DNA of 64,000 nt from Boothiomyces macroporosus (Eukaryota > Chytridiomycota > Chytridiomycetes > Rhizophydiales > Terramycetaceae). The translations under genes and the position numbers were made by a program. This document shows positions 1 through 64,000 of the stretch, piece by piece. The stretch lies in assembly GCA_027604185.1 (NCBI GenBank), contig JADGKB010000026.1, positions 62,001 to 126,000 of the forward strand, given 5' to 3'. Every line of letters starts with the position of its first letter. Positions within the stretch are counted from its first letter, which is position 1. Under the pieces are notes generated by a model. That model worked only from the letters and a program-made list of their open reading frames with translations, was not told where the DNA came from and did not search any database.

Positions 1-2
1 AT

Positions 3-168
3 ATCTCCTTTAAATATTTTAGCCGCAACCAAGGTGGGAACCTTGACTCTCATGAATGTGTTATATTCTTGAAGGGGTTGGAAATTGCAAGAGGATTTGG
101 AAACACCAAAGTAATGGCGAAAAAGAGAGCCGCCAAAGAGTGCCTCGAGTGGATGAAAAACAAGTAAT
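3..168 (+). CDS. dsRNA-binding domain protein, C-terminal end (5' end outside window)
   Basis: The last ~55 residues of a protein that starts left of the window. The segment ends in a double-stranded-RNA-binding motif: a hydrophobic strand (HECVIFLKGLEIA) is followed by the helix signature G-F-G-N-T-K-x-x-A-K-K-R-A-A-K-E-C-L, which matches the dsRBM consensus GxGxSKKxAKxxAAxxxL position for position. The match only holds if one base is ignored in the run of six A at 120-125: the first part reads in frame 3 and the last part (to TAA 166-168) in frame 1. A 16-nt GT-AG intron (111-126) would also restore the frame but would delete four conserved dsRBM positions. So a homopolymer frameshift, real or from sequencing, is the better reading. 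Which dsRBD protein this is cannot be told from the fragment. Confidence 0.6.
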
Positions 169-179
169 AAACATTCTTT

Positions 180-1837
180 CTATTCTTTCTGTTGATTAAT
201 AACACGGAAGATATCAGGTACATTATCAACAATGATTCCATTAATTCCAGCATTCACTTGGATACGCGCATCTTCAATGTTGTTGTTCTTTCCTCCATAA
301 GACAATATGTTTAGCCCAAGGTTTTGGATCTTTTTGATCAACGCTGGACAGTCAATAAGCGGGCCGCAATAAGTAACAACCCCGTCGAGTTTGAAATCTA
401 GAGCTACTTGAACAGCATCGGCCAAACTATTGAGTCGAACATCATAATATTTTTGTGCTCCTGCAACTGTCAAGTAGAAAACAGGATATTTTTTCTATGT
501 CAACTGATATTACCTGTTTCATTCTCAAAAGTAGACACATCTCTGGGTGGAAACTTGAAAAATACAGCTTTCTTTTCCCGGCATTCCTGAACACAACTTT
601 TAGTATTTCATCACAGAATGTGTTGATTTCAGCATTGTTTAATGTTTCATCTTGAGCTTCTTCTAGGTTTGGATATTTTACTTCAATATTAAATCCGGTT
701 TTCAGTGGAACTTTTTGGAATACTTGTAGGAGGGAACAGAATGCAGACTGGATTGTACCTATTTTATTTGTCGTTTACCAGCTCCATTCGGCTTTATGGT
801 TGCCATTTCTACATTCTTGTTGAAATTGGAAGATGAATTCCTTCTAGAAAGCTTGGGTCTATTTCCAACAAAATCATTGAACTTGATATTGGAAACTGGG
901 TTGTGCACACCCCATTCAGTTGTAGTGACTATGGTTAACATTACTTACAATCGTGATAAATGACTGGAATGTGGTCTTGAGTAAGCTGAACATCAAATTC
1001 AACAAATTCAGCTCCAAATTCTCCCCCTTTGATCAATGACTGGACAGTGTTTTCTCCCAATTGCAATCGGGATTTTCCTTCTATGTTGATCTTCCGATTA
1101 GCTCCAGCACCCCTGTGTCCAACTAATACAGTTTTGGATCCACCAAATGGATCTCTCTCATCCGTGCCACCAACACAAGGTTTTACCACAGTGTATTCCA
1201 GGGTAACGTTGCCAATAATACCCATATCGAAGGTATATACTGGGACTTCTAATCTGCCGCCAATTGGCTTTTTTTCGTTCCACAAAGAATCCGGAGTAGT
1301 GTTCAGTTTTTGAACAGCTTTCGCGCACACCTTTCCTCCAACTAAAAAATCAAATTCAATCACCGTTTGCCCCACATTTTCAGTGAGAAAATAAAAGTAG
1401 GATGATACCTTGTCTTTGAAATCTGTGAATAGAATCTCTACTGGGTGCAGATCAATGCTGACTGGCTTGCCCTGCTTGGAGTGAATTTTCAGTTTGAAAT
1501 CTTCTAATCCTTCAACAGAAACTTGCTTTGTATCGTTGCGCAAATCAAAGGAACCCAAATGGCAGGCAATCAAGTTTTCAGAGTTTAATATTTTTCTTCC
1601 AGACAACAATATTTCGGTGGGTGTTTGCAGTACCGGTGCTGGTTTAAACCTTGAATCTGCCCCGATAACTTTGATTAGTTCATGCTGAGCATTATAGACA
1701 GCCAATTCGTACGCTGCTGATACGTTGATATCAGTAGCAGATGAAAGAATTTGGGAAACTTGGTCTTTCATCCCTGATTTGACTACTATCATTTACTAAT
1801 TACCTGCTGCTTCTAATCTTTCTTGATCGCTGGCCAT
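180..1837 (-). CDS. Glycerophosphodiester phosphodiesterase (GDE1/GPCPD1-like)
   Basis: Five exons: 1837-1804, 1785-949, 928-779, 758-514, 494-180, with introns of 18, 20, 20 and 19 nt; 526 aa. The GDPD catalytic domain fills the C-terminal half. It has the GHRGAGAN start motif, the ENT motif after LQLG, and EFDVQLTQDHIPVIYHD carrying the acidic metal ligands and a second catalytic histidine. It hydrolyses glycerophosphodiesters such as glycerophosphocholine to glycerol-3-phosphate plus alcohol. The region upstream of the GDPD resembles the linker that precedes it in yeast Gde1, but the SPX and ankyrin parts of Gde1 are not seen. The start ATG at 1837 is the first in frame. The same frame stays open another ~20 codons upstream without an ATG, so a further 5' exon is possible. 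Transcribed away from the NMA111 gene, with ~260 bp between the starts. Confidence 0.85.
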
Positions 1838-2099
1838 TTTTTGCAGGTAAACACGTTTTGGAATTTCTAGGAAACTGTTTTTGAGGGTAGCAAACCCAAC
1901 AGTTGATGCTCAGTTTTGCTCAATCTCACTAATGAAGGTCAGTGGAAGAACGGCCTCTCAAACTTTGTGGTTGAGACAGTTGAACTGCGAGCTGAGACAG
2001 AGTTTACTTTTAACTATTCACAGGGCATTATAATGATGTGGATAATATTCGGTGTTGACATTAAATTGCATCCTGTCCGCCAAATTTAGTTTGCACGAA

Positions 2100-5071
2100 A
2101 TGGAGAAAGAAAACGGAGATGTGGAAATGGAAGAAGTTGAAGAAATTGCAGCTCCGATTTATAATTCGCCGCAGTGGGAGAATACATTGAAAAAAGCAAT
2201 TCCTTCAATCGTTAGTATTCGATCAATGTCTGTTAGGTCGTTCGATACTGAAACCCAAAGAACTTCCCAAGCAACGGGATTTGTGGTTGATGCGGAATTA
2301 GGGATCATTCTGACAAATCGACATGTAGTTCAACCCGGACCTATAATTGCGGATGCGATTTTCACCCACAATAAGGAGGAAATCAAATTAATCCCTATCT
2401 ATCGGGATCCTGTTCACGACTTTGGATTTTACAAATTTAATGTCAATGACATCAAGTATATGAAAGTAACAACCCTTAATGTAGGTATCCCAAATAAATC
2501 TATGTCCAGAAAATGCCAGGGTTGGGTTGGATATACGAGTAGTGGGAAATGATTCTGGTAAATGTTTCTAATTACAGGTGAAAAATTGAGTATTTTGAGT
2601 GGAACGATTGCAAGATTGGATAGGAAGGCGCCCAACTATGGAATCGCAAATTATTCAGACTGGAACACCTTTTACTATCAATCCGCGTCGATGACATCCG
2701 GCGGTAGTTCAGGATCGCCAGTCTTGGATATTGAAGGAAACGCGGTTGCTTTAAATGCAGGAGGTGCTACGAAATCTGCTTCAAGTTTCTTTTTGCCGTT
2801 GGAAAGGGTAGTACGGGCATTGGATTTCATAAAAAAGAATCTTGCTGTTCCTAGGGGAACTATTCAGACAATTTTCCAACACTCACCTTATGACGAGCTG
2901 AAGAGACTTGGATTAGATTTTGAAACGGAATCTTTTTTGAGGAAAGAATACCCAGATATAACTGGAATGATGGCAGTAAAATTGATCCTTCCAAAAGGAC
3001 CAGCGGATGGATTACTACAGGTAAATATTACTTATGATAGAGTGGAGATATTTTGCTGAAAATCAATGGGGCGATTATCACTGATTTCTTTGCAATTGAA
3101 GAATTTTTTGATTCAAATATCAACCAAACTCTAAAGTTTACAGTGCAACGAGGAAGCCATCAGCTTGAAAGGGATATCAAAGTACAAGATTTGCATTCAA
3201 TTACTCCTGACACGTATGTTGAAGTTGGAGGAGGGATAGTGCACACACTTTCCTATCAAATGGCCAGAAGCTTTATGGTCCCAGTTGCAGGTGTTTTCAT
3301 TGCATCTTCAGGATATATGTTTGGAGAAGGTGGGATCCCAAGGAAGAGCATCATTACAAAGGTGAATAATTTGCCAACCAATACCCTGGAAGAGTTTATT
3401 CAAGTTTTATCGAAATTAAAAGAGTCTGAAAGAGTGCCGTGTCAGTAATTTTATGATAACCTTTAGATTTTACCAACTAAATGATATAAACAAAACCTGC
3501 TTTTCAATTTTGCAAATTGATTGGAGATGGCATTCATTTAGATTAGCGAAAAGGGATGGTAAACATATTGTAATTTAGATGTTACTGGCTACTGGAATTA
3601 TTCAGAGTTGGAAAAATGCTTTGAACCAGCAACGATTTCACCTCAAACTGCCAAATCCTTAGATGTCGATGACACGCTTGGACCTGCAAAATATGTTGTG
3701 AAATCCTTGGTATATGTTCAAGCAACTTTGCCTTACAAGATTGATGGTATCGCCTACCAAAATACTGGAGGTTTCGGATTAGTTCTGGACGCAGAAAAAG
3801 GCTACATTTATGTTAACAGAAAAACTTGCCCAACTAGTATCTGCGACATCTTAGTTACTTTTGTGAATAGCATTATTATTCCAGCCAAATTCGTATACTT
3901 GCATCAGTACGGTAACTTTGCAATCATTCAATATAACCCTAAATTATTAGGAAATACAGTAATAATTCCTAATATAGGTAGTTGAGAGTGCTAGACTTTC
4001 TGATACTCCTTTAGTAAAGGGAGACTCTACTTACTTGGTATGCCTCACAAAGTCATACGAAGTATTGGTGAGAAAAACCATTGTCACAAACATTCGTCCG
4101 TGCTTTGTCAACGAAACACTTCCTCCGACTTACAGACCTATGAATATTGAAGGAATGGAGTTTGAAAACCCAATTGGTCGTGGGGGAGTTTTAGCTAATG
4201 CGAACGGGGAAATTCAAGGCATCCACTCAATTTTCACAAACTACTCTCCAAAAAAGACAACAGACTTTTATATGGGATTGGATGTTGCAATAATTAAGCC
4301 AATTCTAAAAGAACTTCAGAATGGAAAATTGCCCCAAATGCATTGGCTTGAAGCAGAATTAACATACATTCAGATTGCCCAAGCTAGGGTTTTAGGCCTA
4401 AGCTCGGAATGGGTGGAAAAGTTTGAGCATCACGATTCCAAAAGGAGAAATATTCTTTTGATTAGAAGGACAACTTCAGGTAATTCTACATTTACGATAG
4501 AAAGCCCAACTGCTGAGAAACTACTACCTGGAGATATCATATTAACTGTCAAAGGTTGTATTTGCTCTACTTTTAATGATGTGATTTCAAAAATCGACTC
4601 CAATAGTGTTGAAATGGTAAGCTGTTATTAATATTGAAAATTTTGAGGGAAGGACATGAAGTAGACGTAGTATTAAATTTAAATTTAATGAAAACTACTG
4701 GTACTGAAAGAATTGTATCATGGGCTGGTGCAGTCTTCCAAATGCCCCAAATTGCCGTGTATCAGCAAATGCAAAATGTTCCAACGGGTGTGCTGTGTAG
4801 TTTGGTGTCTAGTGGATCTCCTGCAGCGTTGTACGGCATTTCGCCGTTGGACTGGATAGTTCAAATTAATGACACAACCATCACTGATCTGGACTCTTTC
4901 CTTGCAGTACTTTCTGGCATCCCCGAAGATACATTTGTTCGAATTAAAACAATTAATTATCAAAGATTCGAAAACGTTCTGACCTTGAGGACTAATACTC
5001 ATTATTTCGGTCTCTCGCAGCTTACAAAAGATGTGAATGTTTCGTTTGGTTGGAAATTGGAATCTTTTTAA
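2100..5071 (+). CDS. NMA111: Nuclear HtrA-type serine protease with PDZ repeats (NMA111)
   Basis: Eight exons (2100-2465, 2485-2557, 2578-3020, 3041-3444, 3467-3558, 3579-3958, 3978-4616, 4637-5071), 943 aa, the usual length of Nma111p. Fungal Nma111 has two HtrA-like halves with PDZ domains and acts in the nucleus in stress-linked cell death. The first protease half has the full catalytic triad: His in LTNRHVV, Asp in DPVHDFGF, Ser in GGSSGSP. The second half is degenerate, as in the family. Joined exons restore typical family blocks, for example [16 protein letters not shown] across the second intron and DDVTGYW across the fifth. The ATG at 2100 is preferred over one at 2052 because the family-like acidic N-terminus starts there. 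The last intron (4617-4636) ends in TTG rather than AG. Confidence 0.93.
4617..4636 (+). other. Non-canonical 20-nt intron with GT...TG borders in NMA111
   Basis: The exon before ends ...NSVEM and the exon after begins KILREGHEV. The two frames join only if exactly the 20 bases GTAAGCTGTTATTAATATTG are removed. It has the normal length, a normal GTAAG donor and a TTAAT branch-like element, but ends in TTG where its neighbours end in TAG. The next AG downstream (4646-4647) would put the gene out of frame and reach a stop within four codons. Confidence 0.65.
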
Positions 5072-5448
5072 TATACGAACTTAATCATAATTTTCTTTTT
5101 ATAGGCAGTTATTGACAGTAGAATTTCATTCTGGGATTACAAGAGAGGTCTACTAGCTGGGTCAGTGAATCAGCATGTTGAGAATTGATGCCAAATTACC
5201 CATGGACAAATGCCTGTACAATTTCATTGCATTAGTACTCGCTCAGTTTTGTTTATTATATCACGTTTCACTTCTCAACTCTTGGATATGGAATTTTCAC
5301 TGTTCCAAATAGGAAACGGGACATACCCACTTTCTTGCGCTGTTGCTAAAGATGAGCAAGAAATTAAACATTTTAAAATCCATATTTCACTACCAGCAAC
5401 TGTAATAAAACTCCGCGTCGTCCGAAAATTTCTTCACCATAATATTTA
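5072..5448 (+). other. Intergenic gap between NMA111 and M64 peptidase
   Basis: No supported gene. A 79-codon ORF (5210-5449) lies here, but it has no family resemblance and its stop overlaps the start codon of the next gene, so it is probably spurious. The promoter of the M64 gene should be in this stretch. Confidence 0.5.
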
Positions 5449-7264
5449 ATGGTGATCAAACTCTTTCTTTTGTGCTACACGGTTTATGCTAGTAATGTTC
5501 AACAGCCACTCTTTCAAGCAAGCAGTTCCGTTCGTGAAGAATTTTATGGAGTGAAATTTCTACAACAGGGAACACACTGCACTCAAATATCACCGGTAGA
5601 GCAAGTCCAGCGAAATAACAATGTTGACAAATATCAGCCAGTAATCGCTCTGAAATCACCCGCCATTCGAGATCACCAAGTTTTAGGTTCATCTGCCACT
5701 TTGTTATCAATTATTGGTTTAGATCAAACTTTAGTCAAGAATGAAATAGCAAACCATTGCGAAACTATCGACAGATATATTGAATATGACCTGGACGCAC
5801 TAGAAAATGAAATTGAAGTGGTAGGCATTATTAACCCAGATTGAAATTATCAAAAGCGGTGATCCAAAAAACAGAATCGATGCTGTATTCATGGGCGATG
5901 GGTATACCAAAGATGAACGAGAAAAGTTTATTAGTGACATTAAGCGATTAGTTGATGATATGTGGGCTGGGAATACCTTTGAATCTGTGCTTCCATTGTA
6001 CAATATTTGGGCTGTATTTGTTCCATCAAAGGAGCACGGTATTGGTGTTGGAGGAAAGCCTAAAGACACTGCATTTGGGCTCTACAGAGACGGCACTGAA
6101 TTAAGGGGAATTTATTGCTCAAAGCAACGGAGAGCACGTCAAGTTTGTAAGGCTACCGGTAAATATGCGTGTGACTATCCTACCTTAATTGGGAATGATC
6201 CATACTATGGTGGATTAGGTGGGGAATTTGTGATTTCTACAAGTTCAGAGACTAGTGGAACGATAGTGCTGAGACATGAAATCGGACACAGCATGATTGA
6301 TGTGGGAGAAGAATATGACGGGGGACAAGTTTATTCTGGCTGCAACGCTGCTCATTCCCTTTCTAATATTCCATGGCAGGAATGGCTGACTGAACCACAC
6401 AATATTCGAGAAGAAACCTCTGCCATCAGAGTTCAAGAGTATAATTATTCTAATATAGTTATGCGTGGTATGACCTGGCTAATGGTGACTATGAAATCAA
6501 GTTTTACAGCGGTGGAAAATTTGATACGTGGAAAATGGAAATTAGTTCCAGTGGAGTGGAAGTGCCTGACTCTCTGGAAGTTTATTTTGACGGTGTAAGA
6601 TTGCCTTGGGAAACTACTGGAAATCTTGATCGTGCATTCTCTGCTTGGGAAGGAAAGAACTTGGCAAAAGGTCAACACACTTTGACTTTTAAACAAGGAT
6701 TTCCGCCATCAAATTCAGATTCTCCTATTCGGCAATTGTGCTCTGTAAGATTGCATGAATTTGCAAAAGAACCAGAATTCCACAAGAGCAAATCATTTAT
6801 TGGTGCGTATCCTACCTGGGATATCAATGGAAGAGTATCATATCGGCCAACGAATGATGCTTGCTTGATGCGGGATATGAGTAGAGATACTTTCTGTGAC
6901 GGTATATTGAACTAATGTAGTGTGTGTTGAAGGGCTGTGGGTAAACCTTTTACGTCAACTTTCTTTGATTGACAATGTAATTCAATCGTGTGAAAATTCC
7001 ATCAAAATTCAAGTTGCTACTTTGCCATTAGCCCATTTCAGATCTTCAATCAAGTCCTTCAATGAAAGCTTGTCAATCAACTGGTTTGACAGGGACCATC
7101 AGCCACTAACTCAGTATAAAGACCAATTTACCGTTGAAATTCCCGGAGAATTCTACTCGGATGAATGGACGGTAGAAGTAAAGTTTTGGTCAAGCCAAAT
7201 TCGAGGCAGCTACAAATATCTGACCTCAACCAAGAGCTTTCAAATTTGTTCGGCTACTCAATAA
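5449..7264 (+). CDS. Secreted zinc metallopeptidase, M64 (IgA-peptidase) family
   Basis: Four exons: 5449-5820, 5840-6438, 6459-6901, 6921-7264 (introns 19, 20, 19 nt); 585 aa. It starts with a short hydrophobic signal-peptide-like stretch (MVIKLFLLCYTVYAS), then a less conserved N-terminal domain. The catalytic core starts at DAVFMGDGYTKDEREKF. The zinc site is HEIGHSMIDVGEEYDGG, an HExxH motif with downstream acidic residues, typical of M64. Downstream blocks (VQDYAWYDL, GAYPTW, the Cys-flanked FCDVCVEGLW) match the secreted M64 proteins common in fungi. The likely role is extracellular protein degradation. A parasite or osmotroph could use it for nutrition, but that is inference. The ATG at 5449 overlaps the stop of a spurious upstream ORF. 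Confidence 0.9.
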
Positions 7265-8097
7265 AAATTGTCTCTAAAGGGCTCTGTTTTGTGTTTCATG
7301 TTGCATTATGCAAACAATATTCTTGTACTTTGCAAGAGCAATTCGGTCAAAAATTAATCCTTACTAACAAACGATTATTAGCATGCATCCAAGTACAATT
7401 TCCTGATAGTTATCACCTACCTGTGGAATGGCAGTGTTGCCCCCATGATTACGTCACCAAGATTGGCTTCGACCCCAATGGGAAAATCGGCCTAAAATTT
7501 AATATTGTGCATTTGCATTATTGTCAATCTTGATGGTGTCGGATATCATGATTTACCGCTTTGTTTTCCCTTCATTAATGTATACATGCGTTTTGGTTCT
7601 TGAAGAATGATGGTGCGCCAATATTTAAGCTGAAACACCAGCTATGACAATGTTACTCGGGCCTTAGACGTCCCTGGAAATTGCTTTTTCTTTAAGTCCG
7701 TTTTTAGACGAATTATCGCTACATACTAGGTTTAATTGCCATCAAGTAACGAATCATTAACCCTAATCTATTGTCTGAAAATCCACATTAGAGACAGTGA
7801 AATGTCACACGCCAACCCTTCATAGTGGCACACGTTGGCTTTGGATTTCTGGAAATTAAAAGGTAAAATATAATACTATTAATTGAGTTAGCGCACTATT
7901 ACATGCATGCTAATTCAGTACAAATCTTGCCCAAGATTCTTGTCCAATTTTTTAATATTTGAAAATGAGATCAGTGATTGAGCCTTTTGAGGCCCAAGTC
8001 CAGGATGGCAACTATCCCTAACCCAAAAAATGCCAGGGGACTTGGGCTTAAATTACGACATGGATATAAAAAGATTAACTAATTGGGTAGTCCAATA
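7265..8097 (+). other. Intergenic region without a supported gene
   Basis: About 830 bp. The frame after the M64 stop stays open to about 7533 in another phase, but the translation has no recognisable motif and no spliceable start. No RNA gene seen. Probably the 3' flank of the peptidase and the promoter of the GATA gene. Confidence 0.5.
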
Positions 8098-8845
8098 ATG
8101 AATTTGGAGGAAAATAGTGACCTATTTAGGCAAAAGTACTTTGATGGATTAGAGGAGCAAGTTAAATTATATCGCACAATTAAGGAACAAGAGCAAGAAA
8201 TTACAAAACTTTCAGACCTCGCTCGAGACCAACAAACTAGAATAGCTGGACTACACCAAGTTATTAGGGCATTGCTGGCAAATTCTCCCACATTCGGTAA
8301 TTGCTCGTTCATTCAGGTCATCAAGCTATTGAACAACTGTCCGAAATTGAGCTCTATGCGATAATTAATGAAATTCTTGTAAATAACCATTATCCTGCAA
8401 TAAGTTTAAATAGAAGACCTGAGCGCAGGGAGTCTATCAACTCTGGTAATAAAAGATTAATCTAGACAAAGTCGAAAGCTCTGGCAGCCCAATCGACATT
8501 TCTCAACTAGTCACAGACAACTACCCTGAACCAGCCAAGGAAATATGTAGCAGATGCCACTCCACTAACTCTTCCCGTTGGGTCAAGTCAGAAACTGAAG
8601 TGCTGTGCAGTAATTGTTCCCATTTGCAAAGTGAAACTGTGTTCACTAAACCAAAGTCAAAGAGGGAAATTACAAAACCAAGCAGCAACAATAGAATATG
8701 TCAGTCCTGTGGTGCTGACAAAACTTCCAAGTGGTATTTAAATCAAGAAGTCAAAGGCACATATTTATGCAATGCCTGCTATAGAAGGAGGAATACCAAA
8801 AAAAAGAATGAAGCTCTGATGAGAGAGCGGGCTGGGTCCTGCTAA
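8098..8845 (+). CDS. GATA-type zinc-finger protein with N-terminal coiled coil
   Basis: Three exons (8098-8296, 8317-8445, 8466-8845) split by two 20-nt introns; 235 aa. Residues ~5-65 form a charged coiled coil (EEQVKLYRTIKEQEQEITKL...). The C-terminal part has two Cys4 GATA-like fingers: CSRCHSTNSSRW...LCSNCS and CQSCGADKTSKWY...LCNACY. The second is the more canonical, ending in the typical LCNACY plus a basic tail RRRNTKKKN. It probably binds GATA sites and regulates transcription. The N-terminal coiled coil and the phase-1 intron after it recur in the unknown protein at 22723-24025. The ATG at 8098 is the first in the frame. Confidence 0.85.
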
Positions 8846-8937
8846 CATTGTTCGATTGCAGGACAATCGGACAATGCCTGTATGTTATTTATTTGTTTAC
8901 ATTGTTCTCTTAATCGTGGATGTTTCGCAATATCCAC

Positions 8938-8945
8938 TATAAATA
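8938..8945 (+). promoter_or_regulatory. TATA-box-like element before the R-SNARE gene
   Basis: TATAAATA lies 30 bp upstream of the ATG at 8975, a spacing that suits a TATA-driven promoter with a very short leader. Confidence 0.4.
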
Positions 8946-8974
8946 AACTCTGAAATCCTTTTTGCTACAATTGA

Positions 8975-9319
8975 ATGTCTCAGGCTGTAGCTCAACAAGC
9001 TCCCAACAGAACTGCTGAAGTCCAACAGCAGGTCAATGAAGTCATTGGCATAATGCATACCAACATTGACAAAGTAAGTGCCCATGGTAATATAGGTAGT
9101 TCAAAGAGGGGAGAAACTAGAAAAACTGGAAGCTCAGACTCAGGAACTTCAGGCTGGCGCATTATCATTCAAGAAAACTTCCACACAGGTCAAAAATGAA
9201 ATGTAATATTTCCTAATTGCAGGTGGTGGAAGAATGTCAAACTAATGGCAATAATAGGTGGGGTAGCTGGAATAATCATAACAATTGCAGTTGTATCCGC
9301 TTTGAATGCTACTCATTAA
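8975..9319 (+). CDS. VAMP/synaptobrevin-type R-SNARE
   Basis: Three exons (8975-9073, 9096-9202, 9223-9319; introns 22 and 20 nt) give 100 aa, the length of short VAMPs. Residues ~10-70 form the R-SNARE motif (PNRTAEVQQQVNEVIGIM ... RGEKLEKLEAQTQEL), with the zero-layer Arg expected in the DKVVQRGEKL segment. A membrane-proximal Trp pair (EMWWKNVK) leads into a single C-terminal TM anchor (IIGGVAGIIITIAVVSAL) and a four-residue tail. It mediates vesicle fusion at the plasma membrane or endosomes, paired with Q-SNAREs. Splicing is needed to join the motif; unspliced, the frame stops. Confidence 0.93.
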
Positions 9320-9375
9320 TAAACCATTATACCATCTCTGAAATTTTGAGGTTGCAACGCGTAAACTTTCTGAAA

Positions 9376-12300
9376 ATGAAAACACTTCAAACTTGGACCG
9401 ACAGAGTAACATGATTTTAAACGTCAGGTTCAAGACGCAAACGGAGTCGCCCAGCCTATCTACGATGTGATATTTATCCAAGATGGGTCGAAAGTTGTCG
9501 CAGCCGCTGGGTCTGAGCTATTGATTTACAACGCGATGGAAGGAAACCTTATAAAGGCGTTAAAGGCTCACAAAGATAGCGTCATTTGTCTTTCGCCGCT
9601 ATTGGGAGGAGGTTTTGCATCTGGCGGTGCAGACAAACAAGTCATCATTTGGTCAAATGTATTTCAAGGAATATTGAAATATTCACATGCAGATACTATA
9701 CAGTCAATTAGCCAAAATCCAGTTACCGGAGTGGTTTTAACTTGTACCGGCTCGGATTTTGGACTATGGACTCCAGATATTAAAGCAGTACCAAAAACAA
9801 AGGTAAACATCCGTAATATAGGTCCCTTCCAAAATATGTTGCTCTTCCTGGTCTCCAGATGGCCAGCAGTTTGCAATTGGGCTATATAATGGGCATATTT
9901 CGATTCGCTCTGTTACTGGTGAGGAGCAAGTCCGAATTGAACGCGGTACGAGCCCAATTTGGTCTTTAGCATGGTCTCAAGCTCCGGATTTAGAGTCAAA
10001 CATCCTTGCAGTGGCTGATTGGTCACAAAAGTTGTCGTTCTTTCAGCTTTCTGGCCGGCAACTTGGAAAAGACAGATATTTGGGGTTCGATCCTACAAGT
10101 GTTTCTTATTTTTCAAATGGAGAATACATTATATTAGGAGGCTCCAACAGAGAAGTAGCCTATTGATTTATGGTAGGTTAATTTGTGGACGGCTGATGGA
10201 ATACAAGTAGGATTGATTTGCAAAAAAGATGGATGGATTTGGTCTTGCAAAGCTAGCCCAACTGCACCATATATTGCTGTAGGAAGCGCCGATGGAACTA
10301 TTTCCCTTTATCAAGTTGTGTTTAATACTGTTCATGGGTTTTATGAAGACAAGTACGCCTACCGTCAAAATCTAACTGATGTTGTAATCCAGAATTTGAC
10401 CACTTCACATTGCGCACGAATTAAATGCAGAGATTATATTAAAAAGATTGCATTGTACAAAGACTGTCTCGCGGTGCAAATTCCGGATAGAGTGATAGTT
10501 TATGAGCTTTTCCATGATGAACAAGGTGACATGCACTATAGGATTAAAGAAAAGATTCACAAAAACTTTGAATGCAATATGCTGGTAGTAGCTTCGCAAA
10601 ACATCCTCATATGTAATGAAAACAAACTACAGCAATATTCAATGGATGGAGAACAGGAACACGAATGGTTTTTTGAATCACCAATCAAGTTTATCAAAGT
10701 CTTGGGAGGCCCAAAACGTAAAGAAGGAGTACTTTTAGGAATGAAAAGTGGAGAGGTTCTAAAGATATTTATCAATAACCCATTCCCAATCAATTTGATA
10801 AAACATTCGTTTCCAATCAGTTGTGCAGATATCAATTTGACTAAAAAGAAGTTGGCTGTTGTTGATGAGCAGAACACTTGTATAGTTTACGATCTTGCTA
10901 CAAAGGATCTCCTGTTCCAGGATCAAAATGTGACTAGCTTGGCTTGGAACGCGGAGCTGGAAGATTCACTATGTCTCTCAGGAAATGGAGAGCTTCAAAT
11001 TAAAGTGAATAGCTTTTTGTCCCACCAACAAAGATTGGATGGACTTGCGATCGGTTTCAAAGGAGCCAAAGTATTTTCTTTGAACAACAACACAATGTCC
11101 ACTATTGATATCCCACTATCTATTCAAATGAATAGGTTTATTGACGATGCTGATTTTCAAGCGGCCTTTAAAATTGCCTGTCTCGGAGTACCTGAGTCAG
11201 ATTGGAAAAAGCTGGCGATGCAAGCAATGGAAAAGCTAGACTTGGACATTGCCAAAAAATCATTCATAAGGGTGAAAGAATACAAATATCTGGAAGCAAT
11301 TAGAGTAATTGAGAAAATGAAGCAGGAAGGACGGAAAGAAACCGATTTGTTCTTGGCAGAGGTCGCTGCTTACTTTGAAAATTATCACGAGGTTGTTTGC
11401 TGTTAATATAGGCGGCTCGTTTATTTAAGAAAAGTGGAAATCCTCAAAGGGCAATCGAAATGTTCACCCAGCTCAATATGTGGGAGAATGCCACCCAAAT
11501 AGCAGAAGAATCCAACGAAAACACCCAGGATATATTAAAGAGAAAAGCTCAAATTCAAGAAGACCGTAATGACACTTTGGCAGCAGCGATGACTTACGAG
11601 CAAGTTGGGGACTATGCCCACGCGATTGAGCTGTTGGGTGTTGGTGGCTGGACCGATAAACTAATTGAAATTGTCCGAAAGTTACCAGGTTCAGAAACGG
11701 ACTTGCTAAACAAATGCGTTGAAATATTCAAAAAGAAAAATAATACAGCATACGCCATTGAAACCTTGAAAAAATCTGGAGACATCTTATCACTATTGGG
11801 GATATATATTTCGCTGCAGCAATGGGAAGAGGTGTTCAAAATTGGGGAAACAAATCCAGAATTTAGTGAGCAAATTTATCTTCCATATGGCAACTGGCTG
11901 GCTATGAACGATAGGTTCGAGGAAGCACAGATATACTACACTAAGGCCGGAAGGGCAGACGAGGCTATTAGGGTTCTCAAGCTCTTATCTGATAATGCTA
12001 TTCTTCAACACCGATACAAGGACGCGGCGTATTATTTCTGGTCCCTGTCAAAAGAAAGCTTGAATTTTAATAGCAAACGGTTTGGGGTAGCACAGAGAGA
12101 CTTCAATATCAATTCAGTTAAAAATTGGAGAACATACTACGACTTGGCAGAAGTTTACTATGCTTATACTCAAATTTATTCATACATTGAAGATCCCTTT
12201 ACATTTTCATCACCGGAATCTCTATTGAACTCTTCAAAGTTTGTGTTGAGCTACATTCTAAACAAACCAAGTGTCCCTGGAATTTCAAAGATTTACACCT

Positions 12301-12947
12301 TGTATTGCATGGCGAAAATCTCCTTCAAGTTAGGCTGTTACAAACTGTGTAGGTTTGCCTTTGAAAAGCTCATGGCCATGAAACTACCGCTAACTTGGCA
12401 GGAAACAGTCGATTTAGCCGCTCTATCTGTCAGAGCTATGCCGCTAACTGACAAGGTAGAGTATCAACCGATATGCTACAACTGTAGCACTACAAACCCT
12501 ATTTTCAATTCAAAGAGTAACTCTTGCACTACCTGCAAAGAACCATTTGTTTATTCGTTCTATTCTTTCGACAATCTGCCGCTGACTAGATTTGTTCCGC
12601 ATCCAGATATAACGGAAGAAGAATGTCTAAAGTACATTCAGATGGATCCACCAATTTCAAAACGGGATGAAGATTTATTCAATTCGCACTTATTAGCCAT
12701 GAGCCAGGAAGATGGAGAGTATAAGCCAATAGTTTTTTCAAAAGAACAGTTGATCAGTTTAGATCCGCAGGAGGTCTTCATTAGAAATCTTGGGCAAAAG
12801 GAATACTACCGACTAAGACCAAGTGATATTCATATTATTATGTGCGACTTGTGTCAGCACTTTTTTGTAGAAGATGAATGGAATTACCAACTGCTACTTG
12901 AAGGCCAATGTCCATTCTGTCGAGCTAAAAAGGATATTGCAGGCTGA
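9376..12947 (+). CDS. IFT122: Intraflagellar transport protein 122 (IFT-A core)
   Basis: Five exons (9376-9405, 9428-9802, 9822-10154, 10177-11391, 11412-12947), 1162 aa, the usual IFT122 length. The first exon is only ten codons (MKTLQTWTDR), like the start of animal IFT122. WD40 repeats fill the first ~600 residues ([46 protein letters not shown]). TPR-like helical repeats follow, and the C-terminus has paired CxxC zinc-binding sites (CYNCSTTNPIF...CTTCKEPF and CDLCQHFF...CPFCRAKK). The IFT-A complex moves cargo back from the flagellar tip. The fourth intron has an unusual GTTG donor but a perfect TTAATATAG end. The stop codon is 57 bp from the stop of the convergent ARM-BTB gene. Confidence 0.95.
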
Positions 12948-13004
12948 CTATAAATATGCACACTAGTTTCAGTAAAATGATAACGAGACAGTTAAATAAA
13001 AGGT

Positions 13005-16000
13005 CTATTTTTTATAACTTTGGGTTGCGAATATCGCTCGAACGCACACATCACTTAATTGCTGATATTCTAAATTTTTCATGAATTCCCCTTCTGTACT
13101 AATCAGTTTGAATATCAACTTGCATATATCGGGAATGTTGTTGTGCGCAGCGTAGTACAACGTATCAGTAAGCCAATCAATACATACTTTGTATAGTTCA
13201 AGAAGTATATAACGATCTGCGACTTTCATTAGTTGAAAAATCAATTCAACATCTGCTGATCGAGCATTTTTAAAAGGGATGACATCTGTCCAGACTTTGT
13301 ACAAGTTGATCCAATCCATTAATAAGAACCAACATCGCCTAGTTACATGTGGGATTGTAATCACTTGGGTTTGACCTTCGCGGAATGACCCTCGGAGCAT
13401 TTGATCAAAAACAATAGATTGCTCACAAAATGCTTGCTTGTCACACTTGCAACGAACAGTATGGTAATTTGGATCATCTGGTAGTAAAAATGTCACAATG
13501 TTATCCGCATCTACGATCTGCACTGATATAGATTCATGTGCATACAAGATATGTTGTATCAAACTTGACTGTGGACAAGTTGCTCTTTCTTTAGTAAAAA
13601 AGTAATTCGTCCCTAAAGAGTGAATTATTGGCGGGATTTGTTTTGACAGATACTGAAACAAGAATAATCCATTTTCATAATAGCCTTCATGTTTTTGAAT
13701 TATATGTAAAATTAAAGTCATAATATAAAATACTTGGGATTTTGCCATTCCGCCTTCTGTGACTGGTAAGCTTGACAATATTGTTTTAACCATCTGTTTG
13801 CTGGACACATATCCAAGAGATAGCACACATTTCCATTCCATCTCCACATCTATTTCGGATTTGTGATATTCCAGTAATGATAACATGATCGGTTGATAGA
13901 GATTTAATTGCGAATCTAGAATGTTTTGAACCTCATTTGCTGTATTTGGATAGATTGATTCAAAGTAAAGGGGAATAGTCATATATCTAACCACCCTAGT
14001 TTCAGCAAAGAATACCTTAAGGTTAGATTTGGATCTGTTAAAATTCGGCCGATAATTTTGCTAAATATCTCTGGAACATCAGAGTGATTAATATTCAGCA
14101 TAATCTTTGCTAAAGAAGTTATCAGTCCTTGGGAAAGGATATAAACTTGAGGCTTTTCAAACCTTAGAAGCGAATCTATAAAGTGAGAAACATGCCTGAT
14201 ATTTTGAGAAGACAGGCTTGTGGTTGTATCTTGCAGATCCAAAGATAGCATATCAACAATGACATTTGAAAGTAAATTTATCAGCTGCCCCAAGATGGAA
14301 TCATCTTCACTGCAAAATAAATCACATATAATTGGGTCATGCCCAAAGTACTGATTCAAAAAAGCTAGGATATCACCCAGCAGATCTTGAAGATGTTCCT
14401 GTCCTTTGTGGTAGAGTGTTTTCATTGCTTCAGTCGCCAAACCGGCCATGAAATGCAAAATGTTTCTGTCTTGCGAAGAGGTAGTTAATTTGAATCTGAT
14501 ACTAGAGTCATGAGATATTTCTTCGAGAAATTTAACATACGCAAGATTTTCTTTCTTCAAACTCTGGTCTATATGACTTGAATGGGCTAAATATTCCAGA
14601 ATACCATTGTCAATTGCTGTATTTTTGTACAGTTTGAACAGCATAAACTTTGATACTAACACTAGGGCAGAATTGAATTCAGATATACTGGCTTTCTGAC
14701 TAAAATAGTTTTCAATTATTTTACCACATGGCGATACAAGACATGGAATTAGTGCTTTGTTAATACACAACAGCTCATTCTCATCTCCTTTGAGAAAATC
14801 AGTCCAAGCATACGCCAGCAGTTTCAAAATAGACGCCTTGAGTTTGTCTAATTTTGAAACTTCTGAATATCTCGCATTATATTCGGGTTCCTGTATTAGT
14901 TGAATAACTTTGATCCACACTGCAAAATCCTTTATATTCAGCACACATGATCCAAGTTTAAATATTTGAAGAGTATACTCTACTACAGAAGTTAGCAACG
15001 ATGGCCGGCATATTTCTGCTAATTTTTCCTTGTCATACTGGGATTCTTGGTCAGCTTCTACTTCCGACATATTTTCCTCTGGTTCAAATTCTTCCAAATC
15101 ATCAATTGATGCAAACAAGAATTTAAATATAAATAGAATCTTTTTCAAATCTAAAGGTTTTGCAAGTTTGATTATTGATTGTATTTGACAGGTATACTTT
15201 AACATTGAAAATATTTGAAGCAATTCGGGTGATAATATAGATGTAGTCCCATTGTCGATTCCGCCATGGATCACTGTGCTTTCGCTTCCTGGCTGGTTGT
15301 GAGTTGCAATTATTGCCTTTGAATAGAGGGAAATCAGCCGTGAAAAGATTTCTGCGTTTTCAGGTTTTTCAATTATTGTTCGTACGATATTGGATCTTAG
15401 CAGTAATACAAGATCCTCAAGTAGGACACACGTAACCATTCCATATTTTCTAATATTTTCAATGTTAAGATTTAACTGCTTAAAAATCTTTAGCAATGTT
15501 CCTAATATAGCTGGAAATGTCTCTAATGGTAATATAGGGATCATTTTTGATAGCAAATAAAGTAAATTTGCTGTATCAGAAGAATTGTTTTCAAGCAGAT
15601 CCAGTATTGTACTCGATAGTTTATCCGCAATATTTTGATCCATCAATCCTCGAGATGCACATAACTTTAGTAATTTCCAAGCTTTTTCATTATCCCGTAA
15701 TTCTCCTTTAATGTGGTTTGCCAACTCTGAAATGAAAAATAAAAGATTTTGGGGGTTGAGTTCATTAAGTTTAACCCTTGACTCAAAAACGCTAATCAGT
15801 ATGGAAATCGTATCCTTGATGTATTTAGATTGTTCATTCGGATCCAGCAACAAGTTTACCAGTGAATTCAATTCATATCAATATGAGAAATAGTTTACCT
15901 ACATTAATTCTAATTGCCTGTAGTAATTCGCCAAATCCTCCTTCCTGCATCTGCTCATTTTTCTAATCAATCTGGGTATCAAGATGGCACTGGTGTGGGA

Positions 16001-16293
16001 CAATTGGACACTCTGTTTGGTCTTGAATTTCTTTCTGATTGATTTGGAAAGCGATAATAGCATCATATCATTTAAATCATGAATTATTTTGAATTTCTCT
16101 CTACTTTTACTGGTCAATATTCTTTCAATTAGCTCGTCGTCCATCCAAAAAGGAAAAATTACAGTGTGCAGTTTTTGACTTTCCAAGAGTTATTTCAAAC
16201 AAGCTGGAACCTGGTAGCACTTGATTGCAAACCAAGCGCCAGAAGCCGAACCATACATCCACTCGGGTTTGTACGTATTCTAGTTAGCCCCAT
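13005..16293 (-). CDS. Armadillo/HEAT-repeat protein with C-terminal BTB domain (ARMC5-like architecture)
   Basis: The sure part is 16144-15903, 15878-14014 and 13993-13005 (1031 aa). Long runs of amphipathic helices without other motifs suggest ARM/HEAT repeats over the first ~850 residues. A BTB/POZ domain follows near residue 870 (DADNIVTFLLP...SIVFDQMLRGSFREGQTQVITIP), then a BACK-like helical tail. Such proteins often act as cullin-3 substrate adaptors. That role is inferred from architecture only. The 5' end is unsettled: the open frame continues past the ATG at 16144, and an ATG at 16293 can be joined to it by a 17-nt intron ending in TTG (16184-16200). The intron 15879-15902 also ends in TTG; the last (13994-14013) is a normal GT-AG intron. 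Confidence 0.7.
15879..15902 (-). other. Non-canonical 24-nt intron with GT...TG borders
   Basis: Before it the ARM-BTB frame ends ...YRQLEL and would stop at TAG 15901-15899. After it the frame continues YELNSLVNLLL. No AG occurs in the needed interval. Removing 24 bases that begin GTAGGTAAAC and end CTCATATTG restores the frame. Confidence 0.55.
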
Positions 16294-16345
16294 ATCGCTT
16301 GTCAGAGTTTCAACGAAAAGAATACCAAAATGATCTAGTATAACT

Positions 16346-19300
16346 TTATTGGTTTTCAGAAATCATTGATACGCGCTTTGCCTTTCTAAATGTCATACTC
16401 CTCTGCTGATCTTTCAATATACTTGACCTTCTGTTTGTTTTTGCATCTGATTGGATTCCCAGTTCAGCCAAACTGCTCATTATTTCCAAGTACTCGTCTG
16501 CATTTGTAGTTCCTGGTTGAATCTTTGTTTTTGAAATGTGGGGCTTTATCGGGGCAATCTTTCCGTAGAATGGATCCAATTGGAGTTCGCTTGAGGGTAT
16601 ATCAAGATTAAGCAGCTGGATAGCTGCGGTTGACAGCATTTGAACTGGCTGCACTTGCTCTCTATCTTCCTTTGTATCTGTAAACAGCCCCCAAGCTCCC
16701 ATTTTCTGGTAAACGAATAGTTCTAAATCGTTCAAGTGGTATGGTAACGGCGTTTTATCAAATTGTGGTAGCTGGCCTTTTAAACTATTGTATATGATTT
16801 GGCAATAGTCCAAAAAGTTGTGAGTTGTTTCATGGTGGAGAGTTCTACATAGTAATACAAAATTCTTGAACAATCTTTCAACTACATGCTCTAATGACTG
16901 GTCTACTACAAGCATTTTGAAATCTGCCGTTAATTCATCATGCATCATATCGGGCAAAAACGTTCCACAATAGTTCAAACCCATAATAATGTCATTTTCA
17001 ATGCATAAACATTCAAAAGATTTGAACGAAAGGCTGGCAATCATATCATTTTGCAGCCCCCACAAGAATATCGCTGATCTGTCGAATATTTGGGCCATCC
17101 TAGCTTTTTTGCGCAGTTTATTCTGCATTAGCATATAGTACCATTTCAAAATGCTTCAATTTCTTTAAATGCTTGAATTCTGGTTCTTCATCCGGAGAAG
17201 GAACATGAACTAATTTCTCGTCTCTGAAATTGCTACATCTAGTAATCAACCTTGTATATTGAACATGTCCTAATTCTTCTGTATAATAAGGTTTTATAGA
17301 TTTTACCCAGGTAGTATGTTTTTGCTGATTAGCTAGGTGTTACCAGATTCGGGTCGAACCATTGAATAAACTCCACTGCCACAATTCCAGTATACTTTCG
17401 ACTGGCAAACTCTTTAGCGATATTCATTGCCTTCTCTAGTAAACTATCAGTATTGTTTACATTGCATGGTGTAAACATACCACAAAATCCGAATTCCTTT
17501 ATGGGTATCTTGTGTAAGCAAGTATTACCATATTACAAGAGCCTAATGAAGCAATAGTGAAATCAGGTAATATTTGGAAATAGAAATACGGATGTTCTGT
17601 TGAATCATACTCCACCGGTACTTTTGCCTCTATGATTCCCCCGTGTCGAATGAACAAGTGTAAATATGCTTTCGGCGACTGCCAACGGTGATCTTTCAAT
17701 AGCCTTAAATTTGATAGCAAATCATTGATTAATTCAATTTCATTGTTTCTGGTGAAGGTTGCTAATCCAAAGCAATCAGTGGTTTCATTCATTTTAAATA
17801 TCCATGTTTTAACTTGTGGATGCGTTGATAACAGCTGCTCAAACTTTTCAACTATATCCGAGATGTAAGCCATCTCCCAACGGAAGAGTTCTACTCCAGG
17901 CGGAATTTCACATTTGCAACTCTCCGCAAACTTTCTCTGATTTTGGCGTTTGCATGTAAGGAGTTCAGAAGCTTTGTTTGAGCCCAGCACTGGAATTTTC
18001 AAGTACTATTATCAAAACTGTTTACTTGGGACAAAAAGCACTCCTCGTCACTCACGCCAGAGCTTTCAATATAAGCAGGCATCCCTGATATGCTGAATTT
18101 GATCCAGGCTAATGATTCAGGCATACTAAGCAGCAAGCTTCCTAAAGAAAGGTTTTCGGGGAATACCTGTATTTTCGGCAATTCGACAAGAATCAGTCTC
18201 TTGCTTTCTATGAGCTCTTTGAAATTAAAGTTTATGTCTAAATATTAAGCAGATTTACTAAGGATTCGCTGCATTTCTAGTCTGGCATTAGCACTCAATT
18301 CCTTTGTGATGAAAATCATTGAAACTTTGGGATCAAAAAGATCAATAAATCAATTCAATCAATCATCTCTTACCTCGAAAAGTATTCATTTTCGTACTTG
18401 TCCTGATTTTCCATCGAACACCGATAAGTTTTTGAAAAACTGGCAGAGTTCAATTTGACTATGATTCTATCGGTTCCTGTAATAGTTTTCCATTTTATAC
18501 TGAATTTATCGGACTGCTTCTGGAGATTGGTTTGCGCCTCTTCCAATCGTTTCTATTGTTATGACAAGTATACTTGGTAATCCCTCCGTCTTTCAATTCT
18601 CTTTTTCCTCTGCTGCCACGCATTCCACACCTTTCTTGCGCAGTCCCTGCACTTTATCCACTCCAAACGCTTTTGGACATTGTAATACATTCTCCAATAT
18701 GTTTGTATTTTTAGCGCTGCATAATGATATTTCAGATTTCCCAAGTACTTTGCAGCTGTGAATTTCAATTGCTTTCTGATCTGTGTCAATATTATTTACT
18801 TGTTGCTGATTAATAAACAACTTTTTGAATTCGATTGCATTAGTAAACAACCATGGAAAAGGATGATTCAGAATATCAATTATTCGCTCAACATTCAATT
18901 CTGCCCATTCAACTATATTAGAGAAAATTACATCTCTCCTTGTGAACATATGTTTCCAGATGATTCATGTAATATCTGACGGTATCCATAGGTATATTTT
19001 TAATTCTTTTGGAAAAATGCTTGTATGATTCAGCTGTAAATGCAATCTCTCCGTTATTTACTATAATTGAAGCTGGATGTTCAACAGTGGTTGGAAGTGA
19101 ACTATCTTTTACAGATTGTGTCTCTTCTGAGTTGTTTGCAGTTCCAGGAACTACACCTCCATCAGCCAAAGAGATGCTTTCAATCAAACTACCATTGTCA
19201 GCAACCTCTACTTGCGGGCTATTCCATATTTGAACAACTTTTTCCTGTAATACTGGCGCAAAAGATCCAGCCAAAGAGAAACTGGGTACTCTAGTCAGCT

Positions 19301-20100
19301 CACCATCCACATCCAGATATCTTAAACCACAAAATCCTGAAGATGGCCGACTAATGATAGTCTTTGAATCCAATGTAGCCAAGGTCTTGGCAGTAGAAGG
19401 TCTACCAGAAGCGGGTGGCCGAACTTTTTCGATCTGCCGCTGTCGCTTTATCAAAACTTTCATTTTGTAAGACTCTTTTTCGGTTTCTAAAGGGTTATAC
19501 CAAAGTGCCGTGTTTGGTCTTGAAATAGATTTGTAGCTTCTTGACTCGAATGGAACAGAGGATTGACATCGCGTAACATTGTCCCAATTAAAGTCGGAAA
19601 CATGGCTTGTAGATGTAGTCGGTCTTTTAGTAGCATCTATACGCTCATTTTTTACTTTGGTATCCCTGAAGCTAACCGCTGTATTTGGTCGTTTCTTTTT
19701 ACTTTCTTCAACCAAAAAACAACGCTGTGGTGTTCTACATCTTACTTTTGGTGTTGGAATCTTCTTGACAACACTTTTCAACTCTTGTAGTTTAATTATC
19801 TTTTCGACATATGGCGGAGTTGGGCTCGTTGAAATTGTACTTGGCTCTTCGTTAGCTGCGGTGAAATGGACACTCTTGCATTTTTTGTATTCTATGTTAT
19901 ATTGAATTACCAGATTGATTTTCTGACTCGCAGTCCACGCTTTCAAATCCAGACTCTGTTTCTTGGTATATATTGACGATTGGCATAGAAATAACTTGCT
20001 CTCGCTTGTGAGCACTGGCCAGCTTTTCTTTTCTTGGGTTGAATATACTTCCGCTCCATGGTCGCAATCGCTCATTTTGAATTACAACAGAATTTGGCAT
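16346..20100 (-). CDS. IQCH: IQ-motif protein H-like flagellar protein (IQCH)
   Basis: Eleven exons with ten introns of 19-23 nt; 1184 aa. Introns: 19892-19910, 18913-18931, 18781-18799, 18553-18573, 18351-18373, 18238-18258, 18006-18025, 17509-17528, 17325-17343, 17123-17141. The N-terminal third is low-complexity and Ser/Pro-rich. One clear IQ calmodulin-binding motif follows (ALKIQTYWRMYYNVQKR). The central part matches IQCH: LTLNINFNF-type strand, FDP-KVSMIFITKELSANARLEMQ, LKIPVLGSNKASELL, the Cys/Phe-rich WIFKMNETTDCFGLA and GGIIEAKVP, an ATP-grasp-like fold with weakened active-site residues. IQCH is linked to sperm axoneme assembly in animals, so a flagellar role is likely. The intron at 18351-18373 ends in TTG. 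Confidence 0.85.
18351..18373 (-). other. Non-canonical 23-nt intron with GT...TG borders in IQCH
   Basis: The exon before ends ENEYFSR (split codon) and the exon after reads FIDLFDPKVSMIFITK, a conserved IQCH block. The interval holds no usable AG. Only removal of the 23 bases from GTAAGAGATG to TTGAATTG keeps the frame. Confidence 0.55.
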
Positions 20101-20154
20101 TTAACTTTCGGAGAATTTTTGAAATCAAACACAAGGTGATGTGATATAAATATA

Positions 20155-22127
20155 TTAAGAATACAAGTTGAATATTTGCGATTCGGTATTTTTAGGTTTC
20201 GACGGACTTGGTTGATCTACGAAGCCAAGTTGTCTGGCCTTTTTGAAATATAGGGACGCCCTGTGTGCATCCTTATCCACTCCAAAACCATCTTCATAAC
20301 ATTTACCCAGCTGGTAATGAGCTAGAGCTATATCCTGCGAAGCGCTATTTTGGAACCATTCAATAGCCAAGGCAGAGTTTTTGCTCACTCCAAGACCTTG
20401 CATGTAACACAATCCCAGATTATACTGAGCAACGGCAAAGCCTTTGTTTGCTGCTTCCCTGTAGAATACAACAGCTCGAGGATGGTCTTTAGGAACCCCG
20501 ACGCCTTTTTCAAAGCAATAGCCGACGCGATTAATTGCTTTTAGAGACCCTTGTTGAGAGGCAGTATAGTACCATCTGAATGCCTCGTAAAAGTTCTGCT
20601 TGACGCCATCTCCTCGTTCCAGACATTTAGCAAAGTGGTATTGCGCTTGAACATCGCCACCCTCTGCTGCCATTCTGAATAGCTTTACCATCTTGGAATT
20701 GTCTTTTTTCACCAGCTTGCCAGATTTATACCATTGTCCAAGTAGATATTGTGATGGCGGGTGGTTGAGTTTGACACATTTCATCAGCCACCATAGTGCC
20801 TTGTCTGTATTCTTTTGGATCCCCAAACCATTAGTGTAAGCAAGAACCAAATCTGTAATCACGTCCTTTCCATTATTTGCAGCTTCCAGCAGCAACCTGA
20901 CACTTTCAGGTGGGTTCTTTGATACTCCCAACCCTTCCAAGTGCAATAGTCCAAGACAAATAGCAGCTTCAGCGCAATTAGGAGTTTTGATTAGAGCCTC
21001 TTCAAACCAGTAAGCTGCAAACTCGTAATCAATTTTCCCAATAGCACCTTCGAAATGCCTTAATCCAGCAGCTACCATGCCGCTGCTTTCTTCAACTAGA
21101 AACTGATCCAAAAATGAGATTATCGCAGAAAGCAAGGAGTTGTCGATTGTTTTAAATGTGATGTCTTGAAAGTCCTGAAACATAGCAGTGTCAAGAATTC
21201 CAGAAGAGATATGACTTCCCCATGACAGAAAAAGGCTGGTGATTGCATCAATGTCCAGCTTACGATTTGGCTTGAATCTGTCAACAAAGAGCTTTGCAAA
21301 GTGTGTCGACTCTAACATAGTTTCTTGGTTTTCTTGAATAGCAGATTCTCTACTGATATTGTATATTTGCAAGAATACCAATTCTCCAGCAGTGTACTCG
21401 AAACTAGTTTCCACCGGTGAAGCAACAATCCCAGAGTCCCAGCTGTGCTTACGCTTGTGCATTGTGCCATTCTTATCATGTGGTAATGCGACTGTCATCC
21501 TGTTTGGATTCATGAGATTATCAAAAGCTGCGGTGCACGATTGAGCCCAACCGACATCATAAGTGTCAAATTCCAGAAAGTTTGTAGAGAGGATATCAAA
21601 TATCTGGCCAAACGTATATCTTACGTTAGGATTTGATGAGGTGCATTTTAGCAAGAGATCTTTCAGATATGCAGGGCAGTTGTTCAACTCTGGCCCCAAA
21701 GGCAGTTTGGCAGGATAGCATGAAAATATAATGTAGTACAGGACTATGCCATATCTATATACATCGGAAGCCTGAGAATACGACTGATATTAGATAATTT
21801 TACCTTTCCGGATTCTAACTCTGGAGGTCGAAATAGCTCATCAGGTTCAATAGTAATATTGGATAAAGATGGAATCAAATCATTTCTTTCTATGATACAT
21901 AGCCCATGTTTTCCTTCCTTGTCAAAGTGTATCCTGTCTGGCAACAAATCTGGATTCAAGTATCCGTTTGTATGCACTGCATTCATCACATTGGAAATAT
22001 CCAACGCTATTTGGTAGCGCATTGGAGCAGACAATCGTTCTTTTTGTTTTAATAGCGTTTCAAAAGTAGTCTGAATAGATTTAAATTCAGCAGCGTTTTC
22101 TAATATACAAGGATGATTAAAATTCAT
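20155..22127 (-). CDS. Sel1-repeat protein with a degenerate kinase-like N-terminal lobe
   Basis: Two exons (22127-21804, 21783-20155; 20-nt intron); 650 aa from the ATG at 22127. The N-terminal ~180 residues look like the C-lobe of a protein kinase (YQIALDISNVMNAVH, RPPELESGKSYSQASDVYRYGIVLYYII), but the HRD loop reads NGYLNPD and no DFG is present, so catalysis is unlikely. The C-terminal half has seven clear Sel1 repeats of ~36 aa (for example ALAHYQLGKCYEDGFGVDKD), a scaffold for protein complexes. A kinase N-lobe is missing. An upstream ATG near 22390 followed by an intron-like 19-mer (22321-22339) suggests unresolved 5' exons. Kinase-Sel1 fusions occur in fungi and protists. Confidence 0.75.
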
Positions 22128-22722
22128 GACGGGAGAGTCTGAAAAAACGGGGATTTTATAATGTTTGAAGAGGGCGGGAGGGGGCTATTGTTGGTAAGCC
22201 TAGTCCAATTTAGGCACAAAATTGAAGAGATTGTTGACAGGGGATATCATTTGAAACACAAAGAAAACGGAATTGTTGCAAAGATGCGAAGGATATTCCA
22301 AGAATTAACCATCAATTTCGCTATAGAATTACTATTTACCGGTGGTTGCTAGTTGTCCATGGTAGGCAAAATAAGGTGGCTCCATGGACGCCTCCAAAAT
22401 AATACTGGCCAACGTAGGCTAAGTAGATAAAAACAAAGGCTTCAAGATCATGAGTACATTTGATTTTGTATAGTACAATATGTGGGTCAGCCCCTTTAGT
22501 TTATTCCAAGTCACCCAATCTTTTCTCTTTGTGTACAATGATGTGGTTGATGAACAAAGGATGACTTTGAATTACGTGGCTCCTTTTATCATCATAAATG
22601 ACATTTGTCATTAGAAAACAGAGTGTGCAATGCACAGATGGCTTGTGGCAGTTGCTGAAATCATGTGGTAATGGCAACATGCTAATTACACGGATTCACC
22701 AAAGTTTGCAATTATAAGTTCT
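22128..22722 (+). other. Intergenic gap, possibly holding 5' exons of the Sel1 gene
   Basis: A 63-codon plus-strand ORF (22161-22352) and several open minus-strand frames overlap here. None shows a family motif. On the minus strand an ATG near 22390 followed by a GTAA...ATAG 19-mer at 22321-22339 looks like an exon-intron start, but I could not connect it in frame to the kinase-like exon. Confidence 0.35.
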
Positions 22723-24025
22723 TTATTCAACCATGAGTTTAAATTGTTCAATCGCCCATTCTTTAAATTCATCCATCAAATCAACGGAAATACCATAGGT
22801 CTGATGGTTATCGTTTCCTTTGCTGGTAATCTGCATCATACACTTTGAAAATTGGTCTCCAAGCTTTTGTTTCAACCAATGCTTTACTTTTCTCTTCATA
22901 TCTACCCTCTTTTCCACAGAGAATTTACGGTTGTAATCTGGGTACATGTCCTGTAGAACACTGGGTTAATAATATTTACATTGTATATCTAACATGGCCA
23001 GTACTATCTGGCTCAAGGGTAGTTTTTGGTTTCTTTGGTTTAGGTTCATCATTCTTTTCATTTGGTCTCTTGAGCGGTTTGTAGTATTGGAATTTGACAT
23101 TTGAATCTTTGAAATCTTGTTCAAAGTGCTTTTCAAATTCTATTAGAAATTGGGTCAACAGGTTTGGAGTAAGTTCTGATCCAATAATATCATCTGCTGT
23201 TAGATTAGAGTACATTTCTTTATGTATTTGTCCATCAGGCTAGAATATTCCTTGATATCGAATGATAGATCTGGATATTGCTTTTGTATCAAATTGAGCG
23301 TATGTACAGTTGGCGAAGTATTAATCAAGGGCTCTTTCTTTTTGTATGCTTGAGGTGGGGATGACTATCATTAGCAACAATTACTTTAGCAGTGCCAATA
23401 GACTTGCGCTTTTCCTTGTCATTTTCCAACAGCCCTTCATCTAGTTTATCATTAAACCAATCGTGGAAATCATCAATTAGATTTTCAGGAATGTGTGGTT
23501 CAATAGATTTGTTTTGATACATTACTTCACACCTACATTAGTAAGATCAACCTCGCCGCTTTTTCCTCTCCAATCTTTGATTTCAAGAATTCTCTAGTGG
23601 CATCCCTGATGATATCTCTGTGATGCTTTTTCAAACTGGAAAGTGATCCAGGATGACTTTTTCTAATTACCAATAACCAACAAACCAATTCACCGTAATC
23701 GTCCAATTCATTCTGAGAATCGGGTCTTTCCTTTAATACTTTTTCAGATGATTTAGGAGCAACTTTTCTCTCAATCTTTTTCCTAGAATCTGCCATATTT
23801 TCTGGAGAATCGGTTCCATCTACATTAGAACTGGTTACTTGGTCCTCTGGCTAACGTGTGAGCAATCTTGTGCAAATCGGCAACTCGTTGTTCAACTTGC
23901 AGCAATTTGGTCTTCAAATCAACGATTTCCTGTGCTTGTTTTGCGACTTTTTCATGCAGAGCAAGCTTTTCCTTTTCCAGTAATAGATTTTCCTGCAATG
24001 CTGCGAGGTACTTTGCGTCCGTCAT
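22723..24025 (-). CDS. Unknown protein with N-terminal coiled coil shared with the GATA factor
   Basis: Six exons (24025-23839, 23819-23552, 23532-23385, 23364-23214, 23193-22980, 22960-22723), introns 19-20 nt; 401 aa. I do not recognise a family. Residues 1-62 form a coiled coil that ends QAQEIVDLKTKLL...VADLHKIAHTLARGP, like QEQEITKLSDLA...IAGLHQVIRALLANSP in the GATA protein at 8098-8845. A phase-1 intron follows at the same place in both. The rest is charged and helical with a nuclear-localisation-like stretch (KPKPKKPK) and two similar blocks: REFLKSKIGEE...ENLIDDFHDWFNDKL and KHWLKQKLGDQ...VDLMDEFKEWAIEQF. This suggests an internal duplication. A nuclear role is a guess from these features. 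Confidence 0.75.
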
Positions 24026-24216
24026 TCTAGATCAGATTGCTTTAAAAATGGGGAAATTGCAATACTAAGAAAATCATTGATTGAAAAAAAATCAAGTTAT
24101 TCAGATCTAATAATAACGCAATAAGATCAATCTACGGATCTGTTTTTTATTTACTCGGATCTCTAGCTTGTGTTTAAATAATCTTGAAATTTCTTTTCAG
24201 GGTTTCCAGTTTTTTG

Positions 24217-24807
24217 TTAAATACTATACTTTTCCCTGAATTTGATACACTTTAAAACAAAGCAAAATGAGCACAATACAAATGCTTGCACGAGAACCAA
24301 GAGCAAAAATAATTTGATTGGAAATATTCCGCGTTTGAACCAATAGTTCATGAATGGATAAGGCCAACTGGAACTAGTGCTCTTTACAATAACCGTTATT
24401 TCCAATAAATAAAAGAATACAGTTGAACAGGGAAATATCACATAGTCCATATCGAGTTCCATATCAGACAAGTCAAAAATAACAATCAAGTTGAATAAAT
24501 GCTCGAATGCTAGCACAGTTCCTTGCAAATTCCATTCTAGTTGGTTTGATAGAAGAATCCAAAATGTAATAGAGACTAACCAGCATATCCCAATGCATAT
24601 ACTATAAAATATAGTTTTAATTTGCTTTGAAATTGCGCTCTTGAACATGTAATCTCCAAGTGTACTGGCATAATACAAACATAACAAAGTCCAATTCCAA
24701 TTTGTCAAGTAAAGGAAATAATTTAATCCCGCAAGGTAAATTCTCCATCCTATAAACGAGCAGATAAACAAGAATACAGTGAATCTAATTGTAGCATTTC
24801 TATACAT
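24217..24807 (-). CDS. Polytopic membrane protein, weakly like rolling-stone/AIG1 proteins
   Basis: Single exon, 196 aa, about five to six TM segments. Motifs such as YLTNWNWTLLCLYYA near residue 35 and an EHLFNLIVIFDL segment (His plus Asn in a helix) recall the rolling-stone/FAR-17a-AIG1 group of membrane hydrolases and cell-fusion proteins. The resemblance is short and not decisive. Basic residues at the C-terminus (KCIKFREK) suggest a cytoplasmic tail. It stands apart from the larger seven-TM cluster at 47.5-60.8 kb and shows no similarity to it. Confidence 0.6.
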   Translation of the reverse strand: MYRNATIRFTVFLFICSFIGWRIYLAGLNYFLYLTNWNWTLLCLYYASTLGDYMFKSAISKQIKTIFYSICIGICWLVSITFWILLSNQLEWNLQGTVLAFEHLFNLIVIFDLSDMELDMDYVIFPCSTVFFYLLEITVIVKSTSSSWPYPFMNYWFKRGIFPIKLFLLLVLVQAFVLCSFCFVLKCIKFREKYSI

Positions 24808-25105
24808 TAATAAAGTATGGATTTCCAGGTATTTATATTTTTTATGTCATTGAGTGCACTTTTTTAGCCAATGACATTTACTCTTTTGTGAGCTAAAGAA
24901 TCCAACCTTCAATTGCCATTCAGTCTTTACTTTTAGGAGACTTTCAACTTTGCATTGTAATACCAGTGTCGATTTAATAAATTATGCGACTTTACTCTTT
25001 CACAAATGCGCAGTTGTATAACTCTTTCACAATTGATATTCGCACAGTTATAATTAACCCACACATTGACGGATCAGCTACACAATTTTAGTTTTGGATG
25101 ATCAC

Positions 25106-26020
25106 ATGTTTTTGAGCCAACAGAGTTTACTTATGGAAACAAAAATCCCAAAGATCAAGCCCAAGAAACCAGATTCCGCTGAATCAATGCAAAGATCAAT
25201 GATTCCAACATTTCAAGATAAGCGGAATTTGTATGCAAAGAAATCAAGAAATCTTTCAGCTGTTAATTCTGAATCCACCATCACTGAAGGGTCGAGCAGT
25301 CAAAGTCTTGTTACAAGCAATACTCAAAATACTACTGCTAGCCGTAACATTACTCATATTCAAGATATTACTGATAGTCAAAACATTACTCATATTCAAG
25401 GTATTACTGATAGTCAAAATATTAGCTGTAGTACAAATGATCAAACCCTAAACAGAGGACAAACTCCGAGTAGAGATGAAATAATTGACAAGGAGTTGAA
25501 TAAACCTCTGGTAAAAAAGAAACTTCGGCATTCAGTGTCAATGCCAATAATGAAACCGCAATCCAACCCAGCAGTATCATTCTCCAACATGTACAAAATA
25601 ATGGAAATTGAATTCATCATAAAAATACCACTAGTTTCAAACACCAGAATATTTATCCGCCAAGACAAGATTAATTCAAATCAAACCTTGTTTTTGTTCA
25701 ACGACTTGATTATCATCCATCCGCCAACTACTCTTATCCCTACAAGCAAGTTGTTAATAGAATACAAGGATGGAGTAGAACTGAATGGGATTCCGGTTGA
25801 ATTTGATGATTTCAAGAATGAGAATGATTTTATAGGAACTGTTTCTATACTAAAGAATAGATGGATGAAGGATTACGAGAGTGAAAACTGCTTGGTTTGT
25901 AAAAAGAAATTCAATTTGTTTTTTAGGAGGCATCATTGTAGAGGCTGTGGACGACTGATTTGCTCAAAGTGTTCAGTGTTTAATGATTCTATTAGAAACT
26001 GTAAAGATTGTGCCGAATAA
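25106..26020 (+). CDS. PH-FYVE domain protein
   Basis: Single exon, 304 aa. The ATG at 25106 is the first in frame. The N-terminal ~130 residues are disordered, Ser/Thr/Asn-rich and basic; they contain two copies of a 12-residue unit (NITHIQDITDSQ / NITHIQGITDSQ) from a 36-bp tandem duplication at 25346-25417. A PH-like beta-rich segment follows (MEIEFIIKIPLV...LFLFNDLIIIHPP). The C-terminus is a FYVE finger with paired Cys and the signature RRHHCRGCGRLICSKCS, the basic pocket that binds phosphatidylinositol-3-phosphate. The order PH then FYVE is as in the tail of FGD-type GEFs, but no DH domain is present. It likely acts on endosomes. Confidence 0.85.
   Translation: MFLSQQSLLMETKIPKIKPKKPDSAESMQRSMIPTFQDKRNLYAKKSRNLSAVNSESTITEGSSSQSLVTSNTQNTTASRNITHIQDITDSQNITHIQGITDSQNISCSTNDQTLNRGQTPSRDEIIDKELNKPLVKKKLRHSVSMPIMKPQSNPAVSFSNMYKIMEIEFIIKIPLVSNTRIFIRQDKINSNQTLFLFNDLIIIHPPTTLIPTSKLLIEYKDGVELNGIPVEFDDFKNENDFIGTVSILKNRWMKDYESENCLVCKKKFNLFFRRHHCRGCGRLICSKCSVFNDSIRNCKDCAE
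25346..25417 (+). repeat. 36-bp tandem duplication inside the FYVE gene
   Basis: Two head-to-tail 36-bp units (25346-25381 and 25382-25417) differ by one base (caagatatt versus caaggtatt). The unit is a multiple of three, so the coding frame is kept. The near-identity suggests a recent event. Confidence 0.85.
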
Positions 26021-26135
26021 AATATTTTGTTTTTAAACTATTGGCAAGTTCTGTAATTATAAGTCTGCAAAAAGGAATTCTAGAAGGAATGCTCTGAATT
26101 TAGTGTACTAAAAATGTTTTCCAATTCAATTCAAA

Positions 26136-26702
26136 ATGCAAGAAAATTCAATCGAGTTGTTGATGGCCCTGGCAGTGGAAGCGTCTTTAGCAAACTCTTT
26201 ACTAAATACAGAACAAGAAAGAAAAAGAAAAGAAATGGAATTATTTAATTTATATGTAGAGCATTACCAGAAACTGCAAGAGAATGAAAAGACCTGTTCG
26301 TTTTGTAAAAAGGAATTCAAAACAATCAAAGCGGTAAAAGAACATGAAAGAATACACAAGGGAATCAAACCTTTTGTCTGTAATATTTGCAACACCAGTT
26401 TTACCCAATCTTCTTCATTACGAACTCATTCTTTTACTCACTCTGGACTAAAGCCATACAAATGCACTCAATGCCCGTCCGCATTTACTACCAGCTCAAG
26501 ATTAAAGGAGCATTTAAACTCACATTTGGGGATCAAGAATTATAAATGCTCAAAATGTGATAAAAGCTTTACTCAGCATTGTAATATGATTGCGCATGAA
26601 AAGACGCACGAAAAGATTGAACAGGAATTTAAATGTCAAGACTGTCCAGCTGTATATAGAAATAGAACTTCATTAATTAGACATCGCAAGAAACATCAAT
26701 AA
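26136..26702 (+). CDS. C2H2 zinc-finger protein (five fingers)
   Basis: Single exon, 188 aa. A helical N-terminus of ~45 residues is followed by five C2H2 fingers in tandem: CSFCKKEF, CNICNTSF, CTQCPSAF, CSKCDKSF, CQDCPAVY. Each has the usual x12-HxxxH spacing, with TGEKP-like linkers (HKGIKPF, HSGLKPY, HLGIKNY). It probably binds DNA. Lies between the FYVE and small-Tim genes on the same strand with ~100-bp gaps. Confidence 0.88.
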   Translation: MQENSIELLMALAVEASLANSLLNTEQERKRKEMELFNLYVEHYQKLQENEKTCSFCKKEFKTIKAVKEHERIHKGIKPFVCNICNTSFTQSSSLRTHSFTHSGLKPYKCTQCPSAFTTSSRLKEHLNSHLGIKNYKCSKCDKSFTQHCNMIAHEKTHEKIEQEFKCQDCPAVYRNRTSLIRHRKKHQ

Positions 26703-26752
26703 AACATTTCTGCTATTAAATCTAAATTCTGTGAGCAACTTTTGAAAAAAAA

Positions 26753-26998
26753 ATGAATAATCTCTCCAGTGCAGACATGCAGCTCCTAGAAGCCCACAGC
26801 ATGATTAGAGAAAACCAAGAAATGCAAAAAATGCTACTAGGAATCTTAAACAACTGTTTCAATAAATGCAGTACGGATTTTTCAACTGGGAAAATGACTG
26901 ACTTGGAGAAAAAGTGTATTTCTAATTGTTCACAAAAGTATTGGGCTTATTTTGAAAGAGCGCAAGGAAAGTCTCAGGAATATATGCAGCAACAATAA
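26753..26998 (+). CDS. TIM9: Small Tim chaperone of the mitochondrial intermembrane space (Tim9-like)
   Basis: Single exon, 81 aa, the usual small-Tim size. It has the twin CX3C motif (CFNKC and CISNC) separated by ~15 residues. The segment CFNKCSTDFSTGKMTDLE with the DF pair, then CSQKYWAYFERAQ, fits Tim9 better than Tim8, Tim10 or Tim13. Tim9-Tim10 hexamers escort hydrophobic proteins from TOM to TIM22. Assignment to the family is firm; to Tim9 it is likely. Confidence 0.8.
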   Translation: MNNLSSADMQLLEAHSMIRENQEMQKMLLGILNNCFNKCSTDFSTGKMTDLEKKCISNCSQKYWAYFERAQGKSQEYMQQQ

Positions 26999-28032
26999 AG
27001 TTTGTATTTATATTGTTTTATTTTTACTAGACTTGATGCAACATGGTTGAATGATTAGAGGTATTGGATTGTACTGTTAGATTTGAATTAATAAAAGTAA
27101 AGGATTTGAAATGCTATTGGTTTGAAATCAATAGAGGGTATGGATTAGTAAATGTAATTATTAGAGCATGAGGTAGAGCTGATTCCTAGAATGAAATCAG
27201 ACAATAGTGTAGAGTTCTAGTAAAAAATAAGCAACTTTCTCCAAGTATGAATCACTTTAAGAATTCTCTAGTTACCATACTGGTAAATCACTTGAATTCA
27301 TTGTGTTAATTTCCTGAAAATAAACAAAGGCTGTGGTTCTCTTTTATGTGATTCATTCACGCATTTTTCGAGTTCTTGCGTGGTTTTTGCCTTAACCATA
27401 AGCAGATGTGGGGTAAAACTCTTGGATAAATGGGAACGTGCTTTACAGAAATTATTGTAGAGATACATTGGTCACAGTAGTTTAATACTGCGTTAATTCA
27501 GCTTCCACCCTAATTGAAAATGCCTCTGGATATCAATAGAACCTGCTCTCTGCACAAAGACAGCAATTCTGTGCACAAAAACCATTCAGAAACACCAATT
27601 CTGTGCACTTAATCTCTGGATTAATAAAAGATTCGTCCTTAAAGTGATGGAAAATAAAACACCAATAGTTTGATTCGAGCCTTGAGTAGTTAGTTGAAAT
27701 CAGTTCTCTGATTAGTATCAATTGCAGGGACCACCTTGGCCGTTATGGTTTATTGATTATCATTAATAGTGCGCACAGAGATGACTTGCTTGATCAGAAC
27801 TAGTAATGTGATCAGTTCTGCCTAAAGTTTAGCTAACTGTCTGTTGAATGAACTGTTAATCGCCAAGACCCCCATCAGTTCATTTGACACTTCTTAAGTT
27901 ACCTAATGGGGATGGGAATCCACCTGGTTTACCAATTTGGACACTATTGAGGCTATTTTGCCCTGTTAAACGGACATGAAGACGGTTCCTCTTTGGTTCA
28001 TGGTCAGAGAACTTATCAAAGAAGTGTGAAAT

Positions 28033-28322
28033 TCAAAAAGAACCATCACCTAGTTTTTTCAGCAACGATTGCAATTGTTCTAAATTAATATTCCTGTGCA
28101 CTAGCTTTGCTTTCCAACCTTTAGAATGGCAATCATACAAAGTTACATGACAGTTCTCGACTCTCTTTTTTTCAACGTGCACTACTTTAATTGCCTGGGG
28201 TCTGTAACTAGGAACACTATTGAAACCAAGGTCCCTTTATAGATCCATCAGGGTTTGCTTTTGTTTCAACTTCAAGCGCTAAAATAATTGACTTGGTTCC
28301 CTCCGCTTGTTTCAGAAGCCAA
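28033..28322 (-). pseudogene. Possible gene fragment or relic (minus strand)
   Basis: About 90 codons with coding character: WLLKQAEGTKSIILALEVE... up to a stop at 28035-28033. They include a Cys/His/Trp-rich part (ENCHVTLYDCHSKGWKAKL) and are interrupted by one perfect intron-like GT...AG 19-mer. Upstream the frame hits a stop and no donor-acceptor pair of normal size connects it to a start codon. I do not recognise the family. A decayed gene or a gene with an unusual 5' structure is possible. Confidence 0.35.
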
Positions 28323-28755
28323 GATTAAAAATTTGTTCAGTTTGGAGTAAAAGTGGATACCGAGCTGTGAAGCGCCTAAAATGACAGGCCCAAATGCATT
28401 TCCAAGTTGAACAAACATAAAAACTGGTATATAAACCAGTATAAAAGTAAATCCTCTAGGCCAATGTTTCAATTTCTCCCAGCACAATCAAAAGGGGACG
28501 AAGTGGCTTAGCAGCTTTAAGTGAATTCCACCGAAAATTTAGGCTCAACGATTCAGAGTAAAATTTGGAAAATTCGAACTGCAAAGAAAGGTAGATTCCG
28601 TATAGCTTTCACATTGTATTCCTGCTAGATCCAGTATTATCGTACGATTAGAAGTAAATCATGTGGATTCAAGGGTCCCCAACACATTTCTGAAATTACC
28701 CTTGAAAAGAGCCCGACCCACTCAATGACTAGAAAAATTGCCACTAAATCCCCAA

Positions 28756-28762
28756 TATAAAA
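28756..28762 (+). promoter_or_regulatory. TATA-box-like element before the APSES gene
   Basis: TATAAAA lies 26-32 bp before the ATG at 28788, suggesting a TATA promoter with a very short 5' leader. Confidence 0.4.
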
Positions 28763-28787
28763 CCAAGAGAATTTCAAAGAAAATACT

Positions 28788-29546
28788 ATGTCTAAAGTAT
28801 ATTCTGCTATTTACTCCCAAACTCCAGTGTATGAAATGACAGTGGATGGCACCCTGATGATGCGTCGTATCCATGACTCTTTCTGCAACGCTACTCAGCT
28901 ACTTAAAATTGCGGGGTTGCCTAAATCCCAAAGAATGAAGATATTGGACAATGAATCACAAATCGGCCGTCATCAAAAAATTAGAGGAGGATACAGTAAA
29001 TTTCAAGGTACTTGGGTAAGTTTGGATTCTGCCCGTGCTCTAGCGCAGAGATTTGGTGTTATGCACATCCTCGCACCTATTCTTTTCCTTGATAACCAAA
29101 AGGACGCTCAAGTCAAGCCAGGCACCAGTGTCAAATATCTGCAGTATGTTTTGGATGGTGTCCCAGTTCCAAACAGTGTTATGCAACGGACAGTTTCTCC
29201 TCCACCTCAAAAAGTAAGACACTCTCCTTACAGCCCACCAAAAATTCTTCCTCTATCGCCTGTGGAATCTACCAAGTACATGGACTCTGCTTATTACTCT
29301 GCATACCCTAAAGGACTTGTTCCTAATGCGCCAAAAACAGTTAATATGGATAACCAACAAATGTACATTCCTCCGGCAGATTATCAATTTAACTTTCAAC
29401 CAGTTAATAAGCAATACCCACTTACTCCAGAATTTTATCAACCATTTAACGAATTTCCAGAATACAATCTCGATAATTTAATTCAGTCGCTTGAAATTCC
29501 TTTCAACCAGGAACCACAAAAACCACTTGAATTCACTTATATGTAG
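28788..29546 (+). CDS. APSES-domain (KilA-N-like) transcription factor
   Basis: Single exon, 252 aa. Residues 1-105 form an APSES DNA-binding domain: KVYSAIYSQTPVYEM, MMRRIHDSFCNATQLLKIAG, KSQRMKILDNE, KIRGGYSKFQGTWVSLD. This is closest to the Mbp1/Swi4/Res type that controls G1/S genes in fungi. The ankyrin repeats that normally follow in that group are missing. Instead there is a Pro/Tyr/Gln-rich tail with SP motifs (TVSPPPQ, HSPYSPP, LPLSP), candidate sites for proline-directed kinases, ending in an acidic-hydrophobic stretch that could activate transcription. This domain is nearly confined to fungi and is the main clue to the lineage. It is flanked on both sides by >1 kb without intact genes. 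Confidence 0.93.
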   Translation: MSKVYSAIYSQTPVYEMTVDGTLMMRRIHDSFCNATQLLKIAGLPKSQRMKILDNESQIGRHQKIRGGYSKFQGTWVSLDSARALAQRFGVMHILAPILFLDNQKDAQVKPGTSVKYLQYVLDGVPVPNSVMQRTVSPPPQKVRHSPYSPPKILPLSPVESTKYMDSAYYSAYPKGLVPNAPKTVNMDNQQMYIPPADYQFNFQPVNKQYPLTPEFYQPFNEFPEYNLDNLIQSLEIPFNQEPQKPLEFTYM

Positions 29547-30754
29547 ATTAATAAATGTAGATTTAATAATTTATAATCCAACTAGGTTTTGTTTACGGTA
29601 GATCCATTATCAAGAAGGCGATCTGCCTCAGGATGGGAAACCCCGCTGGAGAATTAGTTTTACTTGCGGGAATAAAATGACACTCTACATGTGAATCGTA
29701 ATTGAATTACACTCGCACTAATCAGATGGCTCAGCGCAGTGAATAAAAGGGATAAAACAAATGTGCCTAAATGTTACATAGTTGTATTCACACCTAACGG
29801 ATTCAAATACAGGTCTGAATTGTGATTGGTTCATGCGGCATGCACTTTTCTGAAACTCAGTAAGTTCAAATTTCAAGGGGCTCTTTGTATTCTCAAATTA
29901 GTAATGCACCAAATGCTCCTTGAAAGGCAGAGCTTCAGTTCGGGTCCGGAAGGGGAATGATTCAAACCCCAGGTCCTCTTTGACATAATTTTCCATTTCA
30001 AAGAGCTGATAGGAGAAACTGCAACGCACTTGTTTCTGGTATTGAGCTGATCGAGCTCCTTGAGAGAACTGTTTGATCATATAGTACAGATGAACTACCC
30101 AAATGAAATATTTTCTGCTTATGAGCTAGCTCGATCAACATCCTTGTCTCGGCTACCATAGTAGACTACGGTGAGTAAATTGCTTTGCACATTGAAACCA
30201 TCGTTTGGAATTTGTTTGTGATCGTGTCAAATATCAACTTGGTATTTATGAGCTGCTGTCCACTTTCGCAAAAAATTGCGTGTGAAATGAGAGTAGTTTG
30301 CCAACAGCGATAGTGGCGAGAGAATTGGTGAGTGGTAATAGTATTGGAGTTGACGGTTGGGTGCCATGATTAAATACAGGAGCAAATCGTAACCTTGGCC
30401 TTGTATTCATTTGCTAAAAATTGTGCAAACAGAGCGCAGTTTTCGTTTCCCATCAGTCCGAATTTTTTCAATTGAAGATGATCAATGAATTGTTTGAAGG
30501 TGGTACTGAATTGCTTTGTAATCTCAAGTCTGGAACGACTTTTGTGAGTTTATAATGAGAGTCTTTTTTGATTCAAAATCTCCAACGATATGATACTCTA
30601 ATGTACAGTCATGTAAAACCAGTAGCTGATTGTGATCTTTGGAGGCAATCATAATAGATTCCAATAGTGAATTTTACACAGATCTTCACTACAACTTGCC
30701 ACGTAGGGTGCCACGTAAGAACTCACATTTAACGTTGGAATATCTAACAGAGAC
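29547..30754 (-). other. Gene-poor region downstream of the APSES gene
   Basis: No intact gene in ~1.2 kb. On the minus strand several stretches have protein-like translation (for example a ~50-codon piece near 30390-30535 containing LKKFGLMGNENCALFAQFLANEYKAK, and the 60-codon ORF 30080-29898). They are broken by frameshifts and stops with no 18-24-nt intron that would join them. They may be the decayed remains of one gene. Confidence 0.4.
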
Positions 30755-31261
30755 ATGGTAAAGATCACTTCAACCGCCGAATCAAGAATTATCATTACCA
30801 TAAAAGATGTTGACAATATAATCTATAACCAAACAGGATTTTCAATGGAAAGTGATATTTTGATTACAAAAAGGATTGATTTCTACATTACAATTCCATA
30901 CGACTATAATATTGAATTAAACACAAAGGGAAAAGCAATGATTACTGGTGGAAGAGTAAACTTGCTACGGATTGAATCAGGTGATCTTTCAATTTCAAAC
31001 TGTCACATAGAAAACTTGGTTTTACGTTCAAAGTCTCATTTTGTCATGTCAAGAACTAGAATAAAGTTTTGCAAGTTGTTGAACACTGGACTTGCAGAAA
31101 TCTGTGGCTGCTACATTAGCGAACTTGAATTCAATGATAATATTATATGTCTTTGCAACAATGTCGAAAATTTTTATCGTGTTGACGTTAGTAAAGGAAT
31201 GATTTGCATCGATGGCTCTCTGACAATTGATGCGATGGGAAGATACCAAATAAACTACTGA
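30755..31261 (+). CDS. Small beta-repeat protein, perhaps GIN/DUF4097-like
   Basis: Single exon, 168 aa, no signal peptide and no TM. It is made almost entirely of short beta strands in a rising pattern (IELNTKGKAMITGGRVNLLRIESGDLSISNCHIENLVLRSKSHF...), the look of a right-handed beta helix or the GIN/DUF4097 'adhesin head' domains known mainly from bacteria. The match is by pattern only. The protein is rich in Ile and Asn and has several Cys. It is followed 100 bp downstream by the DysF gene on the same strand. Function unknown. Confidence 0.6.
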   Translation: MVKITSTAESRIIITIKDVDNIIYNQTGFSMESDILITKRIDFYITIPYDYNIELNTKGKAMITGGRVNLLRIESGDLSISNCHIENLVLRSKSHFVMSRTRIKFCKLLNTGLAEICGCYISELEFNDNIICLCNNVENFYRVDVSKGMICIDGSLTIDAMGRYQINY

Positions 31262-31361
31262 TTTCATTCCCCATTTGGATTGCTTCATTCTACCATTTCA
31301 ACCTCATTTAATTCCAAGCCACAAACAAATATTCAGCCACACATCTCTTTTTGCCTGTAAA

Positions 31362-32008
31362 ATGGACAAGGAAGTGATATGTGATCGTATCTATGAAAAT
31401 GAAAGGGGAACCATCATATTTGGAAAATACAACTTTAGTAAAAAAGCATTATTGCCTACAGATGTATCTCCCTTTTCAAACGAATCCAGTTCCTACGTAG
31501 TAGATATCAAATATTACCAATGCCCACCAAATTACGAGTGGTTCTCTGACTGGATGGTAGATATGAACGGATCAGTGGATGAACAAGGCTGGTCTTACAA
31601 TACGACTTTTTATAACGATAATTGGGAGTCTTCAATAAACAAACAGAATGTCAGTTTTGTTCGCAGGAGAAGGTGGATGAGAATGAGAAGAAAATGCAAT
31701 AACAATGTTGAAAAGAAGGAAATATTTGATATCCAGCAGAGGACAAATGACAGGCAGCGACTGAAATTTGTGCAACAGCAAAACGAATTAAACGAAAACG
31801 TAACCGCCTTTTAATTTAGATTTCATTCATTCTGTCGGAATTTGAATACGAATGCAGCAAGCTAAAGACATGCCTTGCGCTCGCTCCACAGCTGAACAGC
31901 GAAGCAATCAAAAAGTGTGTCGCTTCGCTCCGATATTTTAATGACAAACTTATATTACTAGATTCGCTGCATCTCTCCGATGAGCAAAAGTTGAACCTAC
32001 TCCAATAA
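31362..32008 (+). CDS. DysF-domain protein (Spo73/Pex30-type DysF)
   Basis: Two exons (31362-31799, 31820-32008; 20-nt intron), 208 aa. The first exon holds a DysF domain: DysFN-like ENERGTIIFGKY...LLPTDVSPFS, then YEWFSDWMVDMNG..DEQGWSYNTTF, then DysFC-like FVRRRRWMRMRRK. Such Trp-Arg stacked domains occur in dysferlin, fungal peroxins of the Pex30 group and the small yeast sporulation protein Spo73, which is the nearest in size. The second exon, invisible to simple ORF calls, adds a 62-residue helical tail rich in Leu, Lys and Cys. The likely role is at membranes or organelle contact sites. The first ATG in frame is at 31362. Confidence 0.82.
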
Positions 32009-32048
32009 ATACTAGTTCACATTTTTCTAGGCTATCCACAATTTTTAA

Positions 32049-33551
32049 ATGCAAATCACGATTCGCAAATTAGGAACGGCGGTTGCGTCTGCAATCGCTC
32101 TCATCTCGCTCTACAAGTGGGTCAAGAAGCTGCTCAACCCGCTATCAAGAATGCCAAGCACACCGTCCTATCCCTTCCTGTTGCATTTGTTTCATCCGCT
32201 CTATTTCAACAAACTCAAAACCAAAAACTCTGCTCAAATTCATGTGCATCTAACGATAGAGATTGCAGAAAAGTACGGCCCGATAGTGAATTACGATTCT
32301 CCAATCTTGGGGCAACGGGTGTTGATTAGCAAAGCAGAAGATGCAAAGAGAATACTAACAGACCAAACCAATTTTGTCCGGGGAGGGCTATTTGAAGAGT
32401 TATTTGAAGGCATGATAGATCATGCGTTGTTTGGGTACAGAACTGGCCACCAATGGAAAAGACACCGCAAGCTAATTCAACCAGCGTTTGGTCCTAGTCA
32501 TCTGAGACATGCTGGCAAAATGTCCCTACAAACTGTTGCAAAATTGAATCACATACTAAAAAAGAAAGAAGGGCAAGTGATGAATTTTATTACAATTTTC
32601 AAATCACTGACTTTGGATGTCATCTCTTTGGTCGCATTTGGCTATTCATTCAAAGCAGTCGAAAAGCTAGAGGATGACATTGAATGGGTATTTAATTTTA
32701 ATATAGAAATGGCACGAACTGGAAGAATTAATCACCAATCCAATGCTATTCAGAGGCATGCTGCCAAAGTTCCTATGGAAACAAGCCAACGTAGCTAACG
32801 ATTCGCCAAACATTGTTCATGCAAAGAAGGAGATTGAACGATTATTGGATAGATTAACAGAGGAAAGGTTGGCCAAGCTTGACGATAATGAGGGAGATAT
32901 GGATGTGTTACATCGACTGCTCATTGCAAAGGTCCAAGATTCTTAATATAGGCATTGGAAAAAGATGAAATATACGGAGAAATCTTGGGATTCTTTATTG
33001 CTGGTCATGAAACCTCTTCAAACACACTCTCTTGGATTTTGCTTGAGCTTTGTAGAAATCCTGCCATTCAAGAAAAATTATACAACGAAATCAAGAACGT
33101 TGATTTCTCTACTGGAAACTTGGCCGAAACTTTGGATTCTTTAAAGTACTTGGATAAAGTTGTCAAAGAAAGCCAGCGATTAAATACTGTCGCCACGATA
33201 ATATTGCGAGAGACGGTGGATGATGTGGTTATTAGAGGATACCATATCCCAAAGAATACTGGAATAATTGTGAATATTGCTGCTATTCATCAAGATCCAG
33301 AGTATTTCCCTGAGCCAAAAAAGTTTAACCCGGACAGATGGGACGACAGCCTTCAGCAATACTATTTGCCTTTCGGTGATGGCCCGCATAACTGCATCGG
33401 CCAAAAGATGGCGCTGATTGAAATCAAGATTGTCTTGTCAGAGTTGGTAAAGAAATTTAGGTTCAGTCTTGAAAAAGGATTTATCCCTGTGGAAGCTCAA
33501 TTTCTGACTTATGGGCTGGAAAAGTTGAATGTAGTTGTTTCTAGTAGATGA
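32049..33551 (+). CDS. Cytochrome P450 monooxygenase
   Basis: Three exons (32049-32687, 32707-32931, 32952-33551), introns 19 and 20 nt; 487 aa. An N-terminal hydrophobic segment (LGTAVASAIALISLYKWV) is the ER anchor. P450 landmarks are present: the I-helix FFIAGHETSSNTL, the K-helix ExxR as ESQR, the PERF-like region (FNPDRWDD) and the heme-binding loop FGDGPHNCIG with the Cys ligand. Overall shape resembles CYP4-like long-chain hydroxylases, but the substrate cannot be read from sequence. The second intron has an unusual GTCC donor with a normal TTAATATAG end. Confidence 0.93.
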
Positions 33552-33594
33552 ATATATCATTTAAATTTTGCTGTAAGCTTTTACGCGTTTTTAT

Positions 33595-35609
33595 ATGGCG
33601 AGTTCAACTCCAGAGTCGATTTTGGAGAAGCTCAAAGCTACTTTGGCACTAGTAGAAGTATTGAAAAAGGAAAACGAAACTTATAAAGACAATTTTGACC
33701 AAGTAATGCTCAGTTAATGTAGCTCACTATTAATTACGAGAATGTCGAAACCAAGTTGGAGAAGCTGGGAAAAGAGTACCAAATCGTTCTCAATGAAAAG
33801 GAATCACTCACAAATGATCTTGAAGAGCAAAAAGAAAAACTAAAGAGAAAATTAGCAGAGAAGGAACAAGAGTACCTGGCACAACTAAAAAAACCGATCC
33901 TGCAAAAGGATTACGAGCTGTTAAAGATCAATATCCAGCAAGATATTGAGCGACAACAAAAGCAAAAGTTTGATATCATGGAAAAAGAAACTGTAAAATT
34001 TAGAAACCTGTATTACAAAATCAAACGAGAGTACGAGTCCAATCAGAACGAATGCGAACTAAAACTGTCAAATATGCAGCGAACAATGAGAGAACAAGAG
34101 CAGGCCCACGAAACTGCAATTGCAAACATGAAATCAAAAATTGCAATGCTGCAGGATGATTCTGGTACCTTTTCTTAACCACAGAGGATACAATAAACTT
34201 GGAAAGGCTACGCACAACACAAAGAGAGAAAACAGAGCTGGAGCTGCGTGTCAAATCACTATTGCAAGAACTAGATCAATTACGAGCAGAAAAGGAGGAT
34301 TTGAGGCTGTTATCCGAACAAGAAGAGCGAAACCACAAACGGCAGCTGGCGGAATATATCGCTGCTTCAAAAGGATTCCATTCTGAAAAGGAGTCTTTAC
34401 AAGCGCGGTGTAACGCAATGGAAGAAGAAATGCGATTACTGCTTCGTAAACAGGACGATACAAAAGAAGACTGCAATAGACTTCGAAAAGAACTGGATAA
34501 AAACTTGAACATTATCGAAGAGAACGCCCATCGGTATAATATGGAAACATCAGAATTGAAAATGCAGTTAATCAAAGAAAAGACTGATCATCAAAATATT
34601 GTCCAAGAACACAAATTGAAAATGACTGGTCTGAATAGTGAAATTGCTGCTAATAACGAACTGATTGCAGAATTAAGAGATAAAATTAGTAATATCGAAA
34701 AAGAATCTCTTGAGAAAATAGCCCTAGTAAGAGAAGAAGACTGGTCAAAGATTTCACTATTAGAATCTGAAAAGAATGAGCTGGAAAAGCAATTGAATAG
34801 CTTGAAACAACGTTCAGTAGAAATGGAGAACCGAAATGACCTGATAAGAAAAGAATTGGACAATGAGTGTTCAAGGATAAAAAAGCAAGCTGTAGATTTG
34901 AATGCCACAATCGAAGTTTTGGAATCTACGAATAGGTCGCTATTAATGGATAAAGAACAAGCCAGTATTAACATTGAACAGTTACGCAAAAGAATAGACG
35001 AGAAATCTGTTCAGCTAAACAATCACGCTACCAAAATTGATTCCTTATCCCGCCAACTTTCAACTACAAAGTACTTGATACTAACCTAGCGAAAAACTTG
35101 ACGCGGTTGAAGTAGAAAAGAAGGCTTTGCAAGAGCAGTTTGAAAATATTCAAGAACAGTTGCATCGTGAAGGAGAAGCTTATGAGCACACTATTGAACG
35201 ACAAAAACTCTTCCATTCCAAAGAAAAACAAGCTCTTAATCAGCAAATCGAGTCAATCACTAGAGAAAAACTTTTGTTGCTTGAAAAGTTGGAAACTATG
35301 GAAAACGTGCTTGACAAACAGCAACAACTGTTTGAATCGAAAATCATCCAACTCAAAGATAAACTTAAAATATTTAAAACGGAAAGCAACGAATTGAAGA
35401 AATTAATAGAGAATCAGCGTAACGAAGTAAATAGCATTAATTTAGAATATCAAGAAACAGAGCGGATTCCTTTCTTTGGTTCAGCAGCTCTCCCAAGAGG
35501 TCTAATAAATTCTAGAATTCCAAATTCTATTCAAATTTTTGAGATGTGCTTTTTTCACAAGAAACAAAATGGTAATCCAAACTTACGTAGGCCGTCTCTG
35601 ATAAAATAG
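33595..35609 (+). CDS. CEP83: Coiled-coil protein like CEP83 (centriole distal appendage)
   Basis: Four exons (33595-33702, 33723-34164, 34185-35070, 35090-35609), introns 20, 20, 19 nt; 651 aa, nearly all coiled coil, as in CEP83/CCDC41. The best family-like block is KPILQKDYELLKINIQQDIE...KFRNLYYKIKREYE, matching the conserved segment in which CEP83 proteins read PILxxDFExLKxxI...YRxxFYKLRxEY. CEP83 roots the distal appendages that dock the basal body to the membrane. The last ~40 residues overlap the first exon and intron of DPM2 in another frame. If the DPM2 intron were also removed here, the stop would fall at 35599-35601. CEP83 is the best guess; other coiled-coil proteins cannot be excluded. 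Confidence 0.65.
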
Positions 35610-35856
35610 TCGGATCGACAATGATGTTCATCTCATTTATTGTATTTACATATTACTCTACCTGGGTATTCATAGTGGTAATCGGATTTAATCGCAGCCA
35701 TTTTTAACACCGGATCATTACCTTCATTCACTGTTCCTCCCATACGAATGGGCAATCAGAATCCCAGTCCTGTTATTAGTTATCGGAATCGCACTAATTG
35801 GTGGATTCGTCTCGTACGTTCTTTCGAAATCAGCAAAAAGCAAGAAACAATCTTGA
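35569..35856 (+). CDS. DPM2: Dolichol-phosphate mannosyltransferase subunit 2
   Basis: Three exons: the bare ATG (35569-35571), 35591-35677 and 35698-35856; 82 aa, the size of DPM2. Introns are 19 and 20 nt. The first intron sits directly after the start codon. The protein has two TM segments: MMFISFIVFTYYSTWVFIV and IRIPVLLLVIGIALIGGFVSYVL. Between them lies PFLTPDHYLHSLFLPYEWA, matching the DPM2 loop, and a short Lys-rich tail follows. DPM2 stabilises the DPM complex in the ER, which makes the mannose donor for GPI anchors and N-glycans. The first exon overlaps the 3' end of the CEP83-like ORF in a different frame. Confidence 0.9.
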
Positions 35857-36071
35857 ATTAATATATCAAAAGTTTTATAATGCGGATTTGTATTGGATTG
35901 GGTGAGCGTGTATTATGTTTAGTGGTGTATTTCCAGGTACAGAAATCTCTATAATAAAAACGACCAGAGAGAGACCAAGAGTGGAAAAATGGCATATATG
36001 AGCAGTCATGAGGTCTGGTATTGTTTTATTTTTCACAGTTACGTCAACAATAGTTTATATTTACCTTTTTG

Positions 36072-37528
36072 ATGGATGGAGTACAAGGACGAAGCTCAGA
36101 AACAACCCTCGATTGGAGAAGCTCAATTGCCTCCAACCCTCCCTTGAAAGAAAATTCGCGTAGAAATAAGGATCTACATCACAGATTTCCCGAGATTTCC
36201 AAATCGGAGCTGTTGATTGACGGTTAGTTTTACTAATATAGATTATCTATGTGCGTTAAAGCGAGGAGCTGGACTAGCTCAAGGAAGGATATACATGACA
36301 CATAGGAGAATATGCTTTCATTCTTCCATTTTGGGAATAACACATAGAGTAACACAGTTATAATCCTAGGTAGTAATATACTTTGATGATATTGAAGTAA
36401 TCAGACGGAAATCAACAGCAGGATTTATACCAAATGCAATTGAAATCAAGAGCGGAAACCAGATAGTAAGAATAGTTAACCCAGTACCACTTTGCAAGTT
36501 TCATATCCAGAGACTCCGCTTTTGAGCGACTAGTTTCAATTTGGAAGCAGTCTAATGCTGAAAGTTACTTTTCTACAAGTACAAATTCCAGAGAGCACAT
36601 GGGAATCGACGAAATTACTGTAGATTCTGTAGTACCTCCTGAAAGTATAGCCAAGCTGAAGGAAGCAGAAAGTATGCAAGCACCAAAATTAATAACTCAA
36701 AGTTCTACATTAGTTGATGTTTTGGAAGATAAATGTGGCCATGATACCGCTAAAGGATTCGTACTTTCAGATGAGGCTTTTCCCGTCAATTTCTGTTTAT
36801 TATGGGACAGATTGTTTGGGGACTGCAAAATATCCAAAGAAGAGTTTGCTCCATTAGCTGATACTGATTCAAGCACAGAGCCGCAATCTTTTATGGACTG
36901 GTTTATGCAATCTAGAAGGGGGATACTCAACCTTCAGAAAACACACTGGAAGCTAAAGGGACATGATGCAGCTGTACTTGAATTCGATAAAGCACGTATC
37001 GGCTATTCAAGAACTATAAAATTTGACATGTCTGTTGGAATTCAAACTATTGGATCTGTAACAATAGACACAATAACATCAAAAACTAATGATTCAATTT
37101 GTATAAAAAGTGTTACTACAAATACTGGTGCTCCATTTAGCAATAGTTACTATACAGTTTTATGGACATGTATAGTAAGAAACAAAACCAACCCAAACCA
37201 CTCTAATCTACTAACGTACTATACGGTTGAATTTGAAAACAATACATTTTCAATGATAAAAATGCCAATTCAACAAGCAATAAGGTCACGGATTCCTGAA
37301 TACTACCATGATCTGGTTCAAGTATTACAGGAAAGTTTGACACCACAAACTGAAACTCCAAATTTGCCAAAATTAATACAAAAAGCAAAAGAAACGCAGA
37401 CTGAAGAGACAAAAGATATAAGAAATATCAAAGATATTTTGCAGCTAATTGTAATTGCGGTTTTGTTATGTACTGTTATTTCATTGTCGATAGAAATTCA
37501 AAGGATGAAAAATAAACTAGGTATTTAA
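36072..37528 (+). CDS. GRAM-VASt sterol-transfer protein (Lam/GRAMD1 type)
   Basis: Four exons (36072-36222, 36242-36348, 36370-36465, 36485-37528), introns 19, 21, 19 nt; 465 aa. The N-terminal GRAM domain reads FPEISKSELLIDDYLCALKRG...QGRIYMTHRRICFHSSILG...VVIYFDDIEVIRRKSTAGFIPNAIEI, continuing to FASFISRDSAFERL. A VASt (StART-like) domain follows (FPVNFCLLWDRLFGD...DWFMQSRRGILNL...GYSRTIKF), then a C-terminal TM (LIVIAVLLCTVISLSI). This is the layout of Lam/Ltc proteins, which move sterol between ER and plasma membrane or mitochondria at contact sites. It has one VASt domain. The stop is only 43 bp from that of the convergent gamma-tubulin complex gene. Confidence 0.9.
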
Positions 37529-37571
37529 GTTTTTGTATTCTAGACTCAATACCAGACCGTCTATGTTAGAT

Positions 37572-39553
37572 TTAATTACCAGTGTCGCCACCTACAAACG
37601 TCAGACCATCCCGCAGCATTCTGAATACCTCTGGGTCTACGATACAACTTTTACAGCCTTCCAGAATCTTTTCAACTAGTCCAAATATGACATGATTCTT
37701 GAATAACAACCCCTTTTCAATATTTGAAATCATTTCGGAATGGTTAGTACAGATATCACTTAAAGAACCTTCATTCACTTTTCTTGAGCATTTAGATATA
37801 ACAGTGTAATTGTATAGCGTGAGCGCCTGTAAGAACGAAAGTAGATATAATCTATGAGTCTGATTTTCTGATGAAAACCTGAACGAATGTAGTACACTGG
37901 TACAATATTGAACTTTGATAAGGTATCTCATGATAGCATTGTACCTTTTCTGAATATCATGAGTTATAATTTGGTTTACTGGCCAAGGACACTACATCAA
38001 CAAAAATTACATTGAAAAGCAACTCGAATTCGTCAAAAATCAAGCCAGTCTCTTTTCTACGTCGAATCTCCAAATAATCGGCATTTATAGACTTTTGAAG
38101 TCCGTCAAACAGTATACTGCGAATCTGCCAATGTTGGGGCTTGGAAACAAGCATTTTTTCAACAACCATTTTCATATCAACAGAAAATAGAAAATAGATT
38201 TGCTGTATACTTTCGATATGCTGATGGATATTGTGTGTCTTGTACAAGAAATCTGCCACCTGTCTTTTGATTGATGAAAATGCTGGATTGAGTGATTGTT
38301 CCAGTTTTTCTTTAAAAGAATCTTTAAGGTTGTGTTTGTCTACATTTACTATACTTTGCAAATGCGAATGAAGTTCGTGCAACAACCACCTTTTTGCAGA
38401 TGTATTCTTTTGTTTGATAGTTGATACAGAGCCATAAATATTTTTAAAATCTACGGAATACTACTTTAATTTAGAGTTACTGTCATTCCAAATAATAAAA
38501 AAGATTTGTAACACTCATGAATTGATTCTGCAAACTCTTTCAAAAATTCTGGCACTTTTGTGTCGTAGATTTTAGAACAATCAACAAAATTCATTTGATC
38601 GCTAACTTCACTCCTATAATCAACGCCATCTTACCTTTCTAGAAAGAATTCGTCAAAAGGGTCGTTTATGATTCCATTGGATATACAACTAGAAATCATC
38701 TCTAATAACGGTCTAACTGTAATTACAAAATTTGAATGGAATTCTTCACCATTGTACAATGCATTAATAATCTGTATCCCATCAACATTTGAAATTGATA
38801 GTATGAATCTACTAATATCTTTGGTTCTATTCGTTTTCTGCTTGACAATAGAAAGTAAGTCTAGCAGTGAAGTTTTCATTTCCCCACCAGTTCTATATTG
38901 CGACTCCAACTGTGAAAATCCTAAAATAACTCTGTGTAATTCATCCAAGAAACTATTTGCAAATGCTTGAACAATAGTTTGTTTCACTAACAGTAATTCT
39001 TTTAGTTTTAATTCAGTCTGTAGCAATAACGTCGCAATATCAGCGAAATCATTCATTATTGAAGACAGTCCTCCATCACTTAATGAAAATATAGAGTATT
39101 TTTTCACATACTTGTATTCTGCTGTTTTCGTAAAAGTACTCGATTCTAGTCCTTGCAATATAAATAATACTTCACGAATCAAATCAATCTCTGCTACATA
39201 ATGGTTATTCGGTGGTCTGTAATAATGATCAGCTGATTCCGACTGTTGCAGCATTATAAAAGTGTCTTGTTAAAGATTGTTTACTTGGATCGGTAGAGTG
39301 AGAAGTATTTAAATCCAGAGACACATTCCAATACTGAAATAATTCAAATTCTGGTCCATTCAAAGGTCTGTAAGAGTCGGTGAATGGTTCTGCTCCTAGA
39401 AAAGGGTCTTTAGGTTCCGATTCATTACTAGACCAATCACTATCTGAATCATAGTTGATCTTTTCCATCTAGTTAGATCAAGCTTACTTGCCAGTGGTCT
39501 CCTTCAAATCCATTTTGCAGAGCGTACGAGTGCGTGTCCAAGACTTCTGACAT
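37572..39553 (-). CDS. Gamma-tubulin complex component (Spc97/Spc98 family, GCP5/6-like)
   Basis: Six exons (39553-39488, 39468-39285, 39265-38635, 38613-38481, 38460-38011, 37991-37572), introns 19-21 nt; 627 aa. Family blocks appear in order: IDLIREVLFILQGLESSTF (GRIP1), the hallmark GIINDPFDEFFLE, the segment VPEFLKEFAESIHECYKS, and the GRIP2-like WPVNQIITHDIQKRYNAIMRYLIKVQ. It helps anchor microtubules at the basal body or spindle pole. It is shorter than most GCPs and diverged. The N-terminal short Asp/Ser-rich part and ILQGLESSTF suggest GCP5 or GCP6 rather than GCP2/3, with low certainty. Confidence 0.82.
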
Positions 39554-39574
39554 TAGATTTTAAAAAAGAAAACT

Positions 39575-40706
39575 TTATTTTGACTTGTGCTTTTTCCTGA
39601 TTAATGAAACAGTCTTGTCCAGCTCTTGCGATACTAAGTAATATTCTTGTACCATCAGGTAAGCAATATACTGGCCGTCATCCTCTCTGTTAGTCTTGAT
39701 AAATGCCCAACAGCCCAATTCCATAATCTCTCTGGTACACATGATTGCTTGATAGTAATAATTGAACAGCTCAACATTCTTTTCGTATTCATGCTGTGAA
39801 TCATAGTATTTCATTAGCCTTTCTACTGTAATTGGAAGAGGGTAGTTGTATTTACGAAGTTCCTTTTTGTCATTTGTACGGAAATATCCTTTATCAGTTC
39901 TCTTTTGATCCAATAGAGCATCAAGTGAATTGCAGTACTCAATCAGCTGAGTATAATACGCCGATGGATCTCTATTGCTTTCCAATGCCTTTTCAATAAC
40001 GGCATCGTATATCTGCATAGTTTTTTTGCTTGAATTGAATATTTCAACTGCTCTTTCAAATTCAAATGCTCTAATGAATGCGCTATTGAGCAATTCAATA
40101 TTATCTTGATCTAGATTAGCGAGAATTACATTTCCCGTTTTCAATCAATACATCCAAGATCTCTTGTACCTGACTGTAGAGCTTTGCTTTCCCATAAGCT
40201 TCAATTATAAAACACCATCCGTCGATATTAATGTACTTGCTTCCTTTCCAAACTGTGCAACACTCTTTCCATGTTTGAATGACTTGGTCATACTTTTGCT
40301 GGTACAAATATGAAGCCATTAGGATATTAAAACACCTGACTGATGGCTTCATGAATAAGCGGATAGATTCAAAATATTCTACTAGTCTAGTATGGTCTCC
40401 ATCTCTTAAATAAATAGTCATAAAGTTGTGATGATCAACTTTTTGCGGATTGATTTGGTCTTGAATATAGAGCGAGTAATTGTTTGCTAAATGCGGTTGA
40501 ATATGTTCTGTTAGAAACAATAGTATTTTCGAATGCTCGTTGTAAGACAGTAAATTCTTTCTTTGTAATTCCTTGTACTGTTTGAATGCCTTGGTAACAT
40601 TACGCTCTGTGAGGTACTGATTAAGCAGTAAGCTGGATGACTCTGTCTTTGTTAATTGTTTTTTTATTCGATGCTTCAATTGAGTGAATGGAATCAGCTT
40701 GCTCAT
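39575..40706 (-). CDS. Pentatricopeptide-repeat (PPR)-like protein
   Basis: Two exons (40706-40130, 40110-39575; 19-nt intron), 370 aa. Helix pairs of ~35 residues with PPR character: RCFNILMASYLYQQKYDQVIQTWKEC, DGWCFIIEAYGKAKLYSQVQEILDVLIENGK, IELLNSAFIRAFEFERAVEIFNS. A basic N-terminus (KHRIKKQLTKTESSSLLL) could target it to mitochondria. PPR proteins bind organellar RNA and act in its processing or translation. The start codon is only 34 bp from that of the divergent NAA38 gene. Confidence 0.75.
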
Positions 40707-40740
40707 TTTTTTCAAATTTGATTTCAGAAAAAATTTACTT
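40707..40740. promoter_or_regulatory. 34-bp divergent promoter region between PPR and NAA38 genes
   Basis: Start codons of the two genes lie back to back with 34 bp between them. Either the core promoters overlap each other's coding sequence or leaders are almost absent. Confidence 0.45.
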
Positions 40741-40998
40741 ATGCTGGATATAAAAGATTATTTGGATAAGAGGGTTCTGATACAGATAACGGATAAGCGA
40801 TGGTTTATAGGGACTTTTATATGTGTTGATAACCAGGTGAACATCATTTTGGGGGACACTACAGAGTACAAAGAGCCGCCTCCTCATTATTTGAAAAAGC
40901 TGACTGAAAAGGTTGACTTTGAGCCTAGTTCAAGGTTTATTGGAAATGTCACTGTGAGCAGTGAGCATTTGGTTAAAATGCTTGTGCAGGAACAATAA
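40741..40998 (+). CDS. NAA38: LSM-domain subunit of an N-alpha-acetyltransferase (NAA38-like)
   Basis: Single exon, 85 aa. The Sm fold is clear: LDKRVLIQITDKRWFIGTFICVDNQVNIILGDTTEY (Sm1) and SRFIGNVTVSSEHLVKMLVQ (Sm2). The mix of DKRWFIGTF and N-IILG-E followed by a GNVTV...HLVK end fits NAA38/LSMD1, an auxiliary subunit of the NatC acetyltransferase, better than the spliceosomal LSm2-8. The in-frame ATG at 40741 starts right before the Sm domain. The open frame runs further upstream but without an ATG. Confidence 0.75.
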   Translation: MLDIKDYLDKRVLIQITDKRWFIGTFICVDNQVNIILGDTTEYKEPPPHYLKKLTEKVDFEPSSRFIGNVTVSSEHLVKMLVQEQ

Positions 40999-41034
40999 AA
41001 CTGTATTTAATATTGGATTGCATTGAAGGTTATA

Positions 41035-41110
41035 TAGCTAATGTCGTGTATAACTGATACCGTGTATAGCTGATACTGTGTATAGTTGATACCGTGTATA
41101 GCTAATATCC
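41035..41110 (+). repeat. 16-bp tandem repeat, ~4.7 copies
   Basis: Units tagctaatgtcgtgta, taactgataccgtgta, tagctgatactgtgta, tagttgataccgtgta and a partial tagctaatatcc lie head to tail in the gap between NAA38 and CFAP61. Confidence 0.9.
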
Positions 41111-41178
41111 TGACTAATAGGGGTTGGCGGAATATCATATCTGAATGCTTGGATTAAAGCAGCGTTCCAACCAACCAA

Positions 41179-44100
41179 ATGATTATTCGCGCTGAGCTTT
41201 CACTAGAAATAATAGACTATTTTGATTTTTTGAAAATGTCAAATGTCAAATTGGGTGACGTAAATTTCTCAAAAATGCATTTTCGAAGAGCAGAAATTAA
41301 AGATGTTCCACAAATAAAACAGCTGATTAAAGGTTGCTCAATCTAACGCAGGTGGCTTTGGAAGGGATGATATGGAAAGGGCGCTGAAAAGAAGATACGG
41401 AGAATTTAATATTCAATATTTAATGTAATCATTTATTAATTAGTGATACTTGCGCACTTTCTCTGGTTTGTATAAATAACGGCAATATTGATGGGTTCCT
41501 AAGTTTGTCTGTTAGTCCACCAACTTATCTGCCACCAAGCAACATTACTCTACACGACGGGGATTTCGTAGAGTGGATTAAAGCAAATTACAAGTGTCCC
41601 ATTGCCAAAGTACACAACATGGCTTTTGTAAATTTCTTTTGCTCGACAACTGAAGACCAAGCAGTTATCTTGCAGGAAGCATTCACTAAAATATTCAATC
41701 TTGTACCCAGTCTAGATACAATATGTTATTTCCTGCCTGACCAACTGATTTTGTTTCCACCATTCTCGTCAAATAGACCTCCGCAAAAGAAGAATGTTGA
41801 TAAACTAGGCCACTCTCGAATCCAAAAACACAAGCTATCAACTCACTTTTTTACTGAGTTCCCAGCTAGCAACTCTTGTACCTTTCCATACAGCTTGCAT
41901 GGATGCCAAAGAAAAGATTTTTGCCCGCCATTTCAAATTAGAAAGAGCACTGTAGAAGATTGTGATGATGTGGTTCCTATTCTAGTGAAAAACAATTTAA
42001 TGGAAACTAAAGATTCTTTTGTGGCTAAATTATTGGACAATACTGATCCTACTAAACTGTCTTTGGTTGGGCAAGTGAATGGCGATATTGTAGCATTCAT
42101 TTGTCTCGATAGCTCTATTGATGAAAAAGTGCTCTTTGATAATTTCAACCTGGAAATGTATAACGACTTGCAAAAAGGTACTACAATTATTAATATAGTG
42201 GCTGCCTCTAAAAACGAGAGTGTTACTGATGTGTCAAATCCAGCAGAATCTGCTCTTAGAAATTCCTTTTGCGTTACAATGTTCTGTATTGACTCTGAGT
42301 ATTCTGAATACTCTATTGAATTTATTCAACATGCATTTACAGTATTTGACGATTTAGAATACTGTGTAATGACATTATCGCCAGAGAACCCAGACACTCC
42401 CTTAACTAGACAATGTTCACTTGTTCCTAGCTTACCACACTGTCAAGATAGATTGTACATAACCAACCGCTACTGTTCCCATATTATTGATGTTGCACTG
42501 GCAACTGCCGAAGATGTAACTAGCATTTATAGTTTGATTGATAATTTGGAAAATATTGACCAATTAAAGCAAATGATTGATTCTCAATTTAGTGAAAACA
42601 CTCACAAAACCTTTTTGGCAACTTACAACAACCAAATAGTTGGGTTGATTATACTAGAATATGTCAACGAAGATGATGCAATAGGATATTTGGACCAGTT
42701 TGATATCGACAGATTCTTTGATATAAAACACAAACCTATCCATGACAAGTATTCAATTGCCAAATACATGATCATGAATCCCCTATTTGAGAACCACACG
42801 AGATACTTTTGCAGAGAAGTAATGCGCCAAATGAATATGAACTGTATTCTTTATCCAAGGAATGTGGATGATTTGAATGACTATCCAACAAAACGAACAG
42901 CAATTAGAGAGTTTGTTCCAGTAAAACCACGTAGAACTGTTCAGTACCCAAATAATATGAGGGATGGACAATTATTGCATGCAGAAATACAAATCAACTT
43001 GCAAATTCTCACCATGCCACTAATTTTCGAACCTCGAATGGTAGTCAACACCAGAATAGTTGTTGTTGGTGCATCAGATGTAGGTATATCCCTCTTGGAA
43101 TTTCTGATTTATGTAATTACTAGTTTACGTAGATAAGCCATTTACATTTCACCAATCTCACATTAATATCAAAAGATGGATTGCCAGATCGATTAGATGA
43201 TGACTGGTTAGTCAGTAACCGATGCTACAACCGTTTGAGGTAATTGTATTTAATTCAGCTTAAAGCAAACTGCTATTGATTACTATGCCAACATTGTGCA
43301 AGGAGTAACAGATCAATTGCATAGACATGGAAAGGATATTACTCTGACGGATGGCTCAATTTTGCCTTATGATTACCTTGTTCTTGCACCCGGGATGCAG
43401 CACTATGTCAGAGAACTAGATCCGCAATTAGAGAATGTAGTTGGGGTATTCCAAGTTGATCAATCGACTAAACAGGATATTGATAATGCTTTGCAACAGC
43501 AGAAGGATGGAAGTGGTAATATTGTAATGTAATTGCCGATTAATATAGATTCGGATCTAGCTTGCAAGCATATGCAACTGTACAACATTGTTTAGCCTCT
43601 GGAATCGACGGCAAAAGAATATACTTGGTGGAGCCAACTGAAACTTTGGAATTAAAAGATGTGAATATTTCAAAAATAGTTTCAGATCAATTAAAAAGCT
43701 CCGGAGTTGTGCATTATCAAGGCTACACTTATGTGCAAGCGCAAAAGCTTGACGAGCGCATAGTTGGAGTCACTCTTCAAGATAAGACAAACCAAAATGC
43801 TGCGATTGATAATGTAGAAATGTTTTTATACGCTGACAAGAAATCAGTAGATCCATTCATACACAAGACAATCAACAATGCTCATTTGGTATATGATGGA
43901 GCTCTGGTAATTGACAAGCATTTTAGAACAACCGATCAGTATATTTTTGGTGCAGGAACAGTCACAAAATATTCAATTAATGAAAAAACCGAGTGGGCAT
44001 TATCAATGTACAATTCCAAAGAAGTAGGCGAAAGGCTAGCTTGGGTACTGTTGCACTTATTTTGCCCAATCCTCGATCCATATACACTATGCCGAACCTA

Positions 44101-44710
44101 TGAAATCCACCAATTTAAGGATTCTGTTAAAAGATTTGCTGTGCTCCCTGGAAATATAAAGTATTTCCATTTCAACAAACCTGTGCTGCCACATTTCCAA
44201 ATTGAGCCGAATTGTAGAGACCTCGATATCATCAAGGACGGCGAATACACTAATATCCACATTGATCCGAATGGATATATCCAATCTTTTACATATTTGG
44301 GACCTAGAGATATTCCATTGTCAAATTTGGAATGTTTGTATTCGAGGCATGAAAAATACTTTAACCGATTAATTGCAAGATTTGATGAAGGAGTAATACC
44401 TGACTTCATCCCGTAACTTTATCTAACTATAGATTCTTTAACGAAAACTGGGCATTGTGCATGTTCCACGATCGATTTGCAGAGTTTTTATTGGATTCTA
44501 GAGCTGCCGGGTTACAATTGGAAGAGACTGCAAAATTAGTATCGGATTTGCAACAAGAAACTAAAGTAATCGATGAATTAATGTTAGTTGACAGAAAAGA
44601 AGATTCAGAAATACTACAACAAATTCGACAGATCTGCTGACAGACAGGTGTGGAATGATGGCGTGTTTGAATTTATGATGAATACTAGAATATTCAAAAC
44701 GTATCCATAA
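41179..44710 (+). CDS. CFAP61: Cilia- and flagella-associated protein 61
   Basis: Eight exons (41179-41332, 41352-41424, 41444-43112, 43133-43239, 43259-43528, 43549-44412, 44433-44565, 44588-44710), introns 19-22 nt; 1130 aa. An N-terminal GNAT-like fold starts at FRRAEIKDVPQIKQLI and recurs in IRKSTVEDCDDVVPILVKNN. A FAD/NAD-binding-like region follows, with the dinucleotide motif VVVGASDVGISLLEFL, YDYLVLAPG and VIFGSSLQAYATVQ, as in known CFAP61. The C-terminal FFNENWALCMFHDRFAEF and YYNKF blocks match the family end. CFAP61 is a radial-spoke-associated axonemal protein needed for flagellar motility. The start at 41179 is the first ATG; later in-frame ATGs at 41236 and 41275 are possible. 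Confidence 0.93.
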
Positions 44711-45108
44711 TAAAGATAAATAAGGCGTATTTTGTTTGCCTCAATTTTTTTTTGCTTCTCAAACGCATGTGCCACAATAATAAAACATATTTTGAAACAG
44801 TGGTTGTAATCAAATGAAACTTGATTGTCCACTGATAGTGATCATTAATACAACATTTCCACGCTTCTACTAAACAATCAAGGCGTCAAATGTGACAAAG
44901 GAAATCTTGAGTGTAGAAACTTGACTTTCTAAATAGAACAGGTTTAATGCCCAGAATTAAGTCTGTTATCTTTGTGTGTTGTATTTAAAACGTTAAGAAA
45001 AGGAAAGCTTGAATTGCTATTTTTGAACGGAAAATACATCAAAATTACTCAAATACGCAATTAAATCGATTATCAATAATTTTATTATCAATTTATTTCA
45101 CCAGATAA
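44711..45108 (+). other. Intergenic gap between convergent genes
   Basis: About 400 bp between the stop of CFAP61 (+) and the stop of the recombinase-like gene (-). Very AT-rich with T-runs. No gene, repeat or RNA seen. Confidence 0.5.
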
Positions 45109-47458
45109 TTAGCGATTACCAGCAGCATTACATTTGCATTTGTATATTGTTTGGAGCTTATTGCGATGATAGGTCCTGAAATATTCTCCAAAATCTGCAA
45201 TATTTGAACTGAAACAATCCATAAAGCACTTTCTTATTGGTTTTACTGTCCTGTGGTAGTAATTTTCGGCGACTTTTGTAAAGTTAGCGATTATTGGCTT
45301 TCCATGTGGGTTGATTTGCAGCGACGAGTAATCTTCCAAAACCAGTTTCAGTTTTTCAACTGCTAATGTTAACATCAATTACCTGGCATTTTAGGATTGA
45401 GTTTTATTTTTTCTCGATTAGGGAAATCTTGCTCCTTGCCAGCATATCTGTCTAGTGTGGGTGTAACATCATCTGAAATTGGATTGAATGTACTGTTTTG
45501 AGCTTCAACAGTGTTTAATTCGACAGCTGGAACTGAATAGCCTGGATATTAATAAACGGTTACTTTCAAAGTTTTCAGGTAGTTCCTTTGAAAGTGATTT
45601 TTGTTGTACAAATTCCTCCATATTCTTCATTTTCATTTCTGTCTTTAATAATTCTATTAGTTCAAATAGTCCTTCAGTATCTGTAGCTGTGAGACTAACT
45701 TTTTGTATCCATTCATTTACTTTATCGTCAAAAGGCCGCCCAGCTTTATATTTTAATGCACTTTCCACTACATCTCTAATTCTGAACGTATGCGCTGTAT
45801 TTCCATAATTGCAACCATTTTCCACAAAATCTTTAGCAACCTAAGTTTAGATCAAACGTTACATTAAACAGAGTTTTTGGTCTTGAACCACTTCCGCGAG
45901 GTCTGTAATTTAGAGCGCTACCATTACTAACGATAACAGGTTTCCATTTGCTAACCAATTTTCGCGGATCTTGATCGCAATAAGAAGCCATTAGATATTG
46001 AGTCCGAGCATCTTGTTCATATTTCATTGCACACACTACATTTTTATGCCTTGCCGATTGCATAATGAGATGGTATTGATCCAAATTTTCTTCTGCGCCC
46101 CAAATAGCAAAAAGATAACCAGTTTTTCGTAAAGTATGAGTTCCCCATTTTAGTTTAAGTTCCTCTCCCTCTTCTTCTTCTTCATTTGATATAGTTTTGC
46201 ACAGTTTTACAAAATGTTTGTGGAATTTGTCGTATGGGAGCCAAGTATTGTATATTCCAGTACCTGGCCGATCATGCAACTCTGCTGTGTCGGGAAACAG
46301 ATGTCCTTGCTGCAAATTCAGAAAGTATACATACACAAGTAGATGTCGTATTGGACAAAATTTTGGATTTTCATCGTCAACCCAAAGGAACAGATCCACC
46401 CTGTTATTGTCAGTTTTCCCCCTTATCTATGTTTAAATATGGATTACTGTAACAACCAAACCCTCCAATCGATTTTCTTTAAATACTGAAGACCGGATTT
46501 TAAAGCTATCAGTTGTAAGACCAGTTGGGATAATTTGACCAGATGACTGTCCAGCTTCAAGAACAACTTGACTGCCAGTAGCCTCTCCCCCTCTTAAAAA
46601 GAGTTTGACGGAAATTATGATCAGCACCCACATTTGCAATCCCGCAATCCCTCTGTGCATGAGCAGCTCACGAATTTCCAATACTTGCAGCGGATTCAAT
46701 GGAACTGATCCACGTACAATATTTTCCCCCTGATCCTTATGTAAAGCACGTAATTCCTCCTTCCATCTGGTCGCTAAATTAATTTTCAAAATACCTCGCA
46801 TGGGATCACCTCTTCTTCGATTATGCGGATCACCCAAATGATTGGGGCAGCCTGTGGTGGAACTAAAGCATTCGTCACACTCATACCGATAAGCACCATC
46901 TTGATGAAAAAATTTGTGGATCTTGGTAACCACCGCTGCAAACTGGCCAGCGTTAATCCTTGCATTCCATCCTCCTTGACAGATGATTTCTCTCCCGGTG
47001 ATCACATTTATGACTGGGTCACCATTAATATCTCTCAATATAGTTCCCTTGTTCTTGAAATTCTTGTATCTAAGTTAAACAACGCTAAACCTTAGAATTA
47101 AGACCAAATCTTCAACTTCCATGGAAGGGCCATACTTTGGTGGATTTGGATACAGAAAGATTAAACTTTCATATTTCCCTGTTAGTGTAAAGAAATAAAT
47201 CATGAGGTTGATTGCCTTCTTATCTGCTAGTTTAGTGTTGCTAGCAAGTTGGGAGGCATAGCCCTTGAACGTCTTCTCTGGATCTACCAAATGATATTTC
47301 GCTTTGGCTGCTTGAACACCGAGATGAGCTGCACACTCATATGATTCCGTTGGAAACTTGTAGAGATCCTTTTTTTGCTTCTTTGTTCCAGATCCTATTG
47401 TTAAATATAATTTGCCTCTAACATTGCTTCGTGAATTACTTCGTGAATTGCCTCGCAT
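45109..47458 (-). CDS. Tyrosine-recombinase-like protein (Crypton-type or domesticated)
   Basis: Six exons (47458-47091, 47069-46448, 46426-45863, 45840-45564, 45541-45383, 45362-45109) with five introns of 20-22 nt; 747 aa. The N-terminus is basic and Ser/Asn-rich. A Cys/His cluster (YECDECFSSTTGCPNHLGDPHNRRRGDP) near residue 185 may bind zinc. The catalytic-domain look comes from LRGGEATG (first Arg), WGTHTLRKTGYLFAIWG (HxxR box), MQSARHKN (second His) and a following Tyr (AMKYEQDA), in the order of tyrosine recombinases. A 300-residue C-terminal extension with a Cys-rich end (CKCNAAGNR) has no known match. I saw no flanking inverted repeats or target-site duplication. Either a Crypton-like mobile element or a host gene derived from one; the host-type mini-introns favour long residence. 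Confidence 0.6.
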
Positions 47459-47552
47459 TTTTTTCCGTTGAAAAATTTATAAAATATAGGTTTATTTTTA
47501 TTTTATAGGCAAAATACATCCCTATATTGATGTGACTATTTATTTAGATATT

Positions 47553-49032
47553 TCATATACTCGACCATACAATGCTTTTTCCAGACTTTGATACCAACGT
47601 GTCCAGGTTGATATCTGAATTCTTTACTATGTTTGACTTTTCATCTGATGTAAACTTTTCCGAGATAGGAATGGTAAGCTTTACAGTTATTATTTTCAAC
47701 TCTTCTAGGCACAAAAGTAATAAAACTCGATGTGTTGTTAACGTAAAGGTTTTGAAGCCCGCCATTGCAATGTATCCTTGATCGCTTCCCAATATTTCAG
47801 TGTAGTATTGAATATAATTTATACCGCCATAAACAAGAGCGTTCAGTAGCTGTAGGAAAAAGTACAGTAGCATTTTCCATCCATTTTCAATTATGAAATA
47901 TGCTGCACTATTCTGCTTCCTTCTTTTTCTCCAGTGAATTTTGTAAGCTTGAATTACTTTGCCAAAGTAAAGTAGAATTGGACAAAAGTCAAAGATGAAC
48001 ATGAATCCATACCACCCTCCTCTCAAACTTGCTCCCAACGGAAACATGTTATTGTAAAATTCCATATCAAACAATCCATAAGTGAAAACTGCATAGTATA
48101 GCCCCATCAATCCAAAATGAAGTACGCCCAAACTGCTATACATGATTAAACAATACCATATAACATGGCTACACGAGAACAAATCTAGTATCATTGATCC
48201 TGAAATAAAAGTGGAGCTCAGAGATAAAAGCCCTTCTAAATTACAAAGAATACTAACAGCTTGGTATACTTGATCCGAGTAAATTTGCGCATATTCATAA
48301 ATCATCTGGATTACCACAGTAAATATAGTCATTATTTGTAAAAGCAATAAATTCAATTTCTAAAATCAAAAACTCGAGTACCAAAAGTCTCTTGGTGGAT
48401 CGATATTCCCTCCAATAGTACAGCGTCGCGAGGATTAGCAGCAGCAAGGAAGCAGCATACAGAATCACTCCAAATAGACACAGAGGCTCATTTAAATCCG
48501 GTAGCAGCAGTTCGTTTGGTTGGTATCCAATCCACGAAACTGTGGTTGCACCAGTGGTTATGGTAGTCATTGAAAAAGTAAAATTTGAATAAACACCTGG
48601 TGGCAATATAGTTGGCGACCCCAAACACCCACTTTCCCCAAATGCGTACAAGTTTCCACCAAAGCACAAATAGTAATCATCAACGCAATAATTCTGCTGC
48701 AAATAATAACTTTTAAATATATCTTGGCTGTACTCCAAAACACAGTAATTTGCATTATTTGCAGATTTTGGAAAGCTTGACATTAAGGCACTCGGATTGT
48801 CCATGTAAATCCTGAGACTGGATTTGTATCCGAAAGATTCTGACATGTTTAAAAATGAAATGCAACAGCCTAGGGGATTCGGTAATGTGTCTACTCCGCA
48901 AATAGGATAGGGATTTTCTATGTCAATGTACTGAGACAACTGCGACGGATGCTGGGCGTCAAAGAGACTGATTGAAGTGGGGTATCCTGAACACTCTGTC
49001 AAGTGCCAATTCGCCTCTAGGATTAGATTCAT
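47553..49032 (-). CDS. Seven-TM protein with Cys-rich ectodomain, copy A (family 1)
   Basis: Two exons (49032-48382, 48359-47553; 22-nt intron), 485 aa. The first ~185 residues are a non-membrane Cys-rich domain with the shared pattern C-x-GxP...ENPxPIC...P..GCCISxxN...FGY...P.SANNANYC. Seven hydrophobic segments follow (PLCLFGVILYAASLLLLILA through FKTFTLTTHRVLLLLCLEE) and a short tail. No N-terminal signal peptide is visible; TM1 could act as a signal anchor with the N-terminus outside. The layout is that of a receptor. I do not recognise a named family. It is the last of three minus-strand paralogues. Confidence 0.75.
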
Positions 49033-49072
49033 AGTGCTAAAACGAAAACGTCATCCAAACTTATTTATTTTG

Positions 49073-50917
49073 TCAATCTCTCCAATCCTCCTCCTCTACT
49101 GTACCTATTACATTGTTTAGTTTATGACTTAAATTATCAAGCATATCGAGATCCACTGGCGACTGTTTTGGACTCTCGGACTTGAAAGATTCCAAACTAT
49201 CTGCTTTTCCTTTTTCTTTAATAGTGATATCTCTCTCGGGCAGAGGGGTACTTTCTTTGATGCTGCTTAGTCTGTCCGTAGCTACCAGTTCTATTGGGTA
49301 AATGCTATCTGGAGGAGAACAAAAGTTGCTGGACACGTAAGTCGATGGATGACGCGGAAAACGACTGTCTTCAGAAGTACCACTTTTAGAAAGACTAAAT
49401 TTAGCTCTTTCCTGCTGCTTGGATATATTTGAATCTACGGAATGGGTCTGAGTAAGCTTTGGTCTGAAAATCGATAATGTTGGAGACATTGGATCAATAA
49501 CTGAGACTGTCGTTCGACTGAAATTTTGAATTCTTCTGTTCACCCAGTAGGAATTTGTAGAATATTCAAACTTGTAATTTCGAAATTCTTCTATAAGATC
49601 AAACAACAAGCTATTGTGAATCAAATATAGAAGTGTAATGATACCCTCCACGGCTTTGAAATTCTTGTCATCTCCAAGTATCAGCGTAGCTTGCCGGATG
49701 ATTATTATTGCCACAAAAATCATATAGTTCCAGAACTGTGCGTATCCAAAAAATAAAAGCTTCTTTGATGGAAATAGAATTTCTTTCCAAAGCGAATAAG
49801 TTCTTCCGCACTTTAATGTTTCTATTTTGTTGAAATGTAACACCAAATAGCACATTGAGAGAGATGGTATCATGTCCAAACTCAGAGAAAACAGACCCCA
49901 AATGAATTTCCGGATTGGTGAATCATAGTCTGCGATATCGACTAATTCTAGACCTGCATATGATACTGCAATATCGTAATACGCTTGCCCCAGCAGTACT
50001 GCAAAAACCAATATTGTGATACCCATCTGAGTGGCACACGTATATCTACTAAATTTCCATACTTCGCAAAAAATAAAGATGCTGATTAGCGCCGTGAGCA
50101 AGGAGGGTATAAGCGTGCAAGCAGAGAAAATTGCCATCGCAACCAAGAAAGCTGAATTAGTAATTCTAACATATGAGTCAATAATCTTAATCAAAACGCT
50201 GATTGCCCATGTGAAGGTAGTGAAGGAGAATAATACGTATGATAAGCGACCGGTTTGATGATACCTTTTCAATTGCTTGATTGCTATCATCAGAAATGCC
50301 ATCAAAGAGAAAAAATAACTAAACATGCACAATACTTCCATCGGGATTGAGAATTCGTTTAGCAAGTAGGTGCCGCCAATGTACGTTGTCCAAGAATAAA
50401 CTATTTCCCCATTTGAAACTGTCAAGTATGAAGTACTGAAATTCCCCAATCCGGCAATATGATACTGCTGTCCAAATGGTAAATCCGTGATATTTCCTGT
50501 GCAATTTGAGTTTACATAGTACTTTAAGGTGTCTGAACATTCAAAGTGTGAATCTAGACACTGACCAGAGTTTAAATAGTAAATAGCATTTTTTCCAAAT
50601 AATGATCCGTCCGCTAAAGAAATCAAATTGCAGTATGAAGCTCCATTGGCGGATTGAGGAGCTGAGTTACCAAGTGTATATTTGGAAGAAAGGCTATGAA
50701 TCGACAGTGATTGGTAGCCATTCGTCAATTGCGTGTTGATTGAGACTGCGCAACATCCAACGTTAAGTTCAATAGGACTATATCCACACTTGGTGCTGAT
50801 GTCTTGAATTGGGTAGTAGTTTAATAAAGTTGCATTTTCTGAATATATGTACATTACTGAAGGAGGTCCAGCACATTCCCCGGCATTCCAAACTGATTGA
50901 TATATGGAATTTTGCAT
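49073..50917 (-). CDS. Seven-TM protein with Cys-rich ectodomain, copy B (family 1)
   Basis: Single exon. The true ATG is at 50917 (MQNSIYQSVW); the open frame further upstream has no ATG. 614 aa. The ectodomain has the family pattern (AGECAGPPSVMYIY, STKCGYSPIELNVGCCAVS, SANGASYCNL), then seven TM segments (SIPMEVLCMFSYFFSLMAFLMI onward). The cytoplasmic tail is long, ~150 residues, rich in Ser/Pro/Glu, typical of a phosphorylated receptor tail. Differs from copy A in lacking its intron. Possible N-glycosylation sites (NCTG, NFST) are in the ectodomain, as expected for an outside location. Confidence 0.75.
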   Translation of the reverse strand: MQNSIYQSVWNAGECAGPPSVMYIYSENATLLNYYPIQDISTKCGYSPIELNVGCCAVSINTQLTNGYQSLSIHSLSSKYTLGNSAPQSANGASYCNLISLADGSLFGKNAIYYLNSGQCLDSHFECSDTLKYYVNSNCTGNITDLPFGQQYHIAGLGNFSTSYLTVSNGEIVYSWTTYIGGTYLLNEFSIPMEVLCMFSYFFSLMAFLMIAIKQLKRYHQTGRLSYVLFSFTTFTWAISVLIKIIDSYVRITNSAFLVAMAIFSACTLIPSLLTALISIFIFCEVWKFSRYTCATQMGITILVFAVLLGQAYYDIAVSYAGLELVDIADYDSPIRKFIWGLFSLSLDMIPSLSMCYLVLHFNKIETLKCGRTYSLWKEILFPSKKLLFFGYAQFWNYMIFVAIIIIRQATLILGDDKNFKAVEGIITLLYLIHNSLLFDLIEEFRNYKFEYSTNSYWVNRRIQNFSRTTVSVIDPMSPTLSIFRPKLTQTHSVDSNISKQQERAKFSLSKSGTSEDSRFPRHPSTYVSSNFCSPPDSIYPIELVATDRLSSIKESTPLPERDITIKEKGKADSLESFKSESPKQSPVDLDMLDNLSHKLNNVIGTVEEEDWRD

Positions 50918-51230
50918 TTGAGGTTGAAAGTAAAAGTGGGTCAGCGCGTATTGAGATATCCACGGCTTAAACAAGCTGAATTTAAATTGAAAATTACATA
51001 TAAAATTCAAACTGTTTATTTTTCTAAATATACAGAGAGTGACTAGAACATCTCCAACAAGAATTATTCTGCTTTAATTTACTTTCCAGAACTATGAAAT
51101 CACCATTCCAATGGTGTACAAAATTAGAACAATCTGCTGACATGTATCAGTATTTGAACCGATTGTTCAACAAATATTGCATCTTTGCAGAAAGGCTATA
51201 TACTAGTTGTTTGCAATGGGGACTTTGATT
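50918..51230 (-). other. Intergenic gap between copies B and C of family 1
   Basis: About 310 bp, AT-rich. No gene seen. It should hold the promoter of copy B and the 3' end of copy C. Confidence 0.5.
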
Positions 51231-52955
51231 TTATTTATTTTCTTGCGATTGAGTATCGAACAGAGGAAATTCAAAGTTATTGCTTGACTGGTTGTTTGCT
51301 GACTTGGCTGCTGATTGAGTTTTGAAAATTGGGAAATCTGCGATTTCGTTGGAAGTTGTTGATTCAAATATCAGTCCAGGAAAGGCATTTGTTTTACCAC
51401 CGTCTACTCGCGTGTTCAATCCTTCGAATGTCCCCAAAGATACTGGGTTTGGATTTGCCAGTGCGTTCATGAAACTGTCATTGTAGTTCTTGGAGTTGGA
51501 CGGGAGACGAATGATTTTGTCTTCAAGTATTTCAGTCCCACCCAAAGTATCCGTTTTGATATTATCTAGCCCTCTGCCGATATTGACGAGGTCAAAAGTC
51601 ATACTTCGTAATTCTTTGTATAATGCGAGAACCATTGTATTTTGGATTAGATAGAGTAATCCGCTAATACCGTGAATCGCGTAAAAGTTTCGATCTCCGC
51701 CCAACCAGTCAGTTTGGTTACGGATGTACCCAATGACAAAATATAGGACCATAATCGCTAATTGAACAATGAAATTCATCGTAATTCTCCAATATTTGTG
51801 CAGTAATAGTTGTTGAAAAGTAATTTCTAATGACATTTTGGAGTAATCTTCAATGTACTGCTTGCAAATCATCACGAGCAATATGATGGCAGGAGCCATG
51901 TCAAAAACAAATATGAATATGGTCCAGCCCATATCCAGCATTGGCGCTGTTGGATAAAAAAAGTTGAATAAATCTGCAGAAGTTATTCCCAAACCATAAC
52001 TGACAATAATTGGGCCATATAAACCGATAAATAGCAGTACTAGCCCGCCATACATTAGTACTCTGGCCAATAGTAGATGACTCTGCTTAAAAATCTGCAA
52101 AATAATCGAACCTGAAATCATTGCTGTAAACAAAGTTGGTAGCACTTCAAAGGAAGCTACAAAATTGAGCACCAATAAAGTGTTATCGTTTTGAATTAAA
52201 ATATACGCGTATGCAGCTGTGAATATGTTTGAAATCAACCATGATAGGTATGTGAAAGCAAATCCAAAATCTTTTATACGCTTGTTCCTATAGTATTTCA
52301 GAGAGAAATAAACGGTAAGCCCCAAATACCCTCCCAAAACAATAATCTGGCAAATGAGTGAAAGTATTTCCATTGGTACTACAAATCCGGGAACAAATAG
52401 TCCAGCCGGGACTTGGGCTACCCATTTCAACTTAACAGTGCCAGAAGTGATCAGCACTATAGAATAATTGAGCGAGCTATAAATCGATAGCGAAGAATCG
52501 AATGCAGAGTAGTTTCCTTGGCAATTGCTAGTTGAATAGTAATTTAATCCTTGCATAGTGCATTCAAAGTTTTGAAAGCATTCTTTTTCCTTGATATAAA
52601 TTGCTTCATAAGGATAAAGTGAACTGTTATTTGGAATAATAAGGCAGTAGTAGTTGTTATTGGCTGAAACTGGAGGAGAGATTGTAAGGTTCAAAGAGTT
52701 GGTAACATAGTGGTAGTTTGTAGAACCATATCCAAAGGTGATTGATTTGTCGAGTGAAGAAATACAACATCCATAGTCAGTAGGAATCTGGTCCATTGAG
52801 CATATAGGAATAGGATTTTCTATTATACTGTAATTGTATAGTGGAGGACTGGTCACTAAATCGTTAAAGACAAGCATTGAAGAAGGAGGACCTTGACAGC
52901 TATCCGTTAGCCACTGGTTTTGAAATACTGTATTTCCTAATGTTGAATTAGACAT
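51231..52955 (-). CDS. Seven-TM protein with Cys-rich ectodomain, copy C (family 1)
   Basis: Single exon, 574 aa. Ectodomain of ~190 residues (DSCQGPPSSMLVF, ENPIPICSMDQIPTDYGCCIS, FGYGSTNYHY, SANNNYYCLI) with many NxS/T sites, then seven TM segments starting VVPMEILSLICQIIVLGGYLG and ending FYAIHGISGLLYLIQNTMVLALY. The C-terminal tail of ~130 residues is polar and Ser/Asn/Gln-rich. It is head-to-head with the first gene of the plus-strand array; the start codons are 82 bp apart. Confidence 0.77.
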   Translation of the reverse strand: MSNSTLGNTVFQNQWLTDSCQGPPSSMLVFNDLVTSPPLYNYSIIENPIPICSMDQIPTDYGCCISSLDKSITFGYGSTNYHYVTNSLNLTISPPVSANNNYYCLIIPNNSSLYPYEAIYIKEKECFQNFECTMQGLNYYSTSNCQGNYSAFDSSLSIYSSLNYSIVLITSGTVKLKWVAQVPAGLFVPGFVVPMEILSLICQIIVLGGYLGLTVYFSLKYYRNKRIKDFGFAFTYLSWLISNIFTAAYAYILIQNDNTLLVLNFVASFEVLPTLFTAMISGSIILQIFKQSHLLLARVLMYGGLVLLFIGLYGPIIVSYGLGITSADLFNFFYPTAPMLDMGWTIFIFVFDMAPAIILLVMICKQYIEDYSKMSLEITFQQLLLHKYWRITMNFIVQLAIMVLYFVIGYIRNQTDWLGGDRNFYAIHGISGLLYLIQNTMVLALYKELRSMTFDLVNIGRGLDNIKTDTLGGTEILEDKIIRLPSNSKNYNDSFMNALANPNPVSLGTFEGLNTRVDGGKTNAFPGLIFESTTSNEIADFPIFKTQSAAKSANNQSSNNFEFPLFDTQSQENK

Positions 52956-53037
52956 TTAAGTTGGAGTTTCATCCACGAAATTATCAGCATCATCCACGCA
53001 ACCTGTCCAGCAGGGTGACGTTTCCTACCAACCAGAA
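52956..53037. promoter_or_regulatory. 82-bp bidirectional promoter between the two 7TM families
   Basis: Separates the start codons of copy C of family 1 (minus) and copy 1 of family 2 (plus). It is slightly more GC-rich than its surroundings. A shared control region for both receptor-like families is likely on spacing alone. Confidence 0.45.
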
Positions 53038-53888
53038 ATGACTCTAATCAATACGATTGGAATTAGCACATCAATTGTATCCTGTGCTTTTTCATTGATA
53101 TGCGTCATTAAATTCTTACAGCTTCGATACCGCAAAAGAACAATTTATCAACTTCTAGTAGTCCTGCAAATAGTTAGCATAGCAGCAAATGCGCTCCGTT
53201 TAGCATTTAGAATTGGTTATTCATCAGTAGTAGCCATGTTTATCTCCATCTCAACAGATTTCGTCGTACCAACAAATTAAAGATAGGTGTATGGAATATT
53301 ATTTGTGGATTTGAATATACTCAAGCTTTTTAAGGGCTTAGAACCTAGAATTAAGGAATCCGTTGTCAACATTGGAATTTGGTTTAGTGGAATTTTATAT
53401 CTCTTGGTGGAAATTTCGTATTTCATTTATCTGTGGACAAATATAGTCGTATTTAGCACAGTATCCTAAGATTGAGATAGATTAGCGATGATTTATTTGT
53501 CTTATTTCTGGTGTCTGGACTAGTTTACATTAATGCCCAATCAATATTCCTTACTCTCTTGATTTATCGGAATATGAAAAAAGTGACCTTGGAAACAAAA
53601 AAGATATTTACTATCGCGTTGATTTGCATAGGGATAATGCTACTTTTAGATTGGTCAAACGTTGCAGTGTTTTTCTATCAGATTTCTTACAATACAGGTT
53701 ATCGTTGATTAATTTCAGAGGAAATAATAGACGCCGCGGGGAAAGTTAATGTTGCACTTAATGGCGTACATTCAATCATTGCATCCTTGCTTTTTGAACA
53801 ATTCAAGAATATGGTGCAAACCCAAGTGCGGAAACCGAAGCCTTCTGAGAGACCAACCGGCACAGAAGCTACAGTTATAGCCAATTGA
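53038..53888 (+). CDS. Compact seven-TM protein, array copy 1 (family 2)
   Basis: Four exons: 53038-53265, 53287-53460, 53481-53697, 53719-53888 (228, 174, 217 and 170 nt); introns 21, 20, 21 nt; 262 aa. Seven TM segments with almost no ectodomain. Family marks: IYQLLVVLQIV in TM2, TDFVVYGILFVDLNILKLF in TM3 followed by a Pro-Arg-Ile turn, VYINAQSIFLTLLIYRNMKKVT in TM5, MLLLDWSNVAVFFYQ in TM6, and GVHSIIASLLFEQFKNMVQTQV at the end of TM7. The short tail is charged and variable. GPCR-like in layout, but no known family is recognised. Confidence 0.8.
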
Positions 53889-53950
53889 AAATATAATCAT
53901 GCACATTATTTATATCTTTTCTGTTGATGACGTGTTAATCTTGTTTTAAA

Positions 53951-54803
53951 ATGACAGTACTTGAGAGAGTGGGTGATGTGATAACTGGCATAACGATCTT
54001 GATATCACTGGGATGCATCTACAAATTCCTTCAGCCTAATTTTAGAAAGAAAAGGATTTATCAATTCCTAATTTCGTTGCAGGTGGTAAACATTTCAGCA
54101 GAGATATTCAGAACCCTTTTTCAATATAATATCACTCCAATACAAAACCTACTGATATCATTTTCTACAGATTATGTGGTATGCATGCACTAACAAGATA
54201 TATGGCACCCTGATGGTTGATCTCAACATATTAAAACTATTTGCAGGAATAGATACAAGAATCAGTGTTAAAGTAGTTGATATTATCATATGGATTTGCA
54301 TAGTAGTTTTCTTGTGGATAGAAATCACATATTATATTTATTTGTGGACGGATATTACATTATTGAACAGCGTAATATCTGCTAATTCAGTGTAGCATAT
54401 ATTCATTTGCATTTTTCCTTATAGTGGGAACAATATATGTGAACTTGCAAGCGGTGTACCTGACTATCTTGGTGTTTAGGAAAATGAAGAAAGTGACAGT
54501 AGATACACGCCGAAATTTCAAAATAGCATTAGCTTATATTGGTCTAATGGTTCTCGTAGATTGGGTGAATCTTGGAATGTTTTTCAACGAATTGGTCGAC
54601 ACTGATCGTAGTCATTGTTAATCGTAGCGGAAATGCTAATATTTGCTGGGAGATTTAACGTGTGCTGCAATGGCTTGCATTCAATAATAGCTTCCCTATT
54701 GTTTGAGCAATTCAAAAACATGGTCCAAACTCAATTAAAGAAGTCAGCTGTAGGAACTCCAAAAGCGAATGCAGATGCAACAGCTGTACAAGCTAAACAA
54801 TAA
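53951..54803 (+). CDS. Compact seven-TM protein, array copy 2 (family 2)
   Basis: Four exons: 53951-54178, 54198-54371, 54391-54607, 54628-54803; the first three are 228, 174 and 217 nt, exactly as in copy 1; introns 19, 19, 20 nt; 264 aa. All family marks are present: STDYVIYGTLMVDLNILKLF, TIYVNLQAVYLTILVF, MVLVDWVNLGMFF, HSIIASLLFEQFKNMVQTQL. A Cys pair (NVCCNGLHS) at TM7 is specific to this copy. The gap to copy 1 is only 62 bp. Confidence 0.8.
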
Positions 54804-54968
54804 ATTAATCCAAATTTACTTTTGGGGGTACAGAAATATCTTATCGCCCAAGTGAGTATATTCATAGTATGGGTCAAAGTTAACCAAACGGGCTAAAAGA
54901 TAACCAGAAAATATTACTTTTGCTCAGCTCGAATAATTCATTTTCATTATGACGTTCTCTTTTTGAAA

Positions 54969-55831
54969 ATGTATAATTTGGATGTTACATCGACAATCCT
55001 TTCAATAATATCAACATGCATGTCTATTCTGTGTATTCTAAAATTCCTCCAACCTAATTATCGAAAGAAGGCTACATATCAATGTTTGATAATAATACAA
55101 TTGGTTAGTATAGTAGCAGGAGTATTAAGAAATATATATAATCACGATATTTCGCAATTCGCTATAATCGCAATAGTATTTTGCACGGATTTTGTGGTAA
55201 TTATAGTTTACATAGCTCTATGCTGTTGTATTGCTGGATCTTAATATACTCAAACTCTTTTCTGGAATCGATCCCAGGATTAATACAAAGATCATAAATA
55301 TTGGTATGTATGTGGTTGTTATTTGGGCCATATGGATAGAGCTATCGTATTATATCTATTTGTGGACAGGAATAGGATTCTTGAATACGTGTAGTAATTA
55401 TTTCTATATGGCATATGTTTTTATTGGAGTATTGTACATCAATATCCAAGCAATTTACTTGACCATTCTAATTTATCACAAGCTAAAGAGGGTAACTGCT
55501 GAAACGAGAAAGATATTTAGATTTTCACGTATCTGTATATTATTTATGGTTCTATTAGACTGGGGCAACGTTGGGTTGTTTTTGTGGGGAGCCTTTTCCA
55601 ATGACTGTAACTGTTATTGACTTAGTGAATGTTTCTTACAACTGTGGAAAGCTAAATGTTGCATTCAACGGGATCCATTCTATTTTAGCTTCACTAGTGT
55701 TTGAACAATTCAAAAATATGGTTCAAACGCAAGTTCGAATTATTACTCCAAAAATAGGATATCCACAAGAAGATAAAATCACCCAAACGAATGTTGATCA
55801 AACCAAAGAAATCCAAACTATATCTAAATAA
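54969..55831 (+). CDS. Compact seven-TM protein, array copy 3 (family 2), second intron absent
   Basis: Three exons: 54969-55196, 55216-55606, 55626-55831; 274 aa. Exon 2 is 391 nt, exactly the sum of exons 2 and 3 of copies 1 and 2 (174 + 217), so intron 2 is missing without a trace. Introns are 19 and 19 nt. Marks: CTDFVLYAVVLLDLNILKLF, VLYINIQAIYLTILIYHKLKRVT, MVLLDWGNVGLFLW, GIHSILASLVFEQFKNMVQTQV. The tail carries KxxTQT-type polar repeats. Confidence 0.8.
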
Positions 55832-56173
55832 TCTTGTTTTGTATTCAATTTCCAATCTGGTCGGTAGGGAGTTAGTTGTATTTAACCATTCCTTTGTTGG
55901 GTAAACCGTATTTTAGGAATTGAAATAAAACATTCCTGCAACTTGAAAGTAGTATACAATTTGTAGAAGATTGCGCGGGTTTTATTCTTGATTGTGATGT
56001 AGTATAATGACCTGTGATACAGTATAATGATCTGTGATGTAGTATAATGACCCCATTTTGTTCATCCCAGTGATTAATGCAATTGAAAAAGAATATATGA
56101 TGGCACCGAGCGGACTTATTGTCTGAAATTGTCCTGTCCACAGAGTGTGATGTCACTTTGAATTCATAGAAAC
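55832..56173 (+). other. Gap between array copies 3 and 4 with a 20-bp repeat
   Basis: No gene. Holds the tandem repeat at 55999-56052 (listed separately) and is otherwise AT-rich promoter-like sequence. Confidence 0.6.
55999..56052 (+). repeat. 20-bp tandem repeat, 2.7 copies
   Basis: Units gtagtataatgacctgtgat, acagtataatgatctgtgat and a partial gtagtataatgacc, 120-175 bp upstream of the start of array copy 4. Could be a regulatory module or simple slippage. Confidence 0.85.
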
Positions 56174-56999
56174 ATGAGCGCATTAGAAGCAATATCGTAC
56201 ATTATACTAGGAATGTCAATTGTCTTGTCATCATCAAGCATACTCCATTTTTCACAAGATACTTTCAGAAAGAAACCCATCTATCAATCTTTTATTGTCA
56301 TCCAACTAATTCATATTCTAGACGCGATCTTGCGATTCATTAGCAGGAATAATAACTTGAATTACATTGGCAGTTTCAAATCAGTCTGTACAGACACAGT
56401 TCTTGTAATTGATGTTTGATATAGACTGGACTCATTTTCATTGATTTGAATATTCTTGGACTTTTCGAATGTCTGGATAATCGAATTTCGAGAAAGCGAA
56501 TAGTAATTGCCATCACAACCGTCATCATATGGGCAATCTGGAATGAAGTGATGTACAATCTCGCTACTTATACAAGCAGCACTGTTTACGGAAATGTAGG
56601 TTGTCTTAACCCATAGATGTATTTTTACTCTTACATTGCATTTGTGCTCTCAGGAACTGCATATGTGAATCTTCAAGGAATCTACATTACAAGAATGATT
56701 TATCTGAATTTGAAACGGTTTACAAAAAAAGCGAAATCAAGCTATGTGCTCGCACTTTCCTGTTTATTTATCATGGTATGCATTGACTGGTCGGAAATTG
56801 GACTGTACCTATACCAAAACTCACTTTCTGACGGTAGCTATTTATAATTCTAGTTGAATCTCAGTATTATATTGGGAACATTGTTATTTCAATGACGGAT
56901 TTGCATTCTATACTTGCTTCTCTATTGTTTGAGCAATTCAAAGGGATGATCTCGTCGCAAGTAGAAAAGCCAAATCGTCGAGAAATAACTGTTGTTTAA
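56174..56999 (+). CDS. Compact seven-TM protein, array copy 4 (family 2)
   Basis: Four exons: 56174-56404, 56425-56595, 56617-56833, 56854-56999 (231, 171, 217, 146 nt); introns 20, 21, 20 nt; 254 aa. The first splice site has moved by three bases relative to copies 1-3, with the sum of exons 1 and 2 unchanged at 402. Marks: LIFIDLNILGLFECLDNRI, AYVNLQGIYITRMIYLNLKRFT, MVCIDWSEIGLYLYQ, DLHSILASLLFEQFKGMISSQV. More diverged than copies 1-3. Confidence 0.78.
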
Positions 57000-57047
57000 T
57001 TATTAAAATCTTGCTATTATTCCTTTGGTGATGTAATTTCTTACTTC

Positions 57048-57399
57048 ATGACTCCCTTAGGCGTGCTGGCGTATATTGTAGCATCATTCTCTTTCATACT
57101 GTCCGGATTAACCGTTTTTTATTACATGCAGTCACAATATCGAAAGAAGCCGCTATATCAAGCTGTTGCAATAATACAAATATTTCACTTGACTGGTTTA
57201 ATAGTAAGGTTAGTTTACAGAAATGTAAATCCTCCATTGATCGGTTGCATACGCGCAATATGTGTTGATTCAGTTCTGGTGCATATTTACTAATTCTATC
57301 CTGGCTTCGTTTCTCTTTGAACAATTTAAAAAAATCATTTCTACGCAACTCAAACAGTCTACTCCAGTCAACCCGATTATCAAGGAAGCAAGAAATTGA
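57048..57399 (+). pseudogene. Truncated copy 5 of the compact 7TM family
   Basis: Begins like an intact member (MTPLGVLAYIVASF...IYRN-like VRLVYRNVNPPLIGCIRAICVDSVLV), but right after the exon-1 end it jumps to the last block (NSILASFLFEQFKKIISTQLKQ...) and a stop at 57397-57399. About 450-500 bp covering TM3-TM6 and exons 2-3 are missing. The joint lies near 57278-57300, at the exon-1 donor (ctg|gtgcat). Two TM segments and the tail remain. Probably a deletion by unequal recombination within the array. Confidence 0.8.
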
Positions 57400-57507
57400 C
57401 CAATAGAAAATAATATATACCACTACAAAGAGTGAATTTCTTTGAGAATTTCTATAGAATGTTTGCTTAATCATTATTCTTTATTCAGTCTGGAAACGTC
57501 ACTTTTC

Positions 57508-58383
57508 ATGAGCGTTTTGCAAATCATATCAGATGGGATAATGCTGCTAGCTTCTTTATCATCGCTTGCATGCATAGTAAAATTTCTACAAAAGCAATAT
57601 AGAAACAAGCCAATATACCAAGGAATTATATTCATTCAAATTGTCAACATTGGCGGGGCAACTATCCGAGCAATAACAAAAGAAAATATATCCAATATTA
57701 TGGAGTGCTTCCGATCATTCTGTACAGATTTTGTTTTGATTGGAGTGGTACTTGTGGATTTGAATATCTTGTGTCTCTTTAAATGTTTAGATGACCGTAT
57801 CAATATCAAATTTATCCAACTTGGAATGATTGCTGCAAGTATATGTGCATTGTACTTGGAAATTACTTTTGATTTATATTCTTTGACTGGATTTGAAATA
57901 TTCAATGATGTAAACCATACTAACAAAAGTTGAATGAGTATCCATATCTATTTTATGTAGTTGGTGGAGTCTTGTACATCAATCTGCAAGCTATTTACTT
58001 GACAAGATTGATTTTTTTGAATTTAAAAAGAGTTACTCCGGAAGCCAAGAAAGTTTTGTACACTGCTGTAGTTTGTATAGTCTCAATTGCATTACTGGAT
58101 TGGGTAGGAGTGGGGATTTACGTGTTCCAAATAGTCTATCCTAATAGTACCTACAATTAATCTAGTTGAAAACAATTATTATCTTGGAGATATTAATATC
58201 TCGATAAATGGGTTTCATTCTATCGTTGCTGCATATTTGTTTGAACAGTTCAAAAACATGATCCAAACACAGATAAAGAAAAATGTAGAGCCACCTACTA
58301 AAAAATCAAAGAAACACAAAGTATATCATAGTCATTCAAAGGTAAACCACAGTCATTCCAAGGTAAATGTTACAATTCAATAA
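57508..58383 (+). CDS. Compact seven-TM protein, array copy 6 (family 2), first intron absent
   Basis: Three exons: 57508-57909, 57930-58146, 58166-58383; exon 1 is 402 nt (228 + 174), so intron 1 is cleanly absent, while exon 2 keeps the 217 nt. Introns 20 and 19 nt; 278 aa. Marks: CTDFVLIGVVLVDLNILCLFKCLDDRI, VLYINLQAIYLTRLIFLNLKRVT, ALLDWVGVGIYVF, GFHSIVAAYLFEQFKNMIQTQI. The tail has a repeated basic HSHSKVN unit. Confidence 0.8.
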
Positions 58384-58574
58384 TATCCCATTTTTCTTTT
58401 TAGTTTTCTCTATAAATTCATTTCCTTGGCAACATTCTAGGTTTGTGACAAGCTAAAAACATTGGTGTATAAATCCGCTATATAATTTCAGTTTCAATTA
58501 AAAGTAATTTGTACTCGCTTGTTCCAAACAATAAAAGTGTTCTAAACAATGACGATTATATCCTTTTTTCCCTA

Positions 58575-59417
58575 ATGGATCCTTTGGGAATATCTTCATA
58601 TGCAATAATGATACTTTCAATAACCATATCAGTAATTGGAATTGCTAGATTTTTAAAAAAGAATAATCGCTGTAAATTAAATTATCAGAGTTTGATTGTT
58701 ATTCAAATAATTCACATCCTAGGAATTGTATTACGGTTTATATTTCAGATTGAATACCCTAATTACATTGAGGTTATCAAAGGAGGATGTACCAATTTTG
58801 TGTTGTTTGGAATAGTCTATGTGGATTTAAACATTCTGAAATTGTTTTCAGTGCTTGACAGTCGTATCAATACCAAGCTTATTGACTATGCGATCTTCTC
58901 CATCATGATATTATTTGTGTGGGTTCAAACTATCTTCTCGCTAAGCACTATGCTATCTGATCCAGTATACTACAAGGTAATTTGGGTTTAATCTAGCTAT
59001 ATTTCTATCCTTTTGTGGTATTTGTAGTTTGTGGACTTTTATACATCAACTGCCAAGGAGTTTTCTTGACATTTCTAATTTACAAAAATCTCAAATCAGT
59101 TAACCAAAATACGAAATTGGTTTTAAAAGTATCGATATTAATATTGGCTTTCATGGTGATCCTAGACTGGCTTAACTTTGCGATATTTTTTATGGAATTG
59201 GATGTGGACAGTAATTGAAGTTAATCTAGCTGTCACAGATTACTATCTAGGAAACTTTAATGTATCGATCACCGGCATTCATTCAATTGTTGCATCACTT
59301 TTATTTGAACAATTCAAGAATTTAGTCCTCACTCAGGTAAAGAAACCCACTTTGATTATAAAAGCAAACTCTGCCAAAGTGCAGCCATCTTTTTTACCAT
59401 CTGTAACTAAAAGATAA
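58575..59417 (+). CDS. Compact seven-TM protein, array copy 7 (family 2), first intron absent
   Basis: Three exons: 58575-58976 (402 nt), 58997-59210 (214 nt), 59230-59417; introns 20 and 19 nt; 267 aa. Marks: CTNFVLFGIVYVDLNILKLFSVLDSRI, LLYINCQGVFLTFLIYKNLK, MVILDWLNFAIFF, GIHSIVASLLFEQFKNLVLTQV. The sequence around TM2-TM3 is nearly the same as in copy 8 at DNA level, so the two come from a recent duplication. Confidence 0.8.
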
Positions 59418-59543
59418 TCTGTATACATTTTGTTTATCGTGCTTTTATCTTGGCATTTCGCTAATTCATTTCTAGCATACATTGTCACTGAATATAATGT
59501 TGGGCTGTTCTGTTTTATCAAACAATGACTACCCTTTTACAAA

Positions 59544-60389
59544 ATGAGTGCGCTTGGCATCTCCTCATATGCAATCATGATACTTTCAACAGCTACCTCA
59601 TTAACCGGAATCGTTAGGTTTTTAAAAAAGAGCAATCGTTCCAAATTAACCTATCAGAGTTTGATTGTTATTCAGATAATTCACATCTTGGGGATTGTTT
59701 TGCGATTCGCATATCAAATGGAATACCCTAATTATATTGAATTAATTAAAGGAGCGTGTACCAATTTTGTGTTATTTGGAATAGTCTATGTGGATTTAAA
59801 CATTCTGAAATTGTTTTCGGTGCTGGACAGTCGCATTAACCCCAAATTGATTAATTATGCCATATACATGGTCATTTTCATTTTATTCTGGATTCAGATA
59901 ACTTTTTCTGTGAATACCATGATATCTCTTCCGATAGTCTTCAAGGTACTTTTCGCGTAATTCAGCTATATTTCTATCCCTTTGTAGTATTCGTTGGGTT
60001 AGGACTGTTATACATCAACTTGCAAAGTATTTTCTTGACATTCTTGATTTACAAGAATCTCAAATTGGTAAACCAGAAAACCAAGTTTGTGTTGAAAGTA
60101 TCCATATTAATACTGGCTTTCATGGTTGTATTAGATTGGTTTAATTTTGCTCTATTCTTTATGGAATGGAATGTTGACGGTAAATGAAATTAATGTAGCT
60201 GTCTCTTTTTACTACATGGGGAATTATAATGTATCAATCACTGGCATTCATTCTTTTATGGCATCGCTTTTATTTGAACAATTCAAGAATCTGGTTATGA
60301 CTCAAGTAAAGAAACCCACTCCAATTAAACCAATCTCTGATAAAGAAACCAAAGTACAAGCACCAACTTTCCCTTTGCAAATTAATTAA
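59544..60389 (+). CDS. Compact seven-TM protein, array copy 8 (family 2), first intron absent
   Basis: Three exons: 59544-59945 (402 nt), 59966-60179 (214 nt), 60199-60389; introns 20 and 19 nt; 268 aa. Closest to copy 7 in every exon. Marks: CTNFVLFGIVYVDLNILKLFSVLDSRI, LLYINLQSIFLTFLIYKNLK, MVVLDWFNFALFF, GIHSFMASLLFEQFKNLVMTQV. The tail is Lys/Pro/Thr-rich. Confidence 0.8.
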
Positions 60390-60439
60390 TAATAGACAGT
60401 ATTCTTAGCTTTTTAAACTCTTTTTACGATCGCTACACC

Positions 60440-60779
60440 ATTAATAGTCCAGTAGCACTTGCAGTAACCACTATAAATGTAGTTGTACCAACAGCCGTTT
60501 TCAGTTGTATTTTGTGGAGCCATCTACACCAATCTGCAAGGGATTTAGTTAACGAGAAGGATATACCAAATGCTAAAGACAATGGTAAAATTCTATCGCG
60601 CCTTAATTTCAATTTCTCTTCTACACTGTGCCGATCTCGCTGATTACGTTGTTCAAGAGATTGAAAGAAATACAATGTCTGGCATTAAACACTACTCGCT
60701 CGGAAGTACATATATTGGATTTAACGCAATACAAAAGATATTTTCCAAATGGTTGATTCCGTTTGAAATAAAACAATAG
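60440..60779 (+). pseudogene. Relic of a ninth compact 7TM copy
   Basis: After removing an intron-like 19-mer at 60464-60482, the frame reads FCGAIYTNLQGI then TAG (60546-60548), then LTRRIYQMLK. This is the TM5 mark VLYINLQAIYLTRLIFLNLK of copy 6 with a stop in place of Tyr. Further on, HYSLGSTYIGFNAIQKIFSKWL lines up with YYLGDINISINGFHSIVAAYLF at TM7. TM1-TM4 are not found. It lies at the expected place, right after copy 8. The open minus-strand frame over it is an artefact. Confidence 0.65.
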
Positions 60780-60795
60780 GTTAATTTTTTTTCTA

Positions 60796-63700
60796 ATGCA
60801 AAATTTGAAATCAATTCAAAGCGCAGTTCTGGATGAAAATAATGTTCAAAAATATCTTGAAGTATTCACAGATACTGAGCATGACTATAATAGAATATTC
60901 AGGAATCAGCTGCTTCAGAAATTCAAGAAATTCTACAAGCAAGATATTACCATGTGGGATGCAATCAGACCGCATTGGATTCGTGCGATAAATAGACCCA
61001 GAGATCTTCAATATTATCAGCAATTTAATGTTTTACTATTAATTTTCCTTGATTCGAGTTTTGGTTTGCAAATCATTTCAGATACTAGACACACAGTTAC
61101 CACAATCTTACAGGAGGAAATGGATAGATTTGAAGACTTGGATTTATTCTTGTTCTTGAAGCCATTAGTGGCTTTGATTACAAAGACAAATATTCAAATC
61201 GACTCTGAAAAATATTTGGAATTTGGCTTGAAATCCTTGGACAGTTCATTGGAATCCAGATTACTTGCTAGTGTGCTTGTTGGAACTATACTATCCAAAT
61301 ACACTACAACTCCTATTTCGGTTTCAATCAAAGCCATTTCAAATGCAGATTTCGAATCAAGTAACAACAAAGAGTTGGAGATGCTAAGAAGGCATTCAGC
61401 CAATGTAGAAAAGCAAATATTACTGATTGGTGGTATATTGCAAAGTAATCCACACAGCCTCCTTGAATTACCTGTTGAATCATTCCTGTCACTTTACAGC
61501 ACTCTAAATACCTTAATCGTTACACATAGCGAATCCAAAGTACAGACATTTGGATTTCAAGCATTGTCAAGGTGGTATCAAGTTGCCATTTTAAAGAAAT
61601 TTGAGCCGTCGCAAGAAATTATTATTCAATCGTTGCTCTTAATCTTGGAAAAGTGGGATGATTCTGCGGTATCTCAGCAAAAGTTGAGGTAAAGTGAAAC
61701 TTACAAAAGGGAAATATTTGCAAGTATGATTGATTTGGTTTTATCTGGTAATGAATTATTACGTTTCATTACCGAGAAATTGTCAAAGATATACCAAAAG
61801 AAAGTCAAATATGATTTACTTACTATTTTAGCAACTAAAGTTCCATCTGAACTATTGTTTGAACTGGATCCGAATCTGCTGAAAAGTACCTTTCAATATT
61901 TAGATCGGCCATCTTTAAACCAATCTGCGGCAGCATTCATTGTTCATGTATTAAAGAAATTGGTGCAAGATAGGCAAGATATTAAAAAATTCAGCTCGTT
62001 AATGATTGATTCGCTTGTTGGAAAGAATGCAGTCATAAGGAAATATACAGCTGAACGAATTTTACCTGTTTACGCAAAGTTGGATTTTGAAGGATTGGAA
62101 ATGGTAGCAACCGGAATCGAACCAGATAATGAGGTATCTTTAGAAGCAATCGTTTCGTGCATGAAAGTTGCAAAAGGCTTGGGGAAAACTTTGGAACTCA
62201 AATCAGGCAAATACGGTGATATAACCCAAAATAGTATTATATCTGCAATACCAAGATTGCGATATCAAGCTTTTTGTCACATAACTGAATCGTCAAAAGC
62301 TAATCAGGATGTCACAGAACGAGAAATCTTTGTGGTTATGCAATTTTGGAAGTTGGATGGGTGTGGAGAAACAGTAGATTTTAGACAGCAAATATCATCT
62401 ACGTTCTCCAAGTTTTTTGAAAGGTTAAAACGAAGCATTTACAAAAACGAAAGAGATATATTGACACTAGAGAAAAAGTTGTCGAATAAGCCGGAATTGT
62501 CGAGTGAAATTCAGCCAATCCTGGATGCTACGATTAGGCAAAGAAACTTGAAAACAGAATTCTTTACTTGGATCTTTAATGATGCGTTAAACAACCTCTA
62601 TCCAGGATCGTCATTCCCAAGAACCGTAGGATCAATTATTATTCTCGATTTACTTGATCAAACTGATAAACTAGTGGTAGATGTTTCTGCATCGCTCAAA
62701 ATACAGCTATTTGAATTCAACTCTTCAAAGATATTTCAAATCATATTTTCAAGGATTGTATTTGACACTTTTGGTGATAGCAGACGGGATTTGCTGACAT
62801 ACTTAAAAAATAATGATTTACCAAAGATGGAATATGGAACTCCAAGTTTTTGCCAATACTTGATGTCCAAAGTGTACCAGCTGTTTGCTAGCAAACGCGC
62901 CGCAGATTCTGATTCTGCTGCATATATTTGTAGAATTATATATATAGAATATGTATCAAAGCAAAATCTATCGTTGCGTGATGTAACCGTAATCAGCCCA
63001 AAAGTAGACTTTGTTGATTTATTGATTGAAAAACTTCAGAATCATGTGGATTTTGCCCAAAAAGATCTTGTTGGAGCCTCAGTTACTCATCCACTGAACT
63101 CGATTCTTGCTTCTATTCACAATGTTTTGCAAGAAGTCAAGTTTGACAACTGTGCAGAATGGGAAAAGACATTGAAAAACTTGACAGAATTATGCTTTCA
63201 AGTATGCAAAATTTGTCAAAAGGTTTGCTCTGATGCATCCCCAGAAGGAAATTTACCTGCGGAAGTAGAAACCGACCCTGAATCAAAGGTTGCCCAAATT
63301 TTACTTCGACACTGTTTTAGGTCAATCAAGCAAGCTACCGATTGCATTTCATTTATTGCAGGCGTTTTGCTGAAATTGCGGCATCCATCTGGATATGAGT
63401 ATGTCAAAAGAGCTGGGGAATTATTTTCAGAACTGCTGACAACTGTTCGACACAGAGGTGCATTTAATTCTGTTCAAGAAAACTTATCCATTGTTTGCAA
63501 GATTGTCTCTTCAAAACGAGACTTTTATCATTTGCTTCAGCAATGGCTTGATGTAATTATCTTTAATGATAGAACTTTATCAATCAAATTTCTAGTTTGG
63601 AAGTATCAGTAACAAGAAGGAGTGCAGGACTACCTGCAGCCATCCTGGCAATTATTTCTGCTCCAAGCAACGACCACAAAGCGGCTTTCCTTCACTACAC

Positions 63701-64000
63701 TATTGAAAAGTTGATCGCGATTGCACAAAATCCCGTTGATTCGAAAAAGATTGTCCAAATTGATTTGCCTCAAGTTCACGCAATGAATGTACTTCGAATA
63801 CTTGTATCCGACTCTGAACTGACTACAATCACAAGAGATTACATTGGAACCTGTTTCGAAATTTGTATTTTGCAATTCAAGAGTGATTATTTTCCAATTA
63901 GAAACTGCGCAGCAATGTTGTTTTCATCACTGGTCAACAAAGCGTTTGGAACAAAGAAAACAAAATCGGAAGGTGAATTTGTCAATTTGGTGTTTGCTAG
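60796..64000 (+). CDS. TRM732: THADA/TRM732-type tRNA 2'-O-methylation cofactor (3' end outside window)
   Basis: Exons 60796-61688, 61710-63552 and 63573 onward, running off the right edge (introns 21 and 20 nt); more than 1050 aa visible. A large helical-repeat protein. Conserved landmarks appear in order: SSFPRTVGSIIILDLL, LLRHCFRSIKQATDCISFIAGVLL (DUF2428), GELFSELLTTVRHRGAF, then across the second intron VSVTRRSAGLPAAILAIISA and PQVHAMNVLRILVSDSEL...FPIRNCAAMLFSSLV. In yeast Trm732 works with the methyltransferase Trm7 to modify position 32 of the tRNA anticodon loop. The ATG at 60796 directly follows the 7TM relic. Confidence 0.92.

Follow-up and report, generated by a model that had tools for sequence, protein, structure and literature searches.

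A chytrid nuclear genome whose ordinary coding-sequence introns appear to measure 19–22 nucleotides

Relict nuclei, reduced parasites and giant ciliates are known to harbour populations of tiny spliceosomal introns, which could there be put down to genome decay or to special machinery. In the excerpts of the sources drawn on here, introns of chlorarachniophyte nucleomorphs measure 18–21 nt and those of mikrocytids 16–17 nt, the latter numbering 224 and being served by a reduced spliceosome with 17–19 proteins found (PMC10245619). For the heterotrich ciliate Stentor coeruleus, the corresponding excerpts give all 8806 annotated introns as 15 or 16 nt long and report SLU7 and PRP18 as undetected, the CWC25 plug motif as absent and the N-terminus of ISY1 as changed (PMC9505925). 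Fungal introns hosting small nucleolar RNAs (snoRNAs) are represented, in the part of the source consulted, by RPL7 with a C/D RNA of the snR39/59 type and NOG2 with an H/ACA RNA (PMC8476143).

Sequence analysis of the window, i.e. the whole 64,000-nt stretch from the chytrid Boothiomyces macroporosus, and of 264 kb on 21 contigs indicates that the ordinary coding-sequence introns of this fungal nuclear genome are 19–22 nt long, with a branch-like A almost at the acceptor. A report of such introns in fungi was looked for in the literature and none was found. The sequence-only reading of the window had reconstructed 89 introns in 28 genes, all of 18–24 nt; the tiny class was recovered, the figure of 89 was not. 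De novo calling yielded 72 or 71 GT-AG introns in two call sets, all of 19–22 nt, which differ at 1783–1803 and at 47063–47083 versus 47070–47090. Homology added two, 4480–4500 (21 nt) and 4617–4636 (20 nt, GT-TG).

Independent placement was obtained for three genes with a homology-only aligner that charges a flat cost for an intron of any length and has no length preference. Homologs numbered 20 picked from 120 listed for IFT122, 12 of 120 listed for NMA111 and nine for CFAP61. Three introns of IFT122 were each found in 20/20 homologs, seven GT-AG introns of NMA111 in 10–12 of 12 and seven of CFAP61 in 3–8 of 9, all of them 19–22 nt long:

2466–2484, + strand, NMA111 intron 1, 19 nt, GT-AG, 10/12 homologs
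2558–2577, + strand, NMA111 intron 2, 20 nt, 10/12 homologs
3021–3040, + strand, NMA111 intron 3, 20 nt, 12/12 homologs
3445–3466, + strand, NMA111 intron 4, 22 nt, 10/12 homologs
3559–3578, + strand, NMA111 intron 5, 20 nt, 11/12 homologs
3959–3977, + strand, NMA111 intron 6, 19 nt, 12/12 homologs
4480–4500, + strand, NMA111 intron 7, 21 nt, frame unchanged, 11/12 homologs, missed by the gene finder
4617–4636, + strand, NMA111 intron 8, 20 nt, GTAAGCTGTTATTAATATTG, 3' end TG instead of AG
9406–9427, + strand, IFT122 intron near the start codon, 22 nt, homologs P0001, P0008 and P0025
9803–9821, + strand, IFT122 intron, 19 nt, 20/20 homologs including animals
10155–10176, + strand, IFT122 intron, 22 nt, 20/20 homologs
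11392–11411, + strand, IFT122 intron, 20 nt, 20/20 homologs
41333–41351, + strand, CFAP61 intron 1, 19 nt, 4/9 homologs
41425–41443, + strand, CFAP61 intron 2, 19 nt, 4/9 homologs
43113–43132, + strand, CFAP61 intron 3, 20 nt, 8/9 homologs
43240–43258, + strand, CFAP61 intron 4, 19 nt, 8/9 homologs
43529–43548, + strand, CFAP61 intron 5, 20 nt, 8/9 homologs
44413–44432, + strand, CFAP61 intron 6, 20 nt, 7/9 homologs
44566–44587, + strand, CFAP61 intron 7, 22 nt, 3/9 homologs, also homolog P0121

The introns at 2466–2484 and 9803–9821, as well as those at 32688–32706 and 59211–59229 listed below, had served the sequence-only reading as examples, and all four are exactly as it described them. 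When the dinucleotide rule was lifted, most gap lengths were recovered unchanged; many ends moved by a few bases and some lengths changed (16, 24 and 29 nt in single homologs). The two homologs missing NMA111 intron 1 are both Boothiomyces database models without the next exon, and some public gene models of the group should be used with caution, as they omit conserved exons between two tiny introns. The boundaries of NMA111 intron 8 were placed by eye from the reading frame; a 20-nt gap with shifted ends lies nearby in 3/3 homologs aligned without the dinucleotide rule, and a 14-nt gap at 4608–4621 is obtained instead in 10/12 homologs under the GT-AG rule. For the first IFT122 intron (9406–9427), the alignments of the remaining homologs begin only past it or fail to show it. 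The site of CFAP61 intron 7 is read as a frameshift at 44588 by 4/9 homologs, and divergent CFAP61 homologs produced extra, unshared gaps of 21–153 nt and some frameshifts.

The other intron-bearing genes of the window are:

183–1837, − strand, GDE1-like glycerophosphodiesterase, introns 495–513, 759–778, 929–948, and 1783–1803 in the 72-intron set only
5449–7261, + strand, Peptidase_M64 gene, introns 5821–5839, 6439–6458, 6902–6920 (trained-model calls)
8098–8842, + strand, gene, introns 8297–8316, 8446–8465 (both call sets)
8975–9316, + strand, synaptobrevin gene, introns 9074–9095, 9203–9222 (trained-model calls)
13008–15643, − strand, gene, intron 13996–14015 (both call sets)
16349–18319, − strand, gene, introns 17123–17141, 17325–17343, 17509–17528, 18006–18025, 18238–18258 (both call sets)
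18596–22127, − strand, two genes, introns 18913–18931, 19892–19910, 21784–21803 (both call sets)
22726–24025, − strand, gene, introns 22961–22979, 23194–23213, 23365–23384, 23533–23551, 23820–23838 (both call sets)
31362–35502, + strand, three genes including a cytochrome P450 (32049–33548), introns 31800–31819, 32688–32706, 32932–32951, 33703–33722, 34165–34184, 35071–35089, 35427–35445 (both call sets)
37575–40706, − strand, gamma-tubulin-complex-like gene and a second gene (weak PPR match), introns 37992–38010, 38461–38480, 38614–38634, 39266–39284, 39469–39487, 40111–40129 (both call sets)
45112–50999, − strand, genes, introns 45363–45382, 45542–45563, 45841–45862, 46427–46447, 47063–47083 (or 47070–47090), 48360–48381, 50976–50997 (both call sets)
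55020–60386, + strand, four paralogous genes, introns 55197–55215, 55607–55625, 57910–57929, 58147–58165, 58977–58996, 59211–59229, 59946–59965, 60180–60198 (positions common to paralogs)
60796–64000, + strand, gene extending past the window end, introns 61689–61709, 63553–63572 (both call sets)

The spliced GDE1-like protein scores 147 bits against Pfam GDPD, and the spliced synaptobrevin aligns with VAMP2 free of gaps over both junctions. Pfam searches of recombinase-like and membrane-protein-like stretches led nowhere.

Across the 264 kb, the trained gene finder called 311 introns (about 1.5 per kb of coding sequence), 301 of which fall into the narrow band of 19–22 nt; single lengths are represented by 1 (17 nt), 1 (18), 88 (19), 130 (20), 55 (21), 28 (22), 4 (23), 1 (24), 2 (25) and 1 (26) calls. 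These counts come from a model with an allowed length of 16–27 nt, whose motifs and length prior were learned from its own calls. A flat model, knowing no motif except the end dinucleotides and applying a flat length cost, called 15, 19, 6, 3 and 2 introns of 19, 20, 21, 22 and 23 nt, respectively, so that its 18–24 nt class lies entirely (45/45) at 19–23 nt; it made zero calls of 13–18 nt, and its surplus of GT-AG over decoy end pairs is confined to 18–24 nt. With the trained model, four decoy end pairs drew 42, 58, 17 and 66 calls; those lying more than 60 nt away from any called GT-AG intron number 8, 8, 2 and 9, respectively. In-frame stops occur in 47 of the 51 called 21-mers versus 145 of the 247 introns of 19, 20 or 22 nt, showing that the models under-call stop-free introns of 3n length; a true window count of 80–90 introns is therefore plausible. 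A well-placed branch motif occurs in several of the calls with the non-canonical ends GT-TG (10) and GC-AG (6); since other pairs are called as often or more (GT-TT 16, AA-AG 13, GT-GA 10), the claim is confined to the one GT-TG intron backed by homology, at 4617.

Sequence establishes the introns themselves, their lengths and motifs, the list of genes and the long exceptions described below. The introns begin with GTA(A)TT, contain a branch motif YTAAY and end with YAG, thus combining GT-AG ends with U1- and U2-complementary motifs, the signals of the U2 type. With the best motif match taken as the probable branch site, its A lies at +14/+15 in 260 of 304 introns and at −6/−7 in 250 of 304. 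In the four paralogous genes at 55020–60386, the second intron coincides in alignment column and in phase in 4/4 and the first in 3/4. Second introns are alike at 12–16 of 19 positions and the flanking exon at 46–91 of 120; introns being no more diverged than exons, a lack of sequence kinship among them was rejected, and the comparison backs shared position only.

That no longer intron was required in the window, as previously claimed, held up: when lengths of up to 400 nt were allowed, none was clearly needed, the gain amounting to 31.6 log units in all for ten calls of 29–393 nt. At least three of these (135, 368 and 255 nt) fuse separate genes, the 29-nt call takes the place of the GT-TG intron, and the other six come from the gene finder alone, outside the homology comparison. 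As a class, the gene finder's long calls, some of which engulf two tiny introns or fuse adjacent genes, do not rise above decoys and were left out of the intron counts.

The further suggestion of a nuclear fungal genome made only of tiny introns applies to ordinary coding introns and fails for two genes elsewhere in the genome. RPL7 has a 122-nt intron carrying an snR39-like C/D RNA, and its first intron is probably 220 nt long. Within the 122-nt intron, C and D boxes are present with the guide ahead of D, 13 of 14 guide bases matching the snR39 consensus. With 561 bases searched, the Rfam snR39 model scores 25.5 bits at an E of 0.029, short of its gathering score of 40 bits, SNORD2 overlaps this match with 23.3 bits, and the search at Rfam gathering thresholds gave no match. 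H/ACA RNAs of the snR191 type, known from the fungal NOG2 intron, are recognised by two hairpins, a hinge ANANNA, an ACA tail and guide pockets. The 152-nt intron of NOG2 has an H/ACA-like fold (z −3.58) with two hairpins, ACATTA and CACAATC; Rfam returned no snoRNA match for it, and a microRNA family was rejected at 18 bits versus a cut-off of 65 bits. Both introns share their 3' end, CTAAT followed by three bases and AG.

Changes in U2AF, SF1, PRP8 or U2 snRNA, which had been proposed as a check, were looked for, and no specialisation was visible in the parts examined. Ten components were sought and all ten found (U1, U2, U6, PRP8, SF1, U2AF65, SLU7, PRP18, CWC25 and ISY1). The U1 5' end reads ATACTTACCTG (68.8 bits, just under the Rfam cut-off of 69.5), the branch-pairing region of U2 reads GUGUAGUA with GUAGUA unchanged, and U6 retains ACAGAGA. 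The U2AF65 exon match stays below the curated cut-off. CWC25 has its glycine plug, with MGGGDLNLKKSWHP, its start being identical to the human protein across 14 residues. Reduction or alteration of step-two and branching factors as in Stentor or mikrocytids was not observed among SLU7, PRP18 and the CWC25 plug, and the ten components, the ISY1 start excepted, look conventional.

The preferred explanation, given a probability of about 0.9, is that these are genuine U2-type spliceosomal introns, shrunk to roughly the sum of their signals and removed by a spliceosome of conventional parts. A six-base 5' splice site, 4–5 spare bases, the five-base YTAAY, 2–3 spare bases and AG would add up to 19–21 nt. 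U1 would pair with the first intron bases and the GUAGUA of U2 with YTAAY, presumably both at once on the same tiny intron; branching would create a lariat loop of 14–15 nt with a tail of about 5–6 nt, and exons would be ligated at the AG directly after the branch. From this anatomy follows a spliceosome that should act with minimal spacing, the course of RNA splicing being deduced here from DNA. The same parts would also have to remove the few longer introns, which may have kept their length because each carries a snoRNA, and deletion pressure that stopped at a functional floor could have produced the population.

Real introns may instead be removed by a specialised spliceosome, altered beyond the parts examined in U5, U4, the ISY1 start, YJU2, U2AF35 or helicases. 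In its favour, a loop of 14–15 nt is far under the usual size, and the excerpted Stentor study reports alterations both in the plug of CWC25 and at the N-terminus of ISY1, with neither SLU7 nor PRP18 detected. This is unlikely, given that ten of ten components are present, that the pairing stretches of U1, U2 and U6 are canonical and CWC25 starts as in human over 14 residues, and that the same cell must also splice introns of 122–152 nt. A biased sample, in which many more longer introns reside in UTRs and in ribosomal and nucleolar genes and tiny ones form the majority only in ordinary coding sequence, is a rather unlikely reading: both genes picked for a long intron had one, and UTR introns are invisible to the coding-based callers, which see coding-sequence introns only. 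Against it, GT-AG counts over the 264 kb are 20, 15 and 100 at 25–50, 51–100 and 101–400 nt versus 20–30, 27–43 and 98–116 for five decoys, margins in which a handful of real ones could hide. That the segments are no introns at all but sequencing indels, programmed frameshifts, translational bypassing or elements excised at the DNA level is extremely improbable and was rejected on the GT-AG ends compared with decoys, the fixed spacing of the branch motif, the positions shared by paralogs and the complementarity to U1 and U2.

Under the reading as genuine, conventionally removed introns, the minimum length of spliceosomal introns becomes directly testable in a fungus whose parts list is, as far as tested, conventional; JEL strains are cultured. 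Introns longer than about 30 nt in this genome become candidate hosts of functional RNA. There may be an even chance that this chytrid lineage has pared every cargo-free intron to bare spliceosome footprints, with 14-nt lariats made routinely by a fungal spliceosome that is unmodified and has both SLU7 and PRP18. If so, signal footprints and no special machinery would fix the minimum intron size, and within this genome the length of an intron would tell whether it carries functional RNA.

Compared with the systems above, as the excerpts present them, chlorarachniophyte nucleomorphs show nearly the same narrow length range and many introns per genome; theirs, however, is a relict endosymbiont nucleus, whereas the present introns lie in a fungal nuclear genome of 15.2 Mb that contains ciliary genes as well as longer, apparently snoRNA-bearing introns. 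Stentor shares uniform tiny GT-AG introns and canonical U1 and U2 pairing stretches, but has its branch A at +10/+11 instead of +14/+15 and a weak consensus in place of the strong YTAAY, while SLU7, PRP18 and the CWC25 plug are all present in the chytrid. Mikrocytids likewise display a narrow size range and conserved sequence; they are parasites with a reduced spliceosome, in contrast to the intron density and, as far as tested, conventional parts list found here. The fungal host introns of RPL7 and NOG2 appear to be matched by the snR39/59-type C/D RNA and the H/ACA-like RNA, respectively, and in the chytrid they stand as outsized exceptions among introns of about 20 nt.

By sequence evidence, the genome of Boothiomyces macroporosus harbours a real population of tiny introns, which is striking for a fungus. 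A purpose-written, two-strand gene finder was applied to the window and to 20 segments of 10 kb each, drawn from contigs 1–20 (264 kb in total), of the assembly, which comprises 15.2 Mb in 216 contigs, the window being bases 62001–126000 of contig 26. In a flat model, the end dinucleotides were the sole splice motif and all lengths from 6 to 400 nt carried equal cost. With GT-AG ends, 45 introns of 18–24 nt were called in the 264 kb (19 nt, 15; 20 nt, 19; 21 nt, 6; 22 nt, 3; 23 nt, 2) and none at 13–18 nt, versus 7, 5, 12, 3 and 7 calls of 18–24 nt for the decoy end pairs CT-AC, GA-TG, TG-GA, CA-TC and AC-CT, respectively. Of these 34 decoy calls, 26 overlap a called GT-AG intron and hence bridge the same frame break. 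Compared per length band, the GT-AG excess is limited to the tiny class, since none was detected below 18 nt (7 versus 5–14), at 25–50 nt (20 versus 20–30), 51–100 nt (15 versus 27–43) or 101–400 nt (100 versus 98–116).

A trained model, which learned donor, branch and acceptor motifs as well as length from its own calls, yielded 337 introns in the 264 kb, 303 of them 17–26 nt long. Limited to 16–27 nt, it called 311 introns, a density of 1.48 per kb over the 209.8 kb assigned as coding; 301 of them measure 19–22 nt and only two less than 19 nt. Four decoy pairs gave 42, 58, 17 and 66 calls under the trained model, all but 8, 8, 2 and 9 of them within 60 nt of called introns, indicating a few percent of false calls. 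The tiny class proposed in the sequence-only reading (89 introns of 18–24 nt in 28 genes) is thereby upheld; its four examples read GTAACAACCCTTAATGTAG (2466–2484), GTAAACATCCGTAATATAG (9803–9821), GTATTTAATTTTAATATAG (32688–32706) and GTAATTGAAGTTAATCTAG (59211–59229).

Homology support was sought in the following regions of the window:

2466–4636, forward strand, introns of NMA111
9406–11411, forward strand, introns of IFT122 (ciliary)
41333–44587, forward strand, introns of CFAP61 (ciliary)
55020–60386, tandem family of four genes with two introns each, resembling membrane proteins by eye; no Pfam match for the one copy searched

Public homologs were hand-picked (IFT122, 20 of at least 120 listed; NMA111, 12 of at least 120 listed; CFAP61, 9 of 10) and aligned to the DNA with the same penalty for every intron length from 8 nt upwards. 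The IFT122 introns 9803–9821, 10155–10176 and 11392–11411 were each recovered with all 20 chosen homologs, from Globomyces to shark; two alignments contained one additional call each (65 and 18 nt) and one a frameshift. NMA111 contains seven GT-AG introns of 19–22 nt, recovered with 10–12 of the 12 chosen homologs. With three decoy pairs (two homologs each) its alignment scores fall; two pairs force frameshifts and GA-TG none, but the latter requires more gaps and yields odd lengths (14–28 nt). An eighth break at about 4617–4636 appears as a 20-nt gap with 3 of 3 homologs when no dinucleotide rule is applied and becomes a 14-nt gap with 10 of 12 under the GT-AG rule; the sole fitting GT-led segment ends in TG, making 4617–4636 a homology-backed 20-nt intron with TG rather than AG. 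A few further GT-TG candidates with good branch motifs occur in the 264 kb, e.g., at position 9419 of locus L012 and 358 of locus L024. CFAP61, a divergent protein, has seven introns of 19–22 nt, each recovered with 3–8 of 9 homologs. Individual homologs give additional unshared gaps of 21–153 nt, and 4 of 9 show a frameshift at the place of the last intron. Among the four tandem paralogs (55–60.4 kb), the second intron occupies the same column and phase in all, and the first in three, that of the fourth being located elsewhere; as the paralog introns are about as alike as the exons, shared position alone counts as evidence. A gene model at 45112–47458 is tyrosine-recombinase-like by eye (HTLRKTGY...), possibly a mobile element, and gave no Pfam match.

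By protein comparison, the window is nearest to Boothiomyces and Terramyces (Chytridiomycota, Rhizophydiales, Terramycetaceae for Boothiomyces in NCBI taxonomy): IFT122 shares 90 % identity with Boothiomyces sp. JEL0866 and 66 % with Globomyces, CFAP61 97.1 % (1030 aligned residues) and NMA111 99.0 % (909) with Boothiomyces sp. JEL0838. Four public Boothiomyces models (P0121, P0122, P0131 and P0132) lack conserved exons between two tiny introns. In NMA111, most of the conserved positions in the exon enclosed by introns 1 and 2 are absent from both models, which match only the final 7 and 13 of 31 query residues, versus at least the final 24 in all 10 other chytrid proteins compared; in CFAP61, the exon following intron 1 is absent from the JEL0838 model and a later one from that of JEL0866. 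Other tiny introns are correctly spliced in the same models and are thus implicit in existing annotation, although no text describing this was found.

Among 304 introns (71 % AT), the donor favours A at +3 (279) and +4 (190) and T at +5 (139) and +6 (176). The best branch-match A is located mostly at +14 (134) or +15 (126) and, counted from the acceptor, at −6 (145) or −7 (105), in agreement with the earlier notion of a branch-like A almost at the acceptor. With a U1 5' end of ATACTTACCTG, tiny introns fit U1 best over their first four positions (+1 to +4); 45 of the 304 have G at +5, and the three long-intron donors are GTAAGG, GTAAGA and GTAAGT. In-frame stops are present in 47 of 51 called 21-mers versus 145 of 247 introns of 19, 20 or 22 nt because the caller needs a reason to cut; these shares suggest about 80 true 21-mers, and hence no sign that lengths divisible by three are avoided. 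This anatomy fits introns pared to spliceosome footprints: six bases for U1, 4–5 spare, five for U2, 2–3 spare and AG would total 19–21 nt, in keeping with the floor of 19 and mode of 20 nt.

If every intron were tiny, the snoRNA-host introns of RPL7 and NOG2 would have to be missing or relocated. RPL7 (contig 1) possesses, next to a 22-nt intron, one of 122 nt with C box GTGATGA, guide ACCATCTTTCGGGA and D box CTGA, which scores 25.5 bits (E 0.029) against Rfam snR39, below the family gathering score of 40; no Rfam family reached its gathering score there. NOG2 (contig 63) has introns of 20, 19, 21, 152 and 20 nt, the 152-nt intron forming a two-hairpin fold (z −3.58), in which ACATTA lies between the hairpins and CACAATC follows the second, and matching no Rfam snoRNA family. 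Since the spliced proteins align gap-free with solved structures at the 122- and 152-nt junctions, longer introns exist, and the claim of exclusively tiny introns does not hold. The longer introns share the CTAAT-NNN-AG end of the tiny ones and, in the two genes examined, appear to be spared where an RNA sits inside. The first RPL7 intron is probably 220 nt long; alternatively, translation may start within this stretch, where the gene finder placed the start codon. The same 220 nt (1056–1275 of locus L029) form a stable fold (z −2.80), possibly a further RNA, with no Rfam match of their own at E up to 1.

The spliceosome parts inspected look conventional where changes in U2AF, SF1, PRP8 or U2 had been thought worth checking: U2AF65 and SF1 are present, a 1153-residue stretch of PRP8 aligns over its full length with the human protein, and both U2 genes carry the canonical branch-pairing stretch. 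The two U2 genes (L002 and L003) are diverged, both above the Rfam cut-off, and in the second several pairs of the 3' part are non-standard. One U1 gene (slightly below the Rfam cut-off) and one U6 gene (with ACAGAGA) were identified, as were SLU7, PRP18, CWC25 and ISY1. Tiny introns occur in SLU7 (21, 20 and 23 nt), PRP18 (21 nt), U2AF65 (19, 20, 19 and 19 nt) and the PRP8 stretch covered (20 and 19 nt). A 253-nt intron call in the U2AF65 model was rejected, as it bridges to a neighbouring gene, the first part being a different protein. If translation of CWC25 is taken to begin at the methionine of MGGGDLNLKKSWHP, the protein is identical to its human counterpart over those 14 residues; the two CWC25 loci (L041, contig 49; L042, contig 100) have identical open-frame listings near contig starts and represent either a duplicated region or separated haplotypes.

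In yeast, SLU7 and PRP18 are less important when branch and acceptor are close, so the chytrid could have lost both; they were retained, perhaps because of the long introns. For Stentor, PMC9505925 tabulates SLU7 and PRP18 as undetected and describes a CWC25 without the glycine motif. Among the matches listed from the mainly open-access literature, outside the strains' genome papers, introns of this size were not reported for chytrids or any other fungus, and the intron passages of PMC13391722, PMC5364385 and PMC7466969 give no lengths of this kind. Passages of PMC10245619 report introns of 16–17 nt in mikrocytids, 18–21 nt in nucleomorphs and 15–16 nt in heterotrichs, and one of PMC12316389 a shortest intron of 23 nt in Trichomonas. 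Minimal-intron genomes are thus already known; judged from its sequence, the present one is a variant in a fungus, with a machine that is conventional as far as tested and with putatively cargo-bearing exceptions.
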